Shown piece by piece: positions 1 to 64,000 of a stretch of 64,000 nucleotides of DNA. The stretch lies in the NCBI GenBank assembly GCA_905250025.1, contig CAJNOJ010000294.1, forward strand, positions 3,033 through 67,032. Direction: 5' to 3'. The notes under the pieces are model-generated. The model made no database searches. It was not told the origin of the DNA and worked only from the letters and a program-made list of their open reading frames with translations. Numbering within the stretch: the first letter of the stretch is position 1; every line of letters begins with the position of its first letter. A program made the translations under genes and the position numbers. This DNA is from Adineta ricciae. Taxonomy: Eukaryota > Rotifera > Eurotatoria > Adinetida > Adinetidae.

Positions 1-348
1 ACAATCACTGGTTTCAAGTAGATCTTGATTACCGCTATTGATATCACATCGAATTCATCAATTTCCAATTTGTTGGCATCAAGAACAATGCTAATCAGCA
101 ATAAATCCGCTACATACATCTTTTCCCTCTCACTTATTGGTTCATTCTTGTGAACCAATAGAAATAAAGCAATGAAAAATATCATATTTTTCAAAAATTT
201 TATTGTGCAAATTGGCTAAAACTGTAATCAGTGGTAGAATATTCTTTTCTCTGAATTATTCTATGTAATTCGAGCAGAAAACTATATATGCCTTTGTGTG
301 GTCTGTTTTCAGACAATCAACCATTGTTCTGAACTGATAGTGAGATTC
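1..348. repeat. Dispersed repeat, left copy (truncated by window edge)
   Basis: This stretch is nearly identical to 6374-6709 continued at 10617-10638, where the second copy is split by a hAT insertion. The repeat may extend beyond the left window edge. Both copies could encode, on the minus strand, a hydrophobic leader-like peptide beginning near MIFFIA, but there is no wider gene context. It flanks the Athena/hAT region on both sides, so it may be part of a larger telomere-associated repeat or element end. Identity unknown. Confidence 0.85.
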
Positions 349-464
349 CAAGGATCCTAATAGCAAGTGTACACAGCAGAATCAAAATGTACGGAACCCT
401 TGCAATATTTAATATACACTCTGATGTACATGTTGTTGCTGAAAGCAGCATGTACGCAGTACAG

Positions 465-510
465 TTGTGTGTGTGAGGGTGAGAGGGTGTGGGTGTGGGT
501 GAGGGTGTGA
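465..510 (+). repeat. Interstitial telomere-like G-rich repeat (TGTGGG variants)
   Basis: The tract holds two perfect TGTGGG units (488-493 and 494-499) flanked by variants such as TGAGGG and GTGTGTG. TGTGGG is the reported Adineta telomere repeat, and endonuclease-deficient Athena Penelope-like elements are known to sit next to such tracts at bdelloid chromosome ends. Here an Athena fragment follows about 1 kb away once the hAT insertion is discounted. The array is short and degenerate, so a former telomere end is an inference. Confidence 0.65.
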
Positions 511-519
511 ATTAAGATA

Positions 520-740
520 GTGAAGTTGATTTCTGATTTCTGCTATCATATAAAATGTAGGCATGAAAGTAAATTTCTGATTTCTGCTTTTCTGTGGTTA
601 TATAAAATATAGGTATGAAAGTAGATTTCTGATTTCTGTTTGTTCCCTTGTTTCCATAGAGTGCTGCATTAGAAATCAGAAATCAGCAATCAGAAATTTG
701 CTCAAAACTGGTACCAATTTGAGATTTGCCACGCCCTCGG
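520..740. repeat. Direct repeat, copy 1 (ATTTCTGATTTCTG motifs, ends TTGCCACGCCCTC)
   Basis: The segment has several GATTTCTGATTTCTG motifs, an inverted AGAAATCAGAAATCAG stretch near 670-700, and ends with TTTGCCACGCCCTC. A diverged copy with the same order of motifs and the same ending lies at about 5035-5275. Removing the hAT element at 966-4976 places the two copies within about 500 bp in direct orientation, just upstream of the Athena reverse transcriptase. Partial tandem copies at element ends are typical of Penelope-like elements, so this may be the Athena terminal repeat. Confidence 0.6.
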
Positions 741-965
741 TCCCATTGGTAGGCGAATCCATTCAGGTTTTACTAAATTTTTACCTAGTTTTTTCGACTT
801 TTTCACTAGAAGGAAGGGTCTTTTGGAGAAAGTAAATACACCATTCGATAGAGCTCATCGAGCTGCATCTTGGTCCGATGTTGGTTCCATTTGGTCCCGT
901 CACCAGGCGAATCCATTCAAGAAAAACTCGAATCCTATTCTAAGATATCCTACGTGACAAATTTT
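741..965. other. Spacer between direct repeat and hAT element 1
   Basis: No gene seen. The spacer contains two short direct repeats around the shared word AGGCGAATCCATTCA (about 751-766 and 905-920). It ends with the left target-site duplication CAAATTTT (958-965) of the hAT element. Confidence 0.5.
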
Positions 966-989
966 CATAGTGGGAGTTAAAACTGGTGT

Positions 990-1150
990 GGTTATAACTC
1001 GAGTTATAACTTTTGAGTTATAACTGATCAACTTTTTGGCGCAAAATTTAATTTAGTTATAACTTTTAACCATGGTTATAACCTTTAACCGCGGTTATAA
1101 CCTTTAACCGTGGTTATAACTTTCAACTGTGGTTATAACCTTGAGTCATA
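990..1150. repeat. Left subterminal palindrome array of hAT element 1
   Basis: The array is built on GTTATAAC cores spaced about 18-20 bp, mostly as GGTTATAACC separated by TTTAACCRYG-type spacers. It includes a 20-bp perfect palindrome at 991-1010 (GTTATAACTC mirrored). The right end of the element has the inverted counterpart. Subterminal repeats in hAT elements commonly bind the transposase; that role is inferred here. Confidence 0.85.
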
Positions 1151-1427
1151 GTTGCCACCGTTTATTTTTGCTATTGTGTGGGAAAATATGTTTTTCTCTC
1201 TCATGTTAGTGAGTAAAAATGGTGAAGAAATCTTTTGAAACATATTCAATGCTACTTCAGCATTGTCTTTTAAGAAATTTCCATTTTCTTCCTGTACAAG
1301 GTTATATTTTGTTAAAAAAGAAGTATTTCATTTACAAAGGACGATTTATTTGAGCATTTTCATTCCATTACTGAAGTAACAATCATAATTAAATAAAGAA
1401 CAGAATAGTTTCATGAAAAAATTTATC

Positions 1428-4023
1428 TTATAGAGCCATTGATTCTGTCAATAAAGTATCAACATCATAATCTTCGTTACATCCATTTTGAGCCACATCG
1501 TCCTCTGTTAGATTATCTGATTCAGCATATTGTTCATAAGTGTCATCGATAAAGCCAAGATCGACAAGTATTCGTTGAAAATCTCTATCGTGCATATTTA
1601 GCAGACACTTGAATTCGAAGATGTTTTCATTATCATTCGACTGTTCTTCATCAATGCATTCTTCTTCACATTTTTCACATAAAAGCTTATGATTATCATT
1701 AACACATTGAATTAGTTCAATTGCATCACCAGAAGTAGAATTCTTATTTTCAGTTGTGTGTGGATTGACAGATAATCCATCAGTTAAATTCAATAACCCT
1801 TCAATATCACCCAAATCAGCAGAATCATTTGAATCGTTCGACCCATTCTTATAAAATGTATGAATTTTTGCAATTGCTTCCAAAGTATATGGATTCAAAC
1901 GATTTCGACGTTTGGCATGTTGCCAATCGAGAACCGAAAATAGTCTCTCAGGCATTACAGCGTGCGGTGTGATTGCAAAAAGTTGTAATGCGATATTCGA
2001 CAAGGAATTTTTGTGAGTACTGTCATTAATCATGGACCACCATGATGCCGGTGTATCGTCTACCAATAAAAGAAGTTAGTTTAAAAATAAAAAACATTAC
2101 TCACCTTGCGTGAAAGTTAGACCATATGGTCCACTTTTGATTTCGTACCGCTGCAAAGCACTAATAACATTTTTTGTCGTGGCTAAGTTATTTCCAATCG
2201 TCTTGCTATATTCAGCAAGGTATTTGTAAACTGCCGAGCGACCATTGGTTAACATTCCGCCACCACGATATTTTGGATGAAGATAATACGCGCTTAAATA
2301 GATATCATTTTGAAATGCCTTGAGTCGTACATTCACTACCCTTTGAACATGTCGGCCGAACATGCGAGTCTCCGTATTTTCAATGAATTTTTCGGTTACC
2401 AAATGAAGATAACATAAGATTAAATAGCAATCTGCTAATGTAAGAGAAGCAGATTGAATAATCGAAATAGCATAAGCTAATGGCTTCATGATTTTGTATA
2501 AATTGTCGATATCATAAAAAAATGAACGATTATTGATAATATTAACGACCTTTGGTGGTGCAATTGATCTATCTGCGGCCACAAGTAATTCAAGTGGTGC
2601 TCGAAGAAGAATGAACGAATGTAAACAATCTGCAACGCTAGACCACCTAGTTGGAACAATTGTATGCAAAGATTCTTTGCGAATCTTGATTCGTTGAGCT
2701 TCTTCTTTCAGCTTCGATTTGAACATGTGTGATTGATTTTGATACGATGTAATGACTGTGATTTTCCTGATTGTGTTCGATGCAAAAACGTGTTTAATCA
2801 TATCACCTAAACATAAAGCACAGTGAGACATCGAGAGTCAAATGTTCAATATGAGATTGAGTTAGAAAAGGAGAAAAACAATACGATATCAAGAAAACTT
2901 CATACTCATTTATCTTGAACGCTCTAATAGGCACTGACAGACTGTCAATGACACTTTTATTATCATATCACCCACGAATCTTACCAGCAATTAAATTGAT
3001 TGCATGCGCAAAACATCGCAGTCCAATAATATGTTGGTGTCCTGGCTTAGAAGTAAACAATTCACGCATTTTTCGCATTGTATTTGGATTGTCAGTAACA
3101 ATTGCACGAATTTTTGATATGATATTAATATTAGTAGAAATTCGAGCCAAAACAGACTCCAGTTTATTGGTCAAAAATTCAGCTGTGTGACTGAAGCTGC
3201 TGACGTCAATAAGAGAAAGAACAATTGCCTTACGACTGTCTGTGATTACGTTGTACTCATATAACGATCGATGACACCGATCACTCCATCCATCAATATT
3301 TAATGTCAGATGTGCTGCTTCAGATAACAATGATTCATTCTGACTTTCGACGTAAGCAAGTTCTTGTGTAAGTGTTTCCTGGGTAATTTTTTTCCTACCA
3401 GGTAAATCATATGATGGATTGATTCTTTTAATAAATTCTACGAAAAAATTGTTATTTATTGTTCGAAAAGAAATTCCATTCATAACAATGGCTCTCAATA
3501 AATAACGATCGATGGTTTGCTGTTCACTATAAGATATTATTCTTGTTGCAAATCGATCCATTGTATGTTGCTTGCGAGACGGAGAATCGGTTGAGGTCAC
3601 CTAAGAAAACCTTTTAGAAGGATATTTTTAATGAAAACATCATACCTCCGTTGATCGTTTCTTTTTTCTCGAAGGTAATGATTCCTCTTCGAAACCGCGC
3701 ATTTTTAGAATAATTTCCTTGCGACCACTTGGATTATAATTGATTATTTGATCGCATTGATGTGCAGCATGCGTGTACATCAAATTAAGCTTTGCAAAAT
3801 TGAAATACTGTGAACAATATTTGCATTGAGCTTTTCGATGACCGGGTGTTTTTGCAGGACCCATATCATCAAAATGAGACCAGATAACATCACGTTGACG
3901 ACCACCAAGTTTCGGTGAATCAAACGTGACTGATGATGATATATCAATTATATCTTCACTTGATGGTGATTGTGGATCATGGGACGATGATGAAGGTGTT
4001 GTGCAATTTGGCATTGTATTCAA
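1428..4023 (-). CDS. hAT transposase with BED zinc finger (hAT element 1), 4 exons
   Basis: DNA transposase of the hAT superfamily, acting on the ends of its own element. Exons on the minus strand are 4023-3646, 3600-2985, 2806-2105 and 2059-1428. Introns of 45, 178 and 45 bp all have GT-AG ends, and the exons sum to 2328 nt, an uninterrupted 775-aa frame. The N-terminus has a BED finger (WSHFDD, then CKYC and a downstream H/C pair). The middle has the hAT block with LNIDGWSD and CFAHAINLI. The C-terminus has the dimerisation block around AITPHAVMPERLFSVL. It ends in a short acidic tail. No disabling mutation was seen, so it is probably functional. The only ambiguity is the exact start; 4023 is the first ATG and gives an Asn/Ser-rich leader. 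Confidence 0.9.
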
Positions 4024-4813
4024 TGAAAACTAGTACAGAATCGAAGACGACCAATATTGTTTTACTGGTGAAATGAATCGTATATAAACGAAGCTATGTA
4101 AATTTTATCGACTTTTATACATTTGTACGATCCAGGTCCGACGAGACGGATAAAGAAAATATCGGATCCTTTATACTACTTTATATAGTCTCGATCGTGT
4201 GTCTTCTTTCGTTCTTACGATTTGTCAATATTTCATCGGAACAAAAACGATGAGAAATAGGCAAGGCAAAGAAGAAAACAAAATTATACGTTTTAGTCGA
4301 CTGTGTTTATTATACATATGTATAGTTACGCTGAGAAACAGAAAATTCAAACACGTTTCCACAACATTGTCTTGATGGAGATAAAAGAAAATTATGCAGT
4401 GAAGATCCATATATTCTAACAAAGGTGCAAGAATAAATATTTATTTTATAAATATTGGAGTTTATTTGGTTGAGGTTATACCTCAGGATTTTGAAATTAT
4501 TTTTTTGTGAAACAACGATCAGAAACTAGTAGCCCATATACATAAGATTCTTCTTGTTATTGATAACTTCTATTATAAGTTGTTTTTCGAATAGCAGTCT
4601 CAATTCAATTTACCGAACCTGAGATTAGAGAGAAAACTTACTGAACTATGTTTAACGTGCTTAACAAGAGAAAAAACCTCAAATCAACCCTTTCTGTTAG
4701 TTGAAAATATTCAAACATTCGGCTAATACTTGCCGTACTTGACGGCCTTTGATCACGTAGCACTCTTTCTTACAAATAGCATACCGATAGTAATTGTAAT
4801 TGTAATAAAAGAA
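4024..4813. other. Non-coding 5' region of hAT element 1
   Basis: About 790 bp between the transposase start and the right subterminal array. No coding signal or known motif was seen; it presumably includes the transposase promoter. Confidence 0.5.
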
Positions 4814-4910
4814 CTTATAACCACAGTTAAAAGTTATAACCACGGTTAAAGGTTATAACCATGGTTGAAGGTTATAACCACGGTTAAAGGTTATAACTAT
4901 GGTTATAACC
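4814..4910. repeat. Right subterminal palindrome array of hAT element 1
   Basis: At least five GTTATAACC-type cores at roughly 20-bp spacing, in units of the form GGTTATAACCACGGTTAAA. This is the inverted counterpart of the array at 990-1150. It lies about 65 bp inside the right terminal inverted repeat. Confidence 0.85.
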
Positions 4911-5034
4911 ATTTTAACTTTTTGCTATTCTTCTCAACTTTTAACTTTTCAAAAATCCGTTTTAACTCCCACTATGCAAATTTTTAGTTCTGAAGGGTGT
5001 GGGCGAAGGTGATATAGTGCAGATGTGGATGAAA

Positions 5035-5275
5035 ATAATGAAGTAGATGTCTGATTTCTACTTTGGTATTTACCAATGACACTCTTATTTGAACATGATG
5101 AATTGTTATCATTATATAGGAGAATTTTAAAATTTCATATCAGAAAGTAAACTTCTGATTGGTAGTTTTAATAATGCAGAGTGTGAGAGTAGATTTCTAC
5201 AGAATATGCAGAAATCAGAGGTAGGAATTCGCTAAAAACTGGTTACAATGCGACATTTGCCACGCCCTCTAAAAT
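5035..5275. repeat. Direct repeat, copy 2
   Basis: Diverged copy of 520-740: GTCTGATTTCTAC and TTTCTG motifs, then an AGAAATCAGAGG stretch, AAAACTGG, and the ending ATTTGCCACGCCCTC. It lies immediately upstream of the Athena fragment. A single TGTGGG also occurs just before it near 4997-5003. Confidence 0.55.
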
Positions 5276-5476
5276 CCAATGAATAAGATTCAAATAAAAT
5301 ATATATCGTATAAGATTATATTTTTCATTAAATTACAAATTTGATTATGTGACGAATCACATGATGTGTCTCTCTTAAACACGTCACCACCTATTTTATA
5401 ACATCTACGCATTCTCTTTGTTCGCCTCAGCGGTCAAACCGTGGGGTATATATATATATCCATGGAGGAAATGTGA

Positions 5477-6163
5477 AAGGGCAGATTATTGGAAATAAAC
5501 AAAAGCGACGTAGTGAAACGAGGAAATCATGACACTCATCTGTGCATATTCGATATCACACATTTATATACAATGTTACCACAACAATAATCTTTGAATA
5601 TTCTAACCGAGTTTCTCATGGAGCATGGTTATCGAAAAGTGAAAGACGTCCCAATTGACGCCATTCGGAAATTAGCTCGTCCTGTCATCACAGAAAATGT
5701 TTTTACCTATGCGAAGAAATTCTGTCGACAAGTCATCTGTGGTGCAATAGGATCTGCATTCACTTTAACGTTGGCGAATATATTCATGTGGAAATGGGAA
5801 AAGAAATTTGCCCAACGACAAGCATCTTCAAACGAAATCTATGGCCGGTAGGATTTACCTTTCCACTCGTCATCTCACATTCTTTCACGTTAGATATATT
5901 GATGATGTCTTTTTCACTTCGAATAAGGCATTAGACAAAGTTAATGAAATGCTAGATACGGCTAACAATTGGCACCCAAACATTAAACTGGCGCGCAACA
6001 TTGGATGTGATGTGTCATTTTTGGATGTTCATATCGAAAACAAGAATGGCACCTTGACAACATCAGTTCATCATAAGGAAGCAGCTGAACCATATGTGGT
6101 ACCGTTTACATCTGATCATCCGAAACATGTATTCGGAAATATCATTCATACTGCTCTTTTACG
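5477..6163 (+). pseudogene. Athena-type Penelope-like reverse transcriptase, 5'-truncated, with an intron before YIDD
   Basis: Retroelement reverse transcriptase fragment. The frame is open from 5477 and reads FDITHLYTMLP (motif A, about 5549-5581), then an in-frame TAA at 5588, then a GAIGSAFTLTLANIFMWKWE block (about 5737-5800). The catalytic YIDD (motif C) follows directly if a 46-bp GT-AG intron at 5848-5893 is removed, giving the joined reading EIYG-RYIDDVFF. Intron-containing Athena elements are known from bdelloids. The 5' part with fingers motifs is missing, and the 3' part is cut by an N at 6164. The stop and truncation make it non-functional. A telomere-like tract lies upstream. Confidence 0.85.
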
Positions 6164-6164
6164 N
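6164..6164. other. Single N (probable scaffold join) inside Athena remnant
   Basis: A lone N interrupts the Athena reading frame. Downstream sequence to 6373 has no clear reverse transcriptase similarity that I can recognise, so adjacency across this point is uncertain. Confidence 0.7.
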
Positions 6165-6373
6165 TACCACTAATACCTGCTGACATTCGCTCACGAACTT
6201 GTGATGGCTCTGAAATTCCTGGGACTGGTGAAACTCGACGAGCTCCACAACTTTGTCTAACGACACTTTTCTGCCAGACTCTTCCTTCAGTCCGAAATAT
6301 GTCAAAAACCGACCCTAATCCGTGAAAAACCTAGGTTTTGGCGCCTAGTTTGGCCTAAAAGTGCTTTCCAATG

Positions 6374-6709
6374 GTACAATCACTGGTTTCAAGTAGATCT
6401 TGATTACCGCTATTGATATCACATCGAATTCATCAATTTCCAATTTGTTGGCATCAAGAACAATGCTAATCAGCAATAAATCCGCTACATACATCTCTTC
6501 CCTCTCACTTATTGGATCATTCTTGTGAACCAATAGAAATGAAGCAATGAAAAATATCATATTTTTCAAAAATTTTATTGTGCAAATGGGCTAAAACTGT
6601 AATTAGTGGTAGAATATTCTTTTCTCTGAATTATTCTATGTAATTCGAGCAGAAAACTATATATGCCTTTGTGTGGTCTGTTTTCAGATAATCAACCATT
6701 GTTCTGAAC
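6374..6709. repeat. Dispersed repeat, right copy (interrupted by hAT element 2)
   Basis: Near-identical to 1-333; the match resumes at 10617-10638 after the hAT element. The interruption point coincides with the 8-bp target duplication TTCTGAAC, so the intact left copy shows the empty-site sequence. Minus strand 6569-6345 would encode a hydrophobic leader followed by an acidic stretch; its reality as a gene is unsupported. Confidence 0.85.
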
Positions 6710-9700
6710 CAGCGTTTTTAATAGGAATCTGAAACAAAGAGTCATCAGGCACTTTGAAATCGTTAGTAAAGTACCAAATGGTATTTTGCTAATTGAGGCA
6801 AGGTACCACAAAGTATCATAAATACAATATTTTCTATAAAAACACAAGGGAATGCGATTTCTGTTCTTTTCTCTTTAATAAAAAAAATATGTTCATCCAA
6901 AAAACAAACAGTACGAAATATCAAAATGAAGTCATACATTAAGAGAAAGATGAAAACATATTTATATATAAATATATTAAACGAAATACAAATAATAAAA
7001 TAGTTTTCCCAAATCCTTATTTACTATTCAACGTAAGTATATACATATGTGTATATATAATATGATCAATGACAAAACACAAATTGTTATTCTTCCTCTT
7101 CAACATGCATATCGATGCAATCGGTGCAAAACCACGTAGTAGTTGTAGTTGATATACCTAATTTAATTCGACAAGTGTTACACAACCATCTGGAACAATT
7201 GTCTTCGATCCAGCTATAGAATTCATTTTGATGACAACATTGAATTGCATTCATTTCTTCTGAATCATCTCCAGCAATATATTTTCCACAACCATTAGCA
7301 CATTTAATAGCATTTGCCTTTCGCTTTTTTGGTTGACTTGAAAGATTGCTCATTGCACTAGATTGTTTTTTTCTTTTCTCACAACGACGAACTTGTTTAA
7401 TTGGATCATAATCTTTTTCAACATCAATAATCAATTGTGCTCTTTGAATTCTTCGATTTTCACTTGGTTTATTCCATGAATCGTAGGCTTCTTGAACAAT
7501 TTGCCTACATCGATTACTGAAACAAGATAAACATAAAACCGATAACTCTTACCGATTTAAAACAGTAGTTTTACCTTCGTAAATCTTCTGAACATAATAA
7601 ACGAACATTCATCAATACGTCGAGAGTTTCAATTGTAATTCGAGAACGTCCATTTGTTTGTATGCGATTTGCAATTGAATAACCACGTTCACATTCAGCT
7701 GAGTTTATTGGAGATATTAAATAAATTGATAACAAAATCAACATATTTTTGTATCGTTCGTGAAAACAGTCATCAACAGCTTCTCTCCATAAAATAAAAG
7801 ATTTCCAAAAAACTCTTCGAGAATTTTTCTGTTGATTATTAGCAGCAAATTCACTTAATGGTATTTTTATTGTTTCCCATTCAATTTTACATTGATCCAA
7901 ATCAAAACCATTTAATTTTTTATATTTTAAACGAAGATAATTAAGTTCTTGTCGACCATAAGAAGATTTAGCAACTTCTGTTGCATATTTTATTAAATAA
8001 TCAGGTTCAAATAAAACGATAAAACATTCCTGTGTTTTACACGGTTTAAATCGTTTTTCAAGTTCAATTAATAATCGATCAATATGTAGAAAACATTCAT
8101 TATAAAGTTTAGTACGATCGGTCAGAATAACTTGAAAAGCTCCAAATGAATTGTTAGTATTAATCAAATTTACATAATCAGTTAATGAAGGACCGAGTAT
8201 TGGTTCTTGTTTGTTCTTTTCAGAAAGCCAATTATTTAATATTTTTTTCTTTTGATCAAGTATATTCATAAAGGTAAAATATGGTAAATCATCATCTTGT
8301 AAGATTTTTGTTAATTCTCCTGTTAATAATAAGATGTTATTATAATGAACATAGTAATTTCATCTTACCAAGGACACATTCGTGTAAATCGTAGTGAAAA
8401 TATAGCAAGAACAAAAAATCATCATTGAGAATTAAGTTCAATAGTTCTGTTGCAGCTTCACGATCATCATGAACTAAATTCTTCTTTAATTTGATCTCTT
8501 CTAAAGTTGCTAGTAGAGCTTGATTTGCTATAATTAAATAAATGACTTACAATAAAGATTAGATAGTTTCTAGAGAAATTTTACTCGGTGTAACATTCAG
8601 TACAATTGGTTTTATTGAATCTCGAATACTTGTCCATCGTATATGAAACAATCGTTTGAATTTTAATTCAGGTATTTCTAATAAATTTTGCCATGATTTT
8701 AATTTTGCTGTTCGAGTTGCACTCGAACCAAAATATTGATAAATCTTTCCAATGATGTTTTCCAGATGTAAAATTAAATCACGTTTTTTCGCTTTATCAT
8801 CTTTTTCTAAATAATATTGTTTATTTGATGAACAAAACTATACAATTCATACCGTTTTTCATATAACCAGCTTGACTACCAACAAGTGCAAATGAATGCG
8901 CTACACATGTATTTAATTCCACAAAATCCAAATCCAAATCTTGTTTTAGTTTTGTTACAACACCGTTGTTGATACCTACTGAAATTAAAATTAATTATCT
9001 TAAGATTAGATCGTTACCTGTGAAAGTTGCCGCATTATCAGTAGCAAACCAGCAAGTTTTTTCAGGATTAACATCGTCTTTTTGCCAAAATGTTTTCATG
9101 GAATTGACGATATTAAGAGCTGTACCATCACCAGACAAACCTATTATTCCATAAAACCTTGTCTTAGCTTCACCTTGTTCAAAATATCTGACATAAATTA
9201 TTAGACTTTTTTCTACAGTACGAGATGTACTTTCATCAAGCATCCATCCTAAACAATCAACAATGTCATGGATGTAAATTTTGAATTTCTTCTTACCGAT
9301 TGATGGACTGTCGTTGATTTTTTCAACGATTTCTTGATGTAAATAAGATGCAACATGACGTAAAAATCCTAATGCTGCATTATCATTTCTATATGTTATT
9401 CCGCCTAATTCTGCCGGTAATAATTTCACACCAACAGCTTCAAGTAATGTACACAATTTATCGTATAAATTCAACGGTTGATCTTGTTGACATAAATGAA
9501 TTGCTGATAAAATTAAATTTTGAATAGCTTCTTCATGTTTACTTCGTTCTTTAATTTGGGTTTCAGACCAACTAGGTTGAGAACGACTGGTAGTTTGTAA
9601 TTCAAGATTTTGAGCAATTTTATGAACTTCATTTTGATGATGTTCTCTAATTTTCGATATTTTCATTATTTCATACCCAGAAGTTGACCACAAGTTAGGT

Positions 9701-10616
9701 TTTCCATTTGAATTAATTGTTCTGTTATGTGCTTCACATAGCTTACAATGCATAGTCTCCATGTTATTTTCATTCTTTTTCATGTACAACCAGCAGATAG
9801 ATTTTTCTCGACATTTGTTTGACACATCAAATATATAAGTTCGATAAAATGACTCCGGTAACTTTTCCCATGCGCATACATATCGACGATTTTGTCGTTT
9901 CAATGATTTATATGATGTTTGATCTAAAGTTGTTGCTTTATTATCACAAGAGTAATTGATTGGACTAATTGTACTTTTACTATCAGCCGTTGCTTCTTTT
10001 TCTTGACAAGAAGTTTGATTGGTATCATCCGATAAATAGATTGAATCATTTAAATCGTCCCCATCTAAATCAATTTCATTTGTTGACAACAATTCGCTAG
10101 ATAATTTGTAAACATTCATTTGTTTAATTACGAGTTGCTCAAAGCATATATAAAAGAAGCAGGTAAAATTGATTTATACTAATATATTCACTTGATTAAT
10201 AAATAATAACTCATAGGACAAGTAATAAAATTGAATAATTGCAATTTGCAAATCACGATTTATGTTCGAGTTAGGAAAAGACGAATATTGAAGACAAGAA
10301 AACGAAGAATAGCCGATTATAGTCGAAAAACAAGACTATTTATGTAAAAATACACAGTTATATATCTAATAAATTGGATGACAATAAAATAAAGAAAAAC
10401 TGTTCAGCTCCATCTATAACTAAACATGAAAGGAGGATGAAAAGAATTTTCTATTTAATGGCGTATAACAAACGAGCAAAGTGCCTTTTTATTTTTCAAA
10501 GTACCAGCAAGGTCCTCTGCTTTTTCCTACAGAGTGCCAAATCAAGTACCATTTTAAAATCGTAAGTACCACGGGTACTTTGCTCTTGCTTGTGGTACTT
10601 AATATTAAAAACACTG
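6710..10616 (-). mobile_element. Complete hAT-superfamily DNA transposon 2 (3907 bp)
   Basis: Ends are 14-bp inverted repeats CAGYGTTTTTAATA (one mismatch: CAGC left, CAGT right) flanked by a perfect 8-bp target duplication TTCTGAAC (6702-6709 and 10617-10624). The allelic empty site is visible in the repeat copy near 325-340. Subterminal regions are rich in GGTAC/AGTACC words at both ends, likely transposase-binding sites. One minus-strand transposase of six exons fills the element. The TIR and transposase differ from those of the element at 966-4976, so these are two unrelated hAT families. Confidence 0.95.
7087..10119 (-). CDS. hAT transposase (hAT element 2), 6 exons, 927 aa
   Basis: Exons on the minus strand are 10119-9018, 8978-8853, 8806-8585, 8527-8369, 8319-7575 and 7516-7087. 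All five introns (38-58 bp) are GT-AG and the exons sum to 2784 nt, one open frame. An acidic leader is followed by a BED-like finger region (residues about 120-170, with C-x2-C in MHCKLCEAH). Next come a DEST/GDGTAL-containing hAT core and WFATDNAATFTG. The C-terminal dimerisation block reads SPINSAECERGYSIANRI. An extra Cys-rich tail (CANGCGKYI, CNTCRIKL, WFCTDCID) resembles a PHD- or RING-like zinc module. Nothing suggests inactivation. It resembles ZNF862/C17orf113-type hAT proteins. Confidence 0.9.
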
Positions 10617-10624
10617 TTCTGAAC

Positions 10625-10835
10625 TGATAGTGAGATTCTATAATTTTTCTCATTGGTGATTTTCTTCTGTTGAAGAAAGAACATGAAAGTAAGTATGCAT
10701 TGAAACGAAAATCTTATCTCGCAAATTTTTTGAGAATTGAGTTTAAAAATTTCCGCAGCTTAAAACTAAAAATTAGTATTTTGGCCAGAAATAACAAACG
10801 GAATTTTTTGATTTTTTCGGTTGGGGTTGGGGTGA
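10625..10835. other. Unassigned sequence ending in a TTGGGG-like tract
   Basis: No gene recognised. A short Lys-rich frame at 10670-10830 is not convincing. The last bases before the N are G-rich, with TTGGGG repeated twice, which could be a degenerate telomere-like tract. Confidence 0.4.
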
Positions 10836-10836
10836 N
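10836..10836. other. Single N (probable scaffold join)
   Basis: A lone N directly after a TTGGGG-type G-rich run. Unlike the Ns at 14682, 44669 and 53430, no duplicated flank was recognised here. Confidence 0.7.
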
Positions 10837-10888
10837 GATCGACTTTCAAACTGAACGATTGGGTTTTCTTTTATTGTCGCTTCTACAG

Positions 10889-11383
10889 TCACGATCTTCT
10901 ATTCATTCGACTACCCAAAGAAACTAGATAAGAAAGTCTTATTGTATGATTTGCTTCGAAGCGAACATCTTTGATAGTGCTGCATGTGTTCAGAATACTA
11001 TTTGTATAGTCCACCCGTCTGTGGTTACTAAGATGGAATTCCACCGACGGGTATATCGCTTTGCGAACTGCTTCTACTAAATTCCCATGAAAGGACATGA
11101 TGTATGTAGCCTACAAAGCAAAAGATGATACTAAGCTCATATCACCTTTTCGGATTTCTTCAATTAGAAACATCATTATGTACAATGCATTAGATCTTTT
11201 CGCGTAAGTTCTTGAGCGACAATCTTGGTACGCATGACGTCCGTGAATAGCGTTCAGCTCACCATCTTCTACAAAAGATTTTCGAACAGATAAAGAAAAA
11301 TATCTCCTTTGTAAAGAGGAAGGAACAAGCCCAGGCTCAGCGAATAAAACAAAATTCGCCCTCAAATTCGAATTTTCCGACAT
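10889..11383 (-). other. Possible hypothetical protein fragment (two minus-strand frames)
   Basis: Two adjacent minus-strand frames (11383-11111 and 11098-10889) have protein-like composition, but I recognise no domain. They are in different frames, and the only GT-AG solution between them is implausibly short (35 bp). Could be a decayed gene or chance. Confidence 0.2.
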
Positions 11384-11390
11384 CAGAAAT

Positions 11391-11620
11391 CCTTCGGTCT
11401 ACTCTGGAAATGGATGTTAATAAGTCGTGGCTAGTCAATGAAAAATTAATAATTAATTAAGCAACACTAACGTCGGATTCGAGATCTTCGACCTCGATTA
11501 TCCTTCGGTCAACCCTTACCCTGTATATTAATAATCTATGTGTAGTTGACAGATAGTTAATTAATAGTTAATAATTAGTTAAATCTAACCGCAGATTGAA
11601 GTTCCCCGACCTCGATTACC
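11391..11620. repeat. Degenerate tandem repeat, unit about 111-118 bp
   Basis: CCTTCGGTC occurs at 11391 and 11502, and CGACCTCGATTA occurs at 11489 and 11607, each time separated by an AT-rich TTAATAATTAATTA block. This gives two diverged units in direct orientation. No coding potential. Confidence 0.6.
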
Positions 11621-11694
11621 CTACCGGTAATCATTTTCTAGCAACTATCGATCAATTTCATTGATTTTAGAAATGCTGATTTCTGATTGGATAG

Positions 11695-11714
11695 GACAGA
11701 CAGACAGACAGACA
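11695..11714. repeat. (GACA)n microsatellite
   Basis: Five uninterrupted GACA units. It lies in a gene-free stretch (about 11.6-12.1 kb) in which nothing else was recognised apart from small AT-rich runs and a CCCTTT/AAAGGG hairpin near 11754-11776. Confidence 0.85.
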
Positions 11715-12139
11715 AACTTTAAGCTTTTTAACACAGCATTTAAACGCTGTATAACCCTTTCTTTCAGAAAAGGGAATAAATAACGCTCGTCGAGACTGAC
11801 TCGGCTATTTTCCCTTTCACCTCATGCTTTTTATAAGATGTATCATCCGTTCATTTCGCAGTTCGCCATTCCCCACTGCTCGATACAGCGTATTGCATAT
11901 ACAGTCTACTGAAAGGGTACGCGTCTTTCACTCTAATACTTCACAAAATCATATATGTGAAGGACGCTTTCATCTACGAGAAGTTATGAGAAGAAACTCG
12001 TACCCATTCTTATCTATACGCTCATACATCCTAGATATACAATTTATCAATTTTGTAATTCACTATAGTTATCGATTAGTTTCATCGATCGATTTGATGC
12101 GTTATAGCGTTTTCCGGGTAATCGAAATTTACATCGACT

Positions 12140-12206
12140 ATACCCAGGTCAACAAATCCGATCGGATCTGACCGGATCCGAGTATGGGATTGTTCGACCT
12201 GGGTAT
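12140..12206. repeat. 11-bp perfect inverted repeat beside the piggyBac remnant
   Basis: ATACCCAGGTC (12140-12150) is mirrored as GACCTGGGTAT (12196-12206), with a GATC-rich core in between. The right arm recurs at the start of the second 2.5-kb unit (about 14704-14716). It overlaps the first codons of the piggyBac C-terminal fragment; function unknown. Confidence 0.6.
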
Positions 12207-12565
12207 TACACATTTTCACAATGGCAACTGCAAGAAACTGATGAAATCAGTGATACCTCTGAATTCAACAAGAGATTCTCCTCTTCGTCTAACTGGTCGA
12301 CATTTTCTTGCACTCCTTCCACAAACATCACAATCAAACCAGCCTCGAAGAAAATGCGTCGTTTGTGCATCGCATAATATTCGTAGTGATATACGATATA
12401 TCTGTCCAGATTGCGATGTACCTCTGTGTATCGTTGATTCCTTCGGAGACTACCATACAAAGATGAACTACTAATGACTGCTTGAGGCAACAATGTTTTT
12501 TTTTGAAGAAATATCGTTCAAAAAATTTCGATTTTCGCAAAAAAAGCCGGGACTGAAAGGATTAA
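12184..12565 (+). pseudogene. piggyBac transposase C-terminal remnant with TTAA-flanked end
   Basis: The frame 12184-12474 encodes the C-terminal cysteine-rich finger of a piggyBac transposase: RLTGRHFLA, then CVVCASH, then ICPDCDVPLCI and YHT. The upstream DDE catalytic domain is absent. About 70 bp downstream, the sequence GCCGGGACTGAAAGG is followed by ATTAA. In the second copy this is GCCGGGACTGAAAAGG followed directly by TTAA, the piggyBac target site. So the 3' end of an element is preserved, but the rest is gone. Confidence 0.8.
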
Positions 12566-13072
12566 TGAATGTTCCTTGATCCATTCTTTCCGTATTCTTA
12601 CCTTTTGCAGCTGTTTGATTTAACACCAAATTGAGCACATGGCAGACTTACGTAAATGAGAAGAAGATGTGCATCGGTGATGACAGTTGATAAAGTTAAA
12701 GATCTGGCATGATCGTTGACTAGTGTGCGGAAACAACCTTCCTTCTGGTGATTACATGTTGATGTATTATTTTTCGTAGGATATGCTGAGTTAGAAACGA
12801 ACTTGTTTAAGTGAGATTTAAAAAAAATAACATGATTTTGACAATATAATTAAACAATATGCAGAATCATAGTGATCTTCTAGTGCGTAGTTTCGTCTGC
12901 TCTGTTTAACGTGATGATTGCATCTAAAGTTTCCATCATACATCCTATGAATTCGTTACTGATAAAGAGATAATAACAAAGCGAACACACTCGTTTTTTT
13001 CTTGCCGTGGTAACACACATGTAATGTGACTCGTTGCTGATAAGATGCAAGTTATTCGTCTTATCATGACTG
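12566..13072. other. Intergenic, no gene recognised
   Basis: About 500 bp between the piggyBac remnant and the O-methyltransferase remnant. Nothing beyond AT-rich non-coding sequence was recognised. It is closely matched in the second unit (15076-15590). Confidence 0.5.
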
Positions 13073-13867
13073 ATCGGTTGGTTAGTACTCTACTTAGCTG
13101 AAGTCTTACTGCTCATGAAATCATTGACAATAAAGAAACATAGTGGAATGCTGATATATTACATCGTGTACTATGCGCTCGTGTTGATATTGGTTTTATC
13201 GAACGAGTTCAGAACGATATCGATGGTAAACATTTTGTTCTCACTCCGTTGGGTGAAATGCTTACATCGGATCATTCATCGCACCCTCGTGACTATATAC
13301 GGTACTACCTATGACTGATCGCTAGTGATACTGGGTATCAGCTAGTCAAACAAGTTTGTGGTCAAGTATCCGGTGGTCTCAGTTGGTACGAGTTTCTGAA
13401 AAAAACCGAAAAACCAAGAATATGTGCATCTCTACAATGGAGTTATGATCTGTATGTCAGCTTATACAGGTGATAAATTAATAAATGGTGTAGACTTTGG
13501 CCGTTTCGGAACGCTGGTGGAGCTGGGTGGTACTTTCCTCGCTGAGATTCTTCAATGCTATGAAAGCATTCCAAAGGGACTCGTATTGGATTTGCCACAA
13601 TGTATCGCCGTAGTGAAGAATGGAGATGAAAATCGTACTGACTCACCGGTAACTATATTTATCGGCGAACATACCATCTTTTCGGATGGTAGGATGAGTA
13701 ATTGGCAAATACGTGCATTTGATATCGGAATGGCTGCTTACGGTACTGCTCGAGAACGAACAGAGCACGAGTATCAGGTCTTAGTTGAAAAGGGCGGATT
13801 TCAAGTGAAAAAGCACTATCCAATTCAAGCATCCGACTCGATCATTGAAGCTGTTCTCATAAAATGA
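13073..13867 (+). pseudogene. COMT-like O-methyltransferase pseudogene, copy 1
   Basis: Remnant of a SAM-dependent small-molecule O-methyltransferase. Around 13078-13315 one frame reads like the N-terminal dimerisation domain (LTAHEI, NADILHRVL, FVLTPLGEML-SDHSSHPRDYI), with in-frame stops at about 13099 and 13141. The frame 13424-13867 continues with the SAM site (LVELGGTFLAEIL, then GLVLDLPQCI) and the C-terminal LVEKGGFQVKKHYPIQ and IIEAVL. The segment that normally holds the catalytic His-Asp region is missing. No introns are evident. Families of this type are mostly bacterial or fungal, so horizontal origin is plausible. Confidence 0.75.
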
Positions 13868-13989
13868 ATGTTAACGATTAGTATCAATAAAACGGATACG
13901 GGAATGATCGGTATATGTAGCATTTTTGCTTTGTTTTCTGTTTTTTATCTATAGGATAGATCTTGTTTTGATTATGCTTTTAGATATTC

Positions 13990-14681
13990 ATGTCTTCTGA
14001 AGAGTCAGTTCATGTACAACTAGGCCCACGAAAATGGAAACTAGGTGGTGAATATTTGAAATTGATGGAACCATGCAATCAATGTTTGGAAGCTGAAGAT
14101 GTAGGTTTAGCATTGAGAAATCAATTGGATGAAAAAGGTTATATCTATTTGAAACATGTCATACAAGAAGAAGATGTACTAAAAGCAAGAGCGACAGGTA
14201 AAATGGCATCCGATTTCCCAAAAATAGAACTAGTCTACCTTGTTTCAGTTCTTGAATACATTCAAAATCTAAATGATACCGGTGTACTAGAGAAGCCCGT
14301 ATTCTCGTCATCGTACATTGATGGCATTCTGTCACGTGGTTGCGATGTGGGATGCGTTCCCTTTATGGAAGGAATCAACCCAATCACTACTCACTCAGCC
14401 GTTTCAGCGATCATCGAAAATCCGAAATTGTATCAGATCTTCACTAACATATTTCACGGTGTACGTCCTATAACGTTTGGTTATAAATGGTTGCGAGGTA
14501 TGCATCAAGGTGGTAATACTGGTTGTCACATGGATCGAGTCTACATGAACCGTGGCTCGTCACAATTGTTAACATGTTGGATCCCATTGGATAATCTGAC
14601 ATTGGATATGAGTGTACTAGCAGTTCTAGAAGGTAGTCACCGAATGGATAGACCAGATGAGAGTGGGTATACAAAATTACA
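13990..14681 (+). pseudogene. Phytanoyl-CoA dioxygenase-like gene, copy 1, truncated at an N
   Basis: The first 231 codons are nearly identical to the complete copy at 16506-17667, including the HMDR metal-binding HxD motif at about residue 179. The frame is lost at the N at 14682, where the sequence jumps to piggyBac-like DNA. The C-terminal exon with the distal His and the 2-oxoglutarate-binding Arg is absent. The break coincides exactly with the putative scaffold join, so it may be an assembly truncation rather than a biological one. Confidence 0.8.
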
Positions 14682-14682
14682 N
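14682..14682. other. Single N at the junction of a 2.5-kb direct duplication
   Basis: Left flank ends within the dioxygenase coding sequence; right flank restarts at the equivalent of 12174. A lone N is how some scaffolders mark contigs with a negative (overlapping) gap estimate. Confidence 0.85.
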
Positions 14683-15075
14683 GGATCCGAGTATGGGATT
14701 GTGCGACCTGGGTATTACACATTTTCACAATGGCAACTGCAAGAAACTGATGAAATCAGTGATACCTCTGAATTCAACAAGAAATTCTCCTCTTCGTCTA
14801 ACTGGTCGACATTTTCTTGCACTCATTCCACAAATATCACAATCAAACCAGCCTCGAAGAAAATGCGTCGTTTTTGCATCACATAATATTCGTAGTGATA
14901 TATGATATATCTGTCCAAATTGCGATGTACCTCTGTGTATCGTTGATTCCTTCGGAGACTACCATACAAAGATGAACTACTAATGACTGCTTGAGACAAA
15001 AATGTTTTTTTTTTGAAGAAATATCATTCAAAAAACTTCGATTTTCGCAAAAAAAGCCGGGACTGAAAAGGTTAA
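14683..15075 (+). pseudogene. piggyBac C-terminal remnant, copy 2
   Basis: Same fragment as 12184-12565, more decayed: CVVCAS is CVVFAS and the frame is interrupted by TGA near 14902. The terminal sequence GCCGGGACTGAAAAGG is immediately followed by TTAA (15072-15075), a clean piggyBac boundary. Confidence 0.75.
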
Positions 15076-15589
15076 TGAATGTTCCTTGATCCATTCTTTT
15101 CGTATTCTTGCCTTTTGCAACTGTTTGATTTAACATCAAATTGAGCACATGGCAGACTTACGTAAATGAGAAGAAGATGTGCATCGGTGATGACAGTTGA
15201 CAAAGTTAAAGATCTGGCATGATCGTTGACTAGTGTGCGAAAACAATCTTCCTTCTGGTGATTACATGTTGATGTATTATTTTTCGTAGGATATGCTGAG
15301 TTAGAAACGAACTTGTTTAAGTGAGATTTTAAAAAAAATAACATGATTTTGACAATATAATTAAACAATATGCAGAATCATAGTGATCTTCTAGTGCGTA
15401 GTTTCGCCTGCGCTGTGTAACGTGATGATTGCATCTAACGTTTTCATCATACATCCTATGAATTCGTTACTGATAAAGAGATAATAGTAAAGCGAACACA
15501 CTCGTTTTTTTCTTGCCGTGGTAACGCACGTGTAATGTGACTCGTTGTTGATAAGATGCAAATTATTCATCTTATCATGACTTTCGCAT

Positions 15590-16385
15590 CGGCATCTCCG
15601 TTGACTCTCGATGGTTTATCCAAGTTTCTATCGATTGCTTGATAGAGATAGAGCTGCTTATACATTCGCAGGGCTCGATTTGGCTGATCGGTTGGTTAGT
15701 GATCTACTTAGGCGAGGTCTTACTGCTCATGAAATCACTGACAGTGAAGAAAAACAGTGAAATGCTTACATCGGATCATTCATCGCATTCTCGTGACTGT
15801 ATACGGTACTACCTATGACTGATCGCTAGTGATACTGGGTATCAGCTAGTCAAACAAGTTTGCGGTCAATGTCAAGGCAGTGGCTTTGCTCAAATATCCG
15901 GTGGTCTCAGTTGGTACGAGTTTCTGAAAAAAAAACCCGGAAAACCAAGAATATGTGCATCTCTACAACAGTGTTATGACCTGTCTGTCAGTTTATACAG
16001 GTGATAAATTAATAAATGATGTAGACTTTGGTCGTTTCGGAACGCTATTGGAGCTGGGTGGTAATCGTTGTACTTTCCTCGCTCAGATTCATTAATACTA
16101 TGAAAGCATTCGAAAGGGATTCGTATTCGATTTGCCACAATGTATCGCCGTAGTGAAGAATGGAGATGAAAATCGTTTATCGTCGAACATGCCATATTTT
16201 CGGATGGTACGATGAGTAATTGGCAAATACGTGCATTTGATATCGGAATGGCTGCTTACGGTACTGCTCGAGCACGAACAGAGCAAGAGTATTAGGTCTT
16301 AGTTGAAAAAGCCGGATTTCAAGTAAAAAAGCACTATCCAATTCAAGCACTCGACTCGATCATTGAAGCTGTTCTCATAAAATGA
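15590..16385 (+). pseudogene. COMT-like O-methyltransferase pseudogene, copy 2
   Basis: This copy retains more of the N-terminal region than copy 1 (about 15590-15750, reading DLADRLVSDLLRRGLTAHEI without the stops of copy 1). It then loses about 100 bp of the dimerisation domain at 15755. The SAM-site region (LLELGG around 16045) and C-terminal YPIQ and IIEAVL are present but frameshifted and interrupted by stops (for example TAG at about 16291). Both copies are dead, by partly different lesions. Confidence 0.7.
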
Positions 16386-16505
16386 ATGTTAACGATTAGT
16401 ATTAATAAAACGGATACGAGAATGATCGGTATATGTAGCATTTTTGCTTTGTTTTCTGTTTTATCTATAGGATAGATCTTGTTTTGATTATGCTTTTAGA
16501 TATTC

Positions 16506-17667
16506 ATGTCGTCTGAAGAATCAGTTTACGTACAACTAGGCCCACGAAAATGGAAACTAGGCGGTGAATATTTGAAATTGATGGAACCATGCAATCAATG
16601 TTTGGAAGCTGAAGATGTAGGTTTAGCATTGAGAAATCAATTAGATGAAAAAGGCTATATCTATTTGAAACATGTCATACCAGAAGACGATGTACTAAAA
16701 GCGAGAGCGACAGGTAAAATGGCATCTGATTTTGCAAAAATAGAACTAGTCTACCTTGTTTCAGTTCTTGAATACATTCAAAATCTAAATGATACCGGCT
16801 TACTAGAGAAGCCAGTATTCTCGTCATCGTACATCGATGGCATTCTGTCACGTGGTTGCGATGTGGGATGCGTTCCTTTTATGGAAGGAAGCAACCCAAT
16901 CACTACTCATCCTGCCGTTTCAGCGATCATCGAAAATCCGAAATTGTATCAGATCTTCACTAACATATTTCACGGCGTACGTCCTATAACGTTTGGTTAT
17001 AAATGGTTGCGAGGTATGCATCAAGGTGGTAATACTGGTTGTCACATGGATCGAGTCTACATGAACCGTGGCTCGTCACAATTGTTAACATGTTGGATCC
17101 CATTGGATAATCTGACATTGGATATGAGTGTACTAGCAGTTCTAGAAGGTAGTCATCGAATGGATAGACCAGATGAGAGTGGGTATACAAAATTACAAAA
17201 TACGTATGCAAACATGGATGTCGATAGAGATAAACTACAAGGAACTGGATGGTTTACACAAGATCCAATGGAGTTCTATCAACTGAATGACGTGTCAAAA
17301 ACCGAGGACACATCTGCACCTGTTTGGAAAACAACCGGTTAGTTCCCAGGACGCGATATAAGCAGAAATCGTTCATTCATTTCTTGTAGCTTTTTCCGCT
17401 GGTGATATTCTGATCTTCACAATGCGTACCATTCATATGTCATCGATTAATTTAACGAATAGATTACGTCTTTCATGTGATACACGTTGGCAGCCCGCAA
17501 ATGAACCAGTCGATCCTAGATTTATTCAACAGGACAAAAAAATGCCATTGGGCCATGCGGAGACAAAATTTGGTCTCTATGCAAAGAGTGATGATAATAT
17601 TGAAGACGGAAAAACGACTATGGAACACTGGCGAGAAAAATGGGGCTTTCTTATAAACTCATCCTGA
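16506..17667 (+). CDS. Phytanoyl-CoA dioxygenase family protein (Fe(II)/2-oxoglutarate oxygenase)
   Basis: Predicted non-haem Fe(II)/2-oxoglutarate-dependent oxygenase; the substrate cannot be told. Two exons, 16506-17337 and 17390-17667, are separated by a 52-bp GT-AG intron and encode 369 aa. The HxD iron ligands are in TGCHMDRVYM (about residue 179). After the intron, FSAGDILIFT-MRTIHMS and LRLSCDTRWQP provide the distal His and the 2-oxoglutarate-binding Arg, as in the PhyH family. No signal peptide. It lies about 120 bp downstream of an O-methyltransferase remnant in the same orientation, a pairing reminiscent of bacterial or fungal secondary metabolism. The intron may have been gained after transfer. 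Confidence 0.88.
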
Positions 17668-18308
17668 AGATGTGCTTCTTGAAAACTTTATTGAATTACT
17701 TTTAATTTCTCTGTATTGACGATTAAAATGTCATTTCCTAGGTCAGAAGATATCTACGTCAGTTTTCTTGAATATTTTTCTCAATCATAAATTGATGAAC
17801 ATTGTTCCATGCTCTTGTAGAGATTTTAATTAATTCATAAAACCTTCAGTAATAAATCATAGAGAAGCAAAGTCCAACAAAAAGTGAGGTCTCACTGATC
17901 TTGTGATGTGATATCTGCCTTTCTTTTGAATAACTCATTGTCAGATTAGTTTATAATTAATTCTTGGCTATTTTATTTATTGCGCAGTTAATACACATAT
18001 AATCTAGTCAAATTTTCATCGATGAAGCTAATGATTAGTTATTCCTATAGTATCTCTTTGTTCATTGGGTATTTGATCCATATTTAATATTTTCTTACAC
18101 TTGAATACTGAGAAAATGATAATATACTCGGCATTTCCAACAAAAAATACCTCATTAACTCGCGTGTCGAGAACGTCGCTGAAACAGATAATTTTGTTCT
18201 ACGACTTCTAAGGAGGTGACAAAAAAAGAATACACCAACGCTCATTTACTTTTGATTCTTCGCACGTAAACTTATTTGCTGATTTATCTCACTCAGACAA
18301 CTCTATCG
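17668..18308. other. Intergenic, no gene recognised
   Basis: About 640 AT-rich bases between the dioxygenase and the GPCR. No conserved motif was recognised. Confidence 0.5.
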
Positions 18309-19226
18309 ATGAACAATTCCTCAACAATAGACATCGAAACATGGTTTATTCCTCATGACATCATTATGATCATTATCCTCTCTTTCGCTATCCTACTTGG
18401 TATCTTCTTTTTACTTATCATTATTCTTGATCAAACATCTCACACCCTACCAATGATATTAACAGCTAATTCATGTTTAACACAAATCTGTTTCGCAATT
18501 GTTCTACTTCTCATGACAATCTTCATGTTAGAAAATGATTTAAAGCAACGCTATTATTACGATCTCTATTGCATCATTCGTGGTTACTTAAGTTATGCCA
18601 CATGCACAGCAATGAATTATTCTTTTCTATTACAAGCGATCTATCGATATATTTTAGTTATTTACCCACTTAACGTATGCTGGCAATCGATCAAAATTCA
18701 ACTATTACTCATTGCTGCGACATGGCTGTTTTCGTATCTCTATCCACTAGCATTTGTCTTCACGAACGATATTACGTATAATGTGAATAATCAGTTGTGT
18801 CAAATTCCATTGCGTCTTTCGTTTCCGCTTCTTTTCGTCATTTCGAACGGTTATCTTGGTCCTGTATTGATAATTCAATTGATCTATTTGAAATTGGTTC
18901 GACATGTGAAACAAATTAGTAGAAACGTCATTACAACAAGAAATAATCTACCTCGTTTACGAAGGGAATTGAAAATGGTACGTCGAATAGTAACAATAAC
19001 GACGATCTTAGTTGTACTTGGTCTACCCTATACATCTTTTCTATTTATATCGTTTTTTACCGAACCAGTAAAGTATTACTATCGAATATCGGCGATCTTC
19101 ACGAATCCATCGCTGATATTCATCATGATTGCGCTATTTCAATTTACGGAATCGTTGAAATTGTTCATATTGCGAAAAATGAACATACGAACAGAAACAG
19201 TTATACCAACTATAGAATTGAGATAA
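18309..19226 (+). CDS. Rhodopsin-like orphan GPCR (7TM)
   Basis: Predicted class A-like G-protein-coupled receptor of 305 aa, intronless. I place the start at the ATG at 18309, which gives MNNSST and a short extracellular tail with one N-glycosylation site. Seven hydrophobic segments are visible. The third ends in YRYILVIYP (a DRY-like position), and the sixth follows the basic LRRELKMVRR segment with LVVLGLPYTSFLFISF. The ligand is unknown; this subfamily is abundant in bdelloids. A paralogue lies convergently at 19897-20802. The 3' third recurs as a fragment at 44670-44947, which begins at an N. Confidence 0.85.
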   Translation: MNNSSTIDIETWFIPHDIIMIIILSFAILLGIFFLLIIILDQTSHTLPMILTANSCLTQICFAIVLLLMTIFMLENDLKQRYYYDLYCIIRGYLSYATCTAMNYSFLLQAIYRYILVIYPLNVCWQSIKIQLLLIAATWLFSYLYPLAFVFTNDITYNVNNQLCQIPLRLSFPLLFVISNGYLGPVLIIQLIYLKLVRHVKQISRNVITTRNNLPRLRRELKMVRRIVTITTILVVLGLPYTSFLFISFFTEPVKYYYRISAIFTNPSLIFIMIALFQFTESLKLFILRKMNIRTETVIPTIELR

Positions 19227-19538
19227 TATATTTACCAACTATTCAGATCGAACGCACCAAGGGTAACCCAAGAACATTTCTTTCGTGTATTGGCAAATTG
19301 TAAACGAATATACGTCATTTTTCTACTTCTTGCTTCGTCGTAAATATACCTAGAAAGTCTAGATGTGAAAACAGTCAACGCTAAGATTGCACTGTGGAGG
19401 TGCGTTTCTTCTTATTGGCTTGTTCATTCAACCCTATCCACATACTACATTCCCTATTTAATCGACTGCATATGCACAGAAATTTTTTTTTTTAAGTTTC
19501 ACTTTCTCACTACATTCACACCTTCCAGTGAGAGCAAC

Positions 19539-19658
19539 ATGACCGGCAAAAGGATCATTATCTATTTGGCTCTCGTCGCTTCGATCTTTGTCATCAATTG
19601 CCAAGGCAAACCTACCGATGAGAATGAATTGAAAAGCGCTATAATAAGTACCTCCTGA
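19539..19658 (+). CDS. Short secreted peptide, 39 aa (copy A)
   Basis: MTGKRIII is followed by a hydrophobic core LALVASIFVINC and a likely cleavage after QG, leaving a mature peptide of about 16 residues beginning KPTDENELK. An AATAAA polyadenylation-like signal follows at about 19680. The counterpart at 45259-45378 preserves the frame and signal peptide with two amino-acid changes. No family recognised. It could be a peptide hormone or effector, or the first exon of a longer gene, although no good splice donor was found. Confidence 0.5.
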   Translation: MTGKRIIIYLALVASIFVINCQGKPTDENELKSAIISTS

Positions 19659-19896
19659 GATCTTGATAGTATTTGTGAGAAATAAAGTGAGTCCTCTTCT
19701 GTTATGGAAATATCGACAATATCCGTTGAACGTTTTCTTTTCTATTTAGAAAACGAACAATACACTAAAACTTTTCGTATGAAAAGAGCTTTTTTTGCTA
19801 TAATTTTAACATCACTTATTTTCTTTAAACCAAACGTAGGCGCAGAATCATTGACAAATAAAAGGCAATGGCATAAAATATTTCTACTTGTCACTC

Positions 19897-20802
19897 TCAT
19901 GTTCTTCCTGCAGCAGCAGCAACGACATTTGGTTGCTGTCGAAATCTTCTTACTAACGACTTTTTCAGCAGATCGGTAAATTGAAGTAAAGCAATCAGTG
20001 CTATCAATATCGATGCATCGGTGAATATGAAAGCAATACGAAAATGATACTTCGGTGGCGTGGTGAAAAATGAGATGAAAACAAAGATGCCATAGGGAAC
20101 ACCGATTGTCACGATTATATTCAGAAGCATGATTATACGTTGTACCATTTTCAATTCTCGCTGTACGCGGATCAATGTATGAACAATCATCGTATTATGA
20201 CCTAATTCTCTTATATGTAGAATTAGTTTAAAATATATGAACATAGTCATCGACACAGGAATGAGATAAATACAAAAGACTCCATAAAATAACGAAAAAG
20301 ATAATCCAAGAGGTAACTGACATATTTGATTGTCAGCATTATAAGTTATGTTATGAAGGAATATGAATACCACTGGATACGTCAAAGAGAAGATCCATGT
20401 GATACAGATAAATAGAGCTTGACATTTGAATGTTTGCCAGTACAAATTAGTACGATAGACCACTGTAATATATCGATAGAGAGCTTGTAATGAAAACGAA
20501 AACATGAATTCAGCAGATACTGCGTAGTTCAGATAGGCTCGAAGAACGCAAAGTGAATCTTCAGAGTAAACTTGTTTCAGATCGTTTTCTAATGTAAATA
20601 AACTTAAACTTAACGATACACATCCTAAGACCAGTGTTGTTAAACAAGTATTTGCGACTAACATCATCGAGATCGTATGACACGTCTTATGCAGAACGAT
20701 AATAAATAGGAAAAGAGTAGCAAGAATGATAATTAGTACTGTGCATATAATCATGAGAATATCCGTAGGAATAAACCAGAATTCGGTTGAGGTTAGGTTC
20801 AT
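19897..20802 (-). CDS. Rhodopsin-like orphan GPCR (7TM), copy A
   Basis: 301-aa predicted 7TM receptor on the minus strand, intronless, a paralogue of the GPCR at 18309. I choose the ATG at 20802 (MNLTSTEFWF) because the right-hand copy (46518) starts there and longer upstream frames are not conserved. Shared landmarks are WFIPTDILM at the N-terminus, YRYITVVY after TM3, RVQRELKMVQRI before TM6 and VTIGVPYGIFVFISFF in TM6. The C-terminus ends in a short Gln/Ala-rich tail encoded by a GCT repeat that is one codon longer than in copy B. Tail-to-tail with 18309. Confidence 0.85.
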   Translation of the reverse strand: MNLTSTEFWFIPTDILMIICTVLIIILATLFLFIIVLHKTCHTISMMLVANTCLTTLVLGCVSLSLSLFTLENDLKQVYSEDSLCVLRAYLNYAVSAEFMFSFSLQALYRYITVVYRTNLYWQTFKCQALFICITWIFSLTYPVVFIFLHNITYNADNQICQLPLGLSFSLFYGVFCIYLIPVSMTMFIYFKLILHIRELGHNTMIVHTLIRVQRELKMVQRIIMLLNIIVTIGVPYGIFVFISFFTTPPKYHFRIAFIFTDASILIALIALLQFTDLLKKSLVRRFRQQPNVVAAAAGRT

Positions 20803-22156
20803 ATTTGAAAAAGAAAAAAAAACTCTTTCAGAGTACCAAGCACGTCGCTTTTTTTCTGTTAAAAGATAGAGAGTGTGCGTATTTTTGGACTTCAATTATA
20901 ATAAGAAAAAAAAATCTCAATTAGCATGAATACTCCTCCTTTGTTTTTCTTTCCATTTTAAAAAGGATTATAATTAGTCTTTTTTTGCCTGGTTTTGATT
21001 GGAATGAAAAATGCTGCAAGCTGAATTAGTAATGCGGGATGAATGCAAAAATCAACGACCGTTTTGCTCGCAAAGTATATTTCATTATCGTATATACATC
21101 TTACACTTTTATGGAGATGATGGGAAATGTGCTTAGGAATGAGTGCATAAAATGAAGTGTGGTATTACATCATTATTAGCAGGTGCTGTTAAGTGCCTGC
21201 AACTATCATATAAACGAAGAAAAGATAATCATTAATGAAGTATGACGAATACAAGGTGACTTAGAGCGTTTTCCTCTCAACTCAATGTTCGTTGTAATGT
21301 CTGAATTGTTTACTGATATACTCATTCTCTGCCGCAGGTGCTTCATTTCTTTCATATGTTGCATTTTGTGTGTATGCATTTATTTATATTATCAATGTAC
21401 CGAGCACATTAGTGAATAGCTATTTCTGATATTCTCTGGTGAACATCGCAGAAATGTTAAACGATATAAACATAAAAGAGATATATGCTACAATGACGAT
21501 CAGATCAAAAATAGATTCTTTTGATCAGCTATGCCATATATGTTAAGCGTTCCGTTGAATACTCGCATTTTAGATAACTTACACAAATGGTAACTCTATG
21601 GATGACGATAAAAGAAAAACGGAGAAGTGGTAGTGCTCTTTATCGTAAATGTGATGACGTTGAGAACCGCTAAAGTAGACAATGAACATACTTAAAATTT
21701 TCAATATAGAAAAGAAAAACTTCAATGCACTTTTTCATACCGCACCCATTCATCTTTCCAGTTCACTATTTTTTATCTATATTTTTCTTACGATAAAGTG
21801 CATCACTTTGGACGTTCTACTTTAGTTTTAATAGTATAGAAATTCTCTGGGAAGGCAAGTTTGACTACGATTCAACTTTGCACTATTCTAAACGACCTGT
21901 CATCTAAACTTTAGTAGTCATATTTTCTCTGTGCTGAAGCATTAGTAGTTTACACTTAATGAACTTTTCTTAATTATAATTAGCTTCGAGTGTCTCTTGA
22001 GGTGTGTCGTATTTATTGATCTGTCGTTCTCTGTTTTGTATTCACTTTTTTTCATAGAAACAAATTCGATTGTAAGGCGATTCAACTAAGGTGAGAAACA
22101 AAGAGAATAGTTGTCGTTCCATTATTTATTGTCAACGAATCAAGGAATTCTATACA
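20803..22156. other. Intergenic, 1.35 kb
   Basis: No gene recognised. The stretch is the shared upstream region of a minus-strand GPCR and a plus-strand secreted protein, so it should contain two promoters. It is collinear with 46519-47853 with several indels. A TTTATTTATATTATCAATG block near 21380 is partly deleted in the other copy. Confidence 0.5.
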
Positions 22157-23078
22157 ATGAACTCTCTCCGAGTCCTTCGTTATTATGTAAATCATAGCTC
22201 AATAATTTTATTGCTACTTATGATGGATACTGGTGTTTCGATTTCTGTCAATTTACTTTCCAACGTAGTGTATAGAGCAACCAATATTAATCGAATATTT
22301 TCCAACTTTAGCTGTGCACAATGTGCATGTGCTGCTTTATTGGACGCTGCTAGTGGATGGAATTGTATCACAAACAATAGTACATGTCAGTTAATCAAAA
22401 ACTATTCTTCTACCGATGATGGCTTGATGATATTATCTAATGCGAGTTTTTTCTACCTGCAACTTCCACCGCAAGCAGCATATACAAAAAACGTAACAAC
22501 AGTCTCAACGACATCATCATCAACATCAACAACAACAACAACGGTAACAATGACATGTGAGTAATTCCTATTGTTAAACGTTGTTTTTTTAATTTGTTAT
22601 ATATACTTCAGTTCCATCATGTACAACGACTCCTGCAAGTAATCTGTTGCAAAGAAATGGCGCAACTCCATGGACTCTCTTTTCATTCAATTACACAGCA
22701 GTGACCTCGGCACCTACTCTCATGTTTGGATTCAATAATGGCCCAGCAGATACAAACTACTTGGACGATGTATCTATCATTCTTGCTAGTGCGCCGCTTA
22801 TTCAACTGTTGCAGAATCCTGCCTTTGAAAACTCATCATCAACACCAACTGGTTGGATAACATCGTGTCAATCAGGATGTGGTGCTGGAGATCAGGGTCA
22901 AATAACAAGCAGTAGCTGCTATTCTGGTAACTGTTACATTGATCATTGCCAAAATCCTAATTATGATTTTCTTGCTCAATCCTTCCCGGCCACAATTGGT
23001 TATAACTACATAATCTCATTTCGACTCTATCAGACGGGAGGTACCGCTGGCAGATTCTATGCCAATATTTATGATTGA
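22157..23078 (+). CDS. Secreted Thr-rich protein with C-terminal lectin-like (galactose-binding-type) region, copy A
   Basis: Two exons, 22157-22556 and 22612-23078 (55-bp GT-AG intron). A signal peptide (about residues 1-32, with LLLLMMDTGVSIS) is followed by a Cys-rich region (CAQCACAALLDA, WNCITNNSTCQ) resembling a PAN/apple-type module. Then comes a low-complexity Thr/Ser linker encoded by ACA/TCA repeats. After the intron, two beta-sandwich-like segments contain LMFGFNNGPADTNYLDDVS and LLQNPAFENSS, typical of carbohydrate-binding 'DDVS' modules. Extracellular; ligand unknown. The linker length differs from copy B (47854), consistent with repeat slippage. Confidence 0.75.
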
Positions 23079-23303
23079 ACTGCTTTATTATTTCATATAC
23101 TAAAACTAATTAATAAAGACAATTTGTCAATGCTATTCTTGATTGCAAGAGTGAAATAATATAGTTTTGTATTTGCTGAAGAAATGTGACAGTATCATCG
23201 TGTCTTCTTTCGAAAATTCTTATCTTGAATATAAAAAAGATACTAACGTAAGAGAAAGGCCAAAACTGCGAAGTCATCATTCACTTTTTAGTCATATTTC
23301 AGT

Positions 23304-23839
23304 ATGCCACTCTATGTTATTGAACATCCAAAGACACTACTAACCAAGCAACAAAAGGAGCGAGTATGCAAAGAAATCACAAACATTCATTGCACTGTAA
23401 CTGGTGCTTTACCTGCACTTGTCAACGTTGTATTTCATTCAACTGATGATAACGTAAGTACAAATGTCGGACATTTACTGCTATACTTGTTTTTCTGCTT
23501 GAAAATGAAAAGGTTGAATTCATCAATAATAAACCTCGCCATAAAGCACGAATTATTGGTCATATTCGAGCTGGTCGATCAGCCGAGTCAAAGGAATCTT
23601 TGATTTCTCAAATAAATAATGCATGGATGACGATTGTGGGTGAACGTTGCCATCTTATTGGCTTAAACGACGTAAATCCCGAAAATGCTGCTGAAGATGG
23701 CATCATGCTTCCCGCAGCAGGAGAAGAAATGGAATGGTTAGAGAGAAATCATAAGATCTTTGAAGAGCGTGCCGAGAAAGGCGAGGAAACTTCACGAGAT
23801 TTTCTCGCTGATCTAAAGGCCATGCAATCGAAATTATAA
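23304..23839 (+). CDS. Tautomerase-superfamily protein, cis-CaaD-like (copy A)
   Basis: Exons 23304-23453 and 23513-23839 (59-bp GT-AG intron) encode 158 aa. The chain starts Met-Pro, so Met removal exposes the catalytic Pro1 of the tautomerase superfamily. His at mature position 28 and the RAGR pair (two Arg three residues apart, about 68 and 71) match the cis-3-chloroacrylic acid dehalogenase subgroup (Pro1, His28, Arg70, Arg73). That subgroup is mainly bacterial and fungal, so transfer is likely. The chain is about 10 residues longer than usual, with an acidic charged tail. Whether it dehalogenates or only tautomerises or hydrates cannot be told. Confidence 0.8.
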
Positions 23840-24585
23840 CATGTTACTGTCTCCGTCCACAAGGATCGAACACATGTTTTTCTTGTAATAAATTTTGCAT
23901 TAACATGACTATGGTGATGCATATATTAAATAACTATGCGAAAAAAAATTTGGAAGAAAATTGAATTACGTTTGCATTTGTAATCCAATTATTTTGTCAC
24001 TGGGGACGGTTATTATATTGAATGTGGACGTTTTTCTTTTTAAATACATGCATTCGTTCATTCATCCGATCTATTTCGAAATTTGTAACGAGTCGACAAT
24101 GATTAGTTGTAATTAGTTTTTGTTATATTGAGTACATTTTCTAAAATGGCTTATAATAAAAATTCTTTAAAAAATCAACGTCTATCTGTTTTTCATCTAT
24201 TTGTTAGGTCTGAAAACGCAAGGTATATGAACACTACTCTCTTATTGTATGAAGATCAGGTTGATGAGTTGGACAAAAAGAAACATTTTTGACTCAAAAA
24301 TCATTCATCTTTACTATTATTTATATTTTTTGCGAATAGAAAAAAACTTCGAAATCGCTGACGATCGATTGTTGCAAGTCGATATTGATTTCAATTGCAT
24401 GTTTTATGTTCTTTCTTTATTCGATTCTTATCATCGTACATGGCATTTTTGTGGTCTGGCCTTCCATAGCAAGAGAACTGTCGGTTTGATCTCTTGAAAG
24501 GTTTGTTTTCCTCTTGATCTATTCGGTGGTTTGCTTTTCTCTTTAGAATATTTTCATCGAAATCAAGACTGGATTAAATGAATCT
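23840..24585. other. Intergenic or decayed upstream part of NHL gene
   Basis: No intact gene. Relative to copy B, a stretch of about 300 bp holding a death-effector-like exon (50024-50277) is missing here near 24370-24510. About 120 bp near 23890-24010 are extra. Confidence 0.5.
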
Positions 24586-25127
24586 ATGCAAAGTCTATCA
24601 GTCGTAATGTTATCATTGATCCATCAACTTCTTCACGATGGTAAGGTTGAAGAAGATAAAGAAGCTTTAAAATCTCGTAAGCTAATGGTCATTTATTTAT
24701 TATTTGACTTGATTCTTTTAGTTCTCATTGCAGAGAAAGATATTCAAACCAGGATTACGAATATATTTTAGATTAGTTCTTTGTGCCGTTATGATCATGT
24801 TGAACATTTTCCTTTGGAGTTGAAATCGAGCCAGAGACAAATGGTTCAATCAATTCAACAAATGCAAAAGAAGGGTTCATTGTCGCTGGAGGAAACAATC
24901 CTAATCAATTGGACTATCCTCAAGGATTATTTGTTGATCAGTGGAATCAAATCTATGTTGTAGATTCGCATAATGATCAAATCGTGCGATGGGGTGAAGG
25001 AGATGAGAAAGGTAAAGTCGTTGTTGGTGGATATAGAAATGGCGGTCAGAGAAATCAATTCAATGATCCTAATGATTTATCAATGGATCGTGAAGGAAAC
25101 CTTTACATTTCGGATACTGAGTCATGA
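24586..25127 (+). pseudogene. NHL-repeat protein remnant, copy A
   Basis: Frame 24909-25127 encodes NHL-propeller blades: LDYPQGLFVDQWNQIYVVDS, then IVRWGEGDEKG, then NDPNDLSMDREGNLYISDTES. Before it, a second frame carries GGNNPNQ. Blades that survive in copy B (50640-50880) are deleted here. The flanking sequence has stops in all frames, so this is a decayed fragment. NHL propellers mediate protein or RNA binding; the parent gene in copy B had a death-effector-like domain upstream. Confidence 0.65.
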
Positions 25128-25898
25128 TTTGAACCGCAATTTAAGAGCTTTTCTTTTCATATCATATTTTTACAAGTAAAATTGTCGAAGCCTAGTCGAC
25201 TCATGTCGCCTCTTAATTACGATATGGAAGCGCATGGAATGATGCTCTTGTTGAACAGAAAATCAAGCGATATCTGGAAAGGGCGAGGGTGGCTTGGATG
25301 GAACCTGAGTGAAATTTCACCCACACAGTTTCATGGCAAAAAAAGGACGACAAGTTTTTCATATCGCCTTGTTAAGTGTAGTCAAACGTGGATATAGTAT
25401 TAGGAGACAAATTAGGAGTGGGTTAGACCGATGTGCATAAACTGGATGCAAACTTTGGTGAAATTTATCCAGATCTCCTTTGTACTTATTGACATTACCG
25501 AAGTCATTTCCGATGTTCTCGATGATCTAAAGCATAGAAATTCGTTCAGAAACAGCTTTTCAAATATGGTCTTGACTTGAAGAGAGTTAAAGTATGGACA
25601 GTACGTTACGAGAAACATGTTTAAAACTTCGCGGTGCTGCAGTATGCCGAAAAGGAACGCTTTACTAAAATCTTTTATGGTCCTTCATTTATTCATTTGC
25701 ACAATAACTCCTGAAAAAATGTAGTTTACCTCACAAAATACGATGCAATAAACCATAAATTCGCTTTACATCCATATTATTATCTTTAAGAATATAAAAC
25801 TATTCGTTGATAAGGATTCTTTTTTCTTTTATATATCTCCCGAATAGAGCTCACAAGTGGTTCTATCGTATACGATTTGCTCTTTTATTGAGTGAATA

Positions 25899-26787
25899 AT
25901 GGAACACGCTTCTTCCTCTTATGTACTACTACAAGGAAGGAGACGCGCAGAATGGTTGTATAAGTCGAATACGGATCCATGGTCTTCCGAGGCTGCTCGA
26001 TGGAGTTGTTATTCGGATGTGGAATCAGCGATGATTGAAGAAGCGTTTCAGAAAAAAAGCAAGTGAAGCTCTTCTCTACAGCTACCACGTCGATTTCAAA
26101 CACTTTGTTCAAATCTCGAACTATGATTTCAATAAACAACGACCTGTAAAAAGACTTCATGGAAGGGAGAACGAAGTACAACTACGTGAAGGCAGATTCT
26201 TTTCTAGCATTATATCACCTGCAACAGCGTTCGTCGACAGTGAAAATGTATCCAACTTCAATGATATGGTTCGAAATCATTTCAACTGTAAATCTTTTAT
26301 GGACTGCTACAGAACTAATGGTTGCTTCTGGTTAGAGAGAGCAGTGGAAGGTCTGATTATAGAAGGAAAGAAAGTGGGAAGGCAACAAGAAGCAGAGTGG
26401 ATGGCACCACAGCTTCTTAATGTGAAAGGAGAAAGCGAAGAAAAAGCACTCGCTGTCTGCGCCCGTTTATACACGATGGAAACGTTCTTGTATCGAGCAG
26501 TTTAAACGGTCTATTGGTAAAAAAGAATGGTTGTTTCCAGCATTTACTTCAACGACTCGTTCCATCAGTTTGGCAATGTATTATTTGAAATTGATGTGAA
26601 TTACTTGGGTACGGATATTTCAGAACACTCATTTTACCCTGAAGAAGAAGAGGTTCTACTCCGAAACGGCTTCTGGTTCCAGATTGATTCATGCTCATTC
26701 GATGCTAAAAAGGCAAAATGGATTATACATCTCAGTGAAGGAGTGGTCGTACGCGTCGTCGACGCGATTAGACCAACCAATAAGTGA
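25899..26787 (+). pseudogene. WWE-ADP-ribosyltransferase pseudogene, copy A
   Basis: Broken version of the intact gene at 51924-52994. Lesions seen: (1) an extra A in a run at about 26047-26055 shifts the frame within the WWE domain; (2) a deletion of roughly 170 bp at about 26490 removes the start of the catalytic domain, including the Arg of the R-S-E triad; (3) a 13-bp deletion at about 26571 between repeated CAGTTTGG words. The WWE N-terminus (WLYKSNTDPW, WSCYSDVE) and the EEEEVLL glutamates at the C-terminus remain recognisable. Confidence 0.88.
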
Positions 26788-28035
26788 TTTTTCTATGTTC
26801 CTTGTATCCGAAGTATGATTTCTAGTTTCACATATTCTCTTCACAAAAAATGTAAAACCCAAAATAAAGAACTGTCACCCAGTAAAAACCTTATACCTTC
26901 TATGTGATATGAAGAATTCACTCATAACCAGTTCATAGTTTTCGGTATTGAATTTGATGTGAATACGAATTCAAAGAATGAAGTATCTGGTATTAATTGT
27001 GGGTTTTCGATGTATCAAATTGAAGTTAGTTATTTGTGTTGCAATTAAATGTGTGCACGGTTCGCGTACCAAACCAAATCTGCGAAAATAATTTGTTACA
27101 GTGATCACTATATGGGTCAATGTAATCGGCTGTGAGAATTGAAATCCGATATAACTGAGGTGTTTTTTAGAAACGACTCTGTAGGCCATGCATCAGCATC
27201 GATCAATGCTGGACTGCCACGACAAGCTGTCATCTACAAATTATAGTAAGAATTCATTGGTACACACACTTGCCGCATCGATATCTCGGACAAACTTTGG
27301 ATCATACATGAGATCTCAAGGAATTCTTCAAACAAGTATTTTCTTTTGTTTCAATAGAAAGCTAAGTAAACCGTGTGTTTTTAATACTTTCTATCAGAAG
27401 AGAATGTCTCCATTGGTAAAAGACTTCTCGCCAAAACCAATAGTAGCGAGAGAATCATCAGCGTTTGGCACAGAAATTATATTGTGAGTATGACAGTGCA
27501 TCATTATCATCCATTTTATAGGGGATGGAATCTAGCCTAGATAAAAGTAATGTTTATCAAGTAATATCGAATTCAATGACGCGACTACTTACCACTCTGT
27601 GTTATGATGTTAATACACCGGAGAATACATATGAGGTGAATTTTATTGCAATTATTTCGCTATACTGACAGAGCTCTCTGTTTTTTGCAGTCGACGTGGA
27701 TGTTCTGCGGCGCATACATTTTTATTTTACTAAAAAAATGTATCAAGGAAATATTCGCCTATGAAGAACCCATTTGTGTATTGTCGCTATAGCCTCAGTG
27801 GTGACTAGGATTAAATCAGAATCTATTCTATAGTATGTCGAAGCAAAGAAAAGCGTATGAGTACTTCATCTTCGTTGCATAAATTTTCAACTATTTTTGG
27901 TTTTTTCAGCATCTGTATTTATTGATGAATATAAATGAATAATGGTAGAGAGAGATCCACGAGAGAAACGAAAAGTCAATGATTTAGCACATAAAATAAA
28001 AATCAGTCAAACATGTCAAAGTATAAACATGCCTA
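26788..28035. other. Intergenic, 1.25 kb
   Basis: No gene recognised. Small frames (for example 27188-27487) are not conserved as frames in copy B. About 165 bp (roughly 27300-27465) is absent from copy B, and copy B has an extra block of about 220 bp at 53865-54090. Confidence 0.5.
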
Positions 28036-29143
28036 TCAACTGGTTGTGCAATATCTATAGCTTGAACTACTGGTTGGTACTAGATAAAAAATATAGTACC
28101 CGCTACAGTTCATAACGCTGATTGGCGAGACTGAATACCCACAATAAGAACCTGTGTAAAAACATGCATTTCCAGTTGTTAATGTACCGGCTTTTGATGG
28201 TAATGATCCATTATAATAGCCAGGATAACTGCTGCCACATATACTTGTCGTATAAATAGGTGATGAAGCAATTTGTGAACCGGAACTTCCAGTAACACGG
28301 TACCAACCGGCGATGAGGCTTGAGTCATAGGGACTATAACAACAACTATAACCCATTTGCTGATTTCGAGTTATATCATTCAGAGTCGAGTAAGCGTAAC
28401 ATTGAATTGGTAAAGTGGCGGAACTGGCAGCTGTTGATGCTAAAACGCGAACAAAATCGATAGTTGATTCTAATAAAGAACTTTAAAAAAACTAATCTTT
28501 ACTTGTGCCACTGTCTTCTGAACTGGAACTCGAACGATTATTTACCCTACAAAAGATGAGTGGTATCATAATAAATAGCGTTAGTTCTTTCAAATTTTCC
28601 TCCTACCAAAGTGTGGCAAACACAGCTAGTGGAACAGCAGCTATGATAAGTCCAACCAAGAAGAAGAGCATTTTCGAGGAGGTGATTTTCGCGCACAGTT
28701 TCGAGCAACTATATCAAAGACAAGTCTTTTGTTAAGCTTGTTTGGCACTATTTACCTAAATTTAGATTCTTCATTTGTTTTCGAGTTCATTCCTCCTTTA
28801 TTCAAAGAATTCGAGTCTCCCCAAGCATTGCCTTGCACCAATGCAGCTGACGATGACGATCCATATTGTGGTGGTGTAATGTTCGAAACACTCAGTGATG
28901 AGTTCTGCTGAGGAAGAGTATTCATATTCCAATTGCTTTGCCGTTGAGCCATTGCTTGATTATATTGAGGATCAATCGAGTTTCTAGGCAAAGAAACTAA
29001 TGGAAGGTCCGATCTGCGAGTGTTGAGACCGTATGGGTATGTTGAAGTATCGTATGAATCCTATACACAAGTCGATATGAAAGCAGTGTCTCCATACATT
29101 ATATAACACAGAAATTGTAATTATGTTTTAAACTACTTACCAT
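28036..29143 (-). CDS. Single-pass membrane protein with extracellular D8C-like Cys-rich domain, copy A
   Basis: Five exons on the minus strand: 29143-29141 (ATG only), 29060-28756, 28708-28607, 28546-28503 and 28439-28036. All introns are GT-AG of 47-80 bp, and the total is 858 nt (285 aa) in one frame. The N-terminal 100 residues are Gln/Asn/Ser-rich and presumably cytoplasmic. A transmembrane segment follows (KMLFFLVGLIIAAVPLAVFATLW), then a Ser-rich stalk. The Cys-rich ectodomain has GWYRVTGSSGSQIA, CGSSYPGYYNG, CFYTGSYCGY and MNCSGYYIFYL, a pattern like the D8C domain of uromodulin and GP2. Type II orientation is inferred. Ligand unknown. Confidence 0.78.
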
Positions 29144-30385
29144 ACGTCTGGTTTCGAATGTAACTATTTGTATAAAAATAATACAGTCGTCTCTTTTTAT
29201 TTCATCATTTTCTATGTGAATACGTATGTTAATTAAATTCAGAGATCACGTTATGGTCGGCCCCGAGCAATTGTAATACTTCCAAATAAAAAAATCTTCA
29301 ACATGGGTTGTGTCTCTTTTGTTTTTTGTTGATAGCGTCTCTTCTTAAAACAAATACAATTTCAAACACTATATGTCGTGGGCGAAATCTCTGGAATGAA
29401 TCGTATGACTATCAATCGGATAAACAAAATCACAAGGATTTGCACTTGTTTTCCTTCCTTATTCAGAGGAACATTCTTTTCTTAATCAACATACCGATAG
29501 GTATTTCTATTGATTCTTTTATTATTAATTCCAACAACAATCCACCAAAATAGAGCAAGTAATAATGAGAAATCCTTGAAGTAGAGTTTGAAAATATACG
29601 CGTCACTCATCAATTCGATCACATGCTGTTGCTCTAGTATCGTGAAATCTATCAAGTTCAATACATTTCTCTTTGGTTGTTCATAGGGATGTAGCGAGAA
29701 ATTCGGTAGTCTTGCCGAGCCCCCCGAGATGCACGTTCATCTAAGTTTTAGCCGCCATGCCTCAAAAGTTACTAAATTTAATTTCGAGTCCAATCGACAC
29801 TCTTGTTGGTCAATTTCAATGAGAGCGAGATTACAAGAGTGCTCGTCGAGACCGTACCAACCATGTATTGGCCTCGGTACATCGCTAGTTGTTCATGGTA
29901 ACTAATAAAACACAAGAAATTGGATCAAAAGTAGAAACTCTTGAATTGGTTTTATCGATATACGAAACGGTGTTGAAAATGTGAGGAAATCTCTGTTGGA
30001 TTAAGATGCTTTTTCCACTATCCGAAAAGTCGAAAACAACATGCGGGCAATTGGTTGAAATTTTCAGAAACACTTATACAATGTCAAAAGTTAGAACAAT
30101 GGTTAGAATTTGGTGAATACTAGTCGGAAAATCAATTCATATGAAAAGTAAAAAATTGGAAATCGAGTAATATACAAATAAAAAAACAACTAGGAGAAAT
30201 ATAAAGAACTCGAAAGCCTCGTAAGATTGAATAATCTACATATTTATTACGAAATTTTCTACAATAAATTATTCTAGTAATTGAAATAGAGCCGACTTTT
30301 TTGTTGCTTCTTCCTTTCTACATGTTTATTGATCATCAAATAACAAAATGACTAAAAGTAAAGAATGAGTTTAACTAACACATTC
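29144..30385. other. Intergenic, 1.2 kb
   Basis: No gene recognised; AT-rich, collinear with 55592-56755 apart from indels. A GC-richer patch near 29690-29750 (GCCGAGCCCCCCGAGATGC) stands out but is not conserved in copy B. Confidence 0.5.
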
Positions 30386-31630
30386 TTATTCGCTTCCCTC
30401 AGACACTGATCGATCCTCATTTGTAGTCATGTAGCCCATCTTAATCTTGCCACCGACTTCATAATCTTCAAATTGAGATGCGTGACCTAATTTTTGTCCA
30501 TGTTCAACACCCTGTCTAGCGAACTTCATGACGATCTCTTCGTATGAACTTCTATTCTTCAACCAATCAGACCAACTTTGCATTTTGTCCCATAATTGTA
30601 AACCGTGAAAAGCAGCTTGACTCGTAGCGCTAGCGGTGTGTGGTCGAAATCCAGCTAATGCATCACCGACAAGTACTACCCTTCCATTGTAGTAACACGC
30701 TTGCGTCGCCAGAACATCACTAACGGCTTGAACAAACGGTACTTGTGTCGCATTTACTAGTTCGATAAATTGAGGTGGAAGATTGCTATTCGCATATTGT
30801 TTCAAATCTTCCCATACTTTGTGGGCAACTTTACCGCGGGGCACTGTCCAATGATGTTTTCTTCCATGACAATCAGTAAGAATTTCGGACGGATCTGCGT
30901 AATTGCAATACCAAACCCAATTAATTAATCGAAGTCCTTGATCTAATGCGCCATTTTGACCCGGGATAGTATAGCAAGCAAATTGAATTCCGGATGCGTG
31001 GAAAAAAGTAACACCATCGATGAATGTTGATGTAAGTGATTCGGATATATCTGATTCAGGAACTGTTCCTCGCCAAACAACGTAACCAACATAATTTCGT
31101 TCTATAGTCAGATCGATTAGCGTTCGAATACGACTTGATGCTCCGTCGGCTGCGATTAAAATATCACCTTTTATCGACTTCTTTTCATTTTTCTGCTCAT
31201 AAAAGATTGTTACTGAATCATCATCGACTTCCATGTTTGTCACGTTTGCATCATAATCATAGGCTACCTTTTCGCCTGTGTCGTCTGGTAATTGACAGTA
31301 CGCATTCTTGATTCCATCGAAGTTTGCACGTAAAATATGATATAGTAAATCCCAACTAGTGGCTTGATGATCTGTATTTTCCCGATGTATTTCGTTACCA
31401 TAAACATCGAGGTAATGTAAGAAAGTTGGTGATATGGTCAGGTCTCGTTCCGATCTATCGAATTTTTTCATAAATAAACGAGTTTCTTCGCCAGCGAAAA
31501 TACCTGCTCCATTACCTTGAAAAAGAGGTAGAGAATTGCGTTCTAAGATGTGAACATAGTGACCAAGCCGTTTGAGAGACAATCCAACGAATAAACCCGC
31601 CAGACTTCCACCGACAACGATTATATTCAT
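30386..31630 (-). CDS. FAD-dependent aromatic-ring-type monooxygenase, copy A
   Basis: Flavoprotein monooxygenase of 414 aa, intronless, no signal peptide. The N-terminal dinucleotide fold is VVGGSLAGL with ILERN at the end of beta-2. The DG motif is in ILIAADGASSRIR (about residue 160). The second FAD contact is GRVVLVGDALAGFRPHTASATSQAA (about 315-340). The overall pattern resembles bacterial 2,6-dihydroxypyridine 3-hydroxylase-type enzymes, which use NAD(P)H and O2. The lack of introns and the bacterial/fungal-like motif set suggest horizontal acquisition. Both copies (also 56756-58000) are full length with about 8% amino-acid difference, so selection seems to keep both open. Confidence 0.88.
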   Translation of the reverse strand: MNIIVVGGSLAGLFVGLSLKRLGHYVHILERNSLPLFQGNGAGIFAGEETRLFMKKFDRSERDLTISPTFLHYLDVYGNEIHRENTDHQATSWDLLYHILRANFDGIKNAYCQLPDDTGEKVAYDYDANVTNMEVDDDSVTIFYEQKNEKKSIKGDILIAADGASSRIRTLIDLTIERNYVGYVVWRGTVPESDISESLTSTFIDGVTFFHASGIQFACYTIPGQNGALDQGLRLINWVWYCNYADPSEILTDCHGRKHHWTVPRGKVAHKVWEDLKQYANSNLPPQFIELVNATQVPFVQAVSDVLATQACYYNGRVVLVGDALAGFRPHTASATSQAAFHGLQLWDKMQSWSDWLKNRSSYEEIVMKFARQGVEHGQKLGHASQFEDYEVGGKIKMGYMTTNEDRSVSEGSE

Positions 31631-31958
31631 TCTTATATAAAACTTGTTTGGTTAGCTATTGAAGTTCACCTTGTAATTATAATCAACATTGGATTTCACT
31701 TTCACTTAGAAACAAATCAGTCTAATATTGACATAGAGTTATGCTTTATCTCGATGGACATACACTTGACTATGCACGTGCCAGCCGATGTGGTAGAAGA
31801 AAGAGGTTGAAAAGTGTATCGACGATGTCCATATGTTTATTTAAAGAGAAATACAGAACTGCTTGCTTTTTGACAGAAAAGAAAAAAAACGATGTGTTTG
31901 TTATTGGTGTAGCATCGAGGAATAGAAACACTATACAGTCACACATATATATTCAATC
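31631..31958. other. Intergenic between two minus-strand genes
   Basis: Non-coding; probable promoter of the FAD monooxygenase and 3' region of the ART-TPR gene. No specific signal recognised. Confidence 0.4.
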
Positions 31959-34300
31959 TTATGATTCTATATTGTTTCGAATGGATTCAATTTTCTCTTG
32001 AATGTCTTGTATCTCTTCGTGACGAACGAACCTATCTGATAATTCTTGTCGTAATTTCAGTGCTGCACCATAGAGTTCATACGCTTCTTTGTAGAAATGC
32101 AATTTTGTGTATAAATCTGCTAATTCAACTTGTTCATCAGCAATATAACGCTTTTTTCGCTGTGATGTATCATAACTGTCAGTCAAATTTGCTTGATTTT
32201 GTTTTAATGTACATTCATGTTTGATCAATTGATATTTTAATGCTGAATTATAATCATTTTTTTGCGTAGTATAAATCTCAATTACGTCAGAAACCTTTCG
32301 AATAATCCAATCATAATCTAATTTCGATTCTTTCAGGTAGATATCTATCACATGTTCATATATATTCAAAGCTTCATCGTATTTACGGTTTGATGCATAA
32401 ATCCAACCAGGTTCCATTAAACGATCGCGAAACGATGAATCGTTCAATGATGTGTATTTCAACATATTTTCTCCAGATAATTGTTTACATTTGATAAATT
32501 CAGCATAATCTTGTTCTTTTTCATTTCCATTTGTTTTAATATCCATCTTTAAACTATAAACATCAGTTAATTGTTCCAATAATGATGTTTTTTCATAGTC
32601 ATCTTTTGCGAGTGGAATCGCGAATTCATAAGAGCTGTTTTCACGTCTTTCTTATGTGTATGATAGCACTCTCCGAGATTGCAATAGATCTTTGCGATGT
32701 CACGGAAACAATTCATCTCACTATCCGTAACATATTCTGACCAGAATTTTAAAGCGTCATTGTAGTTTTTTATAGCTGCTGATGGATCGTGTCTAATGCG
32801 AAGATCCCAGTCTGTTATTGTCGAGTGATGTTTTACCGCTATATAGCGATGTTTTATTGCTTTTATCCATTTTTTTGTTGGACAAATTTCATTTAATTTC
32901 TCGAAAATCATCATTGCATCATCAAACATGGGCTTACTCGTTTGGTTTTCATCAAATAAATCATTCACGCAATCTTTAAGTCTTCTTTCTGTGATGGTTG
33001 TATCAAACTTATTTATATCATTGATTTCATGATAATTGTATAAACGGAGTTTCTTCACCCAGACTTTATCTTCTTCATTGTACTCTAAGGAATCTGGTTG
33101 AACTCGAAAATCAGTTGCAATCATAAATAAAACTTCTTCTTCATCCGGAATATCACTCAAGTGTGAGATCAACGCATAAGGACGTGTAATTTCGTTCAAA
33201 TCAATTTCGATTTCAAACAAAGCTCGAATGTAATCATCTTTCATAGTTGCAAAACCAACAAATTCGATTGCTTTCTTACGATTAAGACTTGTTGATAATA
33301 GAGAATTATTCATCACACTACTAGCTATGTGATGGTTGAATTCATACGTTGGCATCACTTGTCCACGGTAAACAAGCATTTTGGACTTTTCCGAGGATCG
33401 TTTTTCTTTAAAAGCATCATTTTCCTTCTTTAATTGCTGATAAATATCTTGAACGTATGATCCAAATAAGAACAATAATTCAATGTTATGCTGCCGACAT
33501 GCTCTGTTTAACAGTTCACAGAAGAATGTTGCACGTGTATACCACCAAATAACAGTCTCTGATTTATAATTCTTTTCCAATTCATCGACAATAGTCAATT
33601 TTGATGATACTCCGCTGTAGTAATCTCTCAATAAAGGAATAATTTGAAGTCGATAATCTTCTGGATAAGGAAGATAACAAAGAAGATGAATGTAACGTGA
33701 CCACCAATCATAACACCATTCCGCTGTATTACCCTGACTTTCAGTGCCCATGACGGCTGCAAATTTCTCGTGTTTTAAATACTGTTGAACGTCTTTTGTT
33801 AAAGATTCTAACAAGTGACTGGTTTTAGCGAAAATAATTTTAACCTGTAAGAGAAAACAAACAGTATAATTCTATTTCTCAAATCTACTTCGATTTACTT
33901 GACTATACGAGTGAACAAAGTGCGGGTCATTTTGTATATCATTATTGTAAATGTGAATAGACCAAATATGTTTCAATTGATAAACTTCTGGAACAATTAA
34001 TGGTCCGAATTTCTCTGAGCAAACAAGGAATATCGTATTTTCAGATTGTTTTAAATATTCGATACATTGTTTAGCATCTTGAAAGTGTTTAAAATCATTG
34101 ACAACACTTCGAACATTTGCTACTGGGATTATATTATTCGTTTCATCTTTAGCTAGCCAAACTAAACGATACGATTCACTAAGTGTCTCTCGAATAACTG
34201 GATGTTTGCTTCTTGGTTTTTCATCTGTAGTCGTATGACGCTGTGTATTGTTTGCGGGTATTTGTCGAACACTTTTAACAGTCGTTGATTTACGATACAT
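31959..34300 (-). pseudogene. ADP-ribosyltransferase-TPR protein, copy A, frameshifted in TPR region
   Basis: Three-part architecture on the minus strand. Exon 1 (34300-33899) encodes an N-terminal alpha/beta module (ESYRLVWLAKDE, TIFLVCSEKFGPLIVPEV). After a 54-bp intron (33898-33845), exon 2 carries a mono-ADP-ribosyltransferase fold with the R-S-E triad: VYRGQ, SLLSTSLN and DEEEVLF. C-terminal TPR units follow (YNDALKFW, IYCNLGECYHTHKKD, YDEALNIYEHV, LADLYTKLHFYKEAYELYGAAL). A deletion of 28 net bases at about 32623 relative to copy B shifts the frame between TPRs, so the protein would end early at 32567. The catalytic part remains open and could still give a truncated enzyme. Copy B is broken at a different place. 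Confidence 0.85.
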
Positions 34301-35384
34301 TTTTTATCAAGTTGAGTATTGAAGTGACAAATGCACATAAGCAAATACTTGTATTTACTTTCAATCATAAATTTTCAAATGCGAGAGAATACAACAAAGA
34401 AAGATAATACCATTTTCTAATGTGCTTTAAAAATAAAATTCTCGCACTTTTATTCACTCAAATTCATTTTGAGAATGAGTGAAAGTGCTGGTGAGATTCA
34501 CATCTCTAGCAAACAATTCTATTGGCAACAACTAATGTAGTCAAGCGAAAAATCACAACCTGTCTATTATATCACGAGAAATCGTTTACCGAATACAGTC
34601 AATGATGCGAAAAAGTTAGATGATTCTATTTCATTTTGCTGTTCACGAAACTCAGTCGTAAGTTGAAATGAAACAAATATATAAAAGTTCGATCATAAGT
34701 TGCATGTGCTTGTGCATTTGAAGCAACGAATGGGAAAGTTGTGAGGGAAGAAATTAAACCAACTCGCACATTCTCATAAACTATTCATTGGTGAAAACAA
34801 AATGATTTTCATCACCTAACTGGAGAAATAGACAAAAAGTAAAAATATTTCATGTTTTATTTCGATTTGATATAATTTTTCAATCTCACATATTCTTACG
34901 CGAAGAAGAGAGTTTATTCATGCAAATTATCGTTTCTCTTATAGTTTTCCTACACAAGCACACGTTTCACAAATAGCCGTAGTGATGTTCGTGTGGTCGA
35001 TCTTTGATTTCTTGTTCATACACATCCCAAAATTTAGACGAAACAAAAAAGTAAACTCCAGTTATTCGTAGACAAGTCGTTGTGAATGACATAGATCGAT
35101 TGGTTATTTTGAAGAATTTTCTCATCACATGGATTGCGTTTTGACCGTGAATAGAGCCATAGTCAGTGACAATACATTATACCATCGATCATGCCGGAAA
35201 TAATGCGAGCATTCGTTTTTTCATACGTTGTGAGTCGAATTGGGTCCGATTACATTTATTTTTCGTACAAAAGAAACAAAAGAGCATAATCAGCGTTAAC
35301 GCAAATAATCAATAGAAAAAAGTGCGAGTAGAATAATAGATGGCGTATTTCTCCGCCTTGTAGATTTTATCTTCAAAGCGAAAC
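34301..35384. other. Intergenic, 1.1 kb
   Basis: No gene recognised. Compared with 60644-61570, about 150 bp near 34925-35070 is present only in copy A. A short self-complementary stretch around CACTTTTATTCACTCAAATTC/GAATGAGTGAAAGTG (about 34446-34480) is conserved in copy B and could be a hairpin. Confidence 0.45.
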
Positions 35385-37108
35385 CTACTGTAGAGTACAT
35401 GACAAGCGTGAATACCAAGTAGACAACGGTTCGGTGTCGGTCAGTGTTAATGCATCGAGATTATTTGCGTTCTCGGTGGCCATCCATAAATAAATAGTAT
35501 CATTGACATATCTGAATGTGAAATTGTCCGTTATTTGGAAACGTCGGCAATTATTTATCAACCAGTTACGCTGCATGGTAGGAGATTCAGACGATGATTG
35601 ATGGAGTTCAAATTTTGCAATTGATAGATATTTTAACTGATCAATTAGTCGAAACAGATGAATATGAGAGAGTAATTTCATGTTCAAGCGTTCTAGTCGA
35701 GGAAAAATAAGGCATAATCGATCGAGATCGTGTATTGTTTGATGACTGTCACTTGTACTGAATTCTTGTACTGATAAACTTCGAATCTTCTCGAAGACTA
35801 CATTGATCGGTATGTGATTTACGATTGAAAGGTCTACAATTGAAATTGAATCTAAAAATTTCATCTGCTCAATAACTTGAACCAATGTCTGGCCGTCAAG
35901 CGTTCGATTTGTATGTATCGTAAGTGACGTTATGTTTGGGAATTGATCAGCGATCAGAGGATAAAGTGCTGAACACTGCAGATGTGTAATATGTTTGGCA
36001 AAAGGAAAGTCAGTTAGTGTACATTGTGGGGGCCAATTCACAGACGGATAATTGCTAATCGTTGATAAAAACCGAGGAACTGTGAAAATCTCTCGCGCGT
36101 TTGGAGTGTAATAAGCTACAAACCAACGTTTCTGTTCAAGCCAAAATAATGAACGAAAAGATTGAAGGACGTGTTCACGTTCAAAAACGTTATTCGAAGT
36201 GTCACTACAATGGATTCGAAAATCAAATCTCGAAAGACCAGAAACAATCGGTTCCCATCGTTCACCATCGAAAAGTTCCTTGAGTCCTTCCGTTTCCAAT
36301 TCGAAATGTTTCAAATTGGGTATTTTGGATAAGAATTTTTCTACTTTGCTCAAAGTTAAATATTCACCTACGATACAAAAACAGTTTCTATTCGATTCCA
36401 TATAGTCGGCTTTATCTATTTACCTTCAGTTCGAAGTGTGAATTTTTTCAAATAAAGTAACGGTGGAAGTTCAATCGGCCAATGTGAACGAACACCGCAT
36501 GTCAATATCACATCAAATGTTCGAAGGTTAGGCATCAGTGTGAGTATAGTTACTAAATGCCGACAATCACAATATCGCAAAGCTAAATGGTGTAGATTTG
36601 GTAACGGGTCGCTCAAAAGGCAATATACATTGTACACTGCTAGTTGATTCAATTGTGGAAGTAGTTTCTGGATGCCTGCACAAAATTCTGGACAGACTCT
36701 CTGGAATAAATGAGATAGGCTAATCGTTGTTAGCTGTTGGAGCTGATGTAGTTGGGTTAGTTTGTTGCATGTGTCACTGTTGATAGATTCTGTGTTGAAC
36801 GAACGAAGATGAGTAAATTGTTCGATGTTGAAGTAGGAAAAGAAAATTTCGGATTGCTCTGATGCTTCATCATCATCGGAGAATGTGAGGGAAAGAATTT
36901 GTTCAGGCCGTAAGCAACGACATATCATATCAAATTGACATTTCGTAATAGCATGAAATGCAACTACGTATCGATCATAAGTCGCCATTATTCCATTGAG
37001 ATATTCAGTGGTACCTGAGAATGCATAGACTATTTCATGTGCTGATAGATAAGCAAAGATCTGATGAATTAATTCGACAGGAAACCGATCCAACAAACAG
37101 AACGACAT
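35385..37108 (-). CDS. F-box protein with leucine-rich repeats, copy A
   Basis: Exons 37108-36424 and 36367-35385 (56-bp GT-AG intron at 36423-36368) encode 555 aa. The N-terminal F-box reads LLDRFPVELIHQIFAYLSAHEIVYAFSG (residues about 4-31), the usual Skp1-binding helix trio. The rest contains irregular leucine-rich repeats (LRSFN, LTTISLSHLF, LPNLHHLALRYCD, LPNLRTFDV-type, ITHLQCSALYPLI). Predicted substrate receptor of an SCF ubiquitin ligase; the substrate is unknown. This F-box/LRR type is greatly expanded in bdelloids. Open in both copies. Confidence 0.85.
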
Positions 37109-37998
37109 ATTGTAAAAAGGAATAAAAACAAACGCCGTTGAAAATAAAATCAGAATGTCACGTGTGATGAATCATGCTTCGTAGATGACTAAAACAGCAA
37201 TCCGCATTCGTTTTTTCATCGTAACGAATAGCGCTTTAGCGAGAATAAAAAGCGAAGATGACTATAATTTTTTGGCTACAAGCCATTAAAGATCGCTGTT
37301 CATGAATGTGAAATAATTTTTAGACATGATCTAAAAGCGATTGTCCTCATCAGTCAGTCAGCAGGTGGCAAACTAAGGCATCATCTTGATATCATAGCAT
37401 ACTATCATACGAAATAGAAAAGGGAAATATTGTGAGTAGAGTACAAGATAAACTTAAGAGCTGATATAGGTTGTAAGTCACATATGGAACAGTATCATTT
37501 CATGTAGCCAAGAGGAAATGCAAAAATATGGTTTTAGCTCGACATGATTCATTAACCATACGCTGATTATGGAATGGTTTGTGACTTGAAGAACACAGAA
37601 AAAAACTAAGCTAGATATAGTTTCAAAGTCACATATGAATCGATACAGCGCCGCAAGTTCAGGAAAAGAAAGGAAAGGTTCTATGATACCTGTTTATGAT
37701 TTTAAACTCGTATTTTCCAGTTCTATTTCCTGTAGAGGTCCCTGACTATTAACTTATGATTTATTAAGCACACAGAGCTAGGACTGAGTATTCCATATCT
37801 ATCACTGCCTGAGTCAAGTCGTTATCAGTATATATATATGCAAGTATGTTCATTATGCTACATAAAAATACACCAGCCCTTCTCTAGGTAAGTAAATTGT
37901 AGCTAAGACAAAACTAAGAAGCATTTTCGTCTTAAGCGGTTACTTTCCACGAACATTATTTCTCTTTTTAGTCGACCACTAAATTCTCATTATTGGCC
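37109..37998. other. Intergenic; right end of duplicated region
   Basis: Contains the last sequence shared with copy B (to 37815, matching the window end at 64000). A polypyrimidine TTTCTCTTTTTAG precedes the insulin-like gene at about 37960-37973 and could be a splice acceptor of a 5' UTR or leader exon. Confidence 0.5.
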
Positions 37999-38394
37999 AT
38001 GGCGATACTGTTCTATGCCCAATATATCTTGATCATACTGATTCTGTGCTATCAAGGTGTCTACTGTGAGTCAAGTGGGACAAGTGTGCCAGTCATTCAT
38101 GATAATTGCACCGTAGAATACGATGGAAATCTGCTAACAGAAGGCCAAACTATCGAAATGAAAAGTAAACTTTACAAAGTCGAAGATTGCGGAATCCATC
38201 GGGCGTATCATGCGTGTGGAGTTTATCTCTTACAAATGGTCAGTATTGCTTGTGATATTCTTCGAAGAGATGTACGTTCATTACCAGCTACGAAACGTGT
38301 TCGACGATCGGTACGACGAAAATTACTTACTGAAGCATGCTGTGAAACGTTATGTACTGTTGCAGAAATGACACGCTATTGTCCTAGGCATTGA
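37999..38394 (+). CDS. Insulin/relaxin-like peptide precursor with two extra cysteines
   Basis: 131-aa secreted precursor. I choose the ATG at 37999 (Kozak-like GCCATGG). The signal peptide (ILFYAQYILIILILCYQGVYC) is followed by an N-terminal extension. The B-chain core is ACGVYLLQMVSIAC (Cys73 and Cys85, exactly C-x11-C with CG). A short connecting segment with dibasic sites (RR89-90, KR99-100, RR102-103, RRK106-108) follows. The A-chain is ACCETLCTVAEMTRYC, a perfect CC-x3-C-x8-C (Cys114, 115, 119, 128). Extra Cys37 and Cys64 lie in the extension before the B-chain, possibly a fourth disulfide or a small VWC-like module. Present once in this window; the right duplicate ends before it. Confidence 0.85.
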   Translation: MAILFYAQYILIILILCYQGVYCESSGTSVPVIHDNCTVEYDGNLLTEGQTIEMKSKLYKVEDCGIHRAYHACGVYLLQMVSIACDILRRDVRSLPATKRVRRSVRRKLLTEACCETLCTVAEMTRYCPRH

Positions 38395-38999
38395 CAGAAT
38401 CAAATGCTATTGATTGTTTTGCGCAATATCCTTCTTACCGTATAAATAGAGATTGGCCTTCAATTAAAAATGACTTGACTATGTTCTTCTTTTGGAAATC
38501 TTCATTTTCTGAATCATAAATGTGTTTTGCTCACATACAGAGAGAGAAAGATGACTCATGTAACTTCTTGGTTTCTCATCAGTGTATTATCCGTAACGCG
38601 TAGAAAAAATATATTTATTCTTCAGGGAAAGAAACGAGCTATGGTTGAATGATCGTAACGATGAAAAAAAGAGAGGGTATGGAGTTTGGGCGTTCGATTG
38701 TCTACTTATTTTGAAAGCAGAAATGGTCACGCGACCGAATACAATTCAAATCGAATTGGCGGAAAATACTTTCTGTCATTTTTTGAATAATCAACGAGGA
38801 TTAGTTAATTATATTGATGTAAATCAAACTAGTTCAGATCTCGGATCGAGTTGCTGAATCATAGAAATTGTTCCTGAACAGCTAGATGTGAACGACATAG
38901 CAAAGATCCTCAATCCTATCGTTGTATATGCCATAGAATCTCTACTACCATTGGCAGAAGTATTACTTTGTTAGATACCATGATTTACAACTTGCATTA
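38395..38999. other. Intergenic, 600 bp
   Basis: A short frame at 38645-38857 has protein-like composition, but I could not place it in a family. It may be the decayed N-terminus of the adjacent ADP-ribosyltransferase remnant. Confidence 0.35.
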
Positions 39000-39450
39000 T
39001 GTGAGACCTTCGAAGAGCCAGCTATTATGGTCTCTATGCATGTGAATAACATAGTATTCATCGTAGTCTTTATTCCATGCTCAACTTTATTCTCAACGAG
39101 AATTTGTGATCGTATTTCTGATTGCACTGGTTAAACTACCATGTTTGCCCCCGTCTGCTCTTTGGAGAGGAGTAACGAAAGATTTGAGTTTACAGTTCCC
39201 ACCTGGCACTTTCGTAATTTGGTGGGCGTCCTCATCATGTACGATCTCGTTGTCTATCCGAAAGAACAATATGTGTATATATCTCGGCGAAGCTGGCAAG
39301 CGAACATTGTTCTCTGTGAAGATGATCAATAATCGGGTGATACGTGGTCATTCACACTTCGTTATTGAAGATGAAGTACTTCTTCTACTACCAAGTACAC
39401 AGATGATCATTCAATCACAATTGAGACAGAATTCAGATCGTACCAAATGA
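39000..39450 (+). pseudogene. Arginine-specific mono-ADP-ribosyltransferase (ART-type) pseudogene
   Basis: Frame 39106-39450 shows the ART catalytic core: LWRGV (Arg of the triad), FPPGTFVIWWASSSCT (Ser-x-Ser position, here SSC), TLFSVKMINNRVIRGHSHF, then IEDEVLLLL (E-x-E). Upstream, SLYSMLNFILNEN at about 39068-39110 continues the family pattern in another frame, showing a frameshift, and further upstream stops occur. A disabled member of the vertebrate-like ART family expanded in bdelloids. An additional frameshift may lie near 39280, where the spacing between LSIRKNN and YLGEAG looks stretched. Confidence 0.7.
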
Positions 39451-39704
39451 AATCTTTCTGTTCATCGATTCGACAAAAACTGCTTTTTTAAGATGTGCAT
39501 CTGTATCCAATTCATTGAGTTAAACTGTCATTCGACTGACGGACCCGTTATGCGACCATATCAATTCAACATTCGAATCATCGTTCCAATTGTTGTCCGC
39601 ATGTTCTGCAGTAGCTACGCATTTTATGTCAGTGCGCCATACTCGTCTTTCTCAAAAATCCAGTGTAGATTAATGTTTCGATTTGCACATAGGTAGTTAT
39701 CCTG
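39451..39704. other. Intergenic
   Basis: Non-coding stretch between the ART remnant and a small minus-strand frame. Nothing recognised. Confidence 0.4.
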
Positions 39705-39950
39705 TCAAGACCCTGTTTCTTCAAACATTTGAATACACCACCAATTGGATATATATGACGGCGATGTGAGCATGAATTGAAGTGGTCCAAAGTTGGTTTT
39801 AAATGAGTCTGTTGAGTTCTGAGCGCGATCTTTTGCCAGATTGTCATTCATTAGCGTAGCAATTTCAATACCAACAACACTTTTCTGGTACACATCGGAG
39901 TGTACAACTTGCCAAACAATACAATACAGTAAAATCAGTTTCACTTTCAT
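39705..39950 (-). CDS. Small predicted secreted protein, 81 aa
   Basis: The ATG at 39950 gives MKVKLILLYCIVWQVVHS, a convincing signal peptide, followed by about 63 residues with few cysteines (one Cys, in WWCIQMF). No family recognised. Unique in the window, with no conserved partner to support it. It could be a first exon: several GT sites lie near the end. Confidence 0.35.
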   Translation of the reverse strand: MKVKLILLYCIVWQVVHSDVYQKSVVGIEIATLMNDNLAKDRAQNSTDSFKTNFGPLQFMLTSPSYISNWWCIQMFEETGS

Positions 39951-40889
39951 TCGTATAATAAACGTTAGTTCTTTTGACACTTCTTTTACACGATAAAGTG
40001 TCTCTGAGAGTCAACCATCTTTTATATATCCTATAATCGTTGCTAGGTCACGTGTTTTATCGGATTTTGCGAACATTCTGCTCACACCGTACAAAATCGA
40101 GCTACTACGGATGCTACCGGTAGTTCTTTTCTGCTTGTGTATGTGCATCGTTTTCATCTTGTCTTCACAATATATACATACGAATTTAATTACTCTCTAG
40201 ATATGTGGTCTGATGGTGTGGTTTTTTTACACAAATATATGCGCAAGATAAGACGTTTTGATTCAGTCTACTTCCTTTGTTGTATGTTGGAAGAAATGCT
40301 ATTAAGAGTTATTCTTTAGGTCGTAAAATGTCCGCTTTAATGATAGGTATAAATAAACTATAAAACGAACACAAGTATTGAAATAATAGTATAGTATTTT
40401 TTGAGCACAAATCTTTTGCCTCATCTAAATCATAACTAGATCTTCTCTATCTAACGTTTTACTCAGATTGAGTATATTGGTATAAGTCAGCTGTTGTATG
40501 AATGAGTTTATTTTCCATAATGCATCTATATGATATACACACTCCCAAACTAAATATACGAGAAATTATGGTGAAATATATACTGATCGGTGTGTGAAAA
40601 TCTCTATTGTTTATTCGTATTCAATGAAGTATAAAAAGTGCATTGTTTCGTACTGTTTCAGCCTTTCAGTTTCTCTTTCAAGAATATACATCTCATGAAA
40701 AATGCATATTGAAAACTCCGGACACGACATCGCCGAGAAGTAAATTTGTTTTTAAACGGCAAACGATACATCTCGGAAAACTATGTTTACCCTTCGAATA
40801 AGAGAGAAGGATGTTTATATCCTCATTCTTCTTATTAATGAAGACTTGAAACAAGAAAAGCAAACGTTCACACATAGTATTCGAAATAA
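39951..40889. other. Intergenic, 940 bp
   Basis: No gene recognised; several short frames are probably chance. Presumed promoter region of the channel gene downstream, with a TATAAAAAG box near 40630-40640. Confidence 0.45.
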
Positions 40890-42494
40890 ATGGAGCAAAA
40901 ACCCATCGGTCAGCGTCGTCGTCGTCGCTCTATTATTCATGAATCTTGTTTGAATACATCCGCGTATGGTCTGTCACGCGTTGCTCGTTCAACCGATATT
41001 CTCAGTCGCTTCTTCTGGTTGATTTCCTTCACGGGTTTCACTGCTACCATGATCTATTTTATTGTTCGAGCGATCTTAGCTTATTTTGAATATCCAACTA
41101 AAATAGATATTAGCTATGTCAACAAATGGCCGAACTATTTTCCAGCATTCAGTCTTTGCAATCTATCACCCGTTCGATCCGATGAAATCATCGGTTTGTT
41201 GATTAACTATAGTAATATGTCTAACGGGACAAACGCAAATGGAACAGTAGATATCAATCAATTCAGTGTTGCTCTTATTTATGATTTCATAGTTGATCGA
41301 ATGAACAGGAACCAACCAATCGGGTCATTTTTGTTTTCATTGCCTGTCATGCTTCAATCTTGTTCGTTTAACAATCGTCCATGTTCATTATCAGATTTTG
41401 TTCTATTTACATCATCACTATATGGATTTTGTTATACATTCAATGCCAAGATGAAAAATAGCTCAAACAGTACCCTACGCTTAGCTGGACAGTATGGTGG
41501 TGATGGAATACTCTCGTTAGGGATATATTTACATAGTCACCAATACGTTCCTCAAATGACTGATTGTGAGTACGAAGATAATTTGTAGTAGATCAAATGA
41601 TTTTGTTATATTCTGGTTTTAGCCGTCGGTCTCATTGGTCTAATACATGGAAATACACAATTACCGTTAATTGAAGCAGCTGGTGTAGAATTAGCAGCAG
41701 GACGAAAACATCGACTAAGTTATAGTGAGAAGACAGTCCGCTTCCTACCTGCACCATATTCTAACTGTAAAGATGAAGTATCTTCTCTGATGCAAATGAT
41801 GCTGGATAAATATAACGGTGCTGATTACGGATATTCAGAGGTTATTTGCTACCAACTTTGTGAACAAGCATATGTGTGAGTATAATTAATCATTGCATCT
41901 ATACATGACGAATTCGTACATAGATTTGATCAATGTGGCTGTGTCAACCCGTATAAATGGAATGCTCGCTCGATCATGTTGTCCGGAACGAATAAAATCA
42001 TATACACAACTCTTTGCGGCACAAATAATACTTGTTATCGTGATGCTATCAGTGTATTCTCCGCTTCACCATCGCTCATGGATCAGTATTGTGCAGACTG
42101 TCAAACTCAGTGTGAGAAAACGGACTTTGCTGTTCAAACATCATCTTCGGTTGCGCCGATCGAATTTCAAATGAATGATATAAAATTATTCGTGGAAAAC
42201 TCAACTGTTCCGCTGCCTACCAACTGGTCAAGTACATGGCGTGAGCAGATTTATAGTAATTATCTTCGTGTCGATGTAGTGCGTCGAACAGGCATTGTAG
42301 AAATGAACACCGAGTCAGCAACACTTGCTCCAGTCGACCTTTTTTCCAATATCGGCGGGCAAACAGGCTTATGGATCGGTGTTAGCTTTCTTTCATTGAT
42401 GGAATTAGTTGAAATTATCTACCGATTAATCCAACATTATTTCCGTTCAAATCGAGTGAATGCAGCAACTGACCAGAAAACGACTGATAAATGA
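40890..42494 (+). CDS. DEG/ENaC-family sodium channel subunit
   Basis: Exons 40890-41565, 41623-41875 and 41924-42494 (introns 57 and 48 bp, GT-AG) encode 499 aa. An Arg-rich cytoplasmic N-terminus precedes TM1 (FFWLISFTGFTATMIYFIVRAILAYFEYPT). The large ectodomain has the expected Cys pattern, including FDQCGCVNPY and YCADCQTQCEKTDF. TM2 follows with the pore signature NIGGQTGLWIGVSFLSLMELVEIIYRL, in which the G-x-S selectivity-filter position is G-V-S. Predicted trimeric amiloride-sensitive-type channel in the plasma membrane; gating ligand (peptide, acid or force) unknown. The two class A receptors and the insulin-like peptide nearby suggest neuroendocrine expression, but that is only context. 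Confidence 0.92.
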
Positions 42495-43005
42495 TTAAGA
42501 ACGAACGCCTTTCCTTTCAAAACAGCATAACATATAAAAGAAAGATTAACTTCAATCTTTTTCTTCTATAAAAAAAAGTAAAAATAAAGTAACATCTTTA
42601 GAAAATGATACTGCCTGTAACGACAGCATGTAATTCCATTGACAGTTCGATAATCAACAGAAAACACAGGTATACTACTCATATCAGTTTATTTCATTAT
42701 TGAAATGAGTATTTCTTTCGAACAGAATTGCATATCTCGAAAATCAACTAAAAGCCGTTTTTGTGACGTATCAACGGCTTTGCATGATGTCAAAAATGCT
42801 CGAGATAGAAAAGACTTTTAACACGTCTTATTCTGATGCGAATGAAAGATAGAAATTAGAAAATCAGCTTTTTATTTATAGCTCAGCTTCTATACTCTTA
42901 CACTTAGATAATCAATTTGAATGATGTGTCATAGACAGTATATATAGAATTTCATTTGAAAAATTTTTAAATTAATTTTTAGTAATACTCAAATCTACTC
43001 TTACG
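42495..43005. other. Intergenic, 510 bp
   Basis: Non-coding. A TATATATAG box near 42940 precedes the GPCR. A self-complementary CATTATTGAAATGAG / CTCATATCAG-type stretch near 42675-42710 may be a weak hairpin. Confidence 0.4.
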
Positions 43006-43992
43006 ATGCCTGCGACGATTCTACCCTCTGTACAACAAATTCTAAATCGATATATTATGAGTACCAGTTTTGCCATGGGTCTTATTGGTAATCTATGCTG
43101 CAGCATAGTTTTCTTCAAGAATTCTAATCCTCGCACAGCTTGTTCGATCTATTTTTTTGCATTATCCATTTCTGCCAACGCGTATCTTCTTTGGTCAGTT
43201 CCACTCATTTTTTATACTCTCGATCACGTCGATCCACAAACCAAATCATTAGTTTACTGCAAGATGCGTATCTACATCAGCCATGTACTCGGTCTCTACA
43301 CCCGTTATCTCATTGTTCTTGCCTGTATCGATCTCTTTTTTATTACGCGCTCAAATGTTCGAATGCGTTCATGGAGTTCCACTAAAATAGCATACCTACT
43401 CACAGCAATCGTGTGCGTAGGGTGCCCTACCGTTGCGTCTCATTTTCCCGTTTTCATGGATCTACGTGGTAGTACTTGTGGATTGTTCGATTCCTATAGA
43501 TACTTTTTCGGCATCTATCAGTTAGTACTGGTCTCTCTTTTGCCATCCGTATTGATGGGCATATTCGGTATCCTTGCTGTTCGCACTATTCATCAACGAG
43601 GAACCGCTTTGACCAGTGTGAGACGAAGGGATCGTGATTTGATGCGCATGATAGTGGCTGAGATTCTAATAAATATCATTGCGTCCATTCCACTCTCAGC
43701 GAATCTGATTTACACTGCAGCAACAGTTTCTCTGGTGAATAAAAGCGCAGAGCGCATAGAAATCGATGCTTTTATGAACTTTTTGGGTCAGTTCATCAAC
43801 CAAGGAATATTCATTGCTCCGTTTTACCTGTTTATCCTGTCGTCAAAATCATTTCGACGTGATTTCCAGCAGATCGTCAACGCATTTTGGTTTAAATACA
43901 TTCGACGACAAAATCGAGTAACTCAAATCAATGCACGACCTGTTACATTCACAAAGCATCATGAGACTGGTTTCCCAAAAACAACTATTTAA
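43006..43992 (+). CDS. Rhodopsin-like GPCR (FMRFamide-receptor-like type)
   Basis: 328 aa, intronless, seven hydrophobic segments. TM1 has GLIGNLCCSIVFF with the conserved Asn. TM3 ends in IVLACIDLFFITRS, a degenerate DRY. TM5 is LVLVSLLPSVLMGIFGILAVRTI. A basic third loop (SVRRRDRDLMRMI) precedes TM6, and TM7 reads IAPFYLFILSSKSFRRDF. It is distinct from the receptors at 18309 and 19897. Its pattern resembles the many orphan, FMRFamide-receptor-like GPCRs of rotifers. Ligand unknown. Confidence 0.82.
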   Translation: MPATILPSVQQILNRYIMSTSFAMGLIGNLCCSIVFFKNSNPRTACSIYFFALSISANAYLLWSVPLIFYTLDHVDPQTKSLVYCKMRIYISHVLGLYTRYLIVLACIDLFFITRSNVRMRSWSSTKIAYLLTAIVCVGCPTVASHFPVFMDLRGSTCGLFDSYRYFFGIYQLVLVSLLPSVLMGIFGILAVRTIHQRGTALTSVRRRDRDLMRMIVAEILINIIASIPLSANLIYTAATVSLVNKSAERIEIDAFMNFLGQFINQGIFIAPFYLFILSSKSFRRDFQQIVNAFWFKYIRRQNRVTQINARPVTFTKHHETGFPKTTI

Positions 43993-44126
43993 TCCGTAAT
44001 TGAAAAGACGTATGAGATCACAATGCTCTTTCTATTTAATCATAATAAATTCTGATGACGTGAGTATGACATCTACATAGCATTTTTATTAAGATTGAAA
44101 AAAAATGGTTCAAATCTAATCTTTGT

Positions 44127-44668
44127 TTAGCTGAAAATGATATTACATGTCTCTTCGTTTTCGATTTTCTCTTGAAGTTGATGCAACTGAATGCTTTGTA
44201 GCATTTGCGGATGTTCAATTAAAAACGTGTGGTACCACCATTGTGAATCAGGCAATACTCCTGGATGATTGTCTGTAACACGCACCATGAGACCTGTACA
44301 AACAATAGTGGAGTTTGGATCATTAAAATCCATGATGGGTTTGCCTTGCGCATCGATAAGCCATTCAATGACGTCATTATCGAAGTTAGGATCGATGATT
44401 GTATCACAAGTTTTAATCGTTTCTCGGCCAATCTTTTTTATGTTATTCGGATGTACACGGCATTGTAAAACAAACTGAACATATTTACCACCCTTGAAAA
44501 ATGTACTCTCAGTCTCTGATTCGATTTTTTTAATCTCAGAGTACCTTGGATGAGCTGTATAGATAATTGATGGACTGGCGTATATACCGGCACCATGTGC
44601 TGCATCGATTGCTGGTTTCAAACCGCTAAGTAATATCGATAGGCCGTAGGCGAACCTTGTTCCATGGT
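44127..44668 (-). CDS. PARP-like catalytic domain protein, 5' end cut off at an N
   Basis: Minus-strand frame whose N-terminal part is lost at the N at 44669. The readable 180 residues begin HGTRF and contain HGAGIYASPSIIY and YVQFVLQCRV. This matches the PARP catalytic fold: HGT carries the NAD-binding His, and GIYASPS-x-Y carries the Tyr. The third triad position is not clear. The C-terminus has WWYHTFLIE and a Gln/Glu-rich tail. Predicted to bind NAD+, perhaps mono-ADP-ribosylating or inactive. Similar NAD-fold proteins (for example RNA 2'-phosphotransferase) remain possible. Confidence 0.55.
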
Positions 44669-44669
44669 N
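44669..44669. other. Single N at the start of the 19-kb direct duplication
   Basis: Left of it is the 5' part of a PARP-like frame. Right of it the sequence restarts mid-gene at the equivalent of 18949. Both flanking genes are cut at this base, as expected for a contig join. Confidence 0.88.
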
Positions 44670-44947
44670 TACCTCGTTTACGAAGGGAATTGAAAATGGT
44701 ACGTCGAATAGTAACAATAACGACGATCTTAGTTGTACTTGGTCTACCCTATACATCTTTTCTATTTATATCGTTTTTTACCGAACCAGTGAAGTATTAC
44801 TATCGAATATCGGCGATCTTCACGAATCCATCGCTGATATTCATCATGATTGCGCTATTTCAATTTACGGAATCGTTGAAATTGTTCATATTACGCAAAA
44901 TGAACATACGAACGGAAACAGTTATACCAACTATAGAATTGAGATGA
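44670..44947 (+). pseudogene. GPCR 3' fragment (copy B of the receptor at 18309)
   Basis: Encodes only the last third of the receptor (from LPRLRRELKMVRR through TM6 and TM7 to the stop), with an amino-acid sequence identical to copy A over this span. The 5' part is missing because the sequence begins at the N. The truncation is likely artificial. Confidence 0.85.
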
Positions 44948-45258
44948 TATTTACCAACTATTCAGATTGAACGCACCAAGGGTAACCCAAGAACGTTTCT
45001 TTCGTGTATTGACAAATTGCGAACGAATATACGTCATTTTTCTACTTCTTGCTTCGTCGTAAATATACCTAGAAAGTCTGGATGTGAAAACAGTCAACAC
45101 TATAAGACTGCACTGTGGAGGTGTGTTTCTTCTTATTGGCTTGTTCATTCAACCCTATCCACATACCACATTCCCTATTTAATCGACTGCATATACACAG
45201 AAAAATTTTTAAAAAGTTTCACTTTCTCACTACATTCACACCTTCCAATGAGAACAGC

Positions 45259-45378
45259 ATGACCGGCAAAACGATCATTATCTATTTGGCTCTCGTCGCT
45301 TCGATCTTTGTCATCAATTGCCAAGGCAAACCTACCGATGAGAATGAACTGAAAAGCGCTATAATAAGTACCCCATGA
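45259..45378 (+). CDS. Short secreted peptide, 39 aa (copy B)
   Basis: Same 39-codon frame as 19539-19658. Differences are Arg5 to Thr and the last residue Ser to Pro; the signal peptide and the mature KPTDENELK segment are unchanged. Frame conservation in an otherwise indel-rich intergenic region supports a real gene. It is followed by an AATAAA-like signal. Confidence 0.5.
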   Translation: MTGKTIIIYLALVASIFVINCQGKPTDENELKSAIISTP

Positions 45379-45615
45379 GATCTTGATAGGTTTGTGAGAA
45401 ATAAAGTAAGTCCTCTTCTGTTATGGAAATATCGACAATATCCGTTAAACGTTTTTTTTTCTCTTGAGAAAACGAACGATACACTAAAACTTTTCGTATG
45501 AAAAGACCTTTTTTTGCTATAATTTTAACATCACTTATTTTCTTTAAACCGAACGTAGGCGTACGATCATTGACAAATAAAAAGCAATGGCATAAAATAT
45601 TTCTACTCGTCACTC

Positions 45616-46518
45616 TCATGTTCTTCCTGCAGCAGCAACGGCATTTGGTTGCTGTAGAAATCTTTTTACTAACGATTTTTTCAGCGGATCGGTAAATTGA
45701 AGTAAGACAATTAGTGCTATCAATATCGATGCATCAGTGAATATGAAAGCAATACGAAAATGATACTTCGGTGGCGTGGTGAAAAATGAGATGAAAACAA
45801 AGATGCCATAGGGAACACCGATTGTCACGATTATATTCAGAAGCGTGACTATACGTTGTACCATTTTCAATTCTCGCTGTACGCGGAGCAATGTACGAAC
45901 GACCATCGTAGTATGACTTAATTCTCTTATATATAGAATTAGTTTAAAATATATGATCATAGTCATCGACACGGGAATGAGATAAATACAAAATACTCCA
46001 TAAAATAACGAAAAAGATATTCCAAGAGGTAACTGGCATATTTGATTGTCAGCATTATAAGTTATGTTATGAAGGAAGACGAATACCACTGGATACGTCA
46101 AGGAGAAGATCCATGTAATACAGACAAGTAGAGCTTGACATTTGAATGTTTGCCAATACAAATTAGTACGATAGACCACTGTAATATATCGATAGAAAGC
46201 TTGTAATGAAAATGAAAACATAAATTCAGCAGATGCTGCATAATTCAGATATGCTTGAAGAACGCAGAGTGAATCTTCGTAGTAAATTTGTTTCAGATCG
46301 TTTTCTAATGTAAATAAACTTAAACTTAACGATACGCATCCTAAGACCAGTGTTGTTAAACAAGTATTTGCGACTAACATCATCGAGATCGTATGACATG
46401 TCTTATGCAGAATGATAATAAATAGGAAAAGAGTAGCAAGAATGATGATTAGTATTGTGCATATAACCATGAGAATATCCGTCGGAACGAACCAGGATTC
46501 GGTTGAGGTTAGGTTCAT
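45616..46518 (-). CDS. Rhodopsin-like orphan GPCR (7TM), copy B
   Basis: 300 aa, partner of 19897-20802. The frame is intact, starts at the same MNLTSTE and keeps the same landmarks (YRYITVVY, LRVQRELKMVQRI, VTIGVPYGIFVF). The upstream leader seen as open frame in copy A is broken here by a deletion, confirming this start. Substitutions are mostly conservative (for example Ile/Val, Met/Ile in membrane segments). Confidence 0.85.
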   Translation of the reverse strand: MNLTSTESWFVPTDILMVICTILIIILATLFLFIIILHKTCHTISMMLVANTCLTTLVLGCVSLSLSLFTLENDLKQIYYEDSLCVLQAYLNYAASAEFMFSFSLQAFYRYITVVYRTNLYWQTFKCQALLVCITWIFSLTYPVVFVFLHNITYNADNQICQLPLGISFSLFYGVFCIYLIPVSMTMIIYFKLILYIRELSHTTMVVRTLLRVQRELKMVQRIVTLLNIIVTIGVPYGIFVFISFFTTPPKYHFRIAFIFTDASILIALIVLLQFTDPLKKSLVKRFLQQPNAVAAAGRT

Positions 46519-47853
46519 ATTTTTAAAAAAAACTCTTTCAGAGTACCAAGCACGTCGCTTTTTTTTCTGTCAAAAGACAGAAAGTGTGCGTATTTTTGGA
46601 CTTCAATTATAATAAGAAAAAATCTCAATTAGTATGAATACTCCTCCTTTGTTTTTCTTTTCATTTTTAAAAAGGATTATAATTAGTCTTTTTTGCCTGC
46701 TTTTGATTGGAAAGAAAAATGCTGCAAGCTGAATTACTAATGCAGGATGAATGAAAAAATCAACGACCGTTTTGCTCGCAAAGTATATTTCATTATCGTA
46801 TATATATCTTGCACTTCTAGGGAGATGATGGGAAATGCGTTTAGGAAAATAAATATAAGTATGATTTAGGAATGAGTGCATAAAATGAAGTGTGGTATTA
46901 CATCATCATTAGCACGTGCTGTTAAGTGCCTGCAACTATCATATAAACGAAGAAGAGATAATAATTAATGAAGCCTGACGGATATAAAATGACTTAGAGC
47001 GTCTTTCTTTCAACTCAATGTTCACTGTAATGTCTGAATTGTTTACTGATATACTCATTCCCTGCCGAAAGGGTTTCATTTCTTTCATATGTTGTATTTT
47101 GTGTGTGCATTTATTTATATTATCAATAAATTCGAATAGCTATTTCTGATATTCTCTGGTGAACATTGCAGAAATGTTAAACGATATAAACATAAAAGAG
47201 ATATATGCTACAATGATGGTCAGATCAAAAATAGATTCTTTTGATCAGCTATGCCATATATGTGAAGCGTTCCGTTGAATACTCTCATTTTAGATAACCT
47301 ACACAAATGGTTACTCTATGGATGATGATGCAGTAGAAACGGAGAAGTGGTAGTGCTCTTTATCGTAAACGTGATGACGTTGAGAGCCGCTAAAGTAGAC
47401 AATGAACACACTTAAAATTTTCAAAACAGAAAAGAAAAATTTCAATGCACTTTTTCACACCACCCATTCATCCTTCCAGTTCACGATAAAGTGCATCACT
47501 TTGGATGTTCTACTTTAGTTTTACGTAATAGTATAGAACTTCTCTGGGAAGGCAAGTTTAACTTTGATTCAACTTTGCACTATTCTAAACGACTTGTCAT
47601 CTAAACTTTAGTAGTCATATTTTCTCTGTAGTGAATCATTAGTAGTTTACACTTAACGAACTTTTCTTCATTATTATTAGTTTCGAGTGTCTCTTGAGGT
47701 GTGTCGTATTTATTGATCTGTCGTTCTCTGTTTTGTATTCATTTTTTTCATAGAAACAAACTCGATCGTAGGGCGATTCAACTAAGGTGAGAAACAAAGA
47801 GAATAGTTGTCGTTCCTTAATTTATTTTCAAACGCATCAAAGAATTCTATACA
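46519..47853. other. Intergenic, 1.3 kb
   Basis: Counterpart of 20803-22156. No gene recognised. Contains a short AAATAAATATAAGTATGATTTAGG insertion-like difference near 46847-46870 relative to copy A. Confidence 0.5.
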
Positions 47854-48769
47854 ATGAACTCTCTCCGAGTCCTTCGTTATTATGTAAATCATAGCTTAAT
47901 AATTTTATTGATACTTATGATGGATACCGGCGTTTCGATTTCTGTCAATTTACTTTCCAACGTAGTATATAAAGCAACTAATATTAATCGAACATTTTCC
48001 AACTTCAGCTGTGCACAATGTGCATGTGCTGCTTTACTGGACGCTGCTAGTGGATGGAATTGTATCACAAACAATAGTACATGTCAAGTAATCAAAAATT
48101 ATTCTTCTACCGATGATGGCTTAATGATATTATCTAACGCAAGTTTTTTCTACCTGCAACTCCCACCGCAGGCAGCGTATACAAAAAATGTAACAACAGT
48201 CTCAACAACAACAACAACAACAACAACAACAACGGTAACAATGACATGTAAGTAATTCCTATTGTTAAACATTGTTTTTTTAATTTGTTATATATACTCC
48301 AGTTCCATCATGTACGACGATTCCTGCAAGTAATCTGTTGCAAATGAATGGCGCAACTCCATGGACTCTCTTTTCATTCAATTACACAGCAGTGACCTCA
48401 GGACCTACGCTCATGTTTGGGTTCAAAAATGGTCCAGCAGATACAAACTACTTGGACGATGTATCTGTCGTACTTGCTAGTGCGCCTCTTATTCAACTGT
48501 TGCAGAATCCTGCCTTCGAAAACTCATCATCAACACCAACTGGTTGGATAACATCGTGTCAATCAGGATGTGGTGCTGGAAATCAAGGTCAAATAACAAG
48601 CAGTAGCTGCTATTCTGGTAACTGTTACATTGATCGTTGCCAAAATCCTAATTATGATTTTCTCGCTCAATCCTTTCCGGCCACAATTGGTTATAACTAC
48701 ATAATCTCATTTCGACTCTACCAGACGGGAGGTGCCGCTGGCAAATTCTATGCCAATATTTATGATTGA
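47854..48769 (+). CDS. Secreted Thr-rich protein with lectin-like region, copy B
   Basis: Exons 47854-48247 and 48303-48769 (55-bp intron at the same position as copy A). Same signal peptide, Cys-rich module and C-terminal DDVS carbohydrate-binding-type segments. The linker is a pure Thr run encoded by ACA repeats, shorter than in copy A and lacking its Ser codons. The start at 47854 is the ATG of MNSLRVL; the longer upstream frame of copy A is not conserved. Confidence 0.75.
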
Positions 48770-48994
48770 ACTGTTTTATTATTTCATATACTAAAACTAA
48801 TTAATAAAGACAATCTCTCAGCGCTATTCTTGATTGCAAGAGTGAAATGTTGTAGTTTTGTATTTGCTGAAGAAATGTGACAGTATCGTCGTATCTTCTT
48901 TCGAAAATTCTTATCTCGAATATAAAAAAGATACTAATGTAAGAGAAAGACCAAAACTGCGAAGTAATCATTCGCTTTTTAGTCATATTTCAGT

Positions 48995-49530
48995 ATGCCA
49001 CTCTATGTTATTGAACATCCAAAGGTACTACTAACCAAGCAACAAAAGGAGAGAGTATGCAAAGAAATCACACACATTCATTGCACTGTAACTGGTGCTT
49101 TACCTGCACTTGTCAACGTTGTATTTCATTCAACTGATGATAACGTAAGTACAAATGTAGCAGATTTACTACTAGAATTGTTTTTCTGCTTGAAAATGAA
49201 AAGGTTGAATTCATCAATAATAAACCTCGCCATAAAGCACGAATTATTGGTCATATCCGAGCTGGTCGATCGGCCGAGTCAAAGGAATCTTTGATTTCTC
49301 AAATAAATAATGCATGGATGACGATTGTGGGTGAACGTTGCCATCTTATCGGCGTAAACGATGTAAATCCCGAAAATGCTGCTGAAGATGGTATCATGCT
49401 TCCTGCAGCAGGAGAAGAAATGGAATGGCTAGAGAGAAATGAGAAGATCTTTGAAGAGCGCGCCGAGAAAGGCGAGGAAACTTCACGAGATTTTCTAGCT
49501 GATCTAAAGGCCATGCAATCGAAATTGTAA
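48995..49530 (+). CDS. Tautomerase-superfamily protein, cis-CaaD-like (copy B)
   Basis: Exons 48995-49144 and 49204-49530 with a 59-bp intron, 158 aa. Pro1, His28 and the RAGR pair are conserved with copy A. A handful of amino-acid changes (for example Thr11 to Val, Asn to His before HCTV) lie outside the active-site positions. Both copies look functional. Confidence 0.8.
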
Positions 49531-50023
49531 CATCTTACTCTTTCCGCTCACATGAGTCGAGCGCATATTCTTCTTGTAAGAATATTGAATGTGGACATTT
49601 TTCTCTTTAAATAAATGCGTTCGCTCGTTCATCCGATCTGTTTCGAAATCTGTAACGAGTCGACAATGATTAGTTGTGATTATTTTTTTGTTATATTGAG
49701 TACATTTTCTAAAATGCTTTACGATAAAAACTCTTTAATGAATCAACATCTATCTGTTTTTCATCTATTTCTTAGGTCTGAAAATGCAAGCTATATGAAC
49801 ACTACTCTCTATTGTATGAAAATCAGGTTGATGAGTTGGACAAAAAGAAATCATTCATCTTTACTATTATTTATATTTTTTGCGAATAGAAAAAAACTTC
49901 GAAATCGCTTACAATCGATTACTGCAAGCCGATATTTACTTCAATTGGATGTGTTATGTTCAACAATAGAACTGTCAGTTTGATCTTTTTAAATTGTTTC
50001 AGTTGTTGGTATTGTAATATTTC
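49531..50023. other. Intergenic or decayed 5' region
   Basis: No intact gene recognised; short frames here share no family I know. Confidence 0.4.
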
Positions 50024-51082
50024 ATGGATTATCATCACTTATGTGCGATTCTTCTCAATCTTCAAGATCGTCTTGCAAATGATGATCGAAAGCGTCTTCA
50101 TTTTTACCTTGGGAATGATATTCCACGAAGGTTTCGAGATGGTCCATCTCTTAGTGGAACACTCAGCCTGATGGATTCCCTTTTTGATCAGGATAAAATC
50201 AATGAAGACGATTTAACCCATCTTATCAACGCTTTGGAACAAATTCGTCGTTTGGATGCCGTAAAATTATTGAAAGGTTTGCTTTTCTCCTTAGTACATT
50301 TTCATCGAAATCAATGACTATGGATTAAATGAATCTGTGCAAAGTCTATCAGTCATAATACTACCATTCACCGATCAACTTCTTCACGATGATAAGGTTG
50401 AAGAAGATAAAGAAGCTTTAAAATCTGGTAAGTTAATGTTCTTTTAGTTCTCATTGCAGAGAAAGATATTCAAACAAGCGTTGAAAATCTCGATGATTTC
50501 TCTTTAAAGCGAAAGAAGAAACCAGCACTATGAATATATTTTAGATTAGTTCTTTGTGCCGTTATGATCATGTTGAATATTTTCCTTTGGAGTTGAAATC
50601 GAACCAGAGACAAATGGTTCAATCAGAATCGACAGGAAATTGTTATTGGAAACATTTCATGTCGAAGTTTAACAGTGGATCAACACGGATTTCTCTATGT
50701 TTCAGATCACGAAAGAAATAAAGTGAGAAGATGGAAACTCGGAGAAAAAGGAAGAAGAACATTGACCGCAGGTGGTAATGGCCAAGGAAACCAATTGAAT
50801 CTACTCGAAAAGCCTACTTTTATTTTCGTTGATACCAATCAATCGATTTAGATATCAGATCATGCGAATCATCGCGTTATGAAATAGTTTAAGGCTGCGA
50901 AGAAAGAGATCATTGTCGCTGAAGGAGATGAGAGATGTGAAGTCGTTGTTGGCGGATATAGAAGAGGCAGTCGGAAAAATCGATTCAATAATCCTGATGA
51001 TTTATCAATGGATCTTGAAGGAAACTGTTACATTTCGGACACTGAGAATCATCGAATCGTTCTTGTTGATTCGATTTCATGA
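50024..51082 (+). pseudogene. Death-effector-like domain plus NHL-repeat gene, decayed (copy B)
   Basis: The first exon-like block (50024-50277) encodes about 85 residues with a death-effector-domain pattern: LLNLQDRLANDDRKRLHFYLG, GTLSLMDSLFDQDKI, LINALEQIRRLDAVKLL, including an RxDxxxLL-type end. A short acidic segment and NHL blades follow: LTVDQHGFLYVSDHERNKVRRW, TAGGNGQGNQL, IFVDTNQSI, then a stop, VVVGGYRRGS in another frame, and LSMDLEGNCYISDTENHRIV. In-frame stops near 50849 and 50888 and frameshifts show decay. DED and NHL in one gene is a typical bdelloid-style domain combination; a signalling-scaffold role is inferred. Copy A has lost the DED exon and the first blades. Confidence 0.6.
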
Positions 51083-51923
51083 TTTGAACCCCAATTTAAG
51101 AACTTTTTCTTTTCATATAATATTTTTACAAGTAAAATTGACGAAGCCTAGTCGAATCGTGCCTCATCTTAATTACAATATGGAAGCACATTGAATGGTG
51201 CTCTTGTTGAGCAGAAAATCAAGGGATACCTGGAAAAGATGAGGGTGACCTGACGTGAGTGAAATTTCACCCACGCGGTTTCATGGCAAAAAAAGAACGA
51301 CAAGCTTTTCATATCGCCTTGTTAAGTGTAGTCAAACGTGGATATAGTATTAAAAGACAAGTAAGGAGTGAGTTAGACCGATGTGGATAAACTAGATGCA
51401 AACTTTGGTGAAATTTATTCAGATCTCCTTTGTACTTGTTGACATTACCGAAGTCATGCCCGATGTTCTCGATGATCTAAAGCATAGACATCCGTTCAGA
51501 AACAGCTTTCAAATATGGTCTTGACTTGAAGAGAGTTAAAGTACGGACAAAACGTTACGAGAAAAATGTTTAAAACTTCTCGGTGCTTCAGTATGCCGAA
51601 AAGGAACGCTTTACTAAAATCTTTTACGGTCCTTCATAAATTCATTTGCACAATAACTCCTGAAAAAGCGATTTGACTGTGATGAAACTCTCAATGGCGT
51701 ACTATTACATCAAAATTTCACTGGAGTTCGAAAGCTTTTTAACTTATAGTTTATCTCACAAAATACGATGTAATAAACCATAAATTCGCTTCGCATCCAT
51801 TTTATTATCTTTAAGAATATAAAACTATTCGTTGATAAGAGTTCTTTCTTCTTTTATATATCTCCTGAATAGGGCTCACAAGTGGTTCTATTGTATACGA
51901 TTTGCTCCTTTATTGAGTGAATA
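51083..51923. other. Intergenic, 840 bp
   Basis: No gene recognised. Contains about 75 bp (near 51670-51750) not found in copy A. Probable promoter region of the WWE-ART gene. Confidence 0.4.
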
Positions 51924-52994
51924 ATGGCACACGCTGCTTCCTCTCATGTACCACTACAAAGATGGAGACGCACAGAATGGTTGTATAAGTCGAATACGGA
52001 TCCATGGTCTTCCGAGGCTGCTCAATGGAGTTGTTATTCGGATGTGGAAGCAGCGATGATTGAAGAAGCGTTTCAGAAAAAAGCAAGTGAAGCTCTTCTC
52101 GACAGCTACCACGTCGATTTCAAACACTTTGTTCAAATCTCGAACGATGATTTCAATAAACAACGACCTGTAAAAAGACTTCATGGAAGGGAGAACGAAG
52201 TACGACTACGTGAAGGCAGATTCTTTTCTAGCATTATATCACCTGCAACAGCGTTCGTCGAAAGTACAAATGTATCCAACTTCAATGATATGGTTCGAAA
52301 TCATTTCAACTGTAAATCTTTTATGGACTGCTACAGAACTAATGGTTGCTTCTGGATAGAGAGAGCAGTGGAAGGTCTGGTTATAGAAGGAAAGAAAATG
52401 GGAAGACAACAAGAAGCAGAGTGGATGGCACAACAGCTTCTTAATGTGAAAGGAGAAAGCGAAGAAAAGGCACTCGCTGTCTGCGTCCGTTTATACACTA
52501 TGGAAACGTTCTTGTATAAAAAGATCAATGAATTTCTCCGTTTATTGGGGGAAGATGCACACATTGATTTTGTACGAAGCAAAGTACCTACATTTGGACC
52601 GTTCATACATCTTTTTCATAGCCTGTTAGGGCGCAATAAAGAAAAATTGACTGTTTATCGTGGTGCCAATCTGTCCAATCAGTTGATCGAGCAGTTTAAA
52701 CGGTCTATTGGCAAAAAACAATGGTTATTTCCAGCATTTACTTCAACGAGTCGTTCCGTCAGTTTGGCCGAACAGTTTGGCAATGTATTGTTTGAAATTG
52801 ATATAAATTACTTGGGTACGGATATTTCAGAATACTCATTTTACCCTGAAGAAGAAGAGGTTCTACTCCGAAACGGCTTCTGGTTTCAGATTGATTCATG
52901 CTCATTCGATGCTAAAAAGGCAAAGTGGATTATACATCTCAGTGAAGGACTGGTCGTACGCGTTGTCGACGCGATTAGACCAACCAATAAGTGA
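51924..52994 (+). CDS. WWE domain-ADP-ribosyltransferase, intact (copy B)
   Basis: 356 aa, single exon. An N-terminal WWE domain (WLYKSNTDPWSSEAAQWSCY to about residue 85), known to bind poly- or iso-ADP-ribose, precedes an ART catalytic domain. The R-S-E triad is LTVYRGA (Arg), FTSTSRS (Ser-Thr-Ser) and PEEEEVLL (E-x-E), which predicts arginine-type mono-ADP-ribosylation using NAD+. No signal peptide or membrane segment, so a cytosolic or nuclear role is likely, unlike the secreted ARTs of vertebrates. Copy A is inactivated by three lesions. It lies directly downstream of a DED/NHL remnant on the same strand. Confidence 0.88.
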   Translation: MAHAASSHVPLQRWRRTEWLYKSNTDPWSSEAAQWSCYSDVEAAMIEEAFQKKASEALLDSYHVDFKHFVQISNDDFNKQRPVKRLHGRENEVRLREGRFFSSIISPATAFVESTNVSNFNDMVRNHFNCKSFMDCYRTNGCFWIERAVEGLVIEGKKMGRQQEAEWMAQQLLNVKGESEEKALAVCVRLYTMETFLYKKINEFLRLLGEDAHIDFVRSKVPTFGPFIHLFHSLLGRNKEKLTVYRGANLSNQLIEQFKRSIGKKQWLFPAFTSTSRSVSLAEQFGNVLFEIDINYLGTDISEYSFYPEEEEVLLRNGFWFQIDSCSFDAKKAKWIIHLSEGLVVRVVDAIRPTNK

Positions 52995-53235
52995 GTTTTT
53001 ATGCTCCTTGTATCTGAAGTATAATTTCTAGTTCCACATATTCTCTTCACATAAATGTTAAACTCAAAATAAAGAACTGTCACCCAGTAAAAACCTTACA
53101 CCTTCTATGTGATATGAAGAATTCACTCATAACCAGTTCATAGTTTTCGGTAATGAATTTGATGTGAATACGAATTCAAAGAATGAAGTATGTGGTATTA
53201 ATTGTGGCTTTTCGATGTATCAAATTGAAGTTAGT

Positions 53236-53624
53236 TATTTGTGTTGCAATTAAATGTGTGCACGGTTCGCGTACCAAACCAAATCTGCGAAAATAATTTG
53301 TTACAGTGATCACTATATGGGTCAATGTAATCGGCTGAGAGAATTGAAGTCCGGTGTAACTAAGGTATTTTTTTGGAAACGACTCTGTAGGTCATGCATC
53401 AGCATCGATCAATGTTGTACTGTTGCGACNTATTTGTGTTGCAATTAAATGTGTGCACGGTTCGCGTACCAAACCAAATCTGCGAAAATAATTTGTTACA
53501 GTGATCACTATATGGGTCAATGTAATCGGCTGAGAGAATTGAAGTCCGGTGTAACTAAGGTATTTTTTTGGAAACGACTCTGTAGGTCATGCATCAGCAT
53601 CGATCAATGTTGTACTGTTGCGAC
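53236..53624. repeat. 194-bp exact direct duplication separated by one N (53430)
   Basis: Bases 53236-53429 and 53431-53624 appear identical, with a single N between. Copy A (around 27030-27223) has the segment only once. A perfect duplicate around an N is what un-merged overlapping contig ends look like. Confidence 0.9.
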
Positions 53625-54484
53625 AATTTGTCATCTACGAACTATAGTAAGAATTCATCGGTAAACGCGCTTGACGCATCGATATCCCGGACAAACTTGG
53701 CGTTTGGCACAGAAATTATATTGTGAGTATGACAGTGCATCATTATCATCCATTCTATAGGGGATAGAATCTAGCCTAGATAAAAATAGTGTTTTTCAAG
53801 TAATATCAAATTCAATGACGCGACAACTTACCACTCTGTCTTATGATGTTAATACACCGGAGATTATAACGTGCCGCAAGAGAAAAAAATCGTTGATTTT
53901 TCTTATAGTTCAATGCATGAAGATAAACGTTGACAGAGTCGAGATTTTCTGGTGATTCAACATTTTTCTATGCTGAGACATCTCAAAGTGGTCATCTTTT
54001 TTCGCTGTTGCTGTTCGCTGCATAATAACAAGTTATAACACGATGAAAAATAACTATAGTAATGACAAAATCCCACACAAATCTTGGTGATGCTTATTGC
54101 AATTATTTCGCTACTGACAGAGCTCTCTAATTTTTGCAGTCGACGTGGATGTTCTACGTCGCAAACATTTTTATTTTACTAGAAAAATGTATCAAGAACA
54201 TATTCGCCTATGAAGAACCCATTTGTGTATTGTCTCTATAGCCTCAGTGGTGACCAGAATTAAATCAGAAGCTATTCTATAGTATGTCGAAGTACAGAAA
54301 AGCGTATGAGGACTTCATCTTCGTTGCATAAATTTTCAACTATTTTTGTTTTTTTCAGCATCTGTATTTATTGATGAATACGAATGAATAATGGCAGAGA
54401 AAGATCCAAGGAAAAAAGTAAAAGTCAATGATTTAGCATATAAAATTAAAATCAGTCAAACATGTCAAAGTATAAGCATGCCTA
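53625..54484. other. Intergenic, 860 bp
   Basis: No gene recognised. A block of about 220 bp at roughly 53865-54090 is absent from copy A and has no obvious terminal repeats or target duplication that I could identify. Confidence 0.45.
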
Positions 54485-55591
54485 TCAATTGGTTGTGCAA
54501 TATCTATAGCTTGAACTACTGGTTGGTACTAGATAAAATATATAATACCCGCTACAGTTCATAACGCTGATTGGCGAGACTGAATACCCACAATAAGAAC
54601 CTGTGTAAAAGCATGCATTTCCAGTTGTTAATGTACCGGCTTTTGATGGTAATGATCCATTATAATAGCCAGGATAATTGGTGCCACATGTATTTGTCGT
54701 ATAAATAGGTGACGAAGCAATTTGTGAACCGGCACTTCCAGAAGCACGGTACCAACCGGCGGTGAGGCTTGAGTCATAGGGAGTATAACAACAGCTATAA
54801 CCCACTTGCTGATTTCGAGTTACATCATTCAGAATCGAGTAAGCGTAACATTGAATTGGTAAAGTGGCGGAACTGGCAGTTGTTGATGCTGAAACACGAA
54901 CAAAATCGATAGTTGATTCTAATAAAGATCTTTAAAAAACTAATCTTTACTTGTGCCACTGTCTTCTGAACTGGAACTCGAACGACTACTTACCCTACAA
55001 AAGATAAGTGATATCAGAATAAATAGCGTTAGTTTTTTCAAATTTCCTTCCTACCAAAGTGTGACAAACACAGCTAGTGGAACAGCAGCTATGATAAATC
55101 CAACTAAGAAGAAGAGCATTTTCGACGAGGTGATTTTCGCGCACAGTTTCGAGCAACTATATCAAAGACAAGTCTTTTGTTATGCTTGTTTGGCACTATT
55201 TACCTAAATTTAGATTCTTCGTTTGTTTTCGAGTTCATTCCTCCTTTATTCATAGAATTTGGATCACCCCAAGCATTGCCTTGCACCATTGCAGCTGACG
55301 ATGACGATCCATATTGTGCTGGTGTGATGTTCGAAACACTCAGTGATGAGTTCTGCTGAGGAAGAGTATTTATATTCCAATTGCTTTGTCGTTGAGACAT
55401 TGCTTGATTATATTGAGGATCAACCGAGTTTCTAGGCAAAGAAACTAATGGAAGGTCTGATCTGCGAGTGTTGAGACCGTATTGATATGTTGAACTATCG
55501 TACGAATCCTATACACAAGTGGATATGAAAGCAGTGTCTCCACACATTATATAACACAGAAATCGTATTTGCATTCTATCCTACTTACCAT
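54485..55591 (-). CDS. Single-pass membrane protein with D8C-like domain, copy B
   Basis: Same five-exon structure as copy A, with the start ATG at 55591-55589 split off by an 80-bp intron. The Gln/Asn/Ser-rich cytoplasmic part, transmembrane segment, Ser stalk and Cys-rich D8C-like ectodomain (GWYRASGSAGSQIA, CGTNYPGYYNG, CFYTGSYCGY) are all conserved. All cysteines match copy A. Confidence 0.77.
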
Positions 55592-56755
55592 AAGTCTCGT
55601 TTCAAATGTATCTATTTGTATAAAAATAATACAATCGTCTCTTTTTATTTCATCATTTTCTGTGTGAATATGTATGTTAATTAAATTCAGAGATCACGTT
55701 ATGGTCGGCCCCGAGCAATTGTAATACTTCCAAATAAAAAAGTCTTCAACATGGGTTGCAGTTCTTTTATTTTTTTTTCGATAACGTCTCTTCTTAAAAC
55801 AAATATAATTTCAAACAGTATATTCCGTGGACGAAATTTCTGGAATGCATTGTGTGACTATCAACTGAATAAACCAAATCAGAAGGGCTAGCACTTGTTT
55901 TTCTTCCTTCTTCAGAGGAACTTCTGTTTCTTAATCAACATACCAATAGGTATTCGTACGGATTCTTGTATTATGAATTCCAACAACAATCCACCGAAAT
56001 AGAGTTTAAAAATATACACTTCACTCATCAATTCGATCAGATGCTGTTGCTTTAGTATCACGAAATCTGTCAAGTTTATACATTTCTCTTTGGTTGTCCA
56101 TAGGGATGTACCGAGAAACTCGGTAGTCTTGTCGAAGTCCCGAGATTCACGTTCATCTAAGTTTTAGTCACCATACGTCAAAAGTTACTAAATTTAATTT
56201 CGAGTCCAGTCGACACCGTTTCAGTCATGTATTGGTCTCGGTACATCGCTAGTTGTTCATGGTAACTAATAAAACACAAGAAATTGGATCAAAAGTATAA
56301 ACTCTCGAACTGGTATTATTGATATACGAAACGGTGTTGAAAATCTGTGGAATTCTCTGTTTGATTAAGATTAAGATGCTTTTCCGCTATCCGAGAAGTC
56401 GAAAACAATATGCGGGCAAATGACTGAACTTTCCAGAAACACTTATACAATGTTGAACGTTAAAATAATGGTTAGACTTTACTCAATACTACTCGAAGAA
56501 TCAATTCATATGAAGAGTAAAAAATTTGAAATGGAGTATTGTACAAATACAAAAAACAACGAGAAGAAATATAAAGAACTCCAGAGCCTCGTAAGATTGC
56601 ATAATCTACATATTTATTACGAAATCTTCTACAATAAATTATTCTAATAATTGAAACAGAGCCGACTTTTTTGTTACTTCTTCCTTTCTACATGTTTATT
56701 GATCATCAAATAACAAAATGACTCAAAGTAAAGAATGAGTTTAACTAACACGTTC
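55592..56755. other. Intergenic, 1.2 kb
   Basis: No gene recognised; the open frame at 56420-56647 is not conserved in copy A. Collinear with 29144-30385, with deletions of about 30-60 bp near 56010 and 56220. Confidence 0.45.
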
Positions 56756-58000
56756 TTATTCACTTCCCTCAGAGACTGATCGATCCTCATTTGCAGCCAT
56801 GTAGCCCATCTTAATCTTGCCACCGACTTTATACTCTTCAAATTGAGATGCGTGACCTAATTTTTGTCCATGTTCAACACCTTGTCTAGCGAATTTCATG
56901 ACGATGTCTTCGTATGAACTTCTATTCTTCAACCAATCAGACCAACTTTGCATTTTCTCCCATAATTGTAAGCCGTGAAAAGCAGCTTGACTCGTAGCGC
57001 TAGCGGTGTGTGGTCGAAATCCAGCTAATGCATCACCGACAAGTACTACCCTGCCATTGTAGTAACACGCTTGCGTCGCCAGAATATCACTAACGGCTTG
57101 AACAAACGGTAATTGTGTCGCATTTACTAGTTCGATAAATTGAGGTGGAAGATTGCTATTCGCATATTGTTTCAAATCTTTCCATACTTTGTGGGCAACT
57201 TTACCGCGGGGCACTGTCCAATGATGTTTTCTTCCATGACAATCAGTAAGAATTTCGGACGGATCTGCGTGATTGCAATACCAAACCCAATTAATTAATC
57301 GACGTCCTTGATCTAATGCGCCATTTTGACCCGGGATAGTATAGCAAGCAAATTGAATTTCGGGTGCGTGGAAAAAAGTAACACCACCGATGAATGTTGA
57401 TGTAAGTGATTCGGATATATCTGATTCAGGAACTGTTCCTCGCCAAACAACGTAATCAACATAATTTCGTTCTATATTCGGATCGATTAACGTTCGAATA
57501 CGACTTGATGCTCCGTCGGCTGCGATTAAAATATCACCTTTTATCGACTGCTTTTCATTTTTCTGCTCATAAAAGATTGTTACTGAATCATCATCGACTT
57601 CGATGTCCGTTACGTTTGCATCATAATCATAGCCTGTATTTCCACCCGTGTCGTCCGGTAATTGACAGTACGCGCTCTTGATTCCATCGAAGTTGGCACG
57701 TAAAATATGATATAGTAAATCCCAACTAGTCGCTTGATGATCTATATTTTCCCGATGTATTTCGTTACCATGAACATCGAGATAACGTAGGAGAGTTGTT
57801 GGTATGGTAAGATCTCGTTTCGATCTATCGAATTTTTTTATAAATAAACGAGTTTCTTCGCCAGCGAAAATACCTGCTCCATTACCTTGAAAAAGAGGTA
57901 GAGAATTACGTTCTAAAATGTGAACATGGTGACCAAGCCGTTTGAGAGACAATCCAACGAATAAACCCGCCAGACTTCCACCGACAACGATTATATTCAT
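56756..58000 (-). CDS. FAD-dependent aromatic-ring-type monooxygenase, copy B
   Basis: 414 aa, same length as copy A with no gaps. FAD motifs GGSLAGL, AADGASSRIR and VLVGDALAGFRPHTASATS are unchanged. Differences cluster in surface or substrate-side stretches, for example residues 71-83 and 121-135. Equal length with about 30 substitutions argues that both copies have been under purifying selection. Confidence 0.88.
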   Translation of the reverse strand: MNIIVVGGSLAGLFVGLSLKRLGHHVHILERNSLPLFQGNGAGIFAGEETRLFIKKFDRSKRDLTIPTTLLRYLDVHGNEIHRENIDHQATSWDLLYHILRANFDGIKSAYCQLPDDTGGNTGYDYDANVTDIEVDDDSVTIFYEQKNEKQSIKGDILIAADGASSRIRTLIDPNIERNYVDYVVWRGTVPESDISESLTSTFIGGVTFFHAPEIQFACYTIPGQNGALDQGRRLINWVWYCNHADPSEILTDCHGRKHHWTVPRGKVAHKVWKDLKQYANSNLPPQFIELVNATQLPFVQAVSDILATQACYYNGRVVLVGDALAGFRPHTASATSQAAFHGLQLWEKMQSWSDWLKNRSSYEDIVMKFARQGVEHGQKLGHASQFEEYKVGGKIKMGYMAANEDRSVSEGSE

Positions 58001-58302
58001 TCTTATATGAAACTTGATTGATTAGTTATTGAAGTTCACCTTGTAATTATAATCAACATTGGATTTCACTTTCACTTAGAAACAAATCAGTCTAATATTG
58101 ACAGAGAGTTATGCTTTATCTCGATGGACATGCACTTGACTATGCACGTGTCAGTCGATGTGGTAGAAGAAAGAAGTAGAAAAGTGTATCGATGATGTCC
58201 ATGTGTTTATTTAAAGAAAAAGACAACGAACGATATGTTTGTTATTGGTGTAGCATCGAGGAATAGAAACATTACAATCGCTCCGCACACATATATTCAA
58301 TC
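58001..58302. other. Intergenic between two minus-strand genes
   Basis: Counterpart of 31631-31958; no signal recognised. Confidence 0.4.
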
Positions 58303-60643
58303 TTACGATTCTATGTTGTTTCGAATGGATTCAATTTTCTCTTGAATGTCTTGTATCTCTTCATGACGAACGAACCTATCTGATAATTCTTGTCGTAATT
58401 TCAGTGCTGCATCATAGAGTTCATGTGCTTCTTTATAGCAATGCAATTTTGTGTATAAATCTGCTAATTCGACTTGTTCATCAGCAATATAACGCTTTTT
58501 CCGCTGTGATTTGTCATAACTATCAGTCAAATTTGCTTGATTTTGTTTTAATGTACATTCATGTTTGATCAATTGATATTTTAATGCTGAATTATAATCA
58601 TTTTTTCGCTCGGTATAAATCTCAATTACGTCAGAAACCTTTCGAATAATCCAATCATAATCTAATTCCGATTCTTTTAGGTAGATGTCTATCACATGTT
58701 CATATATATTCAAAGCTTCATCATATTTACGATTTGATGCATAAATCCAACCAGGTTCCATTAAACGATCGCGAAACGATGAATCGTTCAATGATGTGTA
58801 TTTCAACATATTTTCACCAGATAGTTGTTTACATTTGATAAATTCAGCATAATCTTGTTTACTTTCGTTTTCATTTGTTTTAATATCCATCTTTAAACTA
58901 TAAACATCAGTTAATTGTTCCAATAATGATGTTTTTTCATAGTCATCTCTTGCGAGCGGAATCGCTAATTGATAATTTGTAATTGCTAATCTGTAATTTA
59001 TGAGAGCTGTTTTCACGTCTTTCTTATGTGTATGATAGCACTCCCCGAGATTGCAATAGATCTTTGCGATGTCACGGAAACAGTTCATCTCACTATCCGT
59101 AACATATTCTGACCAGAATTTTAAAGCGTCATTGTAGTTTTTTATAGCTGCTGATGGATCGTGTCTAATGCGGTTTTACCGCTATATAGCGATGTTTTAT
59201 TGCTTTTATCCATTTTTTTGCTGGACAAATTTCATTTAATTTCTCGAAAATGATCATTGCATCATCAAACATTGGCTTACTCATTTGGTTTTCATCAAAT
59301 AAATCATTTACGCAATCTTTAAGTCTTCTTTCTGTGATGGTTGTATCAAACTTATTTATGTCATTGATTTTATGATAATTGTATAAACGGAGTTTCTTCA
59401 CCCAGACTTTATCTTCATCGTTGTACTCTAAGGAATCTGGTTGAACTCGAAAATCAGTTCCGATCATAAATAAAACTTCTTCTTCATATGGAATTTCACT
59501 CAGGTGTGAAATCAACGCATAAGGACGTGTAATTTCGTTCAAATCAATTTCAATTTCAAATAAAGCTCGAATGTAATCATCTTTCATAGTTCCTAAACTA
59601 ATAAATTCCAATGCTTTCTTACGATTAAGACTTGTTGATAATAGAGAATTATTCATCACATTACTAGCTATGTGATGGTTGAATTCATACGTTGGCATCA
59701 CTTGTCCACGGTAAACATGCATTTTAGGCGTTTCCGAGGATCGTTTTTCTTTAAAAGCATCACTTTCCTTCTTTAATTGCTGATAAATATCTTGAACGTA
59801 TGGTCCGAATAGGAACGATAATTCAATGTTATGCTGCCGACATGCTCTGTTTAACAGTTCACAGAAGAATGTTGCGCGTGTATACCACCAAATAACATTC
59901 TCGGATTTGTAATTCTTTTCCAATTCATCGACAGTAGCCAATTTTGATGATACTCCGTCGTAGTAATCTCTCAATAAAGGAATAATTTGAAGTCGATAAT
60001 CTTCTGGATAAGGAAGATAACAAAGAAGATGAATGTAACGTAACCACCAATCATCACACCATTCCGCTGTATTACCCTGACTTTCTGTGCCCATGACTGC
60101 TGCAAATTTCTCCTGTTTTAAATACTGTTGAACGTCTTTTGTTAAAGATTCTAACAAGTGACTGGTTTTAGCGAAAATAATTTTAACCTATAAGAGAAAA
60201 CAAACAGTATAACTCTATTTCTTAAATCTACTTCGATTTACTTGACTATACGAGTGAACAAAGTGCGGGTTATTTTGTATATCATTATTATAAATGTGAA
60301 TAGACCAAATATGTTTCAATTGATAAACTTCTGGAACAATCAATGGTCCGAATTTCTCTGAACAAACAAGGAATATCGTATTTTCAGATTGTTTTAAATA
60401 TTCGATGCATTCTTTAGCATTTTGAAAGTGTTTAAAATCATTGGCAACACTTCGAACGTTTGCTACTGGGATTATATTACTCGTTTCATCTTCAGCTAGC
60501 CAAACTAAACGATACGATTCACTAAGTGTCTCTCGAATAACTGGACGTTTGCTTCTTGGTTTTTCATCTGCAGTCGTATGACGCTGTGCATTGTTTGCAG
60601 GTATTTGTCGAACACTTTTAATAGTCGTTGATTTACGATTCAT
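58303..60643 (-). pseudogene. ADP-ribosyltransferase-TPR protein, copy B, frameshifted between ART and TPR
   Basis: Exon 1 (60643-60242), 54-bp intron, then exon 2 from 60187. N-terminal alpha/beta module and ART triad (VYRGQ, SLLSTSLN, YEEEVLF) are intact. A 29-base deletion at about 59173, relative to copy A, shifts the frame right after the ART domain, so translation would stop at 59165. The TPR part continues as a separate open frame (59088-58303), intact through the site where copy A is broken. So copies A and B carry different disabling deletions. Possible outcomes are an ART-only protein from each copy, or loss of function. Confidence 0.85.
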
Positions 60644-61570
60644 TTTTTACCAAGTTGAGTATTGAAGTGAAAAATGCACATAAGCAAATACTTGTATTTA
60701 CTTTCAATCATAAATTTTCAGATGCGAGAGAAAACGAAGAAAGACAATACCATTTTCTAATGTGCTTTAAAAATAAAATTCTCGCACTTTTATTCATTCG
60801 AATTCATTTCGAGAATGAGTGAAAGTGCTGGTGAGATTCACATCTCTAGCAAACAATTCTATTGGCAACAACTAATGTAGTCAAGCGAAAAATCACAACC
60901 TGTTTATTATATGAATACAATCAATGATGCGAAAAAGTTAGATGATTCTATTTCATTTTGTTGTTCACGAAACTCATTCGTAAGTTGAAATGAAACAAAT
61001 ATATAAAAGTTCGATCATAAGTTACATGTGCTTGTGCGTTTGAAGCAACGAATGGGAATGTTGTGAGAGAAGAAATGAGACCAACTCGCACGTTCTCATA
61101 AACTATTCATTGGTGAAAACAAAATGATTTTCATCACCTAAATGGAGAAATAGACAAAAAGTAAAAATATTTCATGTTTTATTTCGATTTAATATAATTT
61201 TTCAATCTCACATATTCTTACGCGAAGAAGAGAGTTTATAGTCGTCGTGAATGACATAGATCGATTGGTTATTTTGAAGAATTTTCTCATCACATGGATT
61301 ACGTTTTGACCGTGAATAGAGCCATAGTCAGCGATAATATTAGATGGCACAGACTTGACATTATATACCATCAATCATACCGGAAATAATGGGAGCATTT
61401 GTTTTTTCAAAGGTTGTGAGTCGAATTGGGTCCGATCACATTTATTCTTCGTACAAAAGAAACAAAAGAGCATAATCAGCGTTAACGAACATAATCAATA
61501 GAAAAAAGTGCGAGTAAAGTAATAGATGGCGTATTTTCCGGCCTTGTAGATTTTATCTTCAAAGCTAGAC
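60644..61570. other. Intergenic, 930 bp
   Basis: No gene recognised. Lacks about 150 bp present in copy A (34925-35070) and contains about 20 bp not in A near 61340. The hairpin-like CACTTTTATTCATTCG/GAATGAGTGAAAGTG is conserved. Confidence 0.4.
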
Positions 61571-63294
61571 CTACTGTAGAACACATGACAAGCGTGAATA
61601 CCAAGTAGACAACGGTTCGGTGTCGGTCAGTGTTAATGCACCGAGATTGTTTGCGTTCTCCGTGGCCATCCATAAATAAATAGTATCATTGACATATCTG
61701 AATGTGAAATTGTCCGTTGTTTGGAAACGTCGGCAATTATTTATTAACCAGTTACGCTGCATGGTAGGAGATTCAGATGATGATTGATGGAGTTCAAATT
61801 TTGCAATTGATAGATATTTTAATTGATCAATTAGTCGAAACAAATGAATATGAGAGAGTAATTTCATGTTCAAGCGTTCTAGTCGAGGAAAAGTAAAACA
61901 TACTCGATCGAGATCATGTATTGTTTGATCACTATCACTTGTACTGAATTCTTGTACTGATAAACTTCGAATCTTCTCGAAGACTACATTGATCGGTATG
62001 TGATTTACGATTGAAAGGTCTACAATTGAAATTGAATATAAAAATTTCATCTGCTCAATAACTTGAACCAATGTCTGGCCGTCAAGCGTTCGATTTGTAT
62101 GTATCGTAAGTGACGTTATGTTTGGAAATTGATCAGCAATCAGAGGATAAAGTGCTGAACACTGTAGATGTGTAATATGTTTGGCAAAAGGAAAGTCAGG
62201 TAGTGTACATTGTGGGGGCCAATTCACAGACGGATAATTGCCGATCGTTGATAAAAACCGAGGAACTGTGAAAATCTCTCGCGCGTTTGGAGTGTAATAA
62301 GCTACGAACCAACGTTTCTGTTCAAGCCAAAATAATGAACGAAAAGATTGAAGGACATGTTCGCGTTCAAAAATGTTATTCGAAGTGTCACTACAATGGA
62401 TTCGAAAATCAAATCTCGAAAGACCAGAAACAATCGGTTCCCATCGTTCACCATCGAAAAGTTCCTTGAGTCCTTCCGTCTCCAATTCGAAATGTTTCAA
62501 ATTGGGTGTTTTGGATAAGAATTTTTCTACTTGACTCAAAGTTAAATATTCGCCTACAATACAAAAACAGTTTCAATCCGATTCCATATAGTCGGCTTTA
62601 TCTATTTACCTTCAGTTCGAAGTGTGAATTTTTTCAAATAAAGTAACAGTGGAAGTTCAATCGGCCAATGTGAACGAACACCACATGTCAATATAACATC
62701 AAATGTTCGAAGGTTAGGCATCAGTGTGAGTATAGTTACTAAATGCCGACAATCACAATATCGCAAAGCTAAATGGTGTAGATTTGGTAACGGGTCGTTC
62801 AAAAGGCAATATACATTGTACACTGCTAGTTGATTCAATTGTGGAAGTAGTTTTTGGATGCTTGTACTAAATTCTGGACATACTCTCTGGAATACATGAG
62901 ATAGGCTAATCGTTGTTAGCTGTTGGAGCTGGTGTAGTTGGGTTAGTTTGTTGCATGTGTCACTGTTGATAGATTCCATGTTGAACGAACGAAGATGAGT
63001 AAATTGTTCGATGTTGAAGTAGGAAAAGAAAATTTCGGATTGCTTTGATGCTTCATCATCATCAGAGAATGTGAGGGAAAGAATTTGTTCAGGCCGTAAA
63101 CAACGACATGTCATATCAAATTGACATTTGGTAATAGCATGAAAAGCAACTACGTATCGATCATAAGTCGCCACTATTCCATTGAGATATTCAGTGGTAC
63201 CTGAAAATGCATAGACTATTTCATGTGCTGATAGATAAGCAAAGATCTGATGAATTAATTCGACAGGAAAACGATCCAACAAACAGAACGACAT
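61571..63294 (-). CDS. F-box protein with leucine-rich repeats, copy B
   Basis: Exons 63294-62610 and 62553-61571 (56-bp intron 62609-62554), 555 aa, same architecture as copy A. The F-box LLDRFPVELIHQIFAYLSAHEIVYAF is unchanged. A few substitutions fall in the LRR part (for example CAGIQ versus STSIQ). Confidence 0.85.
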
Positions 63295-64000
63295 ATTGTA
63301 AAAAGGAATAAAAACAAACGCCGTTAGAAATAAAATCAGAATGTCACGTGTGATGAATCATGCTTCGTAGCTGACTAAAACAACAATCCGCATTCGTTTT
63401 TCATCGAGACGAATAGCGCTTTGGCGAGAATAAAAAGCGAAGATGACTTTAATTTTTTTGGCTACAAGTCATTAAAGATCGCTGTTCATGAATGTGAAAT
63501 AGCTTTTAGACATGATCTAAAAGCGATTGTCCTCATCAGTCATAGTCAGCAGATGGCAAACTAAGGCATCATCTTGATATCATAGCATACTATCATACGA
63601 AATAGAAAAGGGAAATATTGTGAGTACAAGATAAGCCTAAGAGCTGATATAGGTTGTAAGTCACATATGGAACAGTATCATTTCATGTAGCCTAGAGGAA
63701 ATGCAAAAATATGGTTTTAGCTCGACATGATTCATTAACCATACGCTGATTATGGAATGTTTTGTGACTTGAAGAACACAGAAAAAAACTAAGCTAGATA
63801 TCGTTTCAAAAGTCACATATGAATCGATACAGCGCCGCAAGTTCAGGAAAAGAAAGGAAAAGATTCTATGTTACTTGTTTATGATTTTAAAATCGTATTT
63901 TCCGGTTTCATTTCCCGTAGAGGTTCCTGACTATTAACCTATGATTTATTAAGCACACAGAACTAGGACTGAGTATTCTATATCTAACACTGCCTGAGTC
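63295..64000. other. Intergenic, right window end
   Basis: Counterpart of 37109-37815. If the duplication continues, a second insulin-like gene would start about 180 bp beyond the window. Confidence 0.5.

Follow-up and report, generated by a model that had tools for sequence, protein, structure and literature searches.

Genes and direct duplications on the scaffold

The window, by which we mean the whole analyzed stretch of 64,000 nucleotides, corresponds to C294:3033-67032 (contig CAJNOJ010000294.1) within the 115,396-bp scaffold C294 of Adineta ricciae, and coordinates are given below in window numbering unless prefixed C294:. The scaffold opens with a run of 3,032 Ns, directly followed by base 1 of the window. 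Six of the ten frames submitted to Pfam found a match: two hAT dimerisation matches and DUF659 in the first 10 kb of the window, an O-methyltransferase domain in the frame at 13400, FAD-binding domains at 30389-31651, and ADP-ribosyltransferase domains together with a WWE domain in the frame at 51921. No Pfam domain was assigned to the frames at 16500, 18270, 35388, and 44130, and a tRNA scan detected no tRNA genes. Fragments of hAT-like transposases and short repeats occupy 1428-10173, near the left end of C294.

The assembly to which the scaffold belongs, ARIC003 (GCA_905250025.1), comprises 135.6 Mb in 4,302 sequences, with an N50 of 283.8 kb at rank 129, a GC content of 35.5%, and 39% of core genes duplicated (PMC7943196, Table 1). 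Its DNA came from about 200 animals, all descendants of one individual, and was whole-genome amplified. For comparison with the whole of C294 we used the first 100 kb each of scaffolds C200 (196 kb) and C260 (142 kb), which were chosen by number before their sequence was known, while C294 was given by the finding itself and is not a random choice; the GC content is 35.6-36.5% across these stretches. Genome searches covered 130.46 Mb in 1033 scaffolds, the 1033rd being 10,113 bp long, and small scaffolds were apparently left out.

Self-comparison of the whole 115-kb scaffold revealed four large direct duplications, each consisting of a copy A, a single N, and a copy B. In duplication 1, on the forward strand, A (12174-14681) and B (14683-17197) lie on either side of N14682 and share blocks that are 96.1% and 91.8% identical. 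In duplication 2, also on the forward strand, A (18949-44668) and B (44670-68942, reaching beyond the window end at 64000) are separated by N44669. Duplication 3 (A, 69024-81948; B, 81950-94846) and duplication 4 (A, 95142-102761; B, 102763-110543) lie farther to the right on the scaffold. All four dovetail, with A running up to the base before the N and B starting from the base after it, and the homology of B stops once the end of A has been reached. The window contains five single Ns, at 6164, 10836, 14682, 44669, and 53430, and two further ones, 81949 and 102762, stand to the right of it on C294. The first-pass annotation had pointed out that the Ns at 14682, 44669, and 53430 separate the end of one sequence from the restart of a copy, and the self-comparison agrees with this to the base. 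Its wider claim, that every direct duplication in the window starts at a single N, holds for these three and has to be qualified for the others. One exception is the forward-strand pair 1-334 and 6376-6709, which is 98.2% identical over 334 bp and whose first 121 bp exactly equal 6376-6496; the pair adjoins no single N in the window, and its base 1 follows the 3,032-N run. The other exceptions are four direct repeats, each 49-70 bp long, situated away from the Ns (527/578, 671/5201, 1056/1094, and 4815/4853).

Copy A of duplication 2 is about 25.7 kb long, including 1,961 bp at 38703-40663, a haplotype indel that copy B lacks. Some 300 bp within this stretch match eight other places in the genome at 65-70%, and no target-site duplication is evident by eye at its borders. 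Elsewhere in the assembly, positions C248:26051 and C248:81598 are 91% identical over 3.3 kb, on the same strand and 55 kb apart, and are perhaps a further tandem haplotype pair.

Association of the copies with single Ns

The association was measured by a flank test, in which the 250 bases to the right of an N were sought upstream and the 250 bases to its left downstream, counting only matches in the same stretch with E values of 1e-8 or better that come within 25 bases of the junction. Both flanks are copied across at 10 of the 14 single Ns in the C294, C200, and C260 stretches, and at one more, C260:61920, only the right flank is copied. Neither flank is copied at the remaining three, C294:9196 (window 6164), C294:13868 (window 10836), and C260:67052. 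As a control, 300 positions were drawn at random from these stretches; both flanks were copied at a single one of them and one flank at 168, the latter figure arising by construction, as any position inside a copied stretch gives one copied flank. Counted as blocks of at least 200 bp at 80% identity or more, second copies account for 44,693 of 112,357 bases in C294, 23,025 of 99,999 in C200, and 19,664 of 98,027 in C260.

One possibility is that these are real tandem segmental duplications, the junctions of which by chance remained unassembled and so each carry an N. The order of unique sequence, A, B, and unique sequence is the same as that of a true tandem duplication and to this extent agrees with such an origin. 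A real tandem should, however, run as continuous sequence through its junction; each of the four large junctions of C294 instead carries an N, as does the one in the first 100 kb of C200. An assembly gap between the copies is expected of heterotype false duplication, and the single N lies exactly at each of the four large C294 junctions.

The two Ns of the window without a duplication have surroundings of another kind, and no copy across either of them was found within scaffold C294. N6164 lies between two dispersed repeats, and of 52 other matches there, 9 stop at the base directly to its left and 11 start at the base directly to its right. N10836 stands, according to the genome search, where a dispersed repeat of some 940 bp has its left end; with 40 of 622 candidates scored, 29 of 59 other matches around it begin exactly at 10837 and 6 more within 5 bases. 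Since many genome matches start or stop at the bases adjoining them, both Ns mark the edges of such dispersed repeats, where contigs also commonly end. The repeat itself (10837-11780) occurs in at least 39 further places at 84-94% identity.

N53430 falls inside copy B of duplication 2, and on the forward strand (53236-53624) it is flanked by 53236-53429 and 53431-53624, which are 194 bp long and 100% identical, so that the suffix of the left piece is exactly the prefix of the right one. In copy A the 194-bp sequence occurs a single time and uninterrupted, within 26488-27297. A contig boundary flanked by the same sequence on either side is the mark of homotype false duplication, and N53430 probably joins two overlapping contigs of the same haplotype that were left unmerged. 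A constant overlap of 194 bp was considered for C294:56462 and C260:63474 and was rejected, because the second overlap is 208 bp at 98.6%, with its mismatches confined to the 14 bases that follow the join.

Recurring lengths at the junctions and tiling of the pieces

Exactly 121 identical bases followed by a difference are found to the right of the N at 6 of the 11 junctions that have a right-flank copy (C294:47701, C294:84981, C200:52693, C260:52199, C260:61920, and C260:78345). The runs at the others measure 20 (C294:17714), 200 (C294:105794), 37 (C260:25555), 102 (C294:56462), and 0 (C260:63474). To the left of the N, the distance from the start of the last identical block of at least 60 bases to the N is exactly 221 bases at 5 of the 8 junctions examined and 123, 199, and 216 bases at the other three. 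Within the window, N44669 has both lengths, with 121 bases identical to the sequence from 18949 and then a mismatch on its right and a block beginning 221 bp before it on its left; N14682, with both flanks copied across, has the left block at 221 bp and an identical run of 20 bp on the right. Both appear to be contig joins between opposite haplotypes.

The recurrence of fixed lengths across junctions suggests that the identical run reflects a constant of the assembler. Variants are known to pile up at distance k from contig ends, which scaffolding lessens and does not remove (PMC5368935). The constant need not be a k-mer, however, because in a string-graph assembler it equals the read length (PMC5368935). 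The length of 221 would be the sum of 121 and 100, the additional 100 bases beyond the 121-mer perhaps coming from an extension or gap-filling step. The assembly section of PMC7943196 names SPAdes and gives 121 as the final k of the “maximum haplotig” set, a value that it does not attach to the reference assemblies. It mentions SSPACE and GapCloser in connection with two Rotaria species and does not detail how A. ricciae was assembled. The programs used, and the one that wrote the N, are matters of inference.

The same length bears on the possibility of real tandem duplication raised above. Nine A/B alignment blocks of C294 contain 1,628 identical runs, of which eight reach 121 bases and one is exactly 121 long; this one is taken to be the junction C294:84981 at the start of one block. 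As identical runs of this length are rare at about 7% divergence, a true junction would give the assembler little reason to break, and their presence at 6 of 11 junctions is not expected from real tandems.

It also bears on masking, i.e. the idea that the single Ns hide sequence. Masking might account for stretches that are entirely N, namely the first 3,032 bases of C294 and C260:32404-34370, and many single Ns, in contrast, adjoin an exact contig edge as judged by the 121-bp sign. On the strength of these edges masking was set aside as the cause of the single Ns, and we regard it as having a negligible chance of being correct. The second of the all-N stretches, 1,967 bases long, lies inside a duplicated stretch and is perhaps a sized gap or else withheld sequence.

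Successive duplications tile along C294 (INTERLEAVING): the distance from the end of copy B of duplication 2 to the start of copy A of duplication 3 is 81 bp, and that from the end of copy B of duplication 3 to the start of copy A of duplication 4 is 295 bp. Read as haplotypes, the pieces would so be strung in the order 1, 2, 1, 2, with small gaps within each haplotype. On C260, a piece that ends at 52198 shares an exact 180-bp overlap with one that starts at 61921, although a 9,720-bp piece separates the two, an arrangement that we interpret as two neighbors of the same haplotype with a contig of the other haplotype wedged in. Neither the abutting ends at 81 and 295 bp nor the 180-bp overlap on C260 is predicted by true tandem duplication.

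Divergence between the copies

In eight chosen pairs of open frames the coding divergence is 3.2-5.9%, with dS of 0.077-0.146 and dN/dS of 0.12-0.48, the divergence figures being lower bounds because poorly aligned codons were trimmed from the pairs. DNA identity between A and B is 92.7% over all aligned blocks of C294. Homologues of A. ricciae that were assembled separately differ by 4.55% (PMC5916493), and an allelic heterozygosity of 5.5% has been given for the species (PMC7953838). The copies differ at the allele level, that is, as haplotypes do and as heterotype false duplication requires. All eight tested frame pairs are under purifying selection, which also suits real tandem copies. Taken together with the order of unique and copied sequence, this is what can be said for a real tandem origin, and against the N at every large junction, the 121-base runs, and the tiling of the pieces, such an origin appears very improbable.

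Bdelloids are ancestrally tetraploid (PMC5916493), which raises the question of whether homoeologous copies of ancient origin have been brought together here. Matches of 71-72% over 262-281 bp on other scaffolds might be relics of that kind, but the identity between A and B is far above theirs, and we consider it scarcely credible that the copies are homoeologues. In the genome search, an 8.5-kb stretch of copy A had, among the best candidates, one long near copy, which is copy B, and six matches of at most 170 bp.

The first-pass annotation had also stated that the Ns either cut a gene or double an exact 194 bp, and the frames bear this out along with the double at N53430. The homology of the frame from 13984 to its partner in copy B (16500-17342) stops at N14682, beyond which the first frame continues into unrelated sequence. 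Copy A has the frame 18270-19226 in full; copy B starts inside it, so that the partner there is without the 5' part.

Discussion

The large tandem duplications are almost certainly the product of false duplication of haplotypes, in which the assembly placed two alleles head to tail, as far as can be judged from the assembled letters. An assembly error in place of real tandem duplication had been proposed in the first-pass annotation, and the proposal is supported by the association of copies with Ns, the lengths of 121 and 221 bases, the interleaved tiling, and the allele-level divergence, of which the recurring 121-base length and the interleaving add to the evidence then at hand. The following course of events can be envisaged for a highly heterozygous bdelloid whose two homologous chromosomes both contributed contigs to the scaffold. 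An assembler working with a constant of 121 bases, presumably the k-mer of a de Bruijn graph, would have built the differing haplotypes as separate contigs and broken them where both haplotypes share a 121-mer. The scaffolder would then have joined a contig of haplotype 1 to an overlapping contig of haplotype 2, then to the next contig of haplotype 1, and onward. Because the haplotypes were too different (92.7% identical), the overlapping ends would have stayed unmerged, and both alleles would have been kept head to tail with a one-base N as a placeholder between them.

Several observations count against this course: 3 of the 14 single Ns are without a duplication, the lengths of 121 and 221 are not universal (6 of 11 and 5 of 8 junctions, respectively), and N14682, one of the three Ns on which the proposal was first based, has only 20 identical bases on its right. 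A published source for the rule that scaffolders insert one N per predicted overlap, which the first-pass annotation had invoked, was not found in the literature passages and listings consulted. Among the titles and abstract beginnings searched, none was found to name such a pattern for the A. ricciae assembly of 2021, which is no proof of absence. It might also be imagined that a minority of the duplications are real, with bdelloid repair after desiccation having placed both homologues in tandem on a single chromosome, an idea once drawn from linked homologues in the early A. vaga assembly, and the assembler having broken there by coincidence, a combination to which we give very little credence.

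The consequences reach beyond the locus. From 20 to 40% of the letters in the three stretches are second copies; an assembly of this kind would yield inflated gene counts, copy numbers, and synteny, and its joins cut genes. A fixed-length exact match adjoining a single N offers a simple test for such artefacts that needs no reads. Artefacts of this shape need to be recognized because linked homologues on one scaffold were once taken as evidence for the ameiotic evolution of bdelloids (PMC5916493).

The pattern on C294 is almost certainly a known phenomenon, heterotype false duplication, and not a real feature of the genome. As in the cases described before, divergent haplotype contigs are both present in the primary assembly and genes are cut or doubled (PMC8081667, PMC9516828), while those on C294 differ in that several stand in a row, alternate, have one-base gaps, and are known from sequence alone. 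The exact 194-bp double with a gap between its halves at N53430 resembles homotype false duplication at contig boundaries; the homotype doubles described in PMC8081667 are about one read long, and the double on C294 is 194 bp long. The first difference between the copies lies at an assembler-set distance from the contig start, which is reminiscent of the position-k bias of PMC5368935, although that bias is known through variant calling and the present one through the comparison of two haplotypes inside a scaffold. Within the genus, 25 homologous blocks on one scaffold, 2 of them tandem and 23 palindromes, were reported for A. vaga in 2013 and 2 tandem cases for A. ricciae in 2018, and scaffolding error was raised as a possible cause of some of these linked structures (PMC5916493). 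A. vaga is also among the species reported to have many haplotypic duplications (PMC10548655). The earlier statement that tandem alleles in an Adineta assembly were later ascribed to assembly error is right in outline (PMC5916493, PMC10548655). The linked homologous blocks of the 2013 and 2018 assemblies share with C294 the presence of homologous copies on one scaffold, some of them in tandem, but they amounted to 2 tandem cases per assembly as detected by gene blocks (PMC5916493), in contrast to the four large ones found here by DNA alignment in one 115-kb scaffold of what appears to be a later assembly.
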